This document shows positions 1 through 64,000 of a DNA stretch of 64,000 bases, piece by piece. The position numbers and the translations under genes are program-made. This stretch comes from Asterochloris sp. CNOR1 (Eukaryota; Chlorophyta; Trebouxiophyceae; Trebouxiales; Trebouxiaceae): assembly GCA_963969365.1 (NCBI GenBank), contig OZ017762.1, positions 992,001-1,056,000 of the forward strand, written 5' to 3'. The first letter of the stretch is position 1, and every line of letters begins with the position of its first letter. The notes beneath the pieces were generated by a model. That model saw only the letters and a program-made list of their open reading frames with translations, had not been told where the DNA came from and made no database searches.

Positions 1-3000
1 CATGATGCATGTTGCCTATGCTGCCAGCGCAGTACCTGCAGGATGTTGAGAGCCTCCTTCAGCATCAAGCGTGTGTCGCTGCTGCCCTCTTGTGCCTCTG
101 TGCAGGCCTGACGACGAAGCAAGTCAGCCTGAGCTAACAGGGCTTGCACATGAATCGGGACCGAGCCTGCAGCACACCAATGTCACCATGTGACTTGCCT
201 ATATCAAAGGCCCTGAATATATGCAATGCCAGTGGATTTGAGCAGAAACAGCAGGAGTGCGCTGCAGCATAGCCTCACCATACTGAGACACTGTATTTAC
301 TGCAGTACGCAGGCTGATCAGGGCTGTATCTGCACTGCTGCTAGCAGCTGTGAGTGATTCCTGGCCCAGCATCAGCTGCAGCTGAGCAACTGCCATGGCA
401 GCATCTGCGCTGGCAGGGCTGTCCCTGCACCAAAGACCACAAACATTCAGGCACAGCTCGAGCAGTGCTCCTGTCTGCTGTTGCATGCAGGCACCTGGCG
501 CCTGGGCCTTGGCCGCCCTGCAGGCCACAGCAGCCCACTGACAATGACCCAAGACACTGTGCTGCCATGCGCACAGCATGGGTGTCATTGCTGGCAGCCC
601 TGTGAGGCGGACAGCAGGGGTGCAGCAACACACATCAAACCCCAGGGCTGCTCTGTCCACGGCCACCGCTGGGGGGCAGGTCGAGTAAGCAGGTCATTGC
701 TCATCGAACCAGCTGCTGGCAGAATCTTGCAGCACAGCACATCAACTGTGTTTTGCTGCAGAGGTGTGGAAGGCAGTTGCTGTACTATTACCATGCTGCT
801 CATGCACTACATTGGCATCTCAATCTTCCGGCTGAAGCAATGCAGCTGTCAAGATGATCCTATAAGAGAGGAAATCAGAAGATTTCAGCCTCGCTCCTGT
901 ATCTGAGATACTCCAAGAAGCTTACCTGGCTATCTGATGGAGCATGGCGGCAGCCCCCTCAAGGGCCTGCTTCGCATCCAGCAAGCCTCCCCTCATCTGC
1001 AGCCGAGCCTGAGCGTACAGCTCAGCTGATTGCTGCCAGAAGGCCGCATCCCCTCCCTGCTGCTGTGCGTCCTGAACAAGCAGCACTGCTGCCCCTGGGC
1101 TGTTGGCCAGCACCTCCAAGCGGGCCAGGGACAGCAGGCATTCTGCCACAGATGTCGAGGCGCCTACTGCCTTGGCGTACCCCAAAGCCTCCGTCAGCAG
1201 CTCCTGTGTGTTCAGCAAGGGTTTGCAGGGGTTGGTATGCAAAGCCAAGTGCTGTGATTTGGTCAGTTACTTACAGCAGCTGTCCATGTCCAAACAGGGC
1301 ACACATTGGCTGCCAGATAATGTGCCAATGCTTGTGTGAGCAAACGATTGAGCACAGACGGCACAGAGTGTTCCTTCTTAAACAAAGAGGCACTAGGTGT
1401 CCAACGCGCTATGCCTCAAGCTATAGGGGTGGTCAGGTGGCTGTTCCTAGACACACCTGCAGCTGCCTCAAGCTATAAGGGTGGTCAGGTGGCTGTTTCT
1501 TAGACACCCCTGCAGCTGCCTCAAGCTTACAGGGTGGTCAGGTGGCTGTTTCTAAAACACACCAGCAACTGCCATGCTGGCTGACGCCAGGGGCTCTTAC
1601 CTTAGCTGCAGCATATTCGCCGTTGACTGCCAGGCTCATGCCCAGCTCCCTCCAGGCATCAGCGGCAGACAATGGCTGCACAACACCCAGGGCCTGCTGT
1701 ACCACAGTGGCAACTCCTGCGGCACAGCGCAAGCAATCAGGAGGAGCGCTGAAAGTGCCCAAGCTGGCAGTACCTTGGGGTGCTGCATGAACAATCCATG
1801 CAGAGTCTGAGTCTACGTCTCAGTGGACGATCACACACACTCACCATAACCAACACAAGGTGGCCTATTTGCGGTTGCTGTGCTGCCCTGTAGAAGAGGA
1901 TGTCTTTTACAGATACCACCTTAGACTACCTTGTTGTGGAGTTGCTGACTTCTGACTGCGCCTTGGGGCCCCAGTCACTGGGCGACCCCCGGGAGGTGCA
2001 CTGGAAACTGTGGGATCCTGGTGCCAGCTGGCTTTGCGCTGCAGCTCTGCCAGCAGCCCAGCGGGGGGCTTCAGGGAACCTGCAGAAAAACAAGGTAATA
2101 GGAAAGTGGCTACCTGTATCAACAGCAGCCGCAGTTCCTCAGGCAGCTATAGAGTGTTAGCATGACAGCCACATGCTGCCACCTGCACAGTCAGCCTGCA
2201 GCTGAGGGAGTGCGCTGAGAGCACGCCATTGGAGCATGGCACATACCGGCCCTGCTCCTGGCAGCTGCTGCTGCGCTGCACAGCTCCATCTGCTCCAAAA
2301 CGCCGGCCAGGCGCAGCAGGGCTGCGGGGACATGGCCCTGCTGCGGCAGAGCCACTGCTGTCACAAGATGTTGTGCATGACAGACTGGGATGGCATGCCC
2401 TGTCAACCCTAGACGCTGCAGCTGAGCCTGCAGGGACTGCAGCCACCTGCAGACAGGCAGCGGGCTCTGAGAGACTATACCCTGAAAGGGGCAGTTGGTG
2501 CAATGCTCAGGCAGCAATGCAGGTGGGGAGGGGGAAGCTGCAGAGCGCCTGCTCATGCAGGGTATGGCTGTGAGTGGAAAACAAATTTGTGACAAGCATG
2601 ACGCCAAAGCACACCATGGTACAGCTCTTTCTGCAAGCTGCAAAGCTTTTTTACGCAGGCGACACCAGGGGAGGTGCAAGGCATGGAGGCACGAGCACAA
2701 TCTGACGGCAGGCTCTAGCAGTCCAGCACCTGAGAGTGACGGCAGCGCATGGCAGGCTGGAGCCGGTGATGAGGCTGGCATCTGCACTCTCCTGCAGTCG
2801 CTTAATTGCGCTGTTGGGCACTGCAAAGGCGGCCCAGTCTGCCCATGACACGGGGAGCACCAAGGGTGCCTGCTCAGCTGAGGGAGGCTGGGGAGCGACT
2901 GTGGCGGCCAAGTGAGGTGCAGGAGCTGCAGGAGTGGTCTGCTGCTGCCCTGCAGGCAAGCAGCAACTTTATCTTTTATTTCTTGTTTGAGCGTGCTGCA

Positions 3001-6000
3001 CACCGCCCCTCATGTGCCTTGTGGACCATGCATGCAGGCAAGCAGCACACTGTATGTGTGCTGCACACTGCCCCTCATCTGCCTTGTGGACCATGCCGGC
3101 TGCTGTCAGCAGCCTCGACCTGGGGCAAGGTCCGTTTGGCATGAAGGAATTGCACAGTTAACATTCTGATGTAAGCAACGATGGCTGCCAGCAGCGTGTA
3201 CATGTTGGGATGAGTCATCTGTGTTCAGGTGCTGTCAGGCCTGCAGTCACCTTCTGCAGCCGGAGCTTGCTCTGCAGCCTGTGCAGAGGGCCTCAGGCTG
3301 TCCTCCAGGAGCCGTACTGCAAAGCTGTGAGACAGCAGCGCATGCTGACGTGCCCCCACAGCCTCCTTGGCGAGGGTGCTGAGCATGAGGTGGGCTTGCA
3401 GCAGCTGCTCCAGATGCTGAGCCTGCACACCGATCTGATGAGCAAATCGAGCAGTTTGCTTCCAGGCGACAGCAGCCATCATGTTTTCAGTCTGAGGTGC
3501 TCTGGTTAGGCCTTGCTTTCGTGTGGAAGCTCATCAGAAGCGCACTTGTTGCGTGCTGTGATGCTCTCAGCCTGCCCCTCAGCTATGACGACAGCACCTC
3601 TTCGCATGCAAGCCCACCTGCAGCTGTGGCGGTCGCGCCAGTTCTTGCCGCGTGCCAGACGAGACTCCCGTGCTCTTGCTCTCTGCCCGCGAGGCACTTC
3701 TGTCAGAGCTGCCTGGCAGCCCTGGCCGGTGGCTGCCCGTAGGTGTCTGGCTGGTGGGGCGTGAGCCTGCTGGAGGGGCAATCACTCAAAGCACAGCTAG
3801 CAGCACATATAAGGTCATAGGGCATGCTCTGCTGCATGCCATTTCTGGCAGCAGCACATTCCAAGATGCAAGCAGCACTGGCCTCCATCCGCTGATCCTT
3901 AACACCAGCTGATTCAGACTTGTTGTTTTCCCTCAGCTCTGGCAGCAGCGCCTGGGAGCGCCACACATCAGCAGGCACCCCGGGCATCGTCGCTCAGCAG
4001 CAGGCCAGCAACCTAATGCTGATAAGGCCAATGCAATCTTGCCAAAGACATCTTGCAGCACAGCTTCCAAAGCAGCGTCTCTGCACCTGCACATTGCTCC
4101 AGCTGAAGAAGCTGGGTAATGGCCCTTTTCAAGCCTTTTTCTGCGCCTGCCATGTCCTTCCCTGAGTGCATTTGCCACTCTGCAAAGTTGATGAGCTGCT
4201 TGGCATGCAGCCAAGGCAGGTGGTCCAGCTCGTGAAGTGCCTGCACACACCCATGAGATTGGGCGGACATGCTGAAGCTCAAGTTGCACTGCAGTTAAGT
4301 GAATGTCTGTGACTGCCATGTTCCAGGCAGAGGTAACCTTCAGCTGCAGCTGCCAGGCGACTGCTTTGTGAACTTCTGCTGCCGTCTTTGTCCACCATTT
4401 GCAGCATAGAGATATCAGCAATCTCCTGCAGCACAGCAGAGGGCCAGCTCACCTTTTCATGATACTGCCTCTGTAGCTCCAATGCAGACTCCTGCTGCGC
4501 AAGCGACAGCCACGCTGCAGCTGCATGGTTGGCTCCTGCGTCACGCAACCTGGCAATCTCATCTTCTGGGCTGCGACCCATTTTGCCAAGCGCTTGAACC
4601 TGCAGGCAAGTGCTTTGTGTGCCTTTGCACTTGCCTGAGGCCCTGCTGAGATGTTGCCTAGTGATCATTGCTTTCAGGACAAACCGCGCTGAATGCTTTG
4701 TTATGCAGATGCCGCATGCCTGCTGCCATCGGCAGGAGCAAAAGCGCAAGCAGATTTGTTTGCTGGACCAGGAGGTGCGCCTGTCTGAAGTTTATTGATG
4801 GCATGACACCACCATCCCAGGGCGTTCCAACAACATTGTGGCAGCAGGCCCCTCACCTTCCAGAAGCTGAGTGGGCGCTGCTGCTTGACGGGCACAGCGG
4901 GAAAGGCAGTCTCGCACCAGCCCAGCGCCTCCTCCCAGCGCCCAGCATCTGCCAGGCACCGCAGGAGCAGGTCCAGCAGCTGTACCTGCACACATTCAGG
5001 GCAGAACACATTATGTTGACTGGTTGCCTCTGAGAGCAGGCGCTGCAGCAGCAGCGTTCAGCAATAGCTAAGCCTACACACGTTCAGGGGAGGCATGATG
5101 GCACAACACTGGGCTCTTGGCTGCTGTGGCTAGCTAGGTGCCTGTTGAGAGGACAGGCAAAGCTCAGCACCTGCCAGGCTGCAGCAGCAAGTCCAACAGC
5201 GCCTGCATGGAGCAGGGCGAGGCATTGGGTATCTTGGACGGGGCTGTTGGCAGCACGACACCTGTGACAAGGCGGGCATGGCACAGCAGCTGTCAGGCAC
5301 TGCAGCAGCAGGTCTACCAGCTGTACATGCTGGGCTTGGGCTAGTCAGAGCGGTGCTGAGTGGCTGGCAGATGTGGCTGGCTGCACGACAGTGAAAGCCT
5401 CAGCCAACTTAGCCTTGACAGAGCCAGCTGCTCTCAAATATCGTACACTAGGCCGGCATCGTTCAGTTGCAATAGACAGGCCTCCACTCAAGACACAAAG
5501 TCGAGGCACTCATATACTATGCTTCAGCTGACCACCCTTACCTGGAAAGCAGGGTCGCTGCTTTTGGCGCTGCACAGCAGGCCCCCTGCAGCCTCCAAAT
5601 GCCCAACAACTGCCTTGCGCAGATTAGCAGCTGACGCCCAGGGCTGCACAACAGACCACAGCTGGTGAACAGCTGCTTCAACCAAGTCCAAACGCCCAGC
5701 AAAAGAGGCAAAACGCGCCCCTGCAGTGCAGTGCTGGGCTGCCAGCTGCCGTAGCTGCGCCTGGGTAGCTGGCTGCTGGACTTCAGGCTGCAAGGCTTCC
5801 ATGATGGCCTGCACCGGATGAGCAAGTCAGACTCTGCCCAGGAGGATGAGAGAAAGTCTCACTTTAAAGGGGGCAGCATCAGGAGCTGTCATTGCAGCAC
5901 AGGCACCATTGCAGCTGCAACTCTGCTGGACATCTGAGTTGAGACAGGTTCGCAACTCCTGTGGCTGTGGGCACTGGTTGTAGGAGCAGGGGGCGATCAG

Positions 6001-9000
6001 CCACAGCATCTGCTATGAGCCGTAGCATCTGCCACGCAGCTGCCAGGCAGCCCCACCATTCAAGGCAACAGATGAACTGGTGAAGCGCTCACAGGCTTGC
6101 CTGCGCCTGTACAGACTCTGCCACGCCCGCCCAATACCAGTCTGCTGGAGACACGCCAGGAGCCACTTCCTTTGTGTCAGCATCCTGCACGGAGATGCCT
6201 GGAGGGAGTACAGCAGCCACAGCTGTGGCCGCGCACTGCAGCGCTGACCCCCACAGCCCTGCCTGGGCTGCTGCCCTGGCCAGCTTGCCATACAGTTCCA
6301 CACTGGGGGGCTTCTGCGATGACAGGGCATCCATGGCGGACTGCAGGTCGGCCTGCTGCTTGGCTGCATCGCCCACTTTTGCAACACTCAGGGTTTCGAT
6401 GGTCGCCAGAATCTGCAGACACAGCAAAGAATCTGTACAACAACAGGAACAAACACTGGCAGCTGCATACATGCAGAGCTGCCCGCCCACGCCACTCGCT
6501 AGCACTGAAAAAGTCAGCAGCAGTGTAGCAGATACAGTGTGGGCAGGGCAGTAGGGAGCAGGAATTCCCTCTCACCTTACTGGTCTGCTGCAGGCTGGCA
6601 GCAGCATTGGAGGGGACGGTTGCAGGCAGGCCACGCAGCTGCTGAATTCTTGTGTAAGACTCCATCAGGCGCTGCAATCCTGTACCGCAAGCGGTGCAGC
6701 ACATGGAGCGCATTGCCGGGGATCTCAGCATTGCAAGGCACAATGGGGGTGTGATGGTGCAGCAGTTGACCAACAACGCCCCCTTCGCCCCTCTCCTAAA
6801 AGAAGCACAGCGGCGCTTTGATATTGTGGCAGCAACCCTGAGACTGCCTTGCTGAGCTCATGCACAGTGCTTGACATTAGCACGGGCGCAGTCCTGGCGG
6901 CTGTACCCTGCCTATTCAGCAGGTACCTGTAGCTGAGTCAGGAGACCCCAGGGTGGCCATGACAGCCTCGCAGCCCTCAGCAGCAGCCTTCAGCTCAGCT
7001 GCAGCTTCCTGGGGCAAGCCCCCCCGCGCTGCGGCCTGAGCTGCGCCTCCCTTAGCTGACGCCTTGGGTGCTGCCTCTGGCGGCGCCAGGTGCTTGGCTG
7101 CCAGGCTACGCGCCAGCGGCAGAGACGGCGCTGTGGGCTGCTCCTGACCTGCAGGGCAGCGGGCAGTGGGCAGCCGTGCTGCAGTGACATGTGATGCTCC
7201 TGGGCAGCAGCACAGCAGCAGCCCTGCCTCTTAGGACATTCTGCCTTTGCTGCGCTGTCACAGGGCACATGCAACTCTATCATACTCAAATACAGAGAGC
7301 TGGCTGCATGAATGGGCAGCATCTGCTGGCCCTCATGGTATGCCACACACCACCCCCCCCCGCCCCCCCCCCCCTCCCACGGTCTATGACACGCAGCATT
7401 GCTCACCCCCATCCTCTGCAGACGCCTGCCCCTCACCAGCAGCTTCAAGCACTGCCAGCAGGAAGCTGTGCTCCACAGCTGCAGCCATGGAGCAGGTCAG
7501 GCTGATCAGCAGAGCTGGGTCAATCTCTGCTGGCTGCAACTGCAGGAGGCCAGCCTGGGCCTGCTGCAGGACCCCGCTCAGGGCAGCATAGTTGTGGTGC
7601 CGCATCTGGGGCAGGTAGGTGTTGAAGAGGGTGATGGCTGCATTGGCCACCAGCCAGGGCTGTTTGGCTGCCAGGGCGAGTTGCTGAGCTGTCAGAAGTG
7701 CCTGCAGCATACATTGAGCATCAGTGAGGCACAAGTTAGAGAGCATAGGCTGTGCAGCATGTCAGGCCTTGCAAAAAAAACAAGTGTGCAATGCAGTAGA
7801 GGAGCAGTCAGGCCAGCCATTTCGGGCTAGACCTGGACACAAATGCATCGTGTGCAACGCATCAGGCTCACACTGCACCAAGCAGGCGCACAGAAAAGCG
7901 AATTGAAGTGCATTTGGGGAGCAATCAGAAACAGCAGGAGTACATGACCGTGGATTCAGGGTGTTGGCAGTATGAAGCAGCCCACTCTGGGCACCAACTT
8001 ATAGGCAGCACGCAGCAGCATAGCTTGCGAACCCATCTCCTGGAGTATGCAGCAGCACACCTTGGGCACCAGCTCCTTGGCATGCTGCAGCAGCCTACGC
8101 TGGGCACTCACTCCGTGGCAATATGCAGCAGCACACCTTGGGTACCAGCTCCTGCAGTTTCTCCAGACTACTGACAGCTGAGCGGGGACGCCCCGTGCCT
8201 GTGCCAGCTGCTGCCTTCCCCAGCGAGGGGGGCGGCAGCAGCTGCTTGACTCCCAGCGCCTTCAGCGCTGCCCTTGCGGCCTCAGACTCTGTCATGCTGA
8301 CCTGCATGCAGCGCCCAGCACTGCGCTGTCATTGACGGAGGCATACAGGACAGACAAGTCAGCAGGAAGGTAGCTCCCCACAGCGGCAGCATTGTCATAT
8401 GGCACACAGCAACACCACACATGGGCCTTGTGCTCTGCAGCTTGTGAGCCGATGGGGGCTGGCTTCAGCAAGCAACCCTCAAGCAATGGGCTGATGTGCT
8501 GCCTCCTGGTGAGCTGCTGCTGCCCTGCTAGCTGCCAGCACCACCTCTGCATCTACTGCTGCATTCCAGGCTGCCTCCAGCGCTAGAGGAGCAGATGTGC
8601 ATGCAGAAGCCATTAGCCAAAAGTCACACCAACCCCTGAAACAGAAGACACAGGAAGGTCAGCTGAGCCCCATGCAGCACCGCCTCTGCATGCATTGCTG
8701 CATCTCAGGCTGTCTGCCATTACAAGAGGGGCACCTGCGTGCACCAAAGCCGTTACCTGAAACTTTGACGGCGGCCACAAGAGCCAACAAGATGCAGATC
8801 AGGTCAACTGAGACAGCAGCATCTGTACCTGCACAGCTGCAGCCCAGTAGCCCAGTCCCCCTCCAGAGCCAAAGGGGGACCTGCCTGCCCAGAAGCCTCC
8901 AGCCCACAAAAGTCACAACAGCCAACAGAACAGAACAGATCAAGGAAGGTCACCTGAGCCTGAGCCAGCACTACCTCTGCATCAACTGCTGCATCCCAGA

Positions 9001-12000
9001 CTGCTTCCAGTGCCAAAGGGGCAGCTGCGCGCACAGAAGCCTCAAGCTTGAGAGCCCATCCGCTCCTGACGGCCTCGCAGAGCAACAGTGTCTGTTGGCG
9101 AGCCGCTTGGTGGCGGCTCCTGCGCTCAGGCCCCTGTGGGTCTGCAGCAGACAAGGTGGCAGCTGAGGGCCAGTGAAGCTAAACAGGAGCTAGGCCCTGC
9201 TTTCGGCACAATATCATTCGAATTAGTTGGGCAGGATACATTGAGCGGCTGCTGTGCAGGCAAGTAGCCCAGATTATGGATTACTTGGGGACCAGAGCAA
9301 TTGAATGTGCCAGATGTGGCTGGCTGTGCGAAGACTTGTCACTACCCAAACGCCGCAGCAGAGCAATGAGAAGTGCCAGACTGGTGCAGTGACTTCTCAC
9401 CTCCAGCATAGTTGTAGCAGGCACCTGGTTTGACACTGTCATACCCTGCAAGCGGTCTTTGCGACAACGCTGGTCACCTGAGGCTAAAAGGGCTCGTTAC
9501 CAGCAGGCTCGCCAACCTAGCAAGGGCGCCACCATCCCAACAAGATCCCCATGCTGTCTGTCGTGCTGCCTGCCTTGCTCACCTAAAGCTTTGGGTGGCT
9601 CAGCCGCCGGCAAGCTCTGCAGCTCAGACAGGGCCTTGCGGAGGTAGTCTGCGCGCACTGCAGGATTCCTGGTGTCCTTGCTGCGCTCCACCAGAAGCAC
9701 AGCCTTCTCAAATGGGTCGGTGGGGGGCCAAGCAGCTGATCTGAGGGTCAGGGCCTGCAGGCAGGGTCGCCACACATATGCCAATTTGAGGCCAGGTGGG
9801 CATGGTGTGCAAACAGCTTGATGCATTGGGCACTACACCAGCCTTAGCCTTCTCAAGGGTCTGTAAGGGCCATCTGGCTGCCCCTAGAGGCAGGCATGGC
9901 GGCCATGATTGACACAGCACTACTGCAGTTCAGCAATGTTGCAACCTCTGCACTGCCTGAATTGGTCAGCAATGTGTTCCTGACAGGAACCGCTAAATGT
10001 AGGTGCAAACTGCTGCCGAAGTGGGCGCCTGAGTCAAAGTGCATCAAGCAGGACGCCTGTGAAGGTGTAGTACTTACCTGCTGCAGGGGCAGCAGAACAC
10101 GGTCCAGGGGGCGCTCACAGGCAAAGCGTTGCTGCTCAGCCTCAGATGCCACATAGTCCAGCATGAGCGCCTTGTTAACCTCCACCGAGGCCTGCAGGCA
10201 GACATACAGGCTGCTTGCCAGTCAGGTATGAGGATACCAGCTGCTGCCTGGTGTCTATGAAGGAGTAGCTGGAGGCAAAATACTGCAACTGCCTGGTGAT
10301 TGTGTAAGCTGCAGCATGCGGCATCGTGGCTGTGTATGAACATGGTTGATCAAACCTAACGGGCACACAAAGACAAGCGCCTGCCTGTGCAAGGGTCCAG
10401 CAATGCTGCAACGACAAAGCAGTGATATCCAGGTCCAGACAGTGGAGGCCTGGCTGCCTACCTTGGGCATGAGATCATCTGCCATGTCACATCGGGCAAC
10501 TTCCACATGGAGCTGGACCCTGTACACACATGAGACAGATTGTGCCTGAGGCACCTGCCTTCCGCATCGAGGCTCAGTTTGGCTAAGGCTGCACTGACCA
10601 AGCTGCGCAGCCCCCTATACTGAGCCAAGTCAGCAGATGAGTGCTTGTTTTCTTTAGCTGTCAGCACCTGGTGAAGAGGACACAGGCCCAGGCACAAAGC
10701 AGGTCCAGCGTGGCCTCCAGTCTGCGCAGCAGCTGTTGCAGAAGGGGCCCGTGCAGCCCAGTGTACCGGCCAGCTGCAGATCAAGTTGCACAGCCCATTG
10801 CACACGCCAGCGGCCCTGCCTGAGACAATGTAGCTGCGACTCGATCAGCTCCAAAGCTTGGGCAGCAGAAGCACATGGGCGCTTAATGTGACTCCGCAGC
10901 CCTGGCTGCATGAGCGGCAGGCTGGCAGCCCAGATGAGGCGGCAGGTCTCCTGGATGCCGCTGGCATCGCGTAGGCGCACAAACATTGAGAGGTTGGAGT
11001 CCAGCTGCTCCAAGAGTGACGTCAGTTGGGTGGCCATTGGGGCTGCAGGTGGTGCAGCCCTGCAGCAAATGTGGCATCTATAGGGCAAGAGCCGCTTCAC
11101 ATCTCGGTCGTTTGCTGCCCACATGACCCAGCATTGCAACAGACTGGTCCACCAATGCGATTAAGACATAGGCAGTGTGGTTCTTGCAGGGCCGCCAGCG
11201 GGGCGGCGCCGAGGCACGTGGCAGGGATAGCCCTGTAATTCAAGCACATGCAGTTGCCCATGCAGGAGTGCAGGCGCACAACCATTGACAGAACAGAGTC
11301 CAGCTGCTCCAAGAGCACTGTCAGCTGGGTGGCTGCTGGGCAAGTGGGTGTGATATAGTGGGCTTTCTAAGACCTGAGTGGGCCTCACCAAATGCACCTG
11401 TGCTGATTGCATGCAGACTGCCTGCTCTGCTAGTAGGCTGCAGAGTGTGTAATCTTGCATTTTGCAGACCGCATGCCATTCCAACAGTCTGGGGGATGGG
11501 CAGCTTGGCCCAGCTGCTAGCAGTGACAGTGTCCATTCCACTCAGTTCCAGCTTGTCAAGTCAGTTGCAACATGTTTTTGCCATCAATAACAAACACTAT
11601 ATCCAGTAGCCAGACCCAGCAATGTGACATGTGCCCATAACAGACAGACATGGCCCACCTTCCAGAATGTGTGCTCATTTGCTCATCAGGCCCAGCAAAA
11701 GGAACTGTGCCTGTGTGAGCTCGGGTGAAATGTAGCCGTGCCTTCCAGCACGAGACCACACTGCCTACCAAGCCAGCAGTGGGACCTGCCCGCGCTGGGC
11801 CCAAGCCAGTCAGCAGCAGTGCCTTTCGACACGCACAACACGCACATGGACACTCACCCGCCAGCCAGGCCCAGCAGTGTAACCTGTGCACGTATAAGCT
11901 CAGCCCATGTGCGCGGTCCCATGTCCTGGCTGGCAGCTGCCCTGGAGGCGCACTTCCCAGCCAGCTCGTGGCAGCCTGCTAAAGCAGCAGCCCAGCCAAT

Positions 12001-14601
12001 CTGGGCCACGAGAGCGAGATCCACGTCTCGCGCTGAGCCGGCAGGGTTGGGGTCACACTCCACCCAGGCTTCCTGCAGGTGATGGAGTTTGTGGGTTTTC
12101 AAAGCAGGCTTGACTGTGCCTGCCGACCACAAAGCAGCGTGCTTCTGGATGAGACTGCTGCTTGCAACAGGTATGCATGCTTGGAAACATCACCCAATGA
12201 GAGCCAAACTCTGCTGTCCGCTTGCAGCTGATTTTGTCACAATATCTCATGCATGTCCACATTGGAGGGCCTTGACTGGACACACCTGCAACCTCTGCTC
12301 CACAAATGCTGCATCTCCGCCAGCTGAGCGGATGCCCTGCACCTTTGCTGTGGTTGCAAGGGCCTGCTCCCTCTTGGCTGCTGCAGCCTCTGCTGCAGCC
12401 ACAGCGGCTGCAGCAGCTGCCGCCTTTGCCTTATCAGCCATGCTTCCCTTGCCTGGTGCCGCAGCTGCTGCTGCGGGCGCTGGCTTGGGCTTAGCAGGGG
12501 CTGCCTTGCCCCTGACATCCTTGCCACCCTTGCCAGACACCTGCAAGGATGCACCATGTAGTTGAGCAAGCTCCATGACTGCCACGGCCTCTGCTCTGTA
12601 TAGCTGCAACTGCTGGCTGCGCACACTGTGCTTGAGGATGGCCTCTGAACAACAGGCCCCAAGCACTATTTCCTGCTGAACCGCTGCCCCAAAAAGACCT
12701 CAGCTTTTTGCAAGCTCAGCAGCTGGAGCCTGCCTTTGCCAGGTGGGCCTGCAGGGAGACTGCCTCCAGCTGCAAGTCCAGGCTGGAAGGCTTGAGCAGT
12801 GTCTGCGCCTCGTCCAGGGCCTTCAGCGCATCATCTGGCTTCCCAGTCTGCAGCAGCAGGAGCATCTACATCGCCTCACCAGGCTGGTCCAAAGAAAGCA
12901 ATGCAGGCTCTAGGCTTGGCAACAGCTGCACAAACAGCCCACAGCAACCCTATGGCAGACCATCCAAAGGCTTTGAAGGCCTTCAGCAGGCCAATTGCTG
13001 GTTTGCAGGCCTGCACTCATCAGCTGACAACCCCACCAGTCAGCACAGCCCTTTTGCCCAGTGCGGCCCAGCCAGACGCATATTTGAGGCAGTTTCAGCA
13101 TCTGGTGTTGCTCCCCACATGGCCCTGCAGCCAGCTCCATCAGCAACAGCGCAAGACTGAACAGCTCCATCAGCAACAGCGCAAGACTGAACAGCGTGTG
13201 CCCCCGCCACTCTGGCCCCTCTAGTGCCCCGCACAGGATGTTGGCCTCATGCTAGTGCCCATGTTGCGGCCACTCACTCATCACTGTCAGGTGCATCATA
13301 GAGGCAGGCTGCAACTTCTTTCCAGGGATGTTGATGTCACTAACACCCTGGCAGCAATCTGCCTTACCTCCATGAGGCACAGGGCAAGGCTGCAAAGTAT
13401 GCGCCCAAGCCACTCCTGCCCCTCTGGCACTCTGCGCAGAGCCTCAACAAGACGCTGGTGCCCAGGCAGGAGCTGGGCCCTGACGCCGTCCCGCATGAGG
13501 GGGCGGGCCGCGTGCCAGAAGTGGACGGCCGCGTTGACCACCATGAAGGCATACCTGCACAGCAGGGGTTCTCGGTCTGTGGCCCCACTGCCCACCCAGC
13601 GCAGCCTGACCACGTTGCCGTGCAGTATGACTGCAGTCGCTTTGGCATACAACGGCAGCAAGCTGGTCTTCTTTGCTTCTTAGTCTGCAGGTCATTGTAG
13701 GTCATTAGATGTCTGCCAGTTGCAAGCCAGGAGCCATCAGCTGAGTCCATGACATGGGTGGGACTGGACAGCGCCAGACAGTACAGCCAGCAACAGATCA
13801 AGAGTTGCTTAAGCACAGTGGTGGCAGCATCATGTGCAGACCCTGCCATGCAGGCGGGCTGCCCTGCGGAGCAGCTGCCTCCACTGAAATTACCTGCTGA
13901 TCTGTACAGCAATGTCCAGCCCGTCGTTGACATGCTGCACAGCAGCCAGCACACCCTGCTGCAGCTCTGTCCCCTGCACGCAGCACCAGCCATGACCAGG
14001 TGTGCGAAGCCAGCTTGAGCGGCTGAACAAAAATGTGAAATTGCACCACAATTGCACCCAGGCCAGCAAAGGGTTCCCACCTGCGCAACGTTGCACCTCA
14101 GGTGTTGCAGACGCCGCACCTTAAGGCCAGCATTCCGCTTGTCACGGATGCAGGCGAGGGCATAGTGAGCTCTACACAGGTACTGGTCTGGAGTCTGAGC
14201 AACTGCTGTGCCGCCTGTGCCAGGCCTGCAAACGTGCAGGACACTGTCATGGTCTGACAAGCAGTGCAGCCACCTGTGACTGGAACAGCGCTGTGGAAAG
14301 CTTGCCTGCCAGCGGCGGCAAAGTATGCTCTGCAGCTCTCATCTGCAATCTCCAGAAGTCCGCACTGCATCGCCAAAAGGTCAGTCGAGAGCAAGCACTG
14401 GCGATCAGAGGCAATTCCTCAGGTGCATAGATCTGATACCTGCAGTGCAACCTCTGCACATGTGATCCACAGGGCCAGGCTCTGAGCAGGAACAGCAGGC
14501 GCTGAAGCTTTCAGGGCTTCAAAAGCTTGTCTGGCCAGCTCAGCATCCTGGTGTTCCCTTGCAGAGCTGAATTCGTGAGCAAGCACTTGGAGTGCCGACA
14601 T
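1..14601 (-). CDS. CFAP46: Cilia- and flagella-associated protein 46 (CFAP46/FAP46), 3' end outside the window
   Basis: CFAP46 is a very large TPR-type scaffold of the C1d projection of the ciliary central apparatus, which helps control motility. The start is the ATG at 14601 (MSALQVLAHEF), followed by a first exon to 14440 ending in AEVALQ. More than 25 exons follow leftwards. The clearest are 13554-13368 (YAFMVVNAAVHFWHAARPLM, aligning with the conserved YFLVYNAS region of CFAP46), 12664-12286, 12072-11858, about 11040-10820 (ETCRLIWAASLPLMQPGLR), 10185-10082, 9154-8950, 8295-8155, 7710-7450, 6415-6100, 5814-5540, 5000-4850, 4282-4095, 3480-3245, 2440-2235, 1760-1605, 1240-950, 600-230 and 170-43. 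The exon at 12.3-12.5 kb encodes an Ala/Lys-rich low-complexity linker. Exons are short, donors are GTGAG or GTAAG, and introns hold degenerate exon copies. It shares its start region with the CotH gene. The family call is firm; exact exon edges are my reading. Confidence 0.85.
1410..1572. repeat. Three-copy tandem repeat, about 54 bp unit, in a CFAP46 intron
   Basis: Three consecutive units begin with CTCAAGCTATA or CTCAAGCTTAC, continue through GGTGGTCAGGTGGCTGTT, and end in CTGCAGCTGC or CAGCAACTGC. They lie at about 1411-1463, 1464-1518 and 1519-1572. The third unit is the most diverged. No open frame is conserved between units, so this looks like non-coding intron expansion. Confidence 0.85.
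5155..5335 (-). repeat. Degenerate copies of the CFAP46 exon segment at 4950-5000
   Basis: The coding segment at about 4950-4998 reads, on plus, CAGGCACCGCAGGAGCAGG then TCCAGCAGCTGTACCTGCA. Related segments recur at about 5166-5210 (CAGGCTGCAGCAGCAAGTCC) and 5295-5335 (CAGGCACTGCAGCAGCAGG then TCTACCAGCTGTACATGC). Both are in the same orientation as the exon and lie upstream of it in the transcript. The flanks have drifted and no long frame is kept. Confidence 0.6.
7351..7380 (-). repeat. Homopolymer C tract (G tract in the CFAP46 transcript)
   Basis: Within the CFAP46 intron between exons at about 7.45 and 7.16 kb, the plus strand carries a nearly uninterrupted C run broken once by G and once by T. 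The transcript of the minus-strand gene would carry several G runs of three or more here, which can form a G-quadruplex. No other tract like it occurs in the window. Confidence 0.8.
7977..8165 (-). repeat. Three-fold array of CFAP46 exon-boundary copies
   Basis: The 3' end of the exon encoding LEKLQELVPK (about 8295-8155) together with its donor reads, on plus, GCAGCAGCACACCTTGGGTA. Closely related text recurs immediately to the left at about 8046-8085 (GCAGCAGCACACCTTGGGCA) and, more weakly, at about 7977-8010 and 8090-8115. All copies have the same orientation as the gene and lie downstream of the donor. Confidence 0.65.
8510..9060 (-). repeat. Four-fold array: one CFAP46 exon and three degraded copies, about 150 bp period
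   Basis: The exon ending in a VRAAAPLALEAVWDAAVDAE stretch (about 9154-8950) has a plus-strand text containing ACCTCTGCATCAACTGCTGC followed by CCAGTGCCAAAGGGGCAGC. Parallel text occurs at about 8815-8905 (CCAGAGCCAAAGGGGGACC), about 8660-8755 (GCCTCTGCATGCATTGCTGC then ACAAGAGGGGCACCTGC) and about 8515-8605 (ACCTCTGCATCTACTGCTGC). Only the rightmost copy keeps the family-like reading frame. The others lack a usable frame and sit in the following intron. Confidence 0.75.
11270..11345 (-). repeat. Degenerate copy of the CFAP46 exon start at 10970-11045
   Basis: Plus-strand text at about 10975-11040 (GGAGTCCAGCTGCTCCAAGA then GTTGGGTGGCCATTGGG) recurs about 300 bp upstream in the transcript at 11300-11340 (AGAGTCCAGCTGCTCCAAGA then GCTGGGTGGCTGCTGGG). 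The copy would read LEQLDSVLSMVVRL compared with LEQLDSNLSMFVRL in the exon, then diverges. Confidence 0.75.
11590..11735 (-). repeat. Two degenerate copies of the CFAP46 exon end at 11858-11925
   Basis: Downstream of the donor at 11857 the exon end (plus strand CCAGCCAGGCCCAGCAGTGT) recurs at about 11609-11655 (CCAGACCCAGCAATGTGACA) and about 11685-11735 (CAGGCCCAGCAAAAGGAACT). Both are in gene orientation and have no open frame. Confidence 0.55.
13134..13240 (-). repeat. 30-bp tandem duplication and an exon copy in a CFAP46 intron
   Basis: A 30-bp unit containing CAGCAACAGCGCAAGACTGA is repeated perfectly at about 13134-13193. Directly next to it, about 13195-13237 (CCGCCACTCTGGCCCCTCTA) resembles the exon text at about 13400-13440 (AAGCCACTCCTGCCCCTCTG). 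This is another local copy of coding sequence in the intron. Confidence 0.65.
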
Positions 14602-15237
14602 TCAATCTGTTCAACTGGGCTCACAGAAGCATCTCATCTGACCGTCCTCAAGGAGCCAGACTCATGCGGTCAAAGTGCCTAGCCAACCTGGTCAACGATT
14701 ACATTGCATGCTGCTGCTTGCTTATGCCGCAGAGCACTGGACTGCCCCATGTATCTCATGGAATGAGCAGCTGTGCTGTACACTATGGTGACATCTGACT
14801 CACAGGTCATTTGACCACCACTTTATCACTGTCCTTGAACGCGTCTGACCAGTCCAAGAATGAGCTGCTAGGTCAGTGGATGCAGAATCAGTCTCTGAGT
14901 TAGCCTCACACTGCATCATGAAGGGTATCTCGCTGGTGTGCACTGCAGCTGGCCTTGCCGCCCTGTGCAAGGCAAACATGGCGCTTAGTCTGATGCTCAC
15001 CCCTGTGACCGCCGTCAGCAGTCTTTCCTCTGCCTGTGCAGTGTGGAGGAGCCCAGAGATCTCTTTCCCAGGCAGAACCAGCACCACCACCGACCCATGC
15101 CCTCTTGACTGGAGGTGTGAGCCTCCTTGCTCAGATCTGCTAGCTGAGCCGCAACAAGCATTCAGCACAATAACTCCAGATCCGGTGTGTAGCCTGGCAG
15201 TGCTGTTCTGTCTGACAGGGTTGTTTATGGTGCAGGG
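14602..15237. promoter_or_regulatory. Divergent start region between CFAP46 (minus) and the CotH gene (plus)
   Basis: The two genes diverge here, so both core promoters, both 5' UTRs and the first CotH exon must lie in this stretch or just beyond it. I see no TATA box or other recognised motif. Candidate CotH initiation codons followed by hydrophobic residues occur at 14918 (MKGISLVCTAAGLAALC) and 14978. A further hydrophobic run (SLAVLFCLTGLFMVQGAA) is encoded near 15190-15245 in a frame different from the first supported CotH exon. Confidence 0.35.
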
Positions 15238-18200
15238 AGCTGCTGTGCACGCCTCGCTGCAGCCACCTTCACGTCAGACCTGCCAGTGCTTGTGTTTGAC
15301 GTGCCTGAGCCCACTGTGACACGCAACTACACATCAGCAGACTTCTGCATCTGTGACAATGGAGTGTCATCCACAAACAGCTCAAAGACTAAGATCAAGG
15401 TCACTGGAGGGACCACAAGCGGTGAGCTGTCTGAGGCACCAGACTTGCGCTTGCAACTCTAGCCTGCTTGCCAAGAATGTGCAGCTACCCAGGCTGCAGG
15501 CCAGGGCAGGCCGGACCAAGACACACTGCAGCATGCTTGACCAGTGATGTGCCACACGCCATGTCTGGGAGGACACTACAGACGCCTTGCTACCTCCTGG
15601 CATCTCATGGCTCGCCAGCATCTGGTCTGCAGCATGTCGTGAGCTGCATTCTTGGACAGGCTCAACAAGTGTATCAGCCTCACTCAACACCTGTCACCCC
15701 TGCAGCCATCAGGAACACAATTCAGAAGTATGACCTCAAGTTCAAGAACAGCACCGCCCTGCTGGGGCTCCCCAAAGCCAAGAAATGGAGCTTGTACGGT
15801 GAGTGCTGCACTCTTCTGACCATGTCTCTGCCCAGCATGACCGCCTTCTGTGTCAGCAAGTGTGGCTTGACAGCTGCTTGGCCTCAGCATTTGGCATGCA
15901 CACACCATGTGCCTGCTTATGACCCACATCTGATGCAGTCAGCTTGGCTCACTTCTTCACACACCCGTGGTGAGGGTCAGACTAAGGTGCCTGCCTCCTG
16001 CAGGCCCTCAGAACGACACCTTTGGGCTGCATGACTTTGTGGCATACAACCTGAGCCGGGCTGCTGGCGACTGGGCACCCCACACCATCTTCACTGAGGC
16101 AAGTGGTAGCATTCAGGGCTAGCAGCTCACAGCGCTAGATGCCATCCAGCCAACATGGCTATCCATGGCTGTTCCTAGGCGCCTGCACGCTGGCATGCAC
16201 CCTGTGCAGTCAGCCGTGATGCAGCACAGGCAGTGTTGCAGCCCACTATGCCGGCATGCCTCTGGCCCAGCATTGTCATGCTGCATTGGCTGCTCCAATG
16301 CTGTCTTGAAACATATACAAAGTAGCTCACGGCACCACCGCTGCTGCCGCGCCTGTTGTGTGAGTGCACGATATGAAAATGGCGGCTGCCTGTCATTGGA
16401 GCTTTCGACTGATGCTGGCAAGGGCTCACAGCACCAGCAATGCTACAGCCCGCTGTATGCTTGAACAGCCATTGTGTTGGCTGCTCATTGGTGGCAATCA
16501 GTTTGTGTTGGCAGGGGCTCACAGCACTTCATCATGCCTGCAGATGTTCATCAACATTAACAATGACCCTCTGCAATACCCTGGTGGGTTCCTTTGCAGC
16601 CTGCGCCATACACCAGCACATGTGCTGTACCGCTGACCTGCTGCCGAGCAACTCCATGAGGCCTGCAAGGGGGTGCCCTCGCCTCTGCCAGAGCCCACAG
16701 AAGCTGCACTTCCATAGACTGCTGCAGCACAAGTATTGCTGCTGCAGACAACTATTACGGCATCGTGGTTCTGGAGGAAAAGGATAAGATTGTGAGACTC
16801 CCTGTCAATTGCTGAAGCGCACATCAAGCAGTTCCTCATCTCAGCATGCTGCTGGTGCATCTACTGCCCTCCGCCTGCACTGCATGTCTCAGCGTGCTCT
16901 GGCTGCCAAAGACCCCAGCACATCTTGCCCTGCTGCAAGTGCTGAGGATCTGGCCAAACCCATTGTCCTGCCCTGCGCCTGCCAGGGCCCTGACCAGATC
17001 AACATCAAGGACATTACCACGCCGCCCTTTGACATCACGGGCGGCTACCAGCTGGAGTACACTCACGGCGAGAACCCCAAGAACCTGCCGGCCGTCAATG
17101 TCACCAGGTCTGGTGCACAGCCGCCATGGTGCCATTGCTGCTGCCCTGCTACCTATATGGGCATCAAAGCTTTGCCAGGAAGAACTTTGCCCCTTCTTCA
17201 GTCTGATCCAGCTGGCAATGTTGTGTAGGAATAGAATTGGAATAGATGCCATGGCTTGGCTGCACTGCGGCTGTGCACCGCCGCTGTGCACCGCGGCTGT
17301 GGAGCCAAGACATGGCATCTACTCCAATTCTTTTCCCATGCAGCGCCTCCAGCTGCAAATGTGAGCAGGGGCAAGCTCTCCAAATTCTTGATGCCCACTC
17401 AAACAGCAGGGCAGCAGCAGCGGCACTAGAGCTATATTCTCGTCCTCGGCATGCCTTCTGCAGGAAGTAGCACTAGCAGGTTGCCATGCTCCAATGGCAT
17501 GCGCTGGCTGGTCAGGGACTCCACCCTCAAGAATCCCTCACCCAGGGATCATCCCAAGTCTTTGCCTGTGCAGGACTGGCATGCCCTGGCTCATCGAGGA
17601 CCCCACAGCCAAGGACCCCCTGACCCAGGCAGAGATAGACTACATCAACACGTGAGTCCCTGAGTAGTGTCTGTGTTGGCACATGCAGCCGGCTGACCAG
17701 GATGGCCACCATCCAGAGCCTGTGCAGCAGCGGCCTGACTGCCTGCCAGGCTGGGTCCTGGGTGATAGGTCATTTGCTGGGCTTCAGCAGTGTGATGGCA
17801 ACCACTGAGCAGTGGCCAATGCCTGCACCGGGGTGGTTATAGTTGGTCAAACCTGCTGTGCTGACGTGACCAGGCATCAACCCCAGTTGGGGCGCAGGGG
17901 CACACCTGATGCCCTCTGGTGTGGCCTGCTGTGAGGTGTGACTCAGCACAGCCATACACTGATGACATGCGGACATCATGGCGCAGACGATGCCAACCAA
18001 ACACATGATGCCCGACAGCTAAAAATCGTGGCCTGGACTTAGGCACCTGCCGAGGACCCACACAGGCAGCCCTTACCATGCCTGCCTGCCGATACATGAC
18101 CAGCCGCATTTGCTGCAGGCAGACATCAGTTTGAGGCTGTACGCAGGCAGTCCATCTGCCTGCAGAGACATGAAGCAGCATAAGTAGGAGGTTGAGCTGG

Positions 18201-21101
18201 ACTCATGCACTGCCTCTTCTGCCTGCCTGCAGGGACTTCCTTGAAGCAGTGTGCGGCACCTGGAGGCGCACACATGCCATGTCTCTGCTTGCCTGCAGGT
18301 ACATGAACAGCTTTGAGGCGGCCCTGTTCAGTTCGAAGTTCACCGACAACTCCACAGGCTGGCGCCAGTACGCCAATGAGAGCGCCTTCGTCGACTGGTT
18401 CGTGCTGACGGAGGTGAGGCAGCCGGGGAAGGGAGGGGGTAAGGGTGGGATTGTTGCCAGCCCGCAGAGATCAGAGTGCAGCTTTGCAGTCATCAGCTGA
18501 CTGGCTGGCTCCAGGGCACATGGTCTCCGCATCATATCATTCAGAAGCCTGGGCTGCACCGTTGGGAGCCACATTATATTTTGCTGGACTGGTCTGTCAT
18601 GCCTGACATGACCCACTGGCATGTGCACCGGCCCCGTGTGTGGCATAGCTGGTTTGTGGCAACAGAGAACAACAGGTCCATATGTGACAGCATACTTGGT
18701 TGCGTTTTAAATGGCAGCCTTGCCAAACAGCGCGCTTGCTGCTGAGCTGGCGTCTCTTGGCATGGCCAAAAGCTGATACTGGGTGGCACAGCTGAGTGAC
18801 AAAATCCGTAAGCCAGACACTGGGCTGGCTTAAGGATTTTGCTGCAGATGCCCCAAGTGGTGACAGCATTTGAAAGGCCCAAGACTGCGCTGAATTGTCC
18901 ATGTAGCTGGGCAGCGCATGCTTGCACCGTGCACCAGGCATGTCTCATGCCTGCCATGGCTGCTCTTGCGAGGCCAGACAACAGGCTGGGCCAGGACAGC
19001 CATCACGCATGATATCATGTCTAGTGTAAGCAGCAAGCATGCACCTGGACCACTAGGCAACAGGCTCCGCACAGTGCATGGCAGACTATGTGAAGTGCGA
19101 GATGCCAAAATTGGCTGGGTGCAGCTGCATGTCAGCTGCCGCCAGCAGATGTTTCAGGTGGCACTGCACATAGTAGCAGGGCTAGCTCCAGAGCAGCACG
19201 CAGTGCTGGCGCTGGCCTGGGGTCTGCAGCACTGCGTGGTCAGTATGTGCTGTCAGTCTGAGGGTTGGAGCATGATGCAGCAAACAGACAGCTGAGGGAT
19301 TGTAGGTCGATCACTGTTGGGGCTTGTATGCGCTGGCTTGCGTGGGGTGCCAGTTTGCCCCTTGAAGATCTCAATTGGCAGAGCGCCGCAGACTTGCAGT
19401 GCCGCTGACTGCTGGTCATCTATGTGCAGCAAGCGCTTGACTTACAGGACCTGGGAGCGTTGCTTGTGGGGCATGCTGTTCCGGCATGCAGCTTGGCCTG
19501 TCACGCTGCTTCTCAGCATGTAACAATCCGAAGTCGCTGTCGGTCCTAGGCCACACGTGGCAAGGTGTGACTGTGTCGCTGCAGCTCGTGAAGAACCCCA
19601 AGCACAGCTACCATGGCGCCGACTACATTGTCAAGGTCTGGGCACCAGCTGTTGCTAACTGCTGTGCACGTTGTGGCCCGCAAGTGCAGCTGCTGCTGCT
19701 ATGCATGCGCCCTGCATATCCGGTCCCCTTGCACGCGGTTGCACCCTTCTGCCGTGCTGGGGACTCCTGCCTTTCACATGCTTGTACATCTGCCACTTAC
19801 CTGCAGGATTGCAGGCATGCTTCTGCTGTGCTGTGCTACCGCATACTGACAGCCCCTATTCTTCCGTGGCCGAGCCCTGATGGCATCCTGCCACTGCAGG
19901 ATGCTGAAAAGAAGCTGGCCATGGGCCCTATTGAGAATGTGATTCAGGGCTTTGGGCAGTGCTGTGGCTTCCCCATTCAGGTGCTACTGCATGGCACCTG
20001 CACTGTGCCACACAGCACATTCTGCCAGGTTGAATGTGCACTCACCCCAGCAACCTGCAATACTTGGAAGGGTGGCCAAATCGACACTTATTGTCGTCAT
20101 GTCGTTTGCCTGCAGTGTCCTGGCCGAGAAACACATATTCGACTGCTGCAGGGGTATGAACTTGGCGGCTTCAGCAATGGCAGCTCAGGTGGCAGCGCTA
20201 TCTCGCCACAAGGATGGATGTGAGCTGGTTGCCATTGCCTGAACACTCCCTGCTGCACTGAGCTGTTTGCGGCTTGCGTTGATAGCGTCACGCCTCTCCA
20301 TGCAACACGCATGTCATGCTGCTGTGCCACTCTACTGCAGCTTGCACTCTGCTCAGGTGTACTGTGTGATGCTGTGCAGGTTTGACATCTGCAACGGTGG
20401 GTCTGGGAGTAGTGCCTGCTGCATCCAGTGATTTGGCTTTGCCATAATGAAAACTCGAGCACACTTAGGAGCTTTGATGCTGCCAAAAATCATCTCCTGC
20501 TGTCTGCAGACGCTTCACGCTGCCCCTCCCCAGATGGTGATGTTGTATTTCCATTGGCAGACTGGTTTGTTCGCCTCATGAACGTGAGTATTGGGCACAG
20601 CCCTGCACCCGCATAAGATGGCAAGCATGATTGCACCCCACTTGTCTCTTCCTGAGCCAGTGCACTGCTGCTACAGCTTATGGCTTTCATGAACTTGGCT
20701 CTGTGCAAGCTGGGAAGCAGCTGTGCGTCCCGCACCCACGCAGTCCCTGCTTGCTGATGCAGGACACAGAGTTCGCTTCAAGCGCAGCCAAGCGCTATGC
20801 AGCCCTACGTGCTGGACCCTGGACTGATGCTGCAGTCAGCGGTATCATCAGCAGTGTGAACACCCAGATCCACTTCGCAGGCATCCGCATGATGGACCGC
20901 TACCCGAACCTGCTAGTTGCTACCCTTGGTGCCCCCAACAGCCAGGCTGCCTACAACGAGGTGTTCAGCCAGCTGCAGTCCTGGCTGCTGACCCGCCTTC
21001 AGTGGCTTGACACTGCCTTCCCAGCGTTCCCAAGTGTACCTGGTGCAACTGCCCCCACAAATGTCAGCCCCAGCCCTGCTATCGCTACTACTGGCAAGTG
21101 A
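15238..21101 (+). CDS. CotH-family (spore-coat protein kinase-like) secreted protein; 5' end unresolved
   Basis: CotH proteins have an atypical protein-kinase fold and are known from bacteria, oomycetes and Mucorales, usually secreted or cell-surface. Supported exons are about 15262-15421 (SDLPVLVFDVPEPTV), 15706-15798 (KYDLKFKN, LLGLPKAKKWSLYG), 16004-16098 (FVAYNLSRAAGDWAPHTIF), 16544-16583, 16748-16791 (NYYGIVVLEEKDKI), 16986-17107 (ITGGYQLEYTHGENP), 17574-about 17652, 18299-18413 (MNSFEAALFSSKFTDNSTGW), 19585-19635, 19900-19980 (KLAMGPIENVIQGFG), 20152-20219 (GGSAISPQGW), a 17-nt micro-exon 20380-20396 (FDICN), 20510-20583 and 20763-21101 to the stop. All these phases agree. The intron after 16098 has a GC donor. 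A cleavable N-terminal signal is likely but the first exon could not be fixed. At the usual WDxN-like metal-binding site the sequence reads ENVI, suggesting a pseudokinase. Confidence 0.8.
16411..16548 (+). repeat. Duplicated acceptor region in a CotH intron
   Basis: Text around 16417-16450 (GCAAGGGCTCACAGCACCAG) recurs at 16511-16540 (GCAGGGGCTCACAGCACTTC), just before the exon that begins at 16544. The two copies are about 95 bp apart and in gene orientation. Confidence 0.6.
17157..17402. repeat. Imperfect inverted repeat made of two EXO1/XPG-N-like exon fragments, inside a CotH intron
   Basis: The arms are about 17157-17285 and 17286-17402 and pair head to head. The right arm, read on minus, begins MGIKNLESLPLL and then, after a plausible internal intron, continues LEALHGKRIGVDAMSWLHS followed by RGA. 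That is the pattern of the N-terminal nuclease block of EXO1-like XPG-family proteins (MGIxxLLP, then GKRxxVDxxxWLHRGA). The left arm, read on plus, begins MGIKALPGRTLPLL and later encodes RIGIDAMAWLH, but its frame is interrupted. No further EXO1 exons are seen nearby, so these are captured fragments and not a gene. Confidence 0.6.
18414..19584 (+). other. Long CotH intron (about 1.2 kb) with no recognised gene
   Basis: This stretch lies between the exon ending ...FVDWFVLTE and the exon starting LVKNPKHSYHG. Open stretches on both strands here show no family resemblance. I see no transposon ends, RNA gene or tandem array. Confidence 0.5.
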
Positions 21102-21540
21102 TACAGAGCTGTGAGAGGTGTCCCTCAGGACTGCCCCACATGTACGTCATGGGAGTAAATGACTACCGTCCTTCCAGAAACATGCGTTACACTTCCTCTC
21201 TAGTAGATTAGAATGAAACAAGTGCCAGCAGCTGACCCTAAACTTCTGCAGCTCACGTCAGCTGAGTGGCATCATGACGGATTCAGCAATGTCACAGCTG
21301 ATCAGGCAGGGGGCAGGGTTTAATCCCGACTCTAGGCTGCTGTGATCCTGACTTCAGGCTGCTGTCAGCAGGGGGACATCGAAGTGAAGGAAGGCTGCTG
21401 CAGATGACAATGTGCTGGGGCTTGCCATCCTGCATGGTGTGCAGCCACTACTGGCTACTGACTGTCGCTCTGAGGGTGCAAAGTCTGGCTCTACGGCTTG
21501 CGCTGGGACGGCTATCGAAGAAGCGGAGGCTATCTGGGCG

Positions 21541-21735
21541 AGCTCTTGGGGCTGGTTGCCTGCAGGGGCAGGAGGTGAGGTTCAGCAAGCTAATCTTAGC
21601 AGCAAGCAAGAGCTGCAGCTGATATCAAGGCAGGGGTGCTCTTGGGGCTGACTGCCTGCAGGGATAGGAGGTGGGGGTCAGCTTGCTGATCTTAGCAGCA
21701 AGCAAGAGCCGCAGCACATCTGAAGGTAGGGGTGC
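21541..21735. repeat. Two-copy tandem repeat, about 97 bp unit
   Basis: Each unit runs from CTCTTGGGGCTG through TGCCTGCAGGG, an AGGAGGTG block and TCTTAGCAGCAAGCAAGAGC to a closing GG(T/C)AGGGGTG-like end. The units begin at about 21541 and 21639. They differ at many positions, so the duplication is not recent. It lies downstream of the CotH stop codon. Confidence 0.8.
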
Positions 21736-22227
21736 ACCTGGTAGGGCGCTGTGCATCCTTGATCAGGCACCAAGCTAGGGGCATCACCATGCACTGAGGT
21801 GGAGGAACACCCAGATAAGCAACAGAGCTGTACTGCCAGCAGCAGCAGGCCCGCCATGACGTGCAAGTAAGCCCATGTTTACTGAGCACTGCATGCCACG
21901 GCTGTACCCATGCCCATTGCTGGTGTCCATAGCAGCCCATGTCAGCATCCCCAATCCCAATTCTGCCCTGCCCTGAGGACACCAGAAGCTATTCTCACTC
22001 AAAACCAGACAGGCACCCATGCTGTGCATCTAGGCCAGATTGGCCTGTGGCACCAGCCACAGCTGCTGCAGCTGTGGCTGGCTCCGGACCCATGATGGCC
22101 AGCACACCTTTGCCCAGTGCCTTGTAGGGAGTATCTCACCTGTCTGATTGCTTTGACTCGGCTCTATCCCTATCCTTGAGCACCCCAAAGCCTCCAACGA
22201 TATCAAACAATGTGACTACACCATACC

Positions 22228-22285
22228 TGTGGCTAGAGCCCAGACATCGCTGCTCCTGCTTAGCTTAGTCTTCTAGTCAACTCCA
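22228..22285 (-). repeat. Degenerate copy of the exon segment at 22540-22600
   Basis: The plus-strand text TGGCTAGAGCCCAGACATCG (from about 22231) parallels TGGCTAGAGCCCAGGCGCTG in the coding exon of the minus-strand membrane-protein gene near 22540. The similarity continues through CTGCTCC...TAGC...TCTTCTxG. The copy lies downstream of that exon in transcript direction and lacks the reading frame. Confidence 0.7.
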
Positions 22286-22376
22286 GCAAACTGCAATGCA
22301 GTGGTGCCATGCAAAACAAACCCACCACCTGACTCATGCTCGAAGTACAAGGCCACTGCTCCAGCTCAGCTCCATC

Positions 22377-25265
22377 TTATGCCACAGCCTTACCACCCTG
22401 GTCCAGCTGTGCATGCAACGCACGTGAACCCACCTGAGTCCTGGCCAAATAGCAGGCGCCGCTCTGCATGCAGCCCTGCCCCGAACCACCGACCACAGGC
22501 AGCAGCACAGTGTCAGGCAGTGAGGGCCCACCTGAAGCCTGGCTAGAGCCCAGGCGCTGCTGCTCCAGCGTAGCCCCGATCTTCTGGCCGGCCACTGCCG
22601 CTGCCACCGTCAGCACAAAGGCCCATTTGGGCATGATGACCCCCTTGCGCAGCAGAGAGATGAAGGGGATGCTGGCATGCACTGCCAGGAACCACTCCGG
22701 CGAGAACTTGCGCGTGTGGGACCGCCACATCCCAAAGGGGATGTTCATGCCCGCTCCAGCAGCACCAATCGCTAGCATCTGCAATACAGAATATGAGATG
22801 GACGCGTGTGGGGTGTGTGAGCGCAAACATGACATCCCTGCACTTGCAGAGCAGGACCGGGTTGTCTTGAGCTCTGTGTGGGTGGCCAGATCACTGCTGC
22901 ACGTACGGCACCAAAGGCAGGATCTGCAGGCCAGTAGACAGGGGTGAGTGTAAGAAGGCAGCAAACACACTGGATTGCGCCTGTAAACTCAGCTGCAGTC
23001 CCCTGCATCTACCTTGATATGGCAGTGCCAGAAGTGAGAATGTTTGCCATGCCGAAGCGTACGCTACTGCGAGTCCCTGCACCCACAATTGCCAGCTTCT
23101 GCAGTGCGAATGAGTTATGACGCCAGCCCAGGAGCTGGGTTGACGCAATTAATGGGATGTTCTGTAGTCAAAGCCTGCCTTGAGCCTGCCCTGCAGCGTT
23201 GAGAGACCTGGGCCCCTTGATTGACCAAGAGGTCCCTGCAGGGCAGCATTCACCAGAATGCTGCACAAGTCTGCAGCCAGCAGAAGAGAAACCATGAGGC
23301 ACAGCAGACTGGGCTACAGTAGACTTTTCCCAGATGGACATCAGCGGATGGGTCACGCTGACTGCGGACAGCAGATGCGCGACAGAGCAGGCGACAGCTG
23401 CTCTGGCTGTGCCACACCCCAACGTCAGGCACCTCTCGGCTTGACAGGCAGCTCGGGGGCCGCAGAGCCTGCACAGACCTGGCGACAACAGGAGCCCTCA
23501 CCACACATGGGGCTCCCCTTGGCAGGCAGACCCTGGGGCGCACACTGCTGGTTTGCAGGTGTGCAGCGGAAGGATACCTTGCCACTCTGTCATGCTCCTT
23601 GACTTGACGGGCAATGTGTGAGCCGCATCTCCTGCACAAGTCTCAGCTTGGGACCGCCACAAAGTGGCGTCATAAGCTGTGGATCCCCCTGTTCACCTTG
23701 ACAGGCAGCGCCTGAGGCCGCAGATCCCGCACAGGCTTCATCTTGGCAACGAAGGCTCGCGCTGCCACCACTGCCCGCGGGCACGTCAGCTCCCCCTTGG
23801 CACTCAGAGGCACCAGCCCGCCCAAAACCCCTGGCAGGCTGCGCAGTGGGCAGCTCCCTGCGCCCTTGCCGGCAGCACCGCCCGGTGGCCGCGCCTGGCT
23901 GCTGGAGGTCAGGGGCTTGCCATCCCTGCTGGATGGCAGAGAGAAGTGCATCAAAGTCAGAATGGATGCAGTGCCTGGCTGCTGTCGCGCAGGGGGCCCA
24001 GGGAGGATGATGCACATAATCTGCAGCTTGCTGTAGTGGAGAGCCTGTAGCGTAGTGTGCAGCACAGCACAGTGCTGCACAGCGCTGCCCAAGCTTGACA
24101 GCAGAGTGCACACCGAACAAGGTCGAGCAGGCGGCTCAGAGGGCTACATCAGCATGGGTCTGCCCCTGGCCCAGGCAGCCAGCAGCCAAGTACCACCAGA
24201 GTAGGCTGTCTTGGAGCTCGAGTTGGAGGCATGATTTTAGGAGCTAGCTGACAAGCAACTGAACAGGCGATGCTTCAGTGAGTGCTGCCGCTGGTGCACA
24301 CCTGCCAGCTCCAGATCGCCTGGCTGGGCGCCCAAATCCCGCGGAGGGTCTGGTTGTGTTCGTGTGCACAGCCCTGCAGGAGGCATGCAGCGGGACAGTC
24401 AGCAGGTGTGCGTTGTCATTGCAAGTTGGAGCCGGCCCTGTGCTCAGGACAAAGGCAGTGTCTGATCAGACACTCTGATGTCAGTGACAGCATGCAGCGA
24501 AGCAGTCAGGTGGCACAACAATGCAGAGCATGACACATAAGTGAAGGCATGCAGATTGTTTGCACCTGCTGCCACTGCCAGGCGCTCCTGTCCCCCTTGC
24601 AGATGCCGACCCTGAGTTGCCAGGCCCTGTGCCAGCAGAGCTGCTGGGCCCAGCAGTGGGGCCAGCCGTGCTTGACGAGCCTGCCTGCGCTGCACCGTTG
24701 CTCCCTGGCTTGGGTCGCTGCTGCTGCTTGCGCCTGCGGTGCTGGCTGCGGCTGCCAAAGACGTCATTGAACCCAGGCTGCACAGCAGAGGGAGACATGC
24801 ATATTATGCGCTATTGGTGATGCATCATACAACCATGGATGCTAGGGGCTGGCCGGCATTGCTGCGTCGCTGGGGCCATGCATTCATGAGCTGTGCGCAT
24901 GGTTCAGAGAGGCTCACCAGAAACCTGAAGCCAGACAGGCTGATGGCAGCCACAGGCATGCTCCCTGGCGCCACCCTGTGCTGGCCTGCTGAGGCTTCCT
25001 GGCTGCCATGCTGCACGGGGCAACCCTGGGCAAGGCTGCCACGGTGCAAGGGCAGCACCCCCCTGTCTCCGTGAAACAGCTCAAACGAGGCGGAAAGGCC
25101 TGCCAAGGCGTCACCACTATGTTTGAAGGGGCATCCCATGCGGTCTGCAGGCTGAGCTGGCCGCGTGGCAATGTTGCCTGCATACGAGGGCCCCTTCTCT
25201 CTGTTGATGCGGCTCAGGAAGGGACAACGTTGCAGAGCATCGGTGACATCCATGCTGTCACACAT
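22377..25265 (-). CDS. Unassigned multi-exon protein with a C-terminal membrane region
   Basis: I do not recognise the family. A proposed start is ATG at 25265 (or 25253). The first exon has two Cys-Pro-Phe motifs (RCPFLSRINREKGPSYAG and MGCPFKHSG) and ends near SASFELFHGDRG. A second exon, about 24780-24600, encodes PGFNDVFGSRSQ and then a basic QHRRRKQQQ and Ser/Gly/Ala-rich linker. A third, about 23960-23700, includes TCPRAVVAARAFVAKMKPVR. The best-conserved-looking part is the exon 22778-22532: MLAIGAAGAGMNIPFGMWRS, then FSPEWFLAVHASIPFISLLR, then a hydrophobic segment (AFVLTVAAAVAGQKIG). Read-through of that exon reaches a stop at 22377. Joining these exons into one gene is an inference from order, strand and spacing; the membrane exon could belong to a separate small gene. 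Introns hold partial exon copies. Confidence 0.45.
23425..23745 (-). repeat. Exon fragment present three times
   Basis: The exon end encoding MKPVRDLRPQALPVK (about 23745-23697) has two relatives further down the transcript: about 23655-23595 (LRLVQEMRLTHCPSSQG) and about 23490-23430 (ARSVQALRPPSCLSSRE). At the DNA level all three share a CxCAGxxxCTGxGxC core followed by a TGACxGGxAG or TTGACAGGCAG motif. Only the first joins an obvious coding exon. Confidence 0.5.
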
Positions 25266-25443
25266 CGATGTCTGATGAGAGCAGCACTTTGTGTTTGCAA
25301 ACAAAACATTTTAAGAAATAGAAGTGAGCCTGAGAATGACACAAGGCAAGGCATCATGCTCGTCTGGGATCCTAAGTTGTTATCTGTTGCTGGGGTGAAG
25401 CGAAGTCAGCTTATGGGTAATGTATCCCCGCCAACACGTCCTG

Positions 25444-28400
25444 CTAGGTCTGCAGCAGCCGCACCATCTGCTCTGCCTTGGGCCCTCTGTCGTTGCCAAC
25501 TGAGGGGATGATACGCACAGGCCTGCAGTGAACAGTGTCTGATCAGACGTGGGTGCTGTGAGTGGTCAGCTTGCCAGAGCTACAGTGCACCCCCCCTACC
25601 GGAGCCAGTGTGTGAAGGCCTTGAGCTCTGGGAAGCTGCTGTGCTCAAAGTAAGGCACCTGCAGCAGACAGCATCTCAGACGAGGCTCAGCAGTGATAAC
25701 TCCTCGAGCTGATGAAGCAGGCTAGGGACCCTGGATGGACATCAAACAGTAACTGCACCACCTGGTGCATGTGGGTGTTCTGTGCAGCACGCTAATCGGA
25801 ACCAGGAAGCACTGCGCAAGGGAACCCATCACTGGGCGGCACCTCACCTCATATGTGATGATGGAGCCGCGCTGCTTCCTGCTGCCACAGCCCTTCTGGG
25901 GCCCAGATGCACCGCCTGCACTTGCACAAATGAAGGTCTGCAAGTGCACCGCATGTTTGTAACTCGCTTGGGAGGCCTCAAGCTGAGTTGAGTCTGGCTG
26001 GCTGATGTCAGGAGTCCTGATGTGACAGTCTGTTCTGCCCTGCCCTGCAGCTGGCACTGAACTGATATTGTGCTTGAACTGTAATGTTGTCTCACACTGG
26101 AGCTCTTACCTCATGAGCAAAGCTGCAAGCTCTGGTGAGCAACTACCCTCCAGCGCTGTCACCAGCAACAAGCCCAACATCACCATCATCACTGAGCTGA
26201 AGTGCTGCCACAACCTGTCACTGAGGACATGCATCACCTGGTGTGTGCTCCATATCAGGTGCTGCTGCCCAGATCATTGCCTGCACCACCCAGCCTGGAC
26301 ATCACTGAGGCCGCATAGTAATGAAGCTGACCTTTGGGACCCTCATTGGGCTGAGACCCCATCACCATGTGGAAGAACTGTCAGTGCCAAGGTTGCGTCA
26401 GACATGTTCCAGATGCTGACCTCTGCCAAGGGACCACCCCGTGGGCCTGAACCCAACCACCATGTTGAACCTCCCCTTCAGGCGCCTCAGGGTGTCGGCC
26501 ATTGCCTTCTGGGTGATGGACCACAGGGGCACCACGTGCAGGTTGGTGTCGCCGTCAAATGTGGTCAGCAGGGACAGCGTGCCGGCGTCCAGGTCAGTGC
26601 ACTGCAGCACCTTCTTCTTGGCCAGGCTGACATAGACCTGCAGGGTGAACAGGGTTTCTCCATGTAGTTGGTGAGTCTTGCCTCAGTTAGCCAGGGAGGC
26701 AGCCCACAGCACATCCTTGTTGGCCAGGCTGAGCAAAGCCCTCTGATCTGCAGGCTGGAGCGTGTCCCGGCAGCAGCCTGCGGCACAGTGCTCCCACCAA
26801 TGGCGCCCTTTGCTGCCACCACTTCTAGTGCTCCCGCCACTTGACCTTCTCGCTGTCCTGGCTTCCATATGCACAAAGCCAGCACCATCAATGGCAGGCC
26901 ACTTGCAGCCATGAACGACAGCATGCCAGGAGCATTTTGAAGCCACCAGTCTGAGCCAGCGCTCAGGGTATGCAGCACAGGTGACAGGCAATGAGCAGGG
27001 CAACGTGACTTGTCTAGCTCGACAATGATACACAAACATGCACATCTGCTGCTGCTGGCAGTGTGATGCGTGCACGTTGAGGCCACACCTTGCGCTTGAG
27101 GGCCCGTGCCACCTCCAGGAAGATTTTCTCCTTGCCAATGGTGTAGGAGCCAAACAGGAACAGAGTGCGCTTGTTGTTGAAGCCCTCAGCCCGCACAGCA
27201 TCCATGACAAAGCGCAGCACCTGTGGCCGGCAGAGGGGGGTGCTACATGTTGCATTCGACTATTGGATATGCCGTCAGTGCTGCACTGCAAGCACACCCG
27301 AGGCTGTGGTAGGGCAAGCCAAGCATCATCAGCGCCCACACGAGGACAGAGTGCAGCCTCTGCAGCCAGCAAGCGGGTGATGAAGGTCGCAGGAGTGAGC
27401 ATTGACGACATGCTGCTGCCTTGCTGGCTCACTCAGCCACAGTGCTGGGGCAAGCACATGGGACATGGGGCCTCGCTCAGCACCCATGACAAAGCGTAGC
27501 GCCTGCAGCCAGGAATGATGGGACTACATTCTCCCAAGCAAAGAGGAGACATGTCAGCGAAACAATGTGCGCCCAGGCTGCGCACCTGCTATCTCCCTGC
27601 TGCTCCAGGATGCAGGCGCATGCAGAAAGGACAGCAGCAGCCTGCGAATGGTGGCAGCTCCAACACCAAGCAACGTGCCTGCCAGCAGCGCCATATCGAT
27701 CAGTGCTGCACCCTATGGCGTCGGCAGGCAGCACTGTTGCTGCGCAATGCTGCCGCCCAGCTGATGCCAGCACTGAGAGTCCCCAGCAGGCCAATCCAAA
27801 CAATTCCCCGCAAATTCAGCATTACTTTGAGAGGGGAAGCTTTCGGTGCCCACCTCTTGCTGTGCAGGGAAGATGTACTGGGGCTGGCAGTAGGTGGTGT
27901 CCAGCACAAGGATGGCTCTGCCCCTCACGGCCTGCAGCACTGCCTCCTCCTGCATCCCTGTGTGGCACCTGCACCGGAGGTGACGTTCTATGGCTCAACT
28001 GCAGCAGCAGAGTGCTGTCGCACTTATGTTGCCATGAGACATGGAATGTGCCTTCTGCAGCAGAGAATCCTGAGCAGCTCCTGGGCAGTGCATGTGCTCT
28101 GAAGACAGGCTGCAGACCTGTCCTATAGGCAACAGGCGCGCTGGCTGATGACACTGCCTGGCATCCAAGATGACCCCTTGCCTGCAGTCGCCCGTGTGCA
28201 CCACAGGGGGCGCCCCCGGTGGCTCAAACAGGATCATGGCTGCCCCGGGGCAGTGGTTGGCATCCACAAATGTGATGCGTACACCCTCCACCATGATGGG
28301 TTGGTACATGGGGACTGTAAAGATGCGCTCTGGGGCCACTCTGAGCTGCTGCCGCACCAGGCGCGCAGTGACCTCATTGCAGTACAGGGTGCCTGTGTGG

Positions 28401-31400
28401 AAAAGGCTGAGGGGTGAGCATGCTGCGGCATCAGCTCAGGCGTGGGTGGCCAGCACTTAGGAAAGGGCAGCAGCTTGCGCTCCAGTCTGAGCTGCTGTCA
28501 CACCAGCTGAACAGTGATCACAGCTGCAGGGCGATTGTAGGGCCAGCGCCCACTCTGACCCTGGTACTGCTCCACCAGCCACGCAGTGATGTCATTGCAG
28601 TACAAGGTGGCTGCAGGGCAGATGCAGGAGCAATCTCTTCTGTTGGGCGCCTCTGAGAGCTGCCGCTGCACAAACTTTTTTCAAAAATCATAAATCAAAG
28701 AAGTACAAAACCCAATAGCAGAAAGGGTTAGTCAACGAGAGCTGCCGCTGCACTAGGCTCACAGTAATGCATTATAGGACATGGTGGCCTGCAGTGCAAA
28801 CTGCAGGAGCAGATTCTGTTTCAAGCTGCCGTTGCAACAGGCGTGCAGTGATTGCATTGCACTACAGGGTTTCAGAGCTATCTGCACAGCACTCCGGCAG
28901 CAGATCTCCCTGTGCTCTTGAGCAGTAGAGTGGCAGCCAGCCAGTTCACACCACTTCCCTCACATGCCACCCTCAGCACTGCCGATGCAGCAAGTGGCAT
29001 CCTTGAGGCCAGATGACTTACAGGTCAGGCCGCTTGTGGAGCCAGGCGCAAGCACGGCACCTTGGCAGAACCTTCCAGACAACCCGCCATAGTGGTCTGC
29101 ATGGAAGTGGCTCAGGAACCAGTGCTTGCACACCACGTTCTGCACCGAGCGAAACTTGTCCACCACAAAGGGGGTGCCCGGGACGCGCTGCCACTCGGGC
29201 AGCCATGCACTGCGGGAGCCTGGCCCTCTGCGCGGCGGCTGACCCTCTGGGGGCCTGACCCTCTGCGGAGCCTGACCCTCTGGGGGCCTGACCCTCTGCA
29301 GCTGTGGATTTGCTGCAAGTGCTGTGCCCGCCCTGCAGGCAGGTGACTTGCTGCATCACGCTACCATGTCCCTGGTGTGAAAGGGGGCATTGTCTGACAG
29401 CACCCTGCAGGCTCATGCCTGCAGGCAGGGCAACCTGACAAGCTGTGCGACATCACAATTGACTCAGTGCCAGCGGGGACATTACTTGGGCAGCACCCTG
29501 CATGAGCCTGTCTGCCTCAAAGACCAAGCGTCCTGTGACAGCTGCAGGCGCTGCACCTGCCCGTGCATAGAGGGCAATGGTCTGTTACTGCTGCCCTACA
29601 TCACATTGGCATGGTAACAGCTGTAAGGCAGTTGTCCACGCTTTGCAGCAGGGCCATGGTGGAAGGCAAGAGGTGCTTGGGTGTGAACAGCCCCTCCTTG
29701 ACAAGCCGCTCAGAAGCATCAGCATCACCATCAGATACAATGAGCTGTAACGGTGCTGCAGGCCAATCAAGTGTTCAGCATGCAGCTTCATCAGTGAGCA
29801 CGAAGTGTCAGGAGCGCTGGGCTCACCCTGAAAGGCTGCCACCAGATCGGACCTTCTTGGCCCTGCCTCCAGCACCACTGAAGCTGCCACCTACAGGTTA
29901 TAGGTGTGCTTTAGTGCATGTCGACGCGCAAGTCGCCAGATTGAAGCATGCTCATGACATCTCACAGGAGACAGTCACGTCAGAAGCAGCGGTGCCGGTC
30001 TCCACATCACATGGCTTTGGCCATGATCACCCGCATGCTGCTGGGCCACCCTTTTGGAGCTCTGCATAAGCGCCGCAAACGCATCTTTGGGGAGTGCAGC
30101 CGCAGCCGCTGCTGCTGTATGGCGCGCTGCAGCTGCCTGTGCTGCTGCCTGGGCTGAGGCGTTACGCATCAGAGTGGCCAGGGCGTTCCTGGCAGGCTGG
30201 GGGCGGTTGGTGGCATCTGCCAGGGGACTGGATTCCCCATCTGCAGGTCACCCAACAAGCTCAGCAGCCTCCCAGACAGGCAAGAAGGCATGTACCAAGA
30301 GCAATTCTGTGGTGGTCCACAGCCAGCCGGCACTGCCAAGCACAGCTTGTGAAATTGCAGGGTGTCGTGACCCTCGTCATCTCAGACAGCATCAGAGCAA
30401 AGCAGACACGGCATTACCTGCAGACCCACAGTGCCCCTCCTGTGTCAGCAAGGACACAACCTCATCATTCCCCATGGCGCCGCCTGGCGCCGCCTCAGCA
30501 TGGCTCGTGCCGCTGCAGAGCTGCCAGTCCACATCTGCACAGGCACCTGTGCAGCCTGCATCAGGTGCCGCTGCCAATCTCTGCCACCGCTGGGTTGCCT
30601 CCAGATGGCTGCCTCCACCATCTACTGAGGGCAACCCCGCCTCCTCAGAGGCCCCTACGCTGTGCTTGGCGGCCCACAGCAAGGCCTCAAACTGAGGCTC
30701 CTGCCGTTTATCTTCCTCCGCTGCCATCCATTTCACGCCACCTGGGCCAGCCCCAGGCTGCCCCTCCCAGGCGAACTGCTCGGCGTCATACAGCTGCGTC
30801 AATTGATCAACAGAGTCACATGGGCTGCCAAGTGTGTCTGGGAGGCTGTGTGGCTGCATGGCAGGCGAGGAGCCCAGCGGCTCCGCAGACTGCCCTGAGC
30901 GCTGATGCGGCCCATGCTCCCAGCAGCGTACTGCGCCATTCATCCGCTCCTCTGCAGAATGCCCTGGGCGCTGATGCGCCTCTTGGTCCCAGCCACCCTC
31001 TGAGCCATACGTCTGCTGCCCTGCACACTGGCCTGCTGGCAGCTGTGCTGCCTGCTCCCAGCAGGCTTCTGGCCCTTCAGACTGCTCCCCCTCGCACGGT
31101 CCTGCAGGCACCTGCTTCCAGCAGTCTTCTGGTTCCTCAGGCTGTGAAGCTGGAGGCTCCTCACGCAGCAGCTGGGCTGCAGCCCTCTGCAGCCTGCGCC
31201 GCCCGCCCAGAGTGGTCACTCCCAGCTGCAGCGGGAAAGGGACGGGCTGCTTCATGCTGGGCTGGGGGGACCCCTCCCCATTCAGAGAAGTTGCAAAGCA
31301 CTGCACTGGGGTGAAATGCCTTGCACAAGATGTCACGCTGCCACACAGCAACCTGCCCTTGCCACTGCATCCCTGTTGGCGGGGGGCCCTAACCACAAGT

Positions 31401-31779
31401 CACAAACCTTCACCAGTAGCTCCGTTCCCCTACAGGGGTTGGCATCATGATACCCCATCAGTCCCATGCCTGTTCATTGTGGCCCTTGAACTTCAGTTTT
31501 ACTCTCACTCATCTCACATGGCAGGCTCTGCCTGACCTGCAGGAGCTCACAGTCTGTGAGGGTTGGCAGCAGAGCAAGGTCGACCTCAGCTGCAGTGAGG
31601 GCGCTCGCCCAGCGCTGCAGGGCATGGCCCCCCAGCCAGGCTGCAAGCGCTGTGTTGGCATCCCTGGCCTGGGTCTGCAGCAGCTGCAGCTCCTCGTCGC
31701 TGGACGTGCTGCAGGGGCAGGGGAGGTCTCGATCTGTGAGAGACACGAGCCAATGTGGTGTGTGCAGCATCCGCACCAT
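25444..31779 (-). CDS. SNM1/PSO2-like DNA cross-link repair nuclease with N-terminal SAM domain
   Basis: Metallo-beta-lactamase/beta-CASP nuclease that trims damaged DNA ends, expected in the nucleus. The architecture matches plant SAM-domain SNM1 proteins. The first exon is 31779-31537 (SAM: ALAAWLGGHALQRWASAL, LPTLTDCELLQ). It continues in exon 31225-30418 (LGVTTLGGRRRLQRAAAQLL) with a Glu/Gln-rich repeat region. Next comes exon 30240-30011, with two NALxxLM-type motifs. Catalytic exons: about 29300-29061 (VPGTPFVVDKFR, HFHADHYGGLS), 28392-28182 (GTLYCNEVTARLVRQQ, VDANHCPGAAM, HTGDC), 27968-27854 (LVLDTTYCQPQY), 27220-27089 (LFGSYTIGKEKIFLEVA), 26637-26421 (FRPTGW), 25915-25848, about 25650 (VPYFEHSSFPELKAF) and a last exon ending RIIPSVGND...MVRLLQT with stop at 25444. 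Motifs 2-4 and beta-CASP motifs A-C are intact. Exons between 29.9 and 29.3 kb are unresolved. One intron (after 28182) has a GC donor. Confidence 0.88.
28340..28885 (-). repeat. Array of four or five degraded copies of the SNM1 exon start 'GTLYCNEVTARLVRQQ'
   Basis: The true exon start (plus strand 28345-28392, ending CATTGCAGTACAGGGTGCC) is preceded in transcript direction by related text at about 28570-28615 (CATTGCAGTACAAGGTGGC), 28826-28872 (ATTGCACTACAGGG), 28738-28795 (GAGCTGCCGCTGCACTAGGC) and a short piece near 28655. The 28570 copy would read ATLYCND, then I, then TAWLVEQ. Each copy keeps part of the acceptor region. Later parts are lost, so they are non-functional or, at best, cryptic exons. 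Confidence 0.8.
29228..29300 (-). repeat. Short in-frame tandem repeat just before the metallo-beta-lactamase domain of the SNM1 gene
   Basis: A unit of about 30 bp built on CCCTCTGGGGGCCTGA or CCCTCTGCGGAGCCTGA is repeated two to three times. In the coding frame it gives QRVRPPEGQAP, then QRVRPPEGQPP, leading directly into the SAWLPEWQRVPGTPF segment that starts the nuclease domain. It is therefore a low-complexity linker and not part of the fold. Confidence 0.6.
30890..31165 (-). repeat. About four 22-24-residue repeats in the SNM1 linker (coding)
   Basis: In the large second coding exon, successive units share a Trp-acidic/basic core followed by Gly-Gln/His and Ser/Ala-Glu: EDCWKQVPAGPCEGEQ, EACWEQAAQLPAGQCAGQQ, GGWDQEAHQRPGHSAEE and RCWEHGPHQRSGQSAEP. 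They look like a disordered, rapidly evolving linker between the SAM and nuclease domains. I recognise no function for them. Confidence 0.7.
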
Positions 31780-32214
31780 GTGAGGTCCTGAACATCAGGC
31801 GCAAAAACTCACAGCCATGCATGAGCAGAGCAATTTAGATCGGCAAGTTTGCAACAGGGGCGCATGCCCTGGGGTGGATGTGCAATCTCTTCCGCCAATC
31901 TGGGCGTGTTCCAGAGAAGTGAGAGCTTGGCTCAAGGTCTGACCTGGCGGCGTCTGATGGGTCATCAATCATTGAGCCCATGTGCCTCTGCTGGAGACTT
32001 TGCTTTCATGATCGGAGAGCTACAGACCATCCTGTGCCTCATGCCAGGACTGGCTCATATACACAGTCAACACATCTGCCATTTCAGCAGCTCGTCTACA
32101 CATTGGGCTCATGACTGGATCTCTTATCATGTGAGAGGCATCCTAACAGCAGAATGGCATGCCAGCTTATGTGCTGGCAGAAGCACTGATCGTTGAGCAT
32201 GTGAACGGAAGACA
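31780..32214. promoter_or_regulatory. Divergent start region, SNM1 gene (minus) and unassigned plus-strand gene
   Basis: Both neighbours are transcribed away from this interval. No TATA box or recognised element was seen. The first exon of the plus-strand gene is not identified and may lie here. Confidence 0.3.
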
Positions 32215-35200
32215 GAAAGTGCAAGACCTTTGGAGGCAAGCTGATCCACCAAATGCAGAACCCATCGGCCTCAAGAGCCTTCATGGGTGGGTGCAGGGTC
32301 ATGTGATGGGTCCTTTCAAAGCTTTTGCATTACTCCATCGAGTCGTCGTCCTGACCTCCTTCCTCGTGCAGATGTTCTGATGCAAGCAGTCAGCGGAGGC
32401 AGCGTCACACAGGCTCATGACGATGTGGAATCACCGAGCCAGTCCAGCGAAGACTCAACAGGTGAGGGCTGCAGAACTGGTGCCTAGAGCCATGGTTGAG
32501 CGTGCATCAACAGCTCTGGCAAGAGAGGGAGGGCCACAGGAGCTGTCCGGGGCGCGCACGCTTGGCGCTTGATGCCCGCCTTGATGGGACATCCAGGTGC
32601 TCCCTGGCGTGCCTTTAGCACTCATTGCTGCAGGTGCTTCAGGGACTGGCCCCAGCTGCAAGCCTGTGCATGCCCAAAGTTCCCTCGAGCTGGCATTAGT
32701 CAGCGCATCTCAGACCATCTTGGCCCTTTTGTGACAGTTCGCTTCAGCCAGTTGCACAGATGTGTTGACTCACCAGCTCTTGCTGCTTAAGGGCTGCTGA
32801 AGAAGGACCCAGTCTCTAGCAGGCCATGAATGTGCCTGCAGGTGCTAGCCCGCTTGTGATGTCCCGCCTGGGCCTGGCAACCCGCCAGCAGGGAGGGGAC
32901 CTGCACAGGAGCTTTGTGGAGGCGCGGCGGGTGCTCGAGAAAGGTAGCCGCCGGCTTTTCTTTTGACCTGCATCTCACACACCTTCATGCCGCTGCTCAG
33001 GGCGTGATGAGTCGCGGGTCGTCCAGTTCGGGGTGGCCTGCATGTTCAGCTGGAGTGCAGGCTGCACTGTAGGTCCGTTGCAGGTCATTGCGTCCCTGGT
33101 GCTGTTCATCGTTGGGCACAGACCTTCACATGAGCTCGGCTAGAATCACATGAACCTGCACATCGTGGGCTCATGTGCCCCGCAGGAAGGGCAAATGCTC
33201 TGCGTTCAGGCCGGTTCCCTGATGGACTGGTGCGCTGCCACGCTGTCCCCCCTGCCCTGCCATCTGCTGCTGCCAGAGTCCCTGCGCGACATCAGTCAAA
33301 GTGCTGCCACCTGAGCACTTGGCCTGTGTTGCAATGCAGTGGCCACCCACATTGCTGCTTCCATCCCGACATTATGGGCCATCCTGTATTGCTGTTGCCC
33401 AGGTCTCGCTGTGTCACGGCAGTCAGCAGGCCCCGACTCACCACAGTGCCCTGTCTTTTTGTATCCATCAGCTCTGGTTGCCAGCCTCCTGCTGCCCTCA
33501 AGTCTGTCGCCCCTGGTCTCCCTGCACGATAAGAGCAGCAAAGCCCAAAGCCACCTCAATTCTTGTGCATGCAGCAGGCCCTCTGATTGCCCTGCCTGTT
33601 CTGTCCCCCACTGCCCTGCATTGCTGCCTGCGCAGAGGCCCAACCACCTCAGGTTTGGCCCCTCTTAGCTCACTGTGGTTATTTAAAGCAGATTTCTTGC
33701 AGAACCATTGCCAGGTGTGCTCTTGCCTAGACTCACCTTCACCAGCACTGACCATCTGCATGTGCGTGCCTGCAGTGCTGTCACCCCAGGTCTCCCTGCG
33801 CGACGGCAGTCGCAAGGCCCAGACCCACCTGAACGCCCTGCATGACCTGCTGAAGAACACAGCAGACCACATCCAACATTCCGACGAGCTCAAGAGCAGG
33901 ATGAGCCCAGAGGAGTGGGGTGAGTGGAGGGCAATGTTGAGCAATGACTGTGGGTTCAGGGTCCTGGAGCGCCCTTGGGGCTACAGCCTGCAGGGGAACA
34001 GGCATGGGCGTGGGTTAAGACCTCTGTTGGAGCACAGGGTCTGACGAGCCTCGAGGAGGGGGTAAAAGTAGAGGGCTATTGGACATTGATATCGAGCTAC
34101 GGGGCTGTACACAAATTTGGGCTGCAGTCAGTGGTCAGACAACCTTGAAGGAGTCAGGTGAGCACATGGGCACAGTTGTGTGCAGAGTCAGTGCCTCAGG
34201 TGCTGGCAGACTGCCTGATGGCTCCAAAATGGCTCTGTGGACAAATTTGGCTGTAATGTGTTTTGACGATGTAGAGCTGACACACAAGCATTCACTTTTG
34301 CAGAGGCAGAGCGGCAGGCGCTGGCAGATGGCCTGAAGCCGCCTTGTGGAACAGTGTCTGCCCCAAAGTCCCTAAATGTCACTCCTTTGATGTCTGGCAT
34401 GCTGTGCCTGCAGAGTCGGAGCGTCAGGTGCTGGCAGACTGCTTGAAGTGGCTTCAGGGCACCCAGGCGCTGGTGGGGGAGGCTCTGGCAGCGGTGGCCG
34501 ACATCAAGGCCCGCGATGCACAGGGGGTGCCCATGCCCGAGTGGACCGCTGTGGTGCAGGGCCTGGTGGGGCAGTTCAAGGGCATGGAGCAGGTAAGCAC
34601 CTCGTACTCAGTTGAAAGGGGTGCTGTCTGTGGTGGCAGCAGTGTGCAGGGCAGGCAAAGCCTGGAGAACAATGGGCAGTAGTCTGCTTGAGAGAATGGG
34701 CTGCATCCCGCGTGGACAGCTGCAGTGGTTGGTTGCAGACTGTGGTGAGGCAATACAAGGAAATGGACCAGGCAAGCCTTGCTGTTTGGGCTGGCAAGCG
34801 TTTGCGCACTTTGCAGTGGGTGGTCTGCACCAGAGGCATGCTGATGCGTGGGGGGAGCGGTGTAGAAGGTCGTGGGGCAGTGCAAGGGCATGTGATTTGT
34901 TCTTTGCCGTCTGCATGGCCTGTAAAGTCCATTGGCTGCAGTGCAAAGATGCAGGGCCAGGGCTAGTGGCCGCTTTGCAGGTGATGCCCTGCCTGCAGAT
35001 GATGCAGCAGAGATCCCAGGCCTGGGCTTAATTGCTCGTGCCACTAGCCTGCACCCACTCAACGACTCTTGTCGCCTGCGCATTGGGGAGGGAATGACAG
35101 CACAGCAGTTGATGTAAAAACGCTAACCTCCTTCAAACGTGTCTGCCTGCGTTGATACATCAGGGGTAAACAAGGCCCTAACACACAAGTCAGATCATGC

Positions 35201-35505
35201 TTGAATCTGTGACATGCGTGTTCAGCCTGCATGTTGCCAGAGATGCTTGCCGGTGCACCGGCAACAAGACGCTCCTGAAAAGCTGGCTTGTCTATGAGTG
35301 CCCAGACCCCTATCTACAAAGCAAAAATTCATGCCCGCAGGTGATGCAGCAGGGGCAGACGCTGACGGCCCAGAAGAGGAACGCCAGCAGCGGCAGCCTG
35401 GACTCAGACACAACGCAGGGGCACATTCACAAGATCCGGTGTCTGCCCGCCTCCAGATCGCGCCTTTCCTACAGCCAGCACTGGGCCAACAAGATAGCAC
35501 TGTGA
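32215..35505 (+). CDS. Unassigned predicted helical protein; 5' end unresolved
   Basis: No family recognised. Exons with fully consistent phases are about 32215-32286 (TFGGKLIHQMQNPSASRAFM), 32372-32461 (SGGSVTQAHDDVESPSQSSE), 32842-32943 (MSRLGLATRQQGGDLHRSFV), 33001-33068, 33790-33919 (LNALHDLLKNTADHIQHSDE), 34414-34592 (LADCLKWLQGTQALVGEALA, VVQGLVGQFKGMEQ) and 35341-35505, ending at a stop. The middle is mostly amphipathic helix and the ends are Ser/Asp-rich. No signal peptide or membrane segment is visible in the supported part. The first exon is missing from the model. It converges with the AFG2 gene. Two of its exons have clear degraded copies in the adjoining introns. Confidence 0.6.
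33390..33830 (+). repeat. Three versions of one exon start; two are degraded
   Basis: The coding exon at 33790 starts GTCTCCCTGCGCGACGGCAG (VSLRDGSRKAQTHLNAL). Upstream in the same intron are GTCTCCCTGCACGATAAGAG at about 33517 (VSLHDKSSKAQSHLNS) and GTCTCGCTGTGTCACGGCAG at about 33402 (VSLCHGSQQAPTHHSALS). Each follows a CAG-type acceptor. The two upstream copies lose the frame soon after. Confidence 0.85.
34180..34450 (+). repeat. Two degraded copies preceding the exon at 34414
   Basis: The exon start at 34414 (AGTCGGAGCGTCAGGTGCTG then GCAGACTGC, encoding SERQVLADC) is preceded by AGGCAGAGCGGCAGGCGCTG then GCAGATGGC at about 34302 and by AGTCAGTGCCTCAGGTGCTG then GCAGACTGC at about 34184. 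All follow a TGCAG or TGCAG-like acceptor. The spacing is about 115 bp. Confidence 0.85.
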
Positions 35506-36503
35506 GGAGCTCACAAGCTGCTCACTGCCAGGCTCACCGTCAGCCATTGGGCTGACAGCAGCCAAATCTAGTGCGTTTATAGAGGCGGTCTGGTTCCCCA
35601 CAGAGTTCTCCTAGCAGAGGCTGGCCCCTGACCTGATAACATCCGAGACATCCCCTGCAATATTCCCTATATGATGGTGGCAGCGGCAGAGAGGGGCTGG
35701 GACCCATTGTGGCTGTCTGCCCCATTCATCAAGCCTGGTCCTTCCCATGCCTGACCCCCTGTGCTGTGCACAACGGCGGGCACGTTTCATGGCAATCAGC
35801 CCCAACCACGTCCTACACGCCCCTGGTGCTGACGTCCATGAGGTTACATGTCATTCAGTGTTTTAGCTATGCATCTTCCAGTCTGAGCAGACTGAGGGAG
35901 CCAGCCCTTGTTGTCAACAAGCTCCTGTTGGTACTGTGTCTGTGGCATGGCCAGCATGCCACGCTATAGCCCCTCCGGACACCATCGGACGCATGCACTT
36001 CCAGCTTCAGACTGTACAGTAGCGCCAAGCTTTTGAAGTTTCAGTGTTTCATGACATTCTGTTTGCTTTGAGACCCTTTCATGTAATACTAGCAGGCCAG
36101 TCAAGTATCTGTATAGTGGCTGGTAGAGATTACATAGCACAGCCCTTATCTCATTAGAACAGACGGCACATTGCAGCAGCTTTGAGCTTGGGTAGGCAGT
36201 CTAGAAGGACATGGCTTGAACAGTCACCAAGCAGTTCATCATCAGCATTGAGGTTGTCAACCCTGCTGGCGGCTCACCACAATTGCTTGTCACTGTCAGC
36301 AGGGACCTCGACTACCCCAAGCTCTGCTGCCTTTACGCTCAGCAGTGGGCAGGGCTGGCCACTGGCCATTGCTGAAGGCTGCTACTGCAGCCAGTTCCTC
36401 TCCAAGACCGTAGCAAAGTTCCCCTGTTCCACTGATTGCCCCGCAACAATCCTGCTGCTCAAGCTGACTTAGGTCTTTGATCTCTGCCTCTTCACCTTTA
36501 ACT
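35506..36503. other. Convergent 3' region, nothing recognised
   Basis: This is about 1 kb between the stop of the unassigned plus-strand gene and the stop of the AFG2 gene. It is locally AT-richer (36000-36200) than the rest of the window, as expected of 3' UTR or spacer. I see no RNA gene, repeat or open frame with family resemblance. Confidence 0.5.
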
Positions 36504-42980
<6,477 letters not shown>

Positions 42981-43628
42981 TGGGCTGCCCAGGCGAGCAC
43001 TCTCGTATCTGAATCACTTCACTTCCGTATGCACGTGCTGAAGCGTTGCCACAAGTCCTAGGAAGGCTTGTGTGGCACTCCTCAGGCCATCGCAGTAGTC
43101 TCTGCTGATCAGATTGCAAGATTCCCTGCACAGCATCACGCAGCACCTTGGCTAACCCAGACCGCCTGTCTGCAGATTGACACATGCTCTCTCAAGGACT
43201 TGAAATCCCACCCAGCCCCGCAGAAGCCTGCATCTGTTCCTCCGGAAAACCTTGGGGCGGTTGCATCTGGCCCCAGCAAGAGGCATTTTGTACTTGAGTC
43301 CTTGCTTGCCCTGGTGAGTGTGTGGTCTTGGTCTCTGGTGCCTGCACTGCATTAATCTTCAACCATTCTGTTGGTTGCTTTGTGATTTTGCCCCCCGAAT
43401 GATGCCTGTTGCCTGTCATCACAGCCATGTTGCACCAGTTGGGGCACCTTCACGAAGCACAAAGGGATGAACTGCTGCTGCCTGCAGACCCAGTCAGATT
43501 CCTGCTGACACAGAGCAGCGGTGGCTGATCCAGGCCCCTTCTTTCTTGCTCCAACCACAGGCTGTTGGTGTTTGCGGCACTGACTTGGCCTGGGCCAGCA
43601 CAGCCTGAGCAGTTGGGCTCAAGGCTCG
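42981..43628. promoter_or_regulatory. Divergent start region, AFG2 (minus) and CCCH gene (plus)
   Basis: The interval holds the putative 5' parts of both genes. A plus-strand open stretch at about 43190-43318 (CSLKDLKSHPAPQKPASVPP, RHFVLESLLALV) ends at a GTGAGTG donor and may be an upstream exon of the CCCH gene. A minus-strand open stretch at 43160-42990 may hold the AFG2 5' exon. No core promoter motif was recognised. Confidence 0.35.
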
Positions 43629-46600
43629 ATGCCTTACATGCACAGCGCAGGCTCCTCCCCTGACCTACGGCTCAGCCCAAAGCAGCAGATCTGCTTCGAT
43701 TTCACCAAGGGCCTGTGCTCAAGGTGAACTGGGGCACGCAGGCAGGCCGCCTGTAGGATGCTCCAGCTGTTGTGCACAGGCATGCGGTTGCCCCGTTGCA
43801 CATCTGAATTGGACATCAACCGGCATTGCAGAGGAGACTGCTAGCTGCCCATACTGCACGGCCTGGGTGGCACAATTGCTCCCTGCCTCAGTTCTGCAGC
43901 CGCCAGGCCAGCATTGCCAGCAAGAGCAACGCTGCTGATGGCGTGATGCCTTTTCTGCCAGTTCAGCACATGTGCATGCAGCACAGCTCATGAGAACAAA
44001 CCGTCCCATGGTTTGCATGGCTGCAGGGGGTCAAGCTGCCGCTACAGCCATGACCTGGCCCTCATTGTCAGCGTGAACAGCCAGGAGCGGGGCATCTGCT
44101 TTGACTTCCTGAGGGGACAGTGCAACCGAGGGCTGCTGTGCAGATTCAGCCATGACCTGTCGGGCATCGTGGCGCAGCAGAGCGAGGTGAGGCTGTTGAT
44201 AGGCCAACAGCGGAGAGTGGGCATCACCCCCCTGCCTTTGTCCTCAGCACCGCCTGTGCAGGTTTATTGACAATCACCCTCTGCCTCTGCATGCTGCTGG
44301 CGTTGTTCAGCCCCAGCACTGGAGACTGAGCGCTGGCTGCCCTTTCCCGCTGTGCATCTGGCTTGGCACTGCCAGCCATGCACTGCAAATGCTAGTACTC
44401 CTGAGGCTTGACAGGGCACTGTGTGTCTTGCTTGGGATGTGGCTTGACACTGCCACCCATTGGGGACCTGTGTGGCCCTCCTCAGTCTGGCACAGCTGTG
44501 CTCGGGGCTTGGCCTGTCTGGCTTGTGCAAGGCTGGCTCGACACTGCCACCCACTGGTTGTGACATGCTCATCAGACAGTGCTGGGTCTCCAAGGTCTCA
44601 CTGCATGTCCAGCTTGACGAGCAGCATCCAAGATCAGGTCATAATTTGGTGCTGCTGTCCAGTCGCTGAGGGGCAAGGCTGTGGGCACCTCTTGATGTGG
44701 TGGCTCTTGCCTGGATGGGGCTTGCCCAAGCTGCATGGCCATCAAGCTGCATGGCCCTGTGCTCTGCTGATACACTTGCTGCACAAGTTTTTGATGCTAA
44801 CCAGGTGTTTTGCTGTGCCCTGACCTGGCTGCGTCATATGGCATGGCCTGACCTGCTCTGGTGCCATCCCAGGAGATCGCCAAGTCCAACGCGCCCATCT
44901 GCTACGACTTTGTCAAGGGGGTCTGCGTGCGCGGGGCCAACTGCCGCTACAGCCATGACCTGCGCTGCATCATCCACGCGGGCAAGAAGGCGGCCTCAGG
45001 GACCGGCAACATCTGCTACGATTTTGCCAAGTGAGCCCTTGTGTGTAGCTGGAAGCAGTGCACCTGCCTTGTGTGTGTGTGTCCAGGGTGATGGCTGCAT
45101 GTCACAGGAATCCCTGCCTGCAGGCTGGGAGGCTGGTGCACCTGTGCTGCAGGCTTCTGGGGTGCTGCCATCTGCAGGGACGTCTTGCCTAGCAAGCCCC
45201 TGCGTGATGCTTGGAGGGGGGCAGCTGCCTTGCATGCTTCTAGGGTGCTGACACCTGCCGTCACTTTATGGAAAGGGCCCCAGCCTGCAGCCTATGCCTC
45301 GAGTGATTCACCTCTAAAAGGCAGCACCGTGGAAGTGGTTGCAAGTGCATGGCAAGCAGGCAGCAGCTGCCCTGCATACCATGGTGCGGTGGGCTCTGTC
45401 CTGCTGCGAGGCACAGGCTCTCGCCATTGCTCAGGGGCGCGTGCCTCCTGCCCCATGTGCCACAGAGGTGCGCCGTGATCACCTGGTGCTGCACAGGGTC
45501 TGGACGGCTTCCGAGCCGTACGATGTTCGCTGTGCTTATGATGCAAACACTCCCTTGCCTGCAGGGGTCGCTGCATACGGGGTCTGAGCTGTCGCTACTC
45601 GCACGACCTGCCCCAGCAGCAGCACAGCCTGCCCACCCCCCTCATCCCGGCGGTGTCAGACGTGGCACATGCAGCCGCCACTGCAGCTGCACGCGACGCC
45701 GCAGCAGCGGCCGCAGCTGGGCTGTACGCCAGCTACAGTCCTCCGCACCCCATGCAAAGGTGGGGCTGTGCTCTGGCTTGCTGGGCATGTGAGGCACCTA
45801 GCTGTAGGCCAACTACAGTCCCTGCACCCCATGCACAGATGGGCTGGCCCATCTGCATGGGGGGCGCCTGTACTGTGGGCCAGCTGCAGCAGCAAGACCT
45901 GCAGGCACCGTGTCTAGCTCCTTCTCTGCCCATCTGCCCAAAGGAGGGGTCACTGCCTCGGCCTGGTCTCTGTGCCTCAGCCTGCTGTACAGTGCTCAAG
46001 ACTCCTCCTGTCTGTACTGCTTATCAAGATGCCAGAGGCTGCTGCCTTTGCTAAATGCCCCAGGCTCTGGCGCCACAGTGCAAAACAATAGTCCAAGCTG
46101 GCCCGTCTTGTTCCAAAACAAATCAACTTATTCACCATGTAGAGACCATTCTTACCACACAGGCTCCCTTGTGCTCTCCCAGGCTTCCTGCACACCCCCA
46201 GCGGCCTTTGGCCAACCTCTCAACAACAGCATTGTGATGCAGGGACCCTCACTCCCCTCTGTGCACCTTATCATTTCCAGTACACAGCTGCTGTCGCCAA
46301 CACCCACATCAGTGTCACTGTGCGGCAGGGGCCATCACCAGTTTCTGTGCCCATGCCAATCGTACACGCACAAACCTAGCATCCTCTTGCTCAATTTCAT
46401 CGCTGTTCGCTGTGGTGCAGGGACCCACCCCTCCAGCACACAGACAACTTTGGGCGCAGCATTCCCCCGTCTCTGGTGGCAGCCGCGCTCCAGCAGCAGC
46501 AGCACGCCGTGCAGCAGCAGCAGCAGCACCACCACCACCAGCAGACCATGTCCCAGGCTGCCACTGACGAGCTGGGAAGCATCCTCAGCGGCCTGGGCAT

Positions 46601-49010
46601 GCGCCCGACCATGAGTGGAGAGGATCTGGACCTGCCTGCTGGGTGAGCTCCTGCTGTTGTAAGCGTGTGCCTGGTGTAGGCTGGACCAACCTGCAGTTAC
46701 AGCTGGTGTCCGCGAGACCATAAGAGTAAGCAGCATGCCAGGCACCTGAACCTCACTGAGATTCAGATGTGCGATTCCAGGTCCAGCTGGAAGTCCCTTG
46801 CTGTGCAACCAGCAACCCCTTGTGAGGTCTTGAGGTGTAGGGGCTGAGTACCTGATCCCAGCGTGCTCAAGACCTATCCTTTCTGTGTAGCCCGACTTTT
46901 AACACCAAACATGCCTTGTCAGCCGTCGTGACTGCTGCTCTGCAGGTGCTCCCCCCACAGCCACATGGGCGCTGACTCCCTGGCTGGGGGAAGTCCCCTG
47001 GCCATGACAGACACCCCCTGGGGCCACTCGGGCATGAGCAGTCGCACAGGCAGCCTGGGAGGCAGCCCTCAGATGAGCCGCACCTTTGATGCCTGGCCGC
47101 CGCAGGTGAGCGCCGCTGCAAGCTAGGCGGGCTGTGCCAAGGCGCAATTAGTGGAGTGGGGCCCACCGCCTTGCCTGCAGCTGTTTCTGTCCATTGTGCT
47201 GCAGTCAAAGAACAAAGCTGCCACTTGATGTCTGACAAAAATGTGCTGCCACTTGATGTCTGACTGGCTTTCGTCAATGCAGCTGTCAGCGCACACTGAA
47301 GATCATCTCATGAGCAGAAGAACATGCTCCTCCTGGCCCCCCCAGTGTCGTAATCACCTGCCAAAGTCTGTTTAGCAGTGCATTGCATGAACTCTGAGCC
47401 CCCTGGGGCCTGATCTTGCCGTCCTTTGAAGGACTGTCAGCATCAGCCACCACTTGACGAAGCTGTTGATTTCAGGCAGCCTCTTGCTTCTTGCAGACGA
47501 GAACCAATGCCGTGCCTGCCGCCCCTGCAGGCTCAGTCCAGTGGCCTCTCAGCCCACAGCAGCGGCCTGTTTGGCGGGTCCACGCTGCCCAGCCCCGAGC
47601 ACGCCGCAGCGGATCAGGAGAACTGCCAGATGCACCTGTCTCTGAGAGAGGCCCTGCTGTCCCAGCTACAGCAGCACTACCCGCAGCCCCGGCAGCCCAT
47701 AGCTAGGGCCGACAGCGACATGGGCAAGGGTGGCAGCGACATGGGGGCCATAGGCAGCAGGCTGCCCTTTGAGGGTGCCCCGCAGCAGCTGAGGGGCCCC
47801 AGCCCCCACGAGACCTTCCGGGGGGCCAGCCCCAGCCTAGAGCGGCCCCCACCAGGCAGGGCGGGGCTGGGCGCTGGTCGGGAGCAGCAGGCCGAGGCCC
47901 AGCAGCAGCCGCAGCAGGTGGAGGGTGATGGCGGCTACATGGAGGCCTGGCGCCAGATGCTGCACCGGCAGGCCAGCGAGGGGGACCCCGGTCCCAGCAG
48001 CACGTGAGCCTGTGCCCTTGAATCTGTGCTTTAACTGGACACAAGGCTGCCATTACACCTGGCTACCTCTGCAGCCAACCCTAACCCCCTTCAGGCTCAG
48101 CAAGCATCATACTGTGCAGGTTGAAAACACTGCACTGGCAGCTGAGAGCGTAAACGCATTTCTGATGCCCTACTGAGCCTAGTACTGAACCCCTGCAGGA
48201 ACCCGCATGCGACCCAGTACAGCACGGCAGGGCTGAACACTTCAGCAGCAGGCGAGCAGCTGGCACATGCAAGGCTCCCATCAGTAAGGGTGAGTCACAA
48301 AACTTAGAGATTCCCTACAGCATCCTGAAGGAGGGGTTCGTCCTCTGTATGTCATAAAGCATTCTGCTGTTCTGTTGGCATGCTTCTCATTGTTTTAAGG
48401 TATCGGGCTGTCAACCTGTGACAGCTGGTGCAGCTCACCCTCACAATGAGCATTGTGCATGACGCCTCCAAAATGCAGCACTGCCCACAGAGCCTGGCAC
48501 TCCGCCTGCAGACAATCCTGTATGTGGCAGAGCGTCCTGTGCTGCGAGCCACTTCTTAAGCCAATAATGTGTGACACTGAACTTCTCTGCACAAGTCATC
48601 CCTGTCTCCAGCGTCACGTACCCATGCTGCTCTGCTCGCCAAGCCTGTCGCCCTGCGTGCAGACAACGCTGCCGCTGGGCTACAACCCAGCAGCTGAGCT
48701 GTGGGGCATGCAGGGCAGCTCCCCACTGTCGGCCTACAGTGTGGCTCACCTGGCAGATGACAAGCCCGCCGTGCTGCCCCACCCCGCCTCAGGCGCTGGC
48801 AGGCTGCCCTCCCTCAATGGGTGCTCCCCATCAGCGGTCAACAGCGGCATGTGCGGTGGGGCGCGCCGGCCACACCAGCAGCAGCACCTGGAGAAGGCCG
48901 GGAGCTCCAATGCATCCACGCAGGGGGATGAAATGCTGGAGGGCTGCAGCCCAAGGAGTGAGGACTCCCAGCAGCTGATTTTGTGCAAGCAGATTTGGCA
49001 GAACAGCTGA
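43629..49010 (+). CDS. CCCH zinc-finger RNA-binding protein with four fingers
   Basis: Four C-x7-C-x5-C-x3-H fingers, probably binding RNA. Finger 1 is split by an intron (ICFDFTKGLCS, 43690-43723; RGSSCRYSHDL, from 44029). Finger 2 is at about 44093-44155 (ICFDFLRGQCNRGLLCRFSH). Finger 3 is at about 44900-44965 (ICYDFVKGVCVRGANCRYSH). Finger 4 is split (ICYDFAK at about 45011-45030; GRCIRGLSCRYSHDL from about 45566). The remainder is low-complexity: an Ala run (45660-45720), a Gln/His run with AATDELGSILSGLGMRPTM (46427-46642), a Ser/Gly segment (about 46947-47106), a Gln/Pro segment (about 47496-48003) and a C-terminal exon 48620-49010. ATG 43629 (MPYMHSAGSSPDLRLSP) is the first ATG in frame with finger 1, but an upstream exon near 43.2-43.3 kb is possible. 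The nearly identical finger spacing suggests internal duplication. The specific orthologue is not identified. Confidence 0.82.
44350..44580 (+). repeat. Three related segments in a CCCH-gene intron
   Basis: GGCTTGGCACTGCCAGCCAT (about 44360), GGCTTGACACTGCCACCCAT (about 44441) and GGCTCGACACTGCCACCCAC (about 44533) repeat with about 80-90 bp spacing. None continues an open frame of the gene. Confidence 0.65.
45790..45900 (+). repeat. Degraded copy of the CCCH exon end at 45720-45761
   Basis: The exon end GCTGTACGCCAGCTACAGTC then CTCCGCACCCCATGCAAAGG recurs about 80 bp downstream as GCTGTAGGCCAACTACAGTC then CCTGCACCCCATGCACAGAT. A fainter third version, CTGTACTGTGGGCCAGCTGC, lies near 45870. 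Both follow the donor. Confidence 0.8.
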
Positions 49011-49706
49011 ACCCCACACGTGAGGCGGTCCTCTCTTGCATCCATTTGACCAGCAGCCAGATTCTTGGGCTTGGCGGCCTGGCAGAGAATGCCCGTCTGC
49101 CTTGGGGCTGCACACCCTTGCCAGGCCACATAAGTCAGTAGCAGCGTGCCCGCCGTCTCATTGCGTTGAGCACCAGTTGTCCAGTATGTCAAGCAAGCAG
49201 CTGATCACCTTGCAATTGTGGACAGCAGGAGAAGACTCAAAAATGAATCCAGAAGCGATGATTGAGTGTATTGCAGCAGCTGTTCCGCTTTTGTCTTCAC
49301 ACTTTGCATGTCCCCACAGCAGCATTTTGATCCAGCATTTATTGTTCTCAAGCAGAGTTGAGTACTGATTGAACAGTCAAAAGTAATTATGCCACTGGAT
49401 GCAACCTGGGAAGGACATAAGCCAAGACGAGACTCCAGGGCAGCAAGCAGACTGCATACTGTGTTGCTTTCAAGCACTGCTGACAACATGTGCATCTCAC
49501 AAGGCGGGGCCAAGGGTTCTGGTCGCATTTTATGGGAGCTGTCATGCGACAAGGTGCATCAGAAACAGCGCTGTGCCATCTCATGCACTTGACAGGGCTT
49601 CCCTTACAGAGCTGTGAGGCTCCAGATGCGGCTGGTCAAGCAGACATCTGCCAGGCCGCCAGGTTCAGCGTGGTGCCTTGCACGCTGCCACCAGCGCTGC
49701 ATGTCA
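49011..49706. other. Convergent 3' region, nothing recognised
   Basis: About 0.7 kb between the stop codons of the CCCH gene and the bPH-domain gene, with some AT-rich stretches (49220-49390). No RNA gene, repeat array or supported reading frame was seen. Confidence 0.5.
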
Positions 49707-50960
49707 CTATGCAAAGCCCTTGCTCTTAGGGCGCTTGGCCTGCGTGTCCAGGCTGGGAGTCCCTGCCAGAGCCTGCTTACGCTCCAGGATGTACTTCTTC
49801 AGCTCCATGAACTTGGGTAGGCTGCGCAGCTCTATCTTGTCGCCGTTGCGCAGCTCAACCACCACATCGCCGTAGAGACCAAGCGCCCGGCCCACTGTAC
49901 GCACATCCTTCACTTCCTGGTAGGCTGCATCGAGCTGCTCATCTGCAAGCAGGGTAGCTGCAATGCTCAGGATGATCTGCTCAGCAAACATTGCTGGATG
50001 TTGCAGTACGAGCAGCAGAGAGGCTGTGTATAGCTGCTTGTTTGCAGGGGCAGTGCTGCCCAGACCACAGCGGGCATGCAGGCAGGCAGGTGCTTGTCTG
50101 CAACCTGGTTGCAGCAGAGGCAAGCTCTTCAGAAGAATGCCGTTACACAGCCTTGAGCTAGCGTGGCAGTGCAGGGCTCACTTTTCCATGGTGCACTTGT
50201 GATCACCGATAGGCGTTTGTCTGTGAACCTGCAGGCACAAGGGGATCATTATGCTGCAGACACTCTGACTGCCCTGCTGCATCTATTCAAAGTTCTCACT
50301 GCATCAGGGGGTAGACCCCACCCTGCAGTGTCAGGGCGGGCTGGACAGCGCAAAGCACCGGAGAGGGAAGGGCACTCAACGCAGCAAGGTCACTCACTTG
50401 TACTTCACAAAAGCAGCTCTGCTGATGGCTGCAATCGTCAGGGGCAGCCACAATATGGTGGCTGCCAATACTACATTAAATGCCAGATCGCCCCTGTGCG
50501 GGGGCGACTCGAAGTGCATGGTCTCCCCTGAAAAATCATACCTCTTTCCGCCTGCAAGAGAACCAACTTTGACAGCAGCAGGCTTGGGGTGCAGCTTATG
50601 AAGAAAGGCACCATAATATGCTGGCAGATGTGGACTTGAGGAAACAATGCAGTGCATTCCTGCCAAAGTGGCTCCTGTCAACAAAGTCTGCACTCAGGCT
50701 TTGCACATGAAATGCCTTTGGTGTCCAGGCAGCAGGTGACAAAGTACTACATATCTACCTGACTTGGCAATGTCAGTGGCATCCCCTGCGCTAGACTGCT
50801 TTGGTTGCTGCGGCGCCTTGCCCCGCCTTGCCTGCCCTTTGCCCTTTGTGAGCCTGGCCAGCCTCTTCTCAAACTGGTCTGGATTCTCATTGTCCTCAGC
50901 TGCAATAAGATATTGTTGCATCTTAGCCTGGCCATTCAGTGAGTCTTTTCTGGGACCCAT
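49707..50960 (-). CDS. Membrane protein with a bacterial-PH-like (DUF304-type) domain
   Basis: Four exons with consistent phases: 50960-50759, 50551-50398, 50228-50182 and 49942-49707, about 210 residues. The start is ATG 50960 (MGPRKDSLNGQAKMQQYLIA). The N-terminal part is charged, with a basic KGKGQARRGKAPQQ stretch. One hydrophobic segment (VVLAATILWLPLTIAAISRA) is followed by the PH-like strand pattern YKFTDKRLSVITSAPW, AAYQEVKDVRTVGRALGLYG and DVVVELRNGDKIELRSLPKF, and a basic tail (DTQAKRPKSKGFA). The FTDKRL and Y-x-EVKDVR signatures match the bPH (YdbT/DUF304) fold that occurs in cyanobacterial and plant membrane proteins. The location (plastid or other membrane) cannot be decided from the sequence. 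The function is unknown. Confidence 0.75.
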
Positions 50961-51397
50961 AGTGCTCAGCTTGGCAGAATTTTGTTACTGTTGGGAAATC
51001 TCATGCTTTTCTGCAGCTTTTGCTGGCTGGCTGCAGGGGCCAGGCCTGGCACAATGGCAGAGCAACAAATGCCATCTACAGAACAGCTCGATCTATGAGC
51101 CCAAAATGGACAGACAGCTCACCTGCAGCCCTGACAACAGTAGAGCTGGCCTTCCTCTTCTGCACAGGTCGTCTATCATGAAGCTGTGGCTGTAAAGGCC
51201 TGAAAGGCAGCTGGCGACTGTGTATGCAGCATGTGAGGCGTAGATGGTGACACAATTGTCCTTGCATGCTGGATGCTCAGATTGGTACAGTGGGGTTGAA
51301 TGGTTTGACAGGTAGGATGAGCAACATGCTAGGTTGACCTCGGCCGTAAGCGGGACAACTCAAGACGGGTCTCTGACATCCTGAACGATCTATTAAA
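50961..51397. promoter_or_regulatory. Divergent start region, bPH gene (minus) and RBM34 gene (plus)
   Basis: About 440 bp separate the two start codons. No TATA box was recognised. The RBM34 ATG has an A-rich context (TATTAAAATGTC), favourable for initiation. Confidence 0.4.
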
Positions 51398-54300
51398 ATG
51401 TCTCTGTTCAACAGTCTGTTCAACTCTGAAAAGTTTGGCAAGGCAGCCTCCCTGTTTGCTGAGGACAGCACTTTTGCGGTCCGCAGGCAAGCAGATGCCT
51501 GTGAATCAGCAGCAAACTCGCTTGCTGTTGAACATGAGCAGCATCTGAAGCGCAAATGTGCCAATGGCAGGCGGGGAGCGGCAGAGGCGCCCACAGAGCC
51601 ATTAAGCAGGCAGCAGGCTACTGCTGGACAGCCAGCAGGCACAGAAGCTCCCTCTGAGACTCCAATGAAGCTCAGCAACGGCAAGCTGGGAGCCTCTGCA
51701 GTCAAGGCAGCAGCTGCAGTGCCTGTGCCTGCGCAAGTGGCGGCCTCTGATGCACAACCACCGCCTGGTAAGAAGCGGAAACGAGAGAAGGCCGCCGCAG
51801 AGTCTGCTGCCGGCCAATCAGCCCAGCCAGCAACAAAGGCGCCAGGCCATAAATATGCAAAGCGCCAGGCAAATAGCGCTGCAGAGCCTGGTACCAGCCA
51901 GCAGGGCCAGGCGCCTGATCCAGGCTCACATCCCCGGCCCTCTGCCAGAGGCCGAGTCAAGGGAGCTGTGGAGCAGACGAGATCCCCGGCATCAATAAGC
52001 AAGGCTAGCACTGGAGAGGCCGAGCGACCCACCAAGCGGGCAAAGGTTGCTGTGGAGCGCCCTGTCAGCCAGCAGGCCCATGCAGCAGCTGAGCTGCCTG
52101 CTGCCCAGGGCCGCAGCAAGCAGCTGAAGGCAGCAGTCAAGGCCGCCAGGGCTGCTGCTGGTGACAATGAGGAGGCTGGTGCTGACCACTTGGCCTCAGC
52201 TGGTGGTGCTGGGCAGGAGCACAGGCATGCCGGGGAGGCGGCTCTAACTGCAGCAGATGCTGCTGCTGACGACCAGCCCAGCGCAGCAGCCGGATCTGGC
52301 GAGCAGGTGAGCTGTTTGCTGCCTTTGAGAGGGAGTCCACACATGAAGTGAGCACGACTCCTCCTCCCTGTGGTTGTCTGCAGCTAAGACAGCAATCAGA
52401 GTCCCTGCACTGCAATCAGGGCTGCATGCAGCGCCACACCAGGTGATCTGTCATGCATTTGTGAGGGAAACTGCTGTCACGTGAGGGGGATTGCTGTCAC
52501 GCCGGACTCCATCAGTGCAGACGCACAGATTTCAGGCGCCCCCCGGCTTTGCATGCGACCAGTTGACATCTCAGGTGGCACAGCAATGCATCATTGATCA
52601 TGGACGACCTCATTGTGTTCACTTTCTGCGCTGCAGAGGCTCAAATTGACATCAGAAGAGGAGGCAGCGCGTCTGCAGCGCACTGCTTTTGTGGGCAATC
52701 TGCCCATTGCCATCAAGAAGCGGACGCTTCTCAAGCACTTTGGCAGGTAGGCCAGAGGGGCCAGACCCATGTGCGTACCTCAAGCTTCTGATCGGTCTGC
52801 ACTGCCTTTTAAATAATCTGCTGTCCGCGGCGCACTGAAGCAAGGCGCCCTGGCAGCAAGGGTACCGTGTGTGTGATCAAGCAAAGTCAACACCTGCATT
52901 GCTAAGGCACACTTGCAACCTTGGCACCAGCATTGAAGGGGAGCGCCCCGATTGTGCTTAAGAGGCAGCCGCTCTTCAGCACTCATTGGAGACTGGCGGC
53001 TGCTGTGCCGGCAACGACTGGTGTCACTGTCCTGGGATATCACCATCGACAGTGCTGTAGAAATCTGCACAGGACCAGGAAGGGCGCCCAATGCATGCAC
53101 TACTTTGCCCAGGCCAGCGGCCCACATGTCAGAAAGCTGGCAGTGTGGCCAAGTCTTCTCAGCTGAGCATCCACTCAGCGCGGTGCTGCATGCCCAGGGA
53201 GGTTGCCCTTGACGGAGCATGGCTGCAGCTGTCAGTGTGGGAATCACAGCTCTGTTCCAGATGACTTGTGACACCTTTTTCGACCTGCAGCAGGGTGAGT
53301 GAGGTCAACTATGTGTGCCTCTGCAGGACCCGCTGCGGCGTGTACACCGGCGGCATCCTTGACGCAAGCAGCCTCCCACTCAGCTGCAGCACATCCAGTT
53401 TGACACCTCAAGATTGCAAGCTAGCCTGATGAAATTCGTGGGCGGACGTTTCCCTGCTGCAGGCATGTTCTGGGCAAGAGTCTGCAGCTGCTCTTTGCGC
53501 CCTGGAGCATGCTGTGCCTGCAGGACAAGCTGCATGACAGGTGTCATCACACTGCTGCAGGTATGGTCAGATAGAGTCCCTGCGCCTGCGCTCAGTCCCT
53601 GTGAAGCTAGACGGTAAACAGATGCCGCGGCGAGCTGCCGTCCTGACGGGCAGCGTGAGCACGAAACGTGGGACTGCAAACGCCTACATTGTATTTGCCG
53701 AGGCAGAGAGCGTTGGCAAAGCCCTGGCAAGCAACATGCAGCTGGTGAGTGTGGTGACGATGCTTCACTGTGAGTTGCATCGCATGCTGTGGGTGAAGCT
53801 TTGTGACAACATGCAGCATAGCGCCTTGCAGCAGTCTGCGCAGGAAGTTGACTGCAAGTGGGTTGCTATGTCTGCCTGGGCATGGACAGACAAAGCGTCG
53901 GCGCCATGGACCTGCGTTCCCAATGACACTGTACGAACATCTTAGGAGCACTGATCAAGTGCACCTGCCTGCTGCAGCTGGAGGGCCTGCACATGAGGGT
54001 GGACAGGGCGGCCCCCCGCTGCCAGGAGGGCTCCGCAGGGGGCAGTGTGCATTATGAGCGTGGGCGCTCAGTCTTTGTGGGCAACCTCCCTTTTGATGTC
54101 GAGGTGCGAAGCCTGCCCCTGCATGTCCTTCCAGGTGCACGCTTCCCAGAGGACCTGCAGACCCACATATCTGCTTCTGTCTTGGGAGACCTGGCCAGCA
54201 AGTGTGGTGGTGACCGAGGATGCTCTTGTGTACAGGACCTGCTGCAGTGCATGAGCTTCATCCTCGCCAAGGGGCAAAGAGGTCAACACCTCGCGCAGCT

Positions 54301-55898
54301 CCGCAGCCGCCAAATTCTTGTGGAGAGAACAGCCCCTTACCTGTGCTGCAGTACAGCGCTTTCCTGCACTTCGAGCTGCTTGCGCTGCCACCACAACCCT
54401 CTGGTTGCACTCCACCTGCTGCAGTATGCACAGGTCGCCTCTCTGTGCAGCTCTGCAGCTACGAAGAAGGCCTTGGACCAAACAGCTCCCCTTTCTGCAG
54501 GACTGAGATTGTGCTCGCACTGCCTGAGAATACACAGAGTAGCCCCTTGAGGGAGATCACTGTGCTCTCTTGCTGCAGTGGCGTGGGGTCACAGCTCTCC
54601 TCGGCATCTCAACCGCTGAAGTCGGCTGCCTGCAGCTTGTGACATAACAGCTTGAGCTGGCCACACCATGCTCCAGAAGGCAGGGCTCATGTTTGAAAAT
54701 GCTGCAGGATGAGGAAGTCATTGCTCTATTCAGCTCAGCTGCTGCCAAGCTGGGCATGGAGCACGGCATTGAAGCGGTTCGCATAGTGAGGGACCCCACC
54801 AGCAACTTGGGCAAGGGGTTTGGTTTCGTGCTGTTCTCCAGCCAGCCAGCCCTTCGAGCAGCTCTTTCCCTCAACGATGCCAAGCTGCGCAACAGGCCTA
54901 TACGAGTGACCAAGGTCAGACACCCTGTGCGGTTGCCATCAATCATTGCTTGACGATCTGGGTTTGTTGCACATTACAAGATTTATTTTTTTGAGCTTTA
55001 TGGCGCTGCTGCCCAAGCGCAGCAAGCATCAGTCCACACTCTGCTTCCTCTGTAGCTGCTGCTGCCAAAGCCCAGCAATCATGAGCTTGATCGTGTTGGA
55101 TCAGCAATCCATGGCTGCTGTTGCACAAGCGCATCAAGCATGTTCTCACAAGATGCTCATTCCCCAACCCAGTCAGCATCACTGCTAAGATGGCGCAGCA
55201 CATTGCTTGCTGTCCCCAGAACCTTGCTTGATGGAACCAGGAGCATTGTGACATACTTTACATGCAGGTGGTCAAGATTCCAGATCACCTCAAGGGCGGC
55301 CTGAACAAGGCAGGCAGGAAACCCAACAAGGGCGCTGTCCGCAGGATGTCATCAGGCAAGTCTGCTTGTACATTTTGTGAAGGGTCTGGTCAGCGAAAAA
55401 GCAGCTGTATACATGTCGCAACCCAACAAGGGCGCTGTGCGTCGTGAGACCAAGCCTCACTTTAGTTCCTGAAGAGGATGTAAGATCTGGACCTGAGTTC
55501 AGGTCTGCATGCTGACGGGTTCTAGTGAGGTGTGTTCATGCCCACTTTCCACTCCAAACCCGCCCCAGATGAGACGCTGGCTCTCATGGTGCTGCTGGGT
55601 CTTTGCAAACGCTAGTGCACTCTTGCCGCAAAGCCTTTGTAGTCTGTGCTTTGCAGGGTATGGCAAGGGCGACACGGTTCACGCCGGCAGGGCAGCGCCC
55701 AAGCTGCAGAGCAGGGCAGGCGGAGCCAGCTCGTGGCAGGGCTTTCAGACCAAGGGCGCCAAGAAGACTTCAGCGCCTCTAAACATCAAGTCAAAGCCTA
55801 GAACATCCTTGAAGCCAGGCCCGTCAAAAGCAGGCAAGGGATTGAAGTCCCAGACAAAAGCAGGCAAGCAGTTGAAATCCCAGAGGAAGCAGTCATAA
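51398..55898 (+). CDS. RBM34: RBM34/Nop12 homologue, nucleolar two-RRM protein
   Basis: RBM34/Nop12 proteins bind pre-rRNA and assist 60S ribosome assembly in the nucleolus. Seven exons with agreeing phases: 51398-52306, 52637-52746, 53561-53744, 53978-54103, 54708-54914, 55268-55355 and 55657-55898. The first exon encodes a long Ala/Lys/Gln-rich disordered region with nuclear-localisation-like clusters (GKKRKREK, PTKRAK). RRM1 spans exons 2-3 (RTAFVGNLPIAIKKRTLLKH, IESLRLRSVP, ANAYIVFAEAESVGKAL). RRM2 spans exons 4-5 (SVFVGNLPFDVEDEEVIALF, GKGFGFVLFSSQPALRAAL). Both RNP2 motifs (FVGNLP) are intact; RNP1 is canonical in RRM2 (KGFGFVLF) and looser in RRM1 (ANAYIVF). The C-terminus is basic (TSLKPGPSKAGKGLKSQTK). 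The intron after 55355 has a GC donor. The start ATG at 51398 is the first in the frame. The family call is firm. Confidence 0.9.
55405..55460 (+). repeat. Degraded copy of the RBM34 exon end at 55318-55350
   Basis: AACCCAACAAGGGCGCTGTG then CGTCGTGAG at about 55420 repeats AACCCAACAAGGGCGCTGTC then CGCAGGATG at about 55320. The copy is about 100 bp downstream, just inside the following GC-donor intron. Confidence 0.85.
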
Positions 55899-56064
55899 GT
55901 GTCCTGTCCATGTGGCCTGAATCAGGCCTAATGACCCTTAATGCTAATGCAGTGTTGCATGAATAATTCATTGAGCTTCTCATACGGCTGGGTTGCTAGG
56001 ATTGTCTGAGGTCAAAGACAGCTACGTGGAAGGAACTGTCCTTGCAATGAGGAATGACAGGAAA

Positions 56065-59000
56065 TCAGTGCATCAAGATGTCACGCATTCTTTTGGCAGC
56101 AGCCAGTCCACTCAGCACTGCGCCCTCTGCACTGGACGTCCGAAACATGTCACCGCACACAGCGACACGCTGCTGCTCATCCATGAGGCACTCCTCTGGA
56201 AGGGGGTTTGCCTTGAAAGCGCTGCCCCAACGCTGCACCTGCAGCCAGCAACAGTTGATGCAGATCAGCTCCTCGCTGCTGCTGGTGGTCCACCAGACAG
56301 AAGGATACCTGTAAGGGTGCGACCACATTGCTGTCCTGTAGCCAGACACCATCACCATCAACGTAACGGCCTGCTCATCCACGAGGCAGCCGTCTGGCAA
56401 ATCACTTAGCCTATGAGGCCTCCCCCAGCGCTGAACTTGTGCAATCTTGCTGCCATGAGAATCCACGCATTGTCGGAAAGAGTCAACCTTGACCACATGA
56501 GATTAGTCAGCTGGTCCATCAATACGTACTTCTACCAGCAGGTCTTGTATACAGTATGACCATAGACCCTTAGCATCACTCAAGATGCTGAACAACTGAG
56601 ACCAGCGCAGATGTTGTGCCCAAACACATGCGCTGCGTGTTATGCCGGGAGTAATGCTTGCCATAGCATGTGTCTTGAACTTGTAGACCCTGCCAGTATA
56701 TCCCGAACGACCATGCAGCAGACCTCATCTGCACAAGCAGTGGCTCCTCTGCAGGTGCTCTTAGCGCTCACGAGCAAGCCCTGCGCCTCAAAGCCTCTCA
56801 GTCCATGAAGGACCCCCCCAAGGACTGGACCTGCCTGCATGAATAGGGGCTCCTGCTCTGGCTCGCCCACACCAAGGCCTCTCAGAAGCTCCTGCACCTC
56901 CCTCCACATGCGCGGTGCCATAGCAGCCATGGCTGCTGTCCCTGGGGCCAGGGGGCGCCCATCCTTCTGTAGGGGCACGTCTTCCAGCAGCTGCCGGCTG
57001 AAGTCCTGGGACGCCACAGCCACCCAGCACTCTGCGCCATCCTGGCGCTCGCGGCCTGCAGGCAGGCAGTCTCCATGGGCCTCCAGCTCTGGCCACCCGA
57101 ACGGTCTGCTCTCAACAGAGCTTCAATGCTGTTGGCCTGCATCACCCACAGTTTGCAGGCAAGGATCAGCTGCAGTGCTGCAGATCTGCACCAGTACTGC
57201 CACTGCTGCAGGATGCTACCTGCGTGAGGGCCCTGCCCTATTGCTGTATCACAGCCCACATGGCCCTTCCTGCCACGTCATACACATCAGAACAAAAGCC
57301 GCAGGAATTGCAGCTGGTGTGACTTGCTGCTGCTGCAGCTCAGCCAAGGGTGCTGCAGCATGCCAGGCACATCTGCAACGCCAAAGTTGCTGGTGTTGCA
57401 GCTGAGCCCTCTCGGTAATGCCCTAGATGCAAAGCTGGCCCAGATGGGCACAAAATTCTGCGCCACCTCCGCCTCTGCAGGCACAGGTGTATACATGGTT
57501 TCAGGCAGCCAGCACCCACACAGCGACTTCCACCTGGCTTGCTGCTCTCGAGTTGAGCACTGCGGGTCGAGCTTTAGATACAGTGCCTGCACAGCAGCTG
57601 CCCGCAGTCAAACACTAGAAGCCATACAGCGTCTCCCCACCTGGCTTGCTGCTGTCACAGCTGAGCCACTGCAGGCGGTGCCCTGAGATGCTGGCTGCCT
57701 GGAAGCTGCTGGCTGCCAGGCTGCCCCGCACCGCCACCATCAGGCTGAATGCCGGTGTTGGATTTGTCTGCCGCAGCTGCTGCTGTAGGTGGCTCAGCCC
57801 AACTTCCTCCAGATTCAGGGTGCCTGGGGAGCCTGCATTACATGAAGGGCTTCAGTGTTAGGGGACATGAAGGGAGAGGCCACAGGCCAGGCGGGCCAGG
57901 CTGCAGCGGCCTGCTACCCTGGGGTGCAAGACACTGACGGAAACAAGCTGTCTGAGCAAAACCCTACTCGGGATGCCAGGGAAGCATGCAGCAGGTGATA
58001 GGGGCTCATCCACTGCACCTGCCTTGGCTGCCAGGTAGTCGGCCAGCACAATGCCATTGAAGCCACCCATTCTCTGGCTGGAATCTGCTGCCTTGTCAGT
58101 CACGTCCAGGGTCCAGGTACCACCACCATCACGGTGCAGGGCAGTGACCTGCATGCGTATGAAGCAAGGTAATCAAGCAGATGGTGTGATTAGTATGTCT
58201 GAGCCAGAGCTGGGCCCATCGTGGACATGCTTCATACCGCTTGCTCACCTTGTGTGCCCAGGAAGTGGTGCAGCCTGCAGTCAGGTGCCGGCAGACGGCA
58301 TCCATGCCAGGCTGCCCAACAAACAGCTGGGGGCTCTGCAGCGAGTTGCAGAAGCCTGCCTGGTTTCCTGCAGGCTGCTGGGTTGCTTTCCCGTCTCCAG
58401 TTGCAAGGAGGTGCACTGGCTTCACCAGCCAACGGGTTGCAACGCCTGCAGCAGGCCCAGAACTGATTGTCGGCGACTGAGGTCTTAGGAGTGTGCTGCG
58501 CGCTGCAGAAGCCTCCCTCACTGTTTGCAAGCTGCCAGGCCATTACCAGTCGCTTCGAGTGTACAGCCTCTACCACCCACTAGACAGCTGCACCTGCAGC
58601 AGGCACACAGCGCTGAGTGCTGTGCCCTAGAGTGTTCAGCAGTGTGCAGAGAGCTGCCTCCACGCCTGCGACTTACTGAGTCACCCAGCGATTGGTTTAT
58701 ATGCTGCACCAGCCGCAGGACAGATCAGTCTGCAGCAGACACAGCAAACCGCTGTGTTCCGGGAATGTGCTGCGAGCTACAGGAGCCTGACTCAGCCTGG
58801 GTCACTCGGGTGCTGCCTGCTTGCAGGTCCACAACCGCTGCACTGCACCTGCAGCACGCAGGGGAGTGGCTGAGTGCTCGTGCAGCCCTGAGTGCACAGC
58901 AGACTGCCCGTAACCTGCTTTTGCACCCCCTTACTGTGTGCCTGGGCGTCAACATCAGAATGCCTGCAGCAGGCACACACCTGAACAGGAAGGTGCAGCC

Positions 59001-59439
59001 TTTCCCCATTGTGCCTCTTGATGAGCAGAGCCTGGCTGGCTGGACTGGCCAACAGCCCAGGCTGCTGCGCATGTACTAAAAGCAGGGGACTGAGGTGCAC
59101 ACAGCAGGGTGATCATTGACAGCTGCAGCGTGCGCCATCATCATGATGGAAGCAGCAATAACAATGCAATTGCTTTCTGGCAGGCAAGCTATGACCTGCT
59201 TGCTCCCAGCGCTGCATGATGGCCTGCATGTCGGGGCTGCTGGCCTGGATGAACTGGCAGCCATGGTCAAACTGCCAGCCATCCTGTGAGCGTGTGTTGG
59301 CTCTGCCCCCCGGGCCGCGGAACCCCATGTCGAACACATGAGGGGAGAGGCCCAGCTGCTTGAGCTCATGAGCACACGATGCGCCTGCCAGCCCTGCCCC
59401 AATCACTGCCACTCTGTGTGTTGCGACTGTAGTGACCAT
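56065..59439 (-). CDS. Renalase-like FAD/NAD(P)-binding amine-oxidase-family oxidoreductase
   Basis: The start is ATG 59439 (MVTTVATHRVAVIGAGLAGA). The open frame extends upstream to about 59607 without another ATG. The Rossmann dinucleotide motif is GAGLAG in VAVIGAGLAGASCAHEL, followed by FDMGFRGPGGRANTR and FDHGCQFIQA, typical of renalase-like proteins. The first exon ends at 59196. Further exons were recognised at about 58145-58025 (DGGGTWTLDVTD, GFNGIVLADYLAAKAG), about 57830-57700 (TPAFSLMVAVRGSLAASSFQ), about 57050-56830 (DGAECWVAVASQDFSRQLLE) and the last exon, about 56250-56065 (QRWGSAFKANPLPEECLMDE, RVAVCGDMF, EGAVLSGLAAAKRM), ending at a stop. The C-terminal CGD and GAxLSG motifs complete the FAD fold. 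The substrate is unknown. Exons between 59.2 and 58.2 kb were not resolved. Confidence 0.82.
56330..56440 (-). repeat. Degraded copy of the last exon start of the renalase-like gene
   Basis: The exon start encoding QVQRWGSAFKANPLPEECLM (about 56250-56175) has an upstream counterpart at about 56440-56375 encoding QVQRWGRPHRLSDLPDGCLV then DEQAV. Both follow similar acceptor text. The copy keeps about 25 codons open before diverging. Confidence 0.8.
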
Positions 59440-60362
59440 TGTGTGGCTCGCTGCAGGGGTGTACCTACTAATTTGCAGCTGCCTGGCCGCTGCAAGGCCC
59501 AACCTGCAGGCTCGTGGCAACGCCAGTGCAGATCCGGAGCGCAACGAGATCGGATGCTGCTGCTGAATGAGTGATCTTATTTTTGCTGCCTCTGCTTCTG
59601 ATGTCACAGATTGCTGAATGATGAATTTGTCAGTGCTCTTGATTCAGAAGCTCGTGGCAAAGCATTTGCAGTGAAGGTCTGCTTGCCCAGAAGGGGAGCA
59701 GTCTGAGGCAGGCTTGTCCTTGGCACCGGCACAGCACTACATTTACGGCCAAACCCCGAGCAATCAGGCTGAAGCAGCTTGTTCAGGAGGGCATGTTGCT
59801 CTGACAGCTTCCCCCGGGTCACTGTGCCCTCAGACTCGGCCTGAACACCTGCCAGCCTATTCACAGCATCACAGACTGGTGTTGGGACTTGCCCTCCAGC
59901 AGACTACATCTGCTAGCTGTGGCAAGTGGTGCCAGTGCAGCTGGTGGTGCACAAGTCCTCATCTTCAAGCCTTCTGTGCGGCATGATCAATCGGGCGGTG
60001 CCCCCTGCAGAATTCTTGGCGCAGGCTCTGCAGGTCAGTTGCCCAGCCTATGCAGGCCTGCTGAAGCCTTCAGCTGCTTCAGTAGGGGCTACATGCTGCA
60101 GCCTGAGGTGCACTGATGCACTGCCCAAGGCGTGAGCTTGTGCAATAGCTGCAAGCTGCATCTGTGAGAGCTGGTCACAGCGCTGCAGCAGCCCGAACCT
60201 GGCTGCCATGGAACAGTGCTGCGTCAGGCAGCATGACATACTACCTCCCAGCTCAGAGGCTTCCTGTGAGCCCCCCAGCATGCATGCTGCCAGCTGGGGC
60301 CTGGCTGTTGCTCATGCTTGTGTCCTGCAGCACAGGGCGCCATCGTGCCAAATTGCTCTAAG
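59440..60362. promoter_or_regulatory. Divergent start region, renalase-like gene (minus) and TSG101 gene (plus)
   Basis: This holds the 5' regions of both genes and the unidentified first exon of the TSG101 gene, which must end in phase 1 to join the exon starting at 60363. No promoter motif was recognised. Confidence 0.35.
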
Positions 60363-63300
60363 CCTATGTCAAGCACCTGCACAACGCCCTGCAGGGTCAT
60401 GGCGGGATTCAAATGCCATACTCAGATGACCGCAAGTGGACTGTGCGCCAGCACCTGCTGGACGTGGTGCAGGTGAGAACTGCTGGATAGTAGAGGGTCT
60501 GCTGAACATTGGCTAGATGGACCTGTGTGGGTCCAACTCATGCGCATTGCGCCACGGCAGACCTGCCCTGCCAGGTGTCGTCTGCGTTCTGCATCAGCAG
60601 CACAGCAGCTTATGCCCGGCAAAAGTGTCTGCCACCTGCCCTAGACCTGGGTCATCAGTGGCAGTAGCTTGAGCACTGTGACGTTCCTTACTTGTAACAT
60701 GAGCACGCACAGCAGCAGTGCAGAGGACGTATGTGATGGCTCTTGCATATGATGCCACAGGGCCTTCCAGGGTCCTGTCAGACATGCATGCAGTGCAACA
60801 CAGTCACATGATGCAGGAATTCCCCACGCTGGTTCTCAAGGCGCAGACCTATACATACCCTGACGGGCGCAGCGCCACCCTGCTCATGGTGGAGGGAACT
60901 CTGCCAATGTACTACCAGGTGAGGGCGTCCATGCAGCAGGGTGGCACGCACATGCGACTGCTCAGGCCATCGGCTCTGCCATGATGCTGGCCAGCTCACG
61001 GCGGGGACGTCTATGCATTTCTCCCGCAAGCAGGCAGACGCTTGTAGGTATGCCTTTGCTCATGGTGAAGGGGACTCTGCCTGTCCACCACCAGGTGAGG
61101 CAGGCGTGCATCAGCAGCACTCGCTAATGGTCCATGCAGGGGGATTGGCAACATCGTGCACTGGAAAGGAGAGGGGGATGGAGAGGGGGATTCACATGAG
61201 CTGAAAGGTCATGAGCCAGCCTTGCCCCGCTTGTGCTTGGTTGCATATCTCTATATTGGGTGCAGCGTGCAGGCATGGGCGCAGCATGCACAGTGCTGGC
61301 GCTTGTGATGAGGATGTCGCCTATCAGGGGTGCAAGGGCTGCAATAAGAACCCCACGGGCGCCCACCGCAGTGGGCAGCAGCAGCATGCTCTGTCTGTCT
61401 CTGTGTTTGTGTCGCTCCTGGCATCCTGTGTTGCATTGGTCGGCAGGCGCAAACATGCGGCATCCTGCTGCTGCGCTCTGACGACCAGCAGGCGCATGGT
61501 TGGCAGTCTGCGGCATGGGCCCTGTATCATTGCATGTGACCAATCATACTGCCTGTGTCAGAATCAGGCTGGCTTCCTCCCCGCAGCTGCTGCCTGCACA
61601 GCCTGCAGCGCAGGGCCTATAGCAGCAATGCTCCCTGCACTGCATGAGCACAATGAGTGTGCTGCCTGCACACATCAGGTTGGAGTACCAAGAGGGAATA
61701 AATGGTCAAGTTGGCAGTCAACAGCAGACATGCATGCTGTCTACGTTTGGCAGCGACTTCCACAGCTTTACTCCGCAAGAGCAATCCGCCTGACTGGATA
61801 AAGATTTCACTTTTACACCAATAGCACCTTAACTCATTCATGCTGCAGGGAGTCAAATACAACATCCCTGTCGCCATCTGGCTGACCGAGCAGTACCCCC
61901 AGCAGGCGCCGCTGACTTACGTGGTGCCAACGCCCGACATGATCATCAAGCCGCGGCATTCCTTTGTAGATGCATCAGGTGAGAAGAGCTGCTTGCATCA
62001 GGGCTTACACCACAACCTTGCATCTGCTGCATGCCCTTGTGTGTCTGGGTGCCACAGATGGAGTGCTGTGCTGACTGCTCAGCCGTCATGGAGGTACCAG
62101 CTTGCCAAACATGATCATCAAACCTTCACACTCTTTTAGCACGCTTGCCTCAGGCAGAGAAAGTGCCTGCAGCTGCACAGCCTTTGCAATGGCCTGCAAT
62201 GGCTGTCAGACTGCTCCTGCAGCCTGAAGAGCTCACTGACTGCACCTTGGCCTCTCCCCTGCCACTGTCTTACTGCAAGCAGTGCGGTAGAGAAACCCAG
62301 CACATGAGTCCCCAGCTGTGCCACACAATGCTCCCAGGCCCCCAGTGCATGCGGCACGCAGGGGAAACTCCTGCCCACCGAGGACAGTCTTTTGACAAGC
62401 GATGCAGATTTGCATGATCAATGGCAGTTGCACCTGCACATGCAGGTCTGGTGAATGCGCCCCACCTGCATAAGCAGAGGTTCAGCTGTGCGTGCGTCCT
62501 GCCCCAGACCATTCGTGTCAGCAAGCACATTTGTTGATCATAGGGTCAAAAGCCGACACAGCGTTTGCCCTGCACATGCAGATGTGGTGAAGCTGCACTG
62601 GAGCCCGCAGCTGTGCAGTGCAGGGCCAGCCCTCCCAGATATGCTTGCCTTGCAGGCATAGCCATTGCCAAAATAACCAAAGATTCCCCTGCACATGCAG
62701 GCGTGGTTAACACGCCCTACCTTCAGCACTGGAGCCCCCAGCTCTGCAACCTGGTGGACATGGGGCACGACACTTCTATCCAGTTTGGGCAGGATCCACC
62801 CCTCTTCAGGTGAAGGTGTGCTTCGGTGGTGAAGCCACACAAAATATCTTGACGCAGGGGAGGCTGCACGCTTGGCTAGAGTTGTCAGCAGGCTCCCCCG
62901 CTCATCAGGGCAGCAATGTGCAAGGTACAAGAGCACACCTGTGCGAGATGCGTCGCGCACAGAGAGATTTTGCCCTCGTGTTTGGGACGTCACATGTCTC
63001 ATTTTGGAAGGGCCTCTGGACTTGCCCACAAAGACAGGAAGGGGACAGTCCACTTCATTGGGAGAGCTGCAGGAATGGTCTCTCATCGATTGACTTCATG
63101 CATACACTCCGGCTGCCCATTGCAGCAAGCCCCTGCTGTCCTCTGGGCTTCCCATGTTCAGCTTCAGTATCTGATTGTATCATGCCCCTGGCGTGACAGA
63201 GAAGGGTCTCCCTCAGGGATGGAGTCCATTGCCTAGCAAGACTCCCTCAAGAGTGTTTCTGGCTGATGCATTCCTCTTACTGTAGCAAGCCGCCTGGATG

Positions 63301-63496
63301 GACTCCACCGCCATCCTCTGGGCCTTCGCATGGCCAGCACCCGCAGCAGCGGCCGCCGCCTCCTCAGCACCAGGGACAGCAGCAGATGGGGCAGGACATG
63401 CACTTCCAGGCAGAGAATCCCCTCAGGCAAGCTGCGCTGGGAAAAATGCGCTTTGGTTGGACTCCAAAATGCAGGCGCTGCACCGCAGTGCACTGA
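60363..63496 (+). CDS. TSG101/VPS23 (ELC) UEV-domain protein of ESCRT-I; both ends unresolved
   Basis: The UEV domain binds ubiquitin and PTAP-type motifs at endosomes. Phased exons: 60363-60472 ([20 protein letters not shown], matching the plant ELC start of domain), 60817-60918 ([33 protein letters not shown]), 61849-61978 ([36 protein letters not shown]), 62701-62809 ([32 protein letters not shown]) and 63286 onwards ([14 protein letters not shown] and a Gln/Pro-rich linker). The UEV domain is complete, with the MIIK and PYLxxW signatures. The linker frame reaches a stop at 63496. Alternatively a GC donor at 63427 joins exons further right. No coiled coil or steadiness box is visible before the window ends. 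The first exon is also missing. Confidence 0.85.
61030..61098 (+). repeat. Degraded copy of the TSG101 exon end at 60860-60918
   Basis: The text CTCATGGTGAAGGGGACTCT then GCCTGTCCACCACCAGGTGAG (about 61059) repeats CTCATGGTGGAGGGAACTCT then GCCAATGTACTACCAGGTGAG at the exon end, including the donor. It lies about 170 bp downstream in the intron. Its frame would read [13 protein letters not shown]. Confidence 0.85.
62050..62142 (+). repeat. Degraded copy of the TSG101 exon end at 61905-61970
   Basis: GTGCTGACTGCTCAGCCGTC is followed by GGTACCAGCTTGCCAAACAT then GATCATCAAACCTTCACACT. This parallels GTGGTGCCAACGCCCGACAT then GATCATCAAGCCGCGGCATT of the exon. The copy begins about 70 bp after the donor. 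Confidence 0.75.
62430..62640 (+). repeat. Two degraded copies preceding the TSG101 exon at 62701
   Basis: The exon start reads CACATGCAG then GCGTGGTTAACACGCCCTAC. It is preceded by CACATGCAG then GTCTGGTGAATGCGCCCCAC at about 62437 and CACATGCAG then ATGTGGTGAAGCTGCACTGG then AGCCCGCAGCTGTGCA at about 62572. The spacing is about 130 bp. Both keep the acceptor, and the second has a deletion relative to the exon. Confidence 0.9.
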
Positions 63497-63884
63497 CATA
63501 TAAGGTGGCACCATATGCTGAGTGAGAGTCCCCAACCCCCGCTCATGGCAGACTGAGCCGAAAGGGCACCCCTCTAGCCATCTGCGGCTGACAGCAGACT
63601 GTGCTTCAAGAGCCCCTTCAAGTCAGCTGCAGCTCACAGCAGGCCATGCCGCAAGATGCAAGGTGAGTTCGGGCAAACTGACATTGTGGAGACATCAGAG
63701 CCACAGGCTCAGTGATGCATTGATATGTGACAGCCTGCACCGAGCGCATAGCATGCACCAGTGGATGGCAGGCAGCGCTCCACAGACAGGTAGCCTCAAG
63801 AGTGCGCTGACGTCAGTCAGGAAAGGAGCCCTTCCCTCGTGCCACCGTCCATGCTCCCACACATGAGTTGGCAGAGGGTCTTAC

Positions 63885-64000
63885 CTGGTACTGTTTGCAG
63901 TAGCTCTCTACAAGCTCTTGCCAACAGCTAGGCCCCTGTGCCGCTGCCATGCCGCAAGCACAGTCTGAGGCCATTAAGGTTGCCTGCTGCAGGGGCCCGC
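63885..64000 (-). CDS. Possible exon of a further minus-strand gene cut by the right edge
   Basis: Read on minus, an open frame crossing the window edge contains ATGs at 63974 and 63950 and encodes MAAAQGPSCWQELVESYCKQ then YQ, ending at a GTAAG donor at 63884. No family was recognised from this short piece. If real, the gene converges on the TSG101 gene and limits how far that gene can extend. The 3' exons are not identified. Confidence 0.3.

Follow-up and report, generated by a model that had tools for sequence, protein, structure and literature searches.

The window, i.e. the whole 64-kb stretch analysed here (G000:C17:992001-1056000), belongs to the genome assembly of Asterochloris sp. 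CNOR1, which comprises 56.38 Mb in 21 contigs, with C1 to C18 of 2.0-4.5 Mb each, and C19 and C20 of 43 kb and 110 kb, respectively. Pieces sampled from the assembly have a GC content of 52-59%. In the consulted excerpts of PMC6652019, the Asterochloris genome is given as 56 Mb, with a GC content of 56-62% across 98% of the genome and nine introns per gene; those of PMC12542154 give 57 Mb and 18 chromosomes, and those of PMC12712428 describe a Trebouxia assembly of 69 Mb with a GC content of 48-50%. Genes were predicted with a purpose-written ab initio gene finder trained on the window and 20 outside pieces (264 kb), with a splice consensus of AG/GTGAG for donors and CTGCAG/G for acceptors (slash, splice site). 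Over the 264 kb it returned 84 gene models with 360 introns, the median length being 264 bp for introns and 127 bp for exons; the models are fragmentary, lack RNA support, and several are pieces of one gene. Initial settings, which joined too many exons, were discarded. Domain matches back several window models, namely AAA ATPase, DRMBL (DNA-repair metallo-beta-lactamase), SAM, CCCH zinc fingers, bPH_2, amine oxidase and UEV; in a Pfam search of ten predicted proteins (E ≤ 0.01), six were matched and four were not. An Rfam scan at the gathering cut-off and a tRNA scan gave no matches.

At 21 listed places of the window an exon edge or exon part recurs nearby, in agreement with the about 20 cases counted in the first-pass annotation; four of these places still rely on an exon from the discarded setting. 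On the minus strand, a contiguous tandem duplication of ~101 bp (36664-36868) covers the acceptor of exon 36504-36710 in the AAA-ATPase gene. Its exon-side copy (36664-36766) and intronic copy (36765-36868) differ at 1 of 47 positions in the exon part and at 11 of 47 in the intron part (about 23% diverged), and the earlier description of this copy as almost identical thus holds for the former part and fails for the latter. Such a near-identical exon part beside a diverged intron part suggests later gene conversion between exon and copy. Part of another AAA exon (38286-38467 in the discarded setting, 38286-38388 in the final models), at 38386-38463, is 80% identical to a copy at 38509-38592. 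Also on the minus strand, the donor-side ends of exons 40357-40528 (40364-40432) and 41092-41210 (41099-41136) recur in an intronic copy at 40250-40318 (87% identity, spacing 114 bp) and a copy at 40873-40911 (87%), respectively. The donor edge of exon 39173-39313 (39161-39210) recurs at 39040-39089 (78%), overlapped by a segment (39046-39125) that the gene finder also calls as an exon, though its status is unsure.

Further minus-strand places include a multi-copy array at a weakly modelled 35-bp exon (8534-9047; matches starting at ~8534, 8675, 8776, 8852 and 8964), and a short array with 37/75-bp periods reaching up to the donor of exon 8137-8301 (7964-8158). Copied donor edges were listed for exon 57641-57832 of an amine-oxidase-like gene (57516-57675; copy 57516-57566, 81%), exon 31112-31225 of a SAM-domain gene (31051-31144; copy 31051-31084, 82%) and exon 13368-13554 (13165-13425; copy 13165-13222, 76%), together with a copied acceptor edge for exon 26438-26637 (26605-26742; copy 26707-26742, 83%). 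The start of exon 27089-27220 is accompanied by a similar start at 27474-27505 (27192-27505), which belongs to a predicted 45-bp exon, possibly a copy itself. Three minus-strand places involve exons predicted in the discarded setting only: an edge of exon 28202-28345, adjoining the DRMBL model, with copies at 28550-28613 and 28824-28870 (28336-28870), a part of exon 10875-11059 with a copy at 11272-11333 (10973-11333, 82%), and a part of exon 4857-5042 with a copy at 5281-5330 and a further match at 5141-5200 (4940-5330).

On the plus strand, the acceptor edge (34409-34456) of exon 34414-34592 has two intronic copies (34181-34226 and 34299-34338), and the start of predicted first exon 33760-33919 has copies at 33383-33453 and 33504-33559 (33383-33840). 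Donor edges are copied at exon 45565-45759 of the CCCH zinc-finger gene (45721-45843; copy 45801-45843, 86%) and exon 60817-60918 of the UEV-domain gene (60881-61117; copy 61057-61117, 81%), and the acceptor edge of exon 17574-17651 is copied at 17495-17546 (17495-17629, 75%). A part of exon 62656-62813, 32-70 bp inside it, recurs at 62433-62470 (62433-62725), with a sign of a further copy in between. As separate observations, two 96-bp tandem copies, 84% identical, lie at 21542-21741, at the predicted 3' end of a plus-strand gene and not at a predicted exon, and an exact 30-bp tandem duplication lies within a predicted intron at 13132-13195.

Two loci outside the window bear on the same pattern. 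Locus L013 (545-748) contains approximately three copies of a 68-bp unit, 93-100% identical, at or near a predicted donor, with 42 bp of exon and 26 bp of intron per unit in the gene model; the array is probably a recent expansion. In L012, a whole exon is tandemly duplicated (6435-6587 and 6828-6974, ~87% identical), and both copies have splice sites and are predicted as exons, which makes the pair a candidate for alternative or duplicated exons.

Self-BLAST of the 64-kb window (E ≤ 1, spacing 0-500 bp) yielded 52 direct pairs and no inverted pair, so that the local same-strand copies noted at first reading are real. At a spacing of 30-800 bp, six 10-kb pieces of the window gave 40 direct and 0 inverted pairs, and 18 outside 10-kb pieces, taken at the identical position on each of the 18 large contigs, gave 75 and 1, respectively; enlarging the outside sample to 20 pieces (200 kb) raised these counts to 78 and 1. 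Over the same spacing, 480 kb of order-3 Markov sequence trained locally produced one direct and no inverted pair, and 50 kb of Escherichia coli K-12 produced none of either kind. Below 30 bp the counting script registers only inverted pairs (12 in the window, 12 outside, 21 in the Markov null), which were left out because they are palindromes. Clusters of pairs occur at 3.6 per 10 kb in the window and at 2.35 per 10 kb over all 264 kb, and five of the 20 outside pieces are without any cluster; the pattern is distributed across the genome.

These pairs are tied to exon edges. Among 85 pairs, 45 join exon to non-exon sequence, against 26.5 ± 4.6 under random shifts of the annotation (0 of 500 shifts reach 45), and 41 touch a splice boundary, against 25.8 expected (one of 500 shifts reaches 41). 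With a second, broader exon set, exon/non-exon pairs numbered 49, against 28.9 ± 4.6 (0 of 300 shifts). In an anchored test, each edge, represented by 6 bp of intron and at most 60 bp of exon, served as query against its own adjacent 500 bp. At a score of at least 30, 52 of 551 predicted exon edges had a direct match and none an inverted one, with 0.05% in flanks of other genes; at a score of at least 38 there were 34 direct and 0 inverted, with 0.01% in same-type flanks of other genes. At the latter score donors (18/269) and acceptors (16/282) behaved alike, and queries from intron middles matched directly in 9 of 515 cases (~0.4% inverted), fewer than at boundaries (p = 2.5e-4). Introns of Asterochloris sp. 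CNOR1 thus often carry eroded same-strand copies of the adjoining exon edge, a conclusion confirmed by these tests. At score 30, positive boundaries in the window number 17 of 118, and 12 of its 20 gene models are positive. The first-pass statement that nearly every multi-exon gene is affected is thus strongly worded and hinges on what is taken as one gene. The bPH gene, singled out there as lacking copies, has none at its four boundaries.

At a score of at least 34, 45 copies were collected, 32 of which lie entirely inside the same predicted intron. Those touching a splice site extend 17-70 bp into the exon (the whole-exon pair of L012 excepted), and 36 of the 45 come within 3 bp of a splice site, as a contiguous unit spanning that site must. 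Spacing is 60-135 bp in 24 of the 45, with a tail up to 531 bp. A further copy lies between the partners (p ≤ 0.02) in 23 of the 33 pairs with a spacing of 160-450 bp, where 0.66 such cases would be expected; intermediate copies are frequently unequally spaced inside one array. Array periods, which a minisatellite would keep constant over several copies, are regular in L013 (68 bp) and at 1412-1573 (53 bp), and irregular at 34.2 kb (118/110 bp) and 28.3 kb (about 146/68 bp). Contiguous tandem repeats were found at three places, namely 36664-36868 (gap of -2), 21542-21741 (gap of -8) and L013. Among eight pairs at least 88% identical, only the two of L013 can be taken for an uninterrupted array. 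In the remaining six the copies are separated by 26-369 bp, and in three of these the matched stretch measures 21-31 bp; even highly identical pairs are thus not generally contiguous.

Counted after an over-strict low-complexity filter had been replaced, pair spacing shows a broad peak at 80-120 bp and few pairs at 140-190 bp; a nucleosome-sized cut-off near 150 bp, hinted at by word counts, is not claimed after these pair counts. Self-BLAST detected no pair at 20-60 bp spacing, though tandem repeats of such units exist, and the lower limit of unit size is therefore not fixed. Introns with a copy (n = 42) have a median length of 374 bp, and those without (n = 294) one of 264 bp (p = 0.019). 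This difference points towards the suggested role of the copies in intron growth, but weakly, because longer introns also offer more room for copies.

Decay was followed in 37 copies free of overlap with any other predicted exon. Sorted by codon position of the exon (1, 2 and 3), mismatches numbered 62/482, 64/475 and 106/476 (0.129, 0.135 and 0.223; chi-square p = 6e-5), which fits one constrained exon paired with one copy free of coding constraint. Spacing modulo 3 was 15/12/10, without bias to multiples of 3, ten of the 37 alignments are gapped, and three in-frame stops occur in 455 codons. The same data bear on the idea that the copies are functional, as parts of alternative or poison exons or as splicing decoys under selection. 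A scarcity of very young pairs would suit the retention of old copies, and where the splice dinucleotide lies inside the alignment, AG is kept in 8 of 10 acceptor copies and GT in 10 of 12 donor copies. This retention is biased to conserved sites, and adding 15 extrapolated cases lowers it to 8/16 and 12/21; the unconstrained codon pattern, the frame-indifferent spacing and the gaps all speak against function, and the 36.7-kb copy, by reading of its sequence, runs into a stop. We consider a functional role very improbable, and a function of the copies as exons is unsupported. The proposed supply of cryptic or mutually exclusive exons likewise finds no backing in the spacing, and the class of tandem or mutually exclusive exons (whole exon, both splice sites, frame kept) is represented by one locus, L012, among the 45 copies.

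Across all exon-intron pairs the mismatch rate differs little between the exon part (0.153) and the intron part (0.176). In the 15 pairs with at least 15 matched intron bases, which were chosen because they extend into the intron and several of which share one array, mismatches amount to 57/484 on the exon side and 147/805 on the intron side, a ratio of 1.55, near the rough expectation of 1.5-1.6 (under assumed exon rates, with both intron parts and one exon part drifting). For 28 copies, mean identity over as many as 40 bases of intron next to the boundary is 0.51 (0.565 in the 18 spaced by 150 bp or less), against about 0.41 for unrelated introns and 0.70-0.79 in simulations. The reading that similarity ends where the exon ends, a possible sign of an RNA template, was not adopted despite these values below simulation, since many of 20 inspected alignments show intronic similarity with indels and the 15 spanning pairs have an approximately neutral ratio; it may apply to part of the cases.

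We regard the copies, with a probability of roughly 0.75, as remains of short tandem duplications spanning a splice site, of which the intronic copy decays neutrally, and ordinary short tandem duplication with neutral decay as the most likely mechanism. A unit of ~60-150 bp spanning one splice site would be duplicated in tandem, often repeatedly at one place and with differing unit lengths, by replication slippage or fill-in repair of a staggered break as ordinary candidates. One copy would remain the working exon edge, held by selection, while the other would land inside the intron, be spliced out and decay through substitutions and indels, splicing presumably keeping to the original site. 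Stretches between copies would decay as well and leave pairs apart, so that non-contiguous pairs may share the tandem origin. The three contiguous repeats, the 23 pairs with intermediates, the codon-position pattern and the genome-wide sample argue for repeated local tandem duplication followed by decay, as had been suggested at first reading; on contiguity, those three places agree with this origin and the six separated high-identity pairs do not. Also against it, only 5 of 83 pairs of at least 30 bp reach 90% identity, against a fraction of 0.21-0.46 in simulations, and the exon parts, with a median of 35 bp, fall short of the simulated 58 bp, none of 25 reaching 80 bp against 25% in simulation.

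Chance, shared composition (CTGCAG-rich splice sites, codon bias) or assembly artefact could in principle create such similarity, and the acceptors of the gene models are strongly CTGCAG/G. With 0.01% (0.05%) of other-gene flanks matching and no inverted match, composition, including CTGCAG richness, is not the cause; the comparison proposed in the first-pass annotation comes out clearly, the matches far exceeding the inverted, Markov and other-gene controls, all near zero. Copies diverged by 10-30% would moreover be hard to produce by assembly error, and the whole explanation is scarcely credible, being refuted for the bulk of the copies, with single young copies as possible artefacts. Introners, dispersed elements and transposon pieces were also considered; six arrays, searched in the genome with very common words skipped, each match their own place only, and those six are therefore not introners or transposon pieces.

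Intron gain through tandem duplication of an exonic AGGT segment (Rogers/Hellsten) predicts that exon end and intron end are similar and lie one intron length apart. Approximately this geometry was observed in one of 256 introns (L008 7327-7543, where the similar edges are about one intron length apart) and in one among the listed copies (L017, the intron before the exon at 2112, spacing 231 bp = intron length). Similarity between donor and acceptor does exceed chance, with 4 of 256 introns at score 30 (0.1 expected) and 13 of 256 at score 22 (4.0 expected, 7 inverted), but the geometry is absent from three of the four top-scoring introns, and the spacing of most copies is unlike intron length. 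As a general cause it was rejected, the geometry applying to about two introns, and it is most unlikely to account for the copies.

Short tandem duplication with decay has relatives in known systems. Achaz and others in 2001, and Messer and Arndt in 2007, are said to have found that short-range direct repeats exceed inverted ones in eukaryotes and to have attributed this to tandem duplication; the alga shares the direct excess and adds the excess at exon edges. Internal gene duplication, reportedly described as frequent by Gao and Lynch in 2009, differs in that the alga has partial exon edges copied. Tandem and mutually exclusive exons also leave same-strand copies in a neighbouring intron, whereas those of the alga, the whole-exon L012 pair aside, are partial, frame-indifferent and decaying. 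In the consulted excerpts of PMC4974935, a potato RdRp gene contains a tandem duplicate of an upstream intron-exon stretch inside the gene, as well as an 83-bp tandem duplication within an intron; Rogers, Hellsten, and Gao and Lynch are cited there, and an excerpt of PMC2891723 argues for partial exon duplication in Drosophila. The potato gene resembles the alga in a tandem duplication across intron-exon structure (PMC4974935, in part), but there a single case made a new intron and exon, whereas the alga has many decayed copies and generally no new intron. The AGGT gain likewise shares with the alga a short tandem duplication carrying exon sequence and splice signals (excerpts of PMC4974935 and PMC2891723). 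Tandem duplication inside genes affecting introns is thus already established; searches of open-licence papers turned up no description of exon-edge copies across the genome of a trebouxiophyte, a scope that makes this weak evidence of novelty.

The rapid decay of intron sequence makes intron growth difficult to follow. Conserved exon-edge copies can serve as dated markers, the exon supplying the original and the intron copy the age, and with a copy at ~1 in 11-16 exon edges the rate, size and placement of short duplications become measurable. In annotation, such copies, with splice-like sites and coding-like sequence, may be called as false exons. A genome of this kind also allows asking directly whether splice junctions are duplication hotspots, and what deserves follow-up is that copies concentrate at exon edges more than simulation predicts.

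Clusters anchored in an exon stand to noncoding ones as 37:18, with mixed clusters scored as exon-anchored, which favours the excess; the milder pair counts give 49:29. Simulated uniform duplication and decay with constrained exons gave 0.51-0.78 exon-anchored clusters per noncoding one (excess p = 4e-7 to 4e-4 across nine settings; 0.54 and p = 1.3e-6 in a separate run). Placement independent of gene structure, a property not strictly defining for close direct repeats, is thus not what was observed (37:18 vs 0.5-0.8). Decay alone appears insufficient, because a frozen exon copy should at most approximately double the detectable life of a pair. The misfits to simulation may mean that junctions are hotspots, that long exon copies are purged, that introns undergo larger rearrangements or that duplication was more frequent in the past, and a junction-biased duplication process is possible. 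That splice junctions or exon ends are duplication hotspots, through chromatin, transcription or repair, would add to tandem duplication rather than replace it, and is put forward tentatively. Exon-anchored clusters ~2.6- to 4-fold above simulation, the contrast between boundary and intron-middle queries, and short exon parts at donors and acceptors, with one edge copied repeatedly, point to it; against it, the gene models are ab initio, the excess shrinks to about 2- to 3-fold when pairs are counted, part of it could arise if exon-anchored pairs are lost more slowly through processes outside the simulation, and the mechanism is conjectural. It is rather doubtful that duplication focused on splice junctions repeatedly places copies of ~20-65 bp of exon, together with the intron sequence next to it, within that intron, which would then grow from the edges; if it does, introns hold a decaying record of their exon ends. 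Inside gene spans, the observed ratios are 37:9 for pairs and 27:5 for clusters, against 0.87-1.36 simulated. Shielding of exons from deletion was rejected as the cause of the excess, since simulated large deletions gave 0.88-1.03 within genes against the observed 37:9 pairs.
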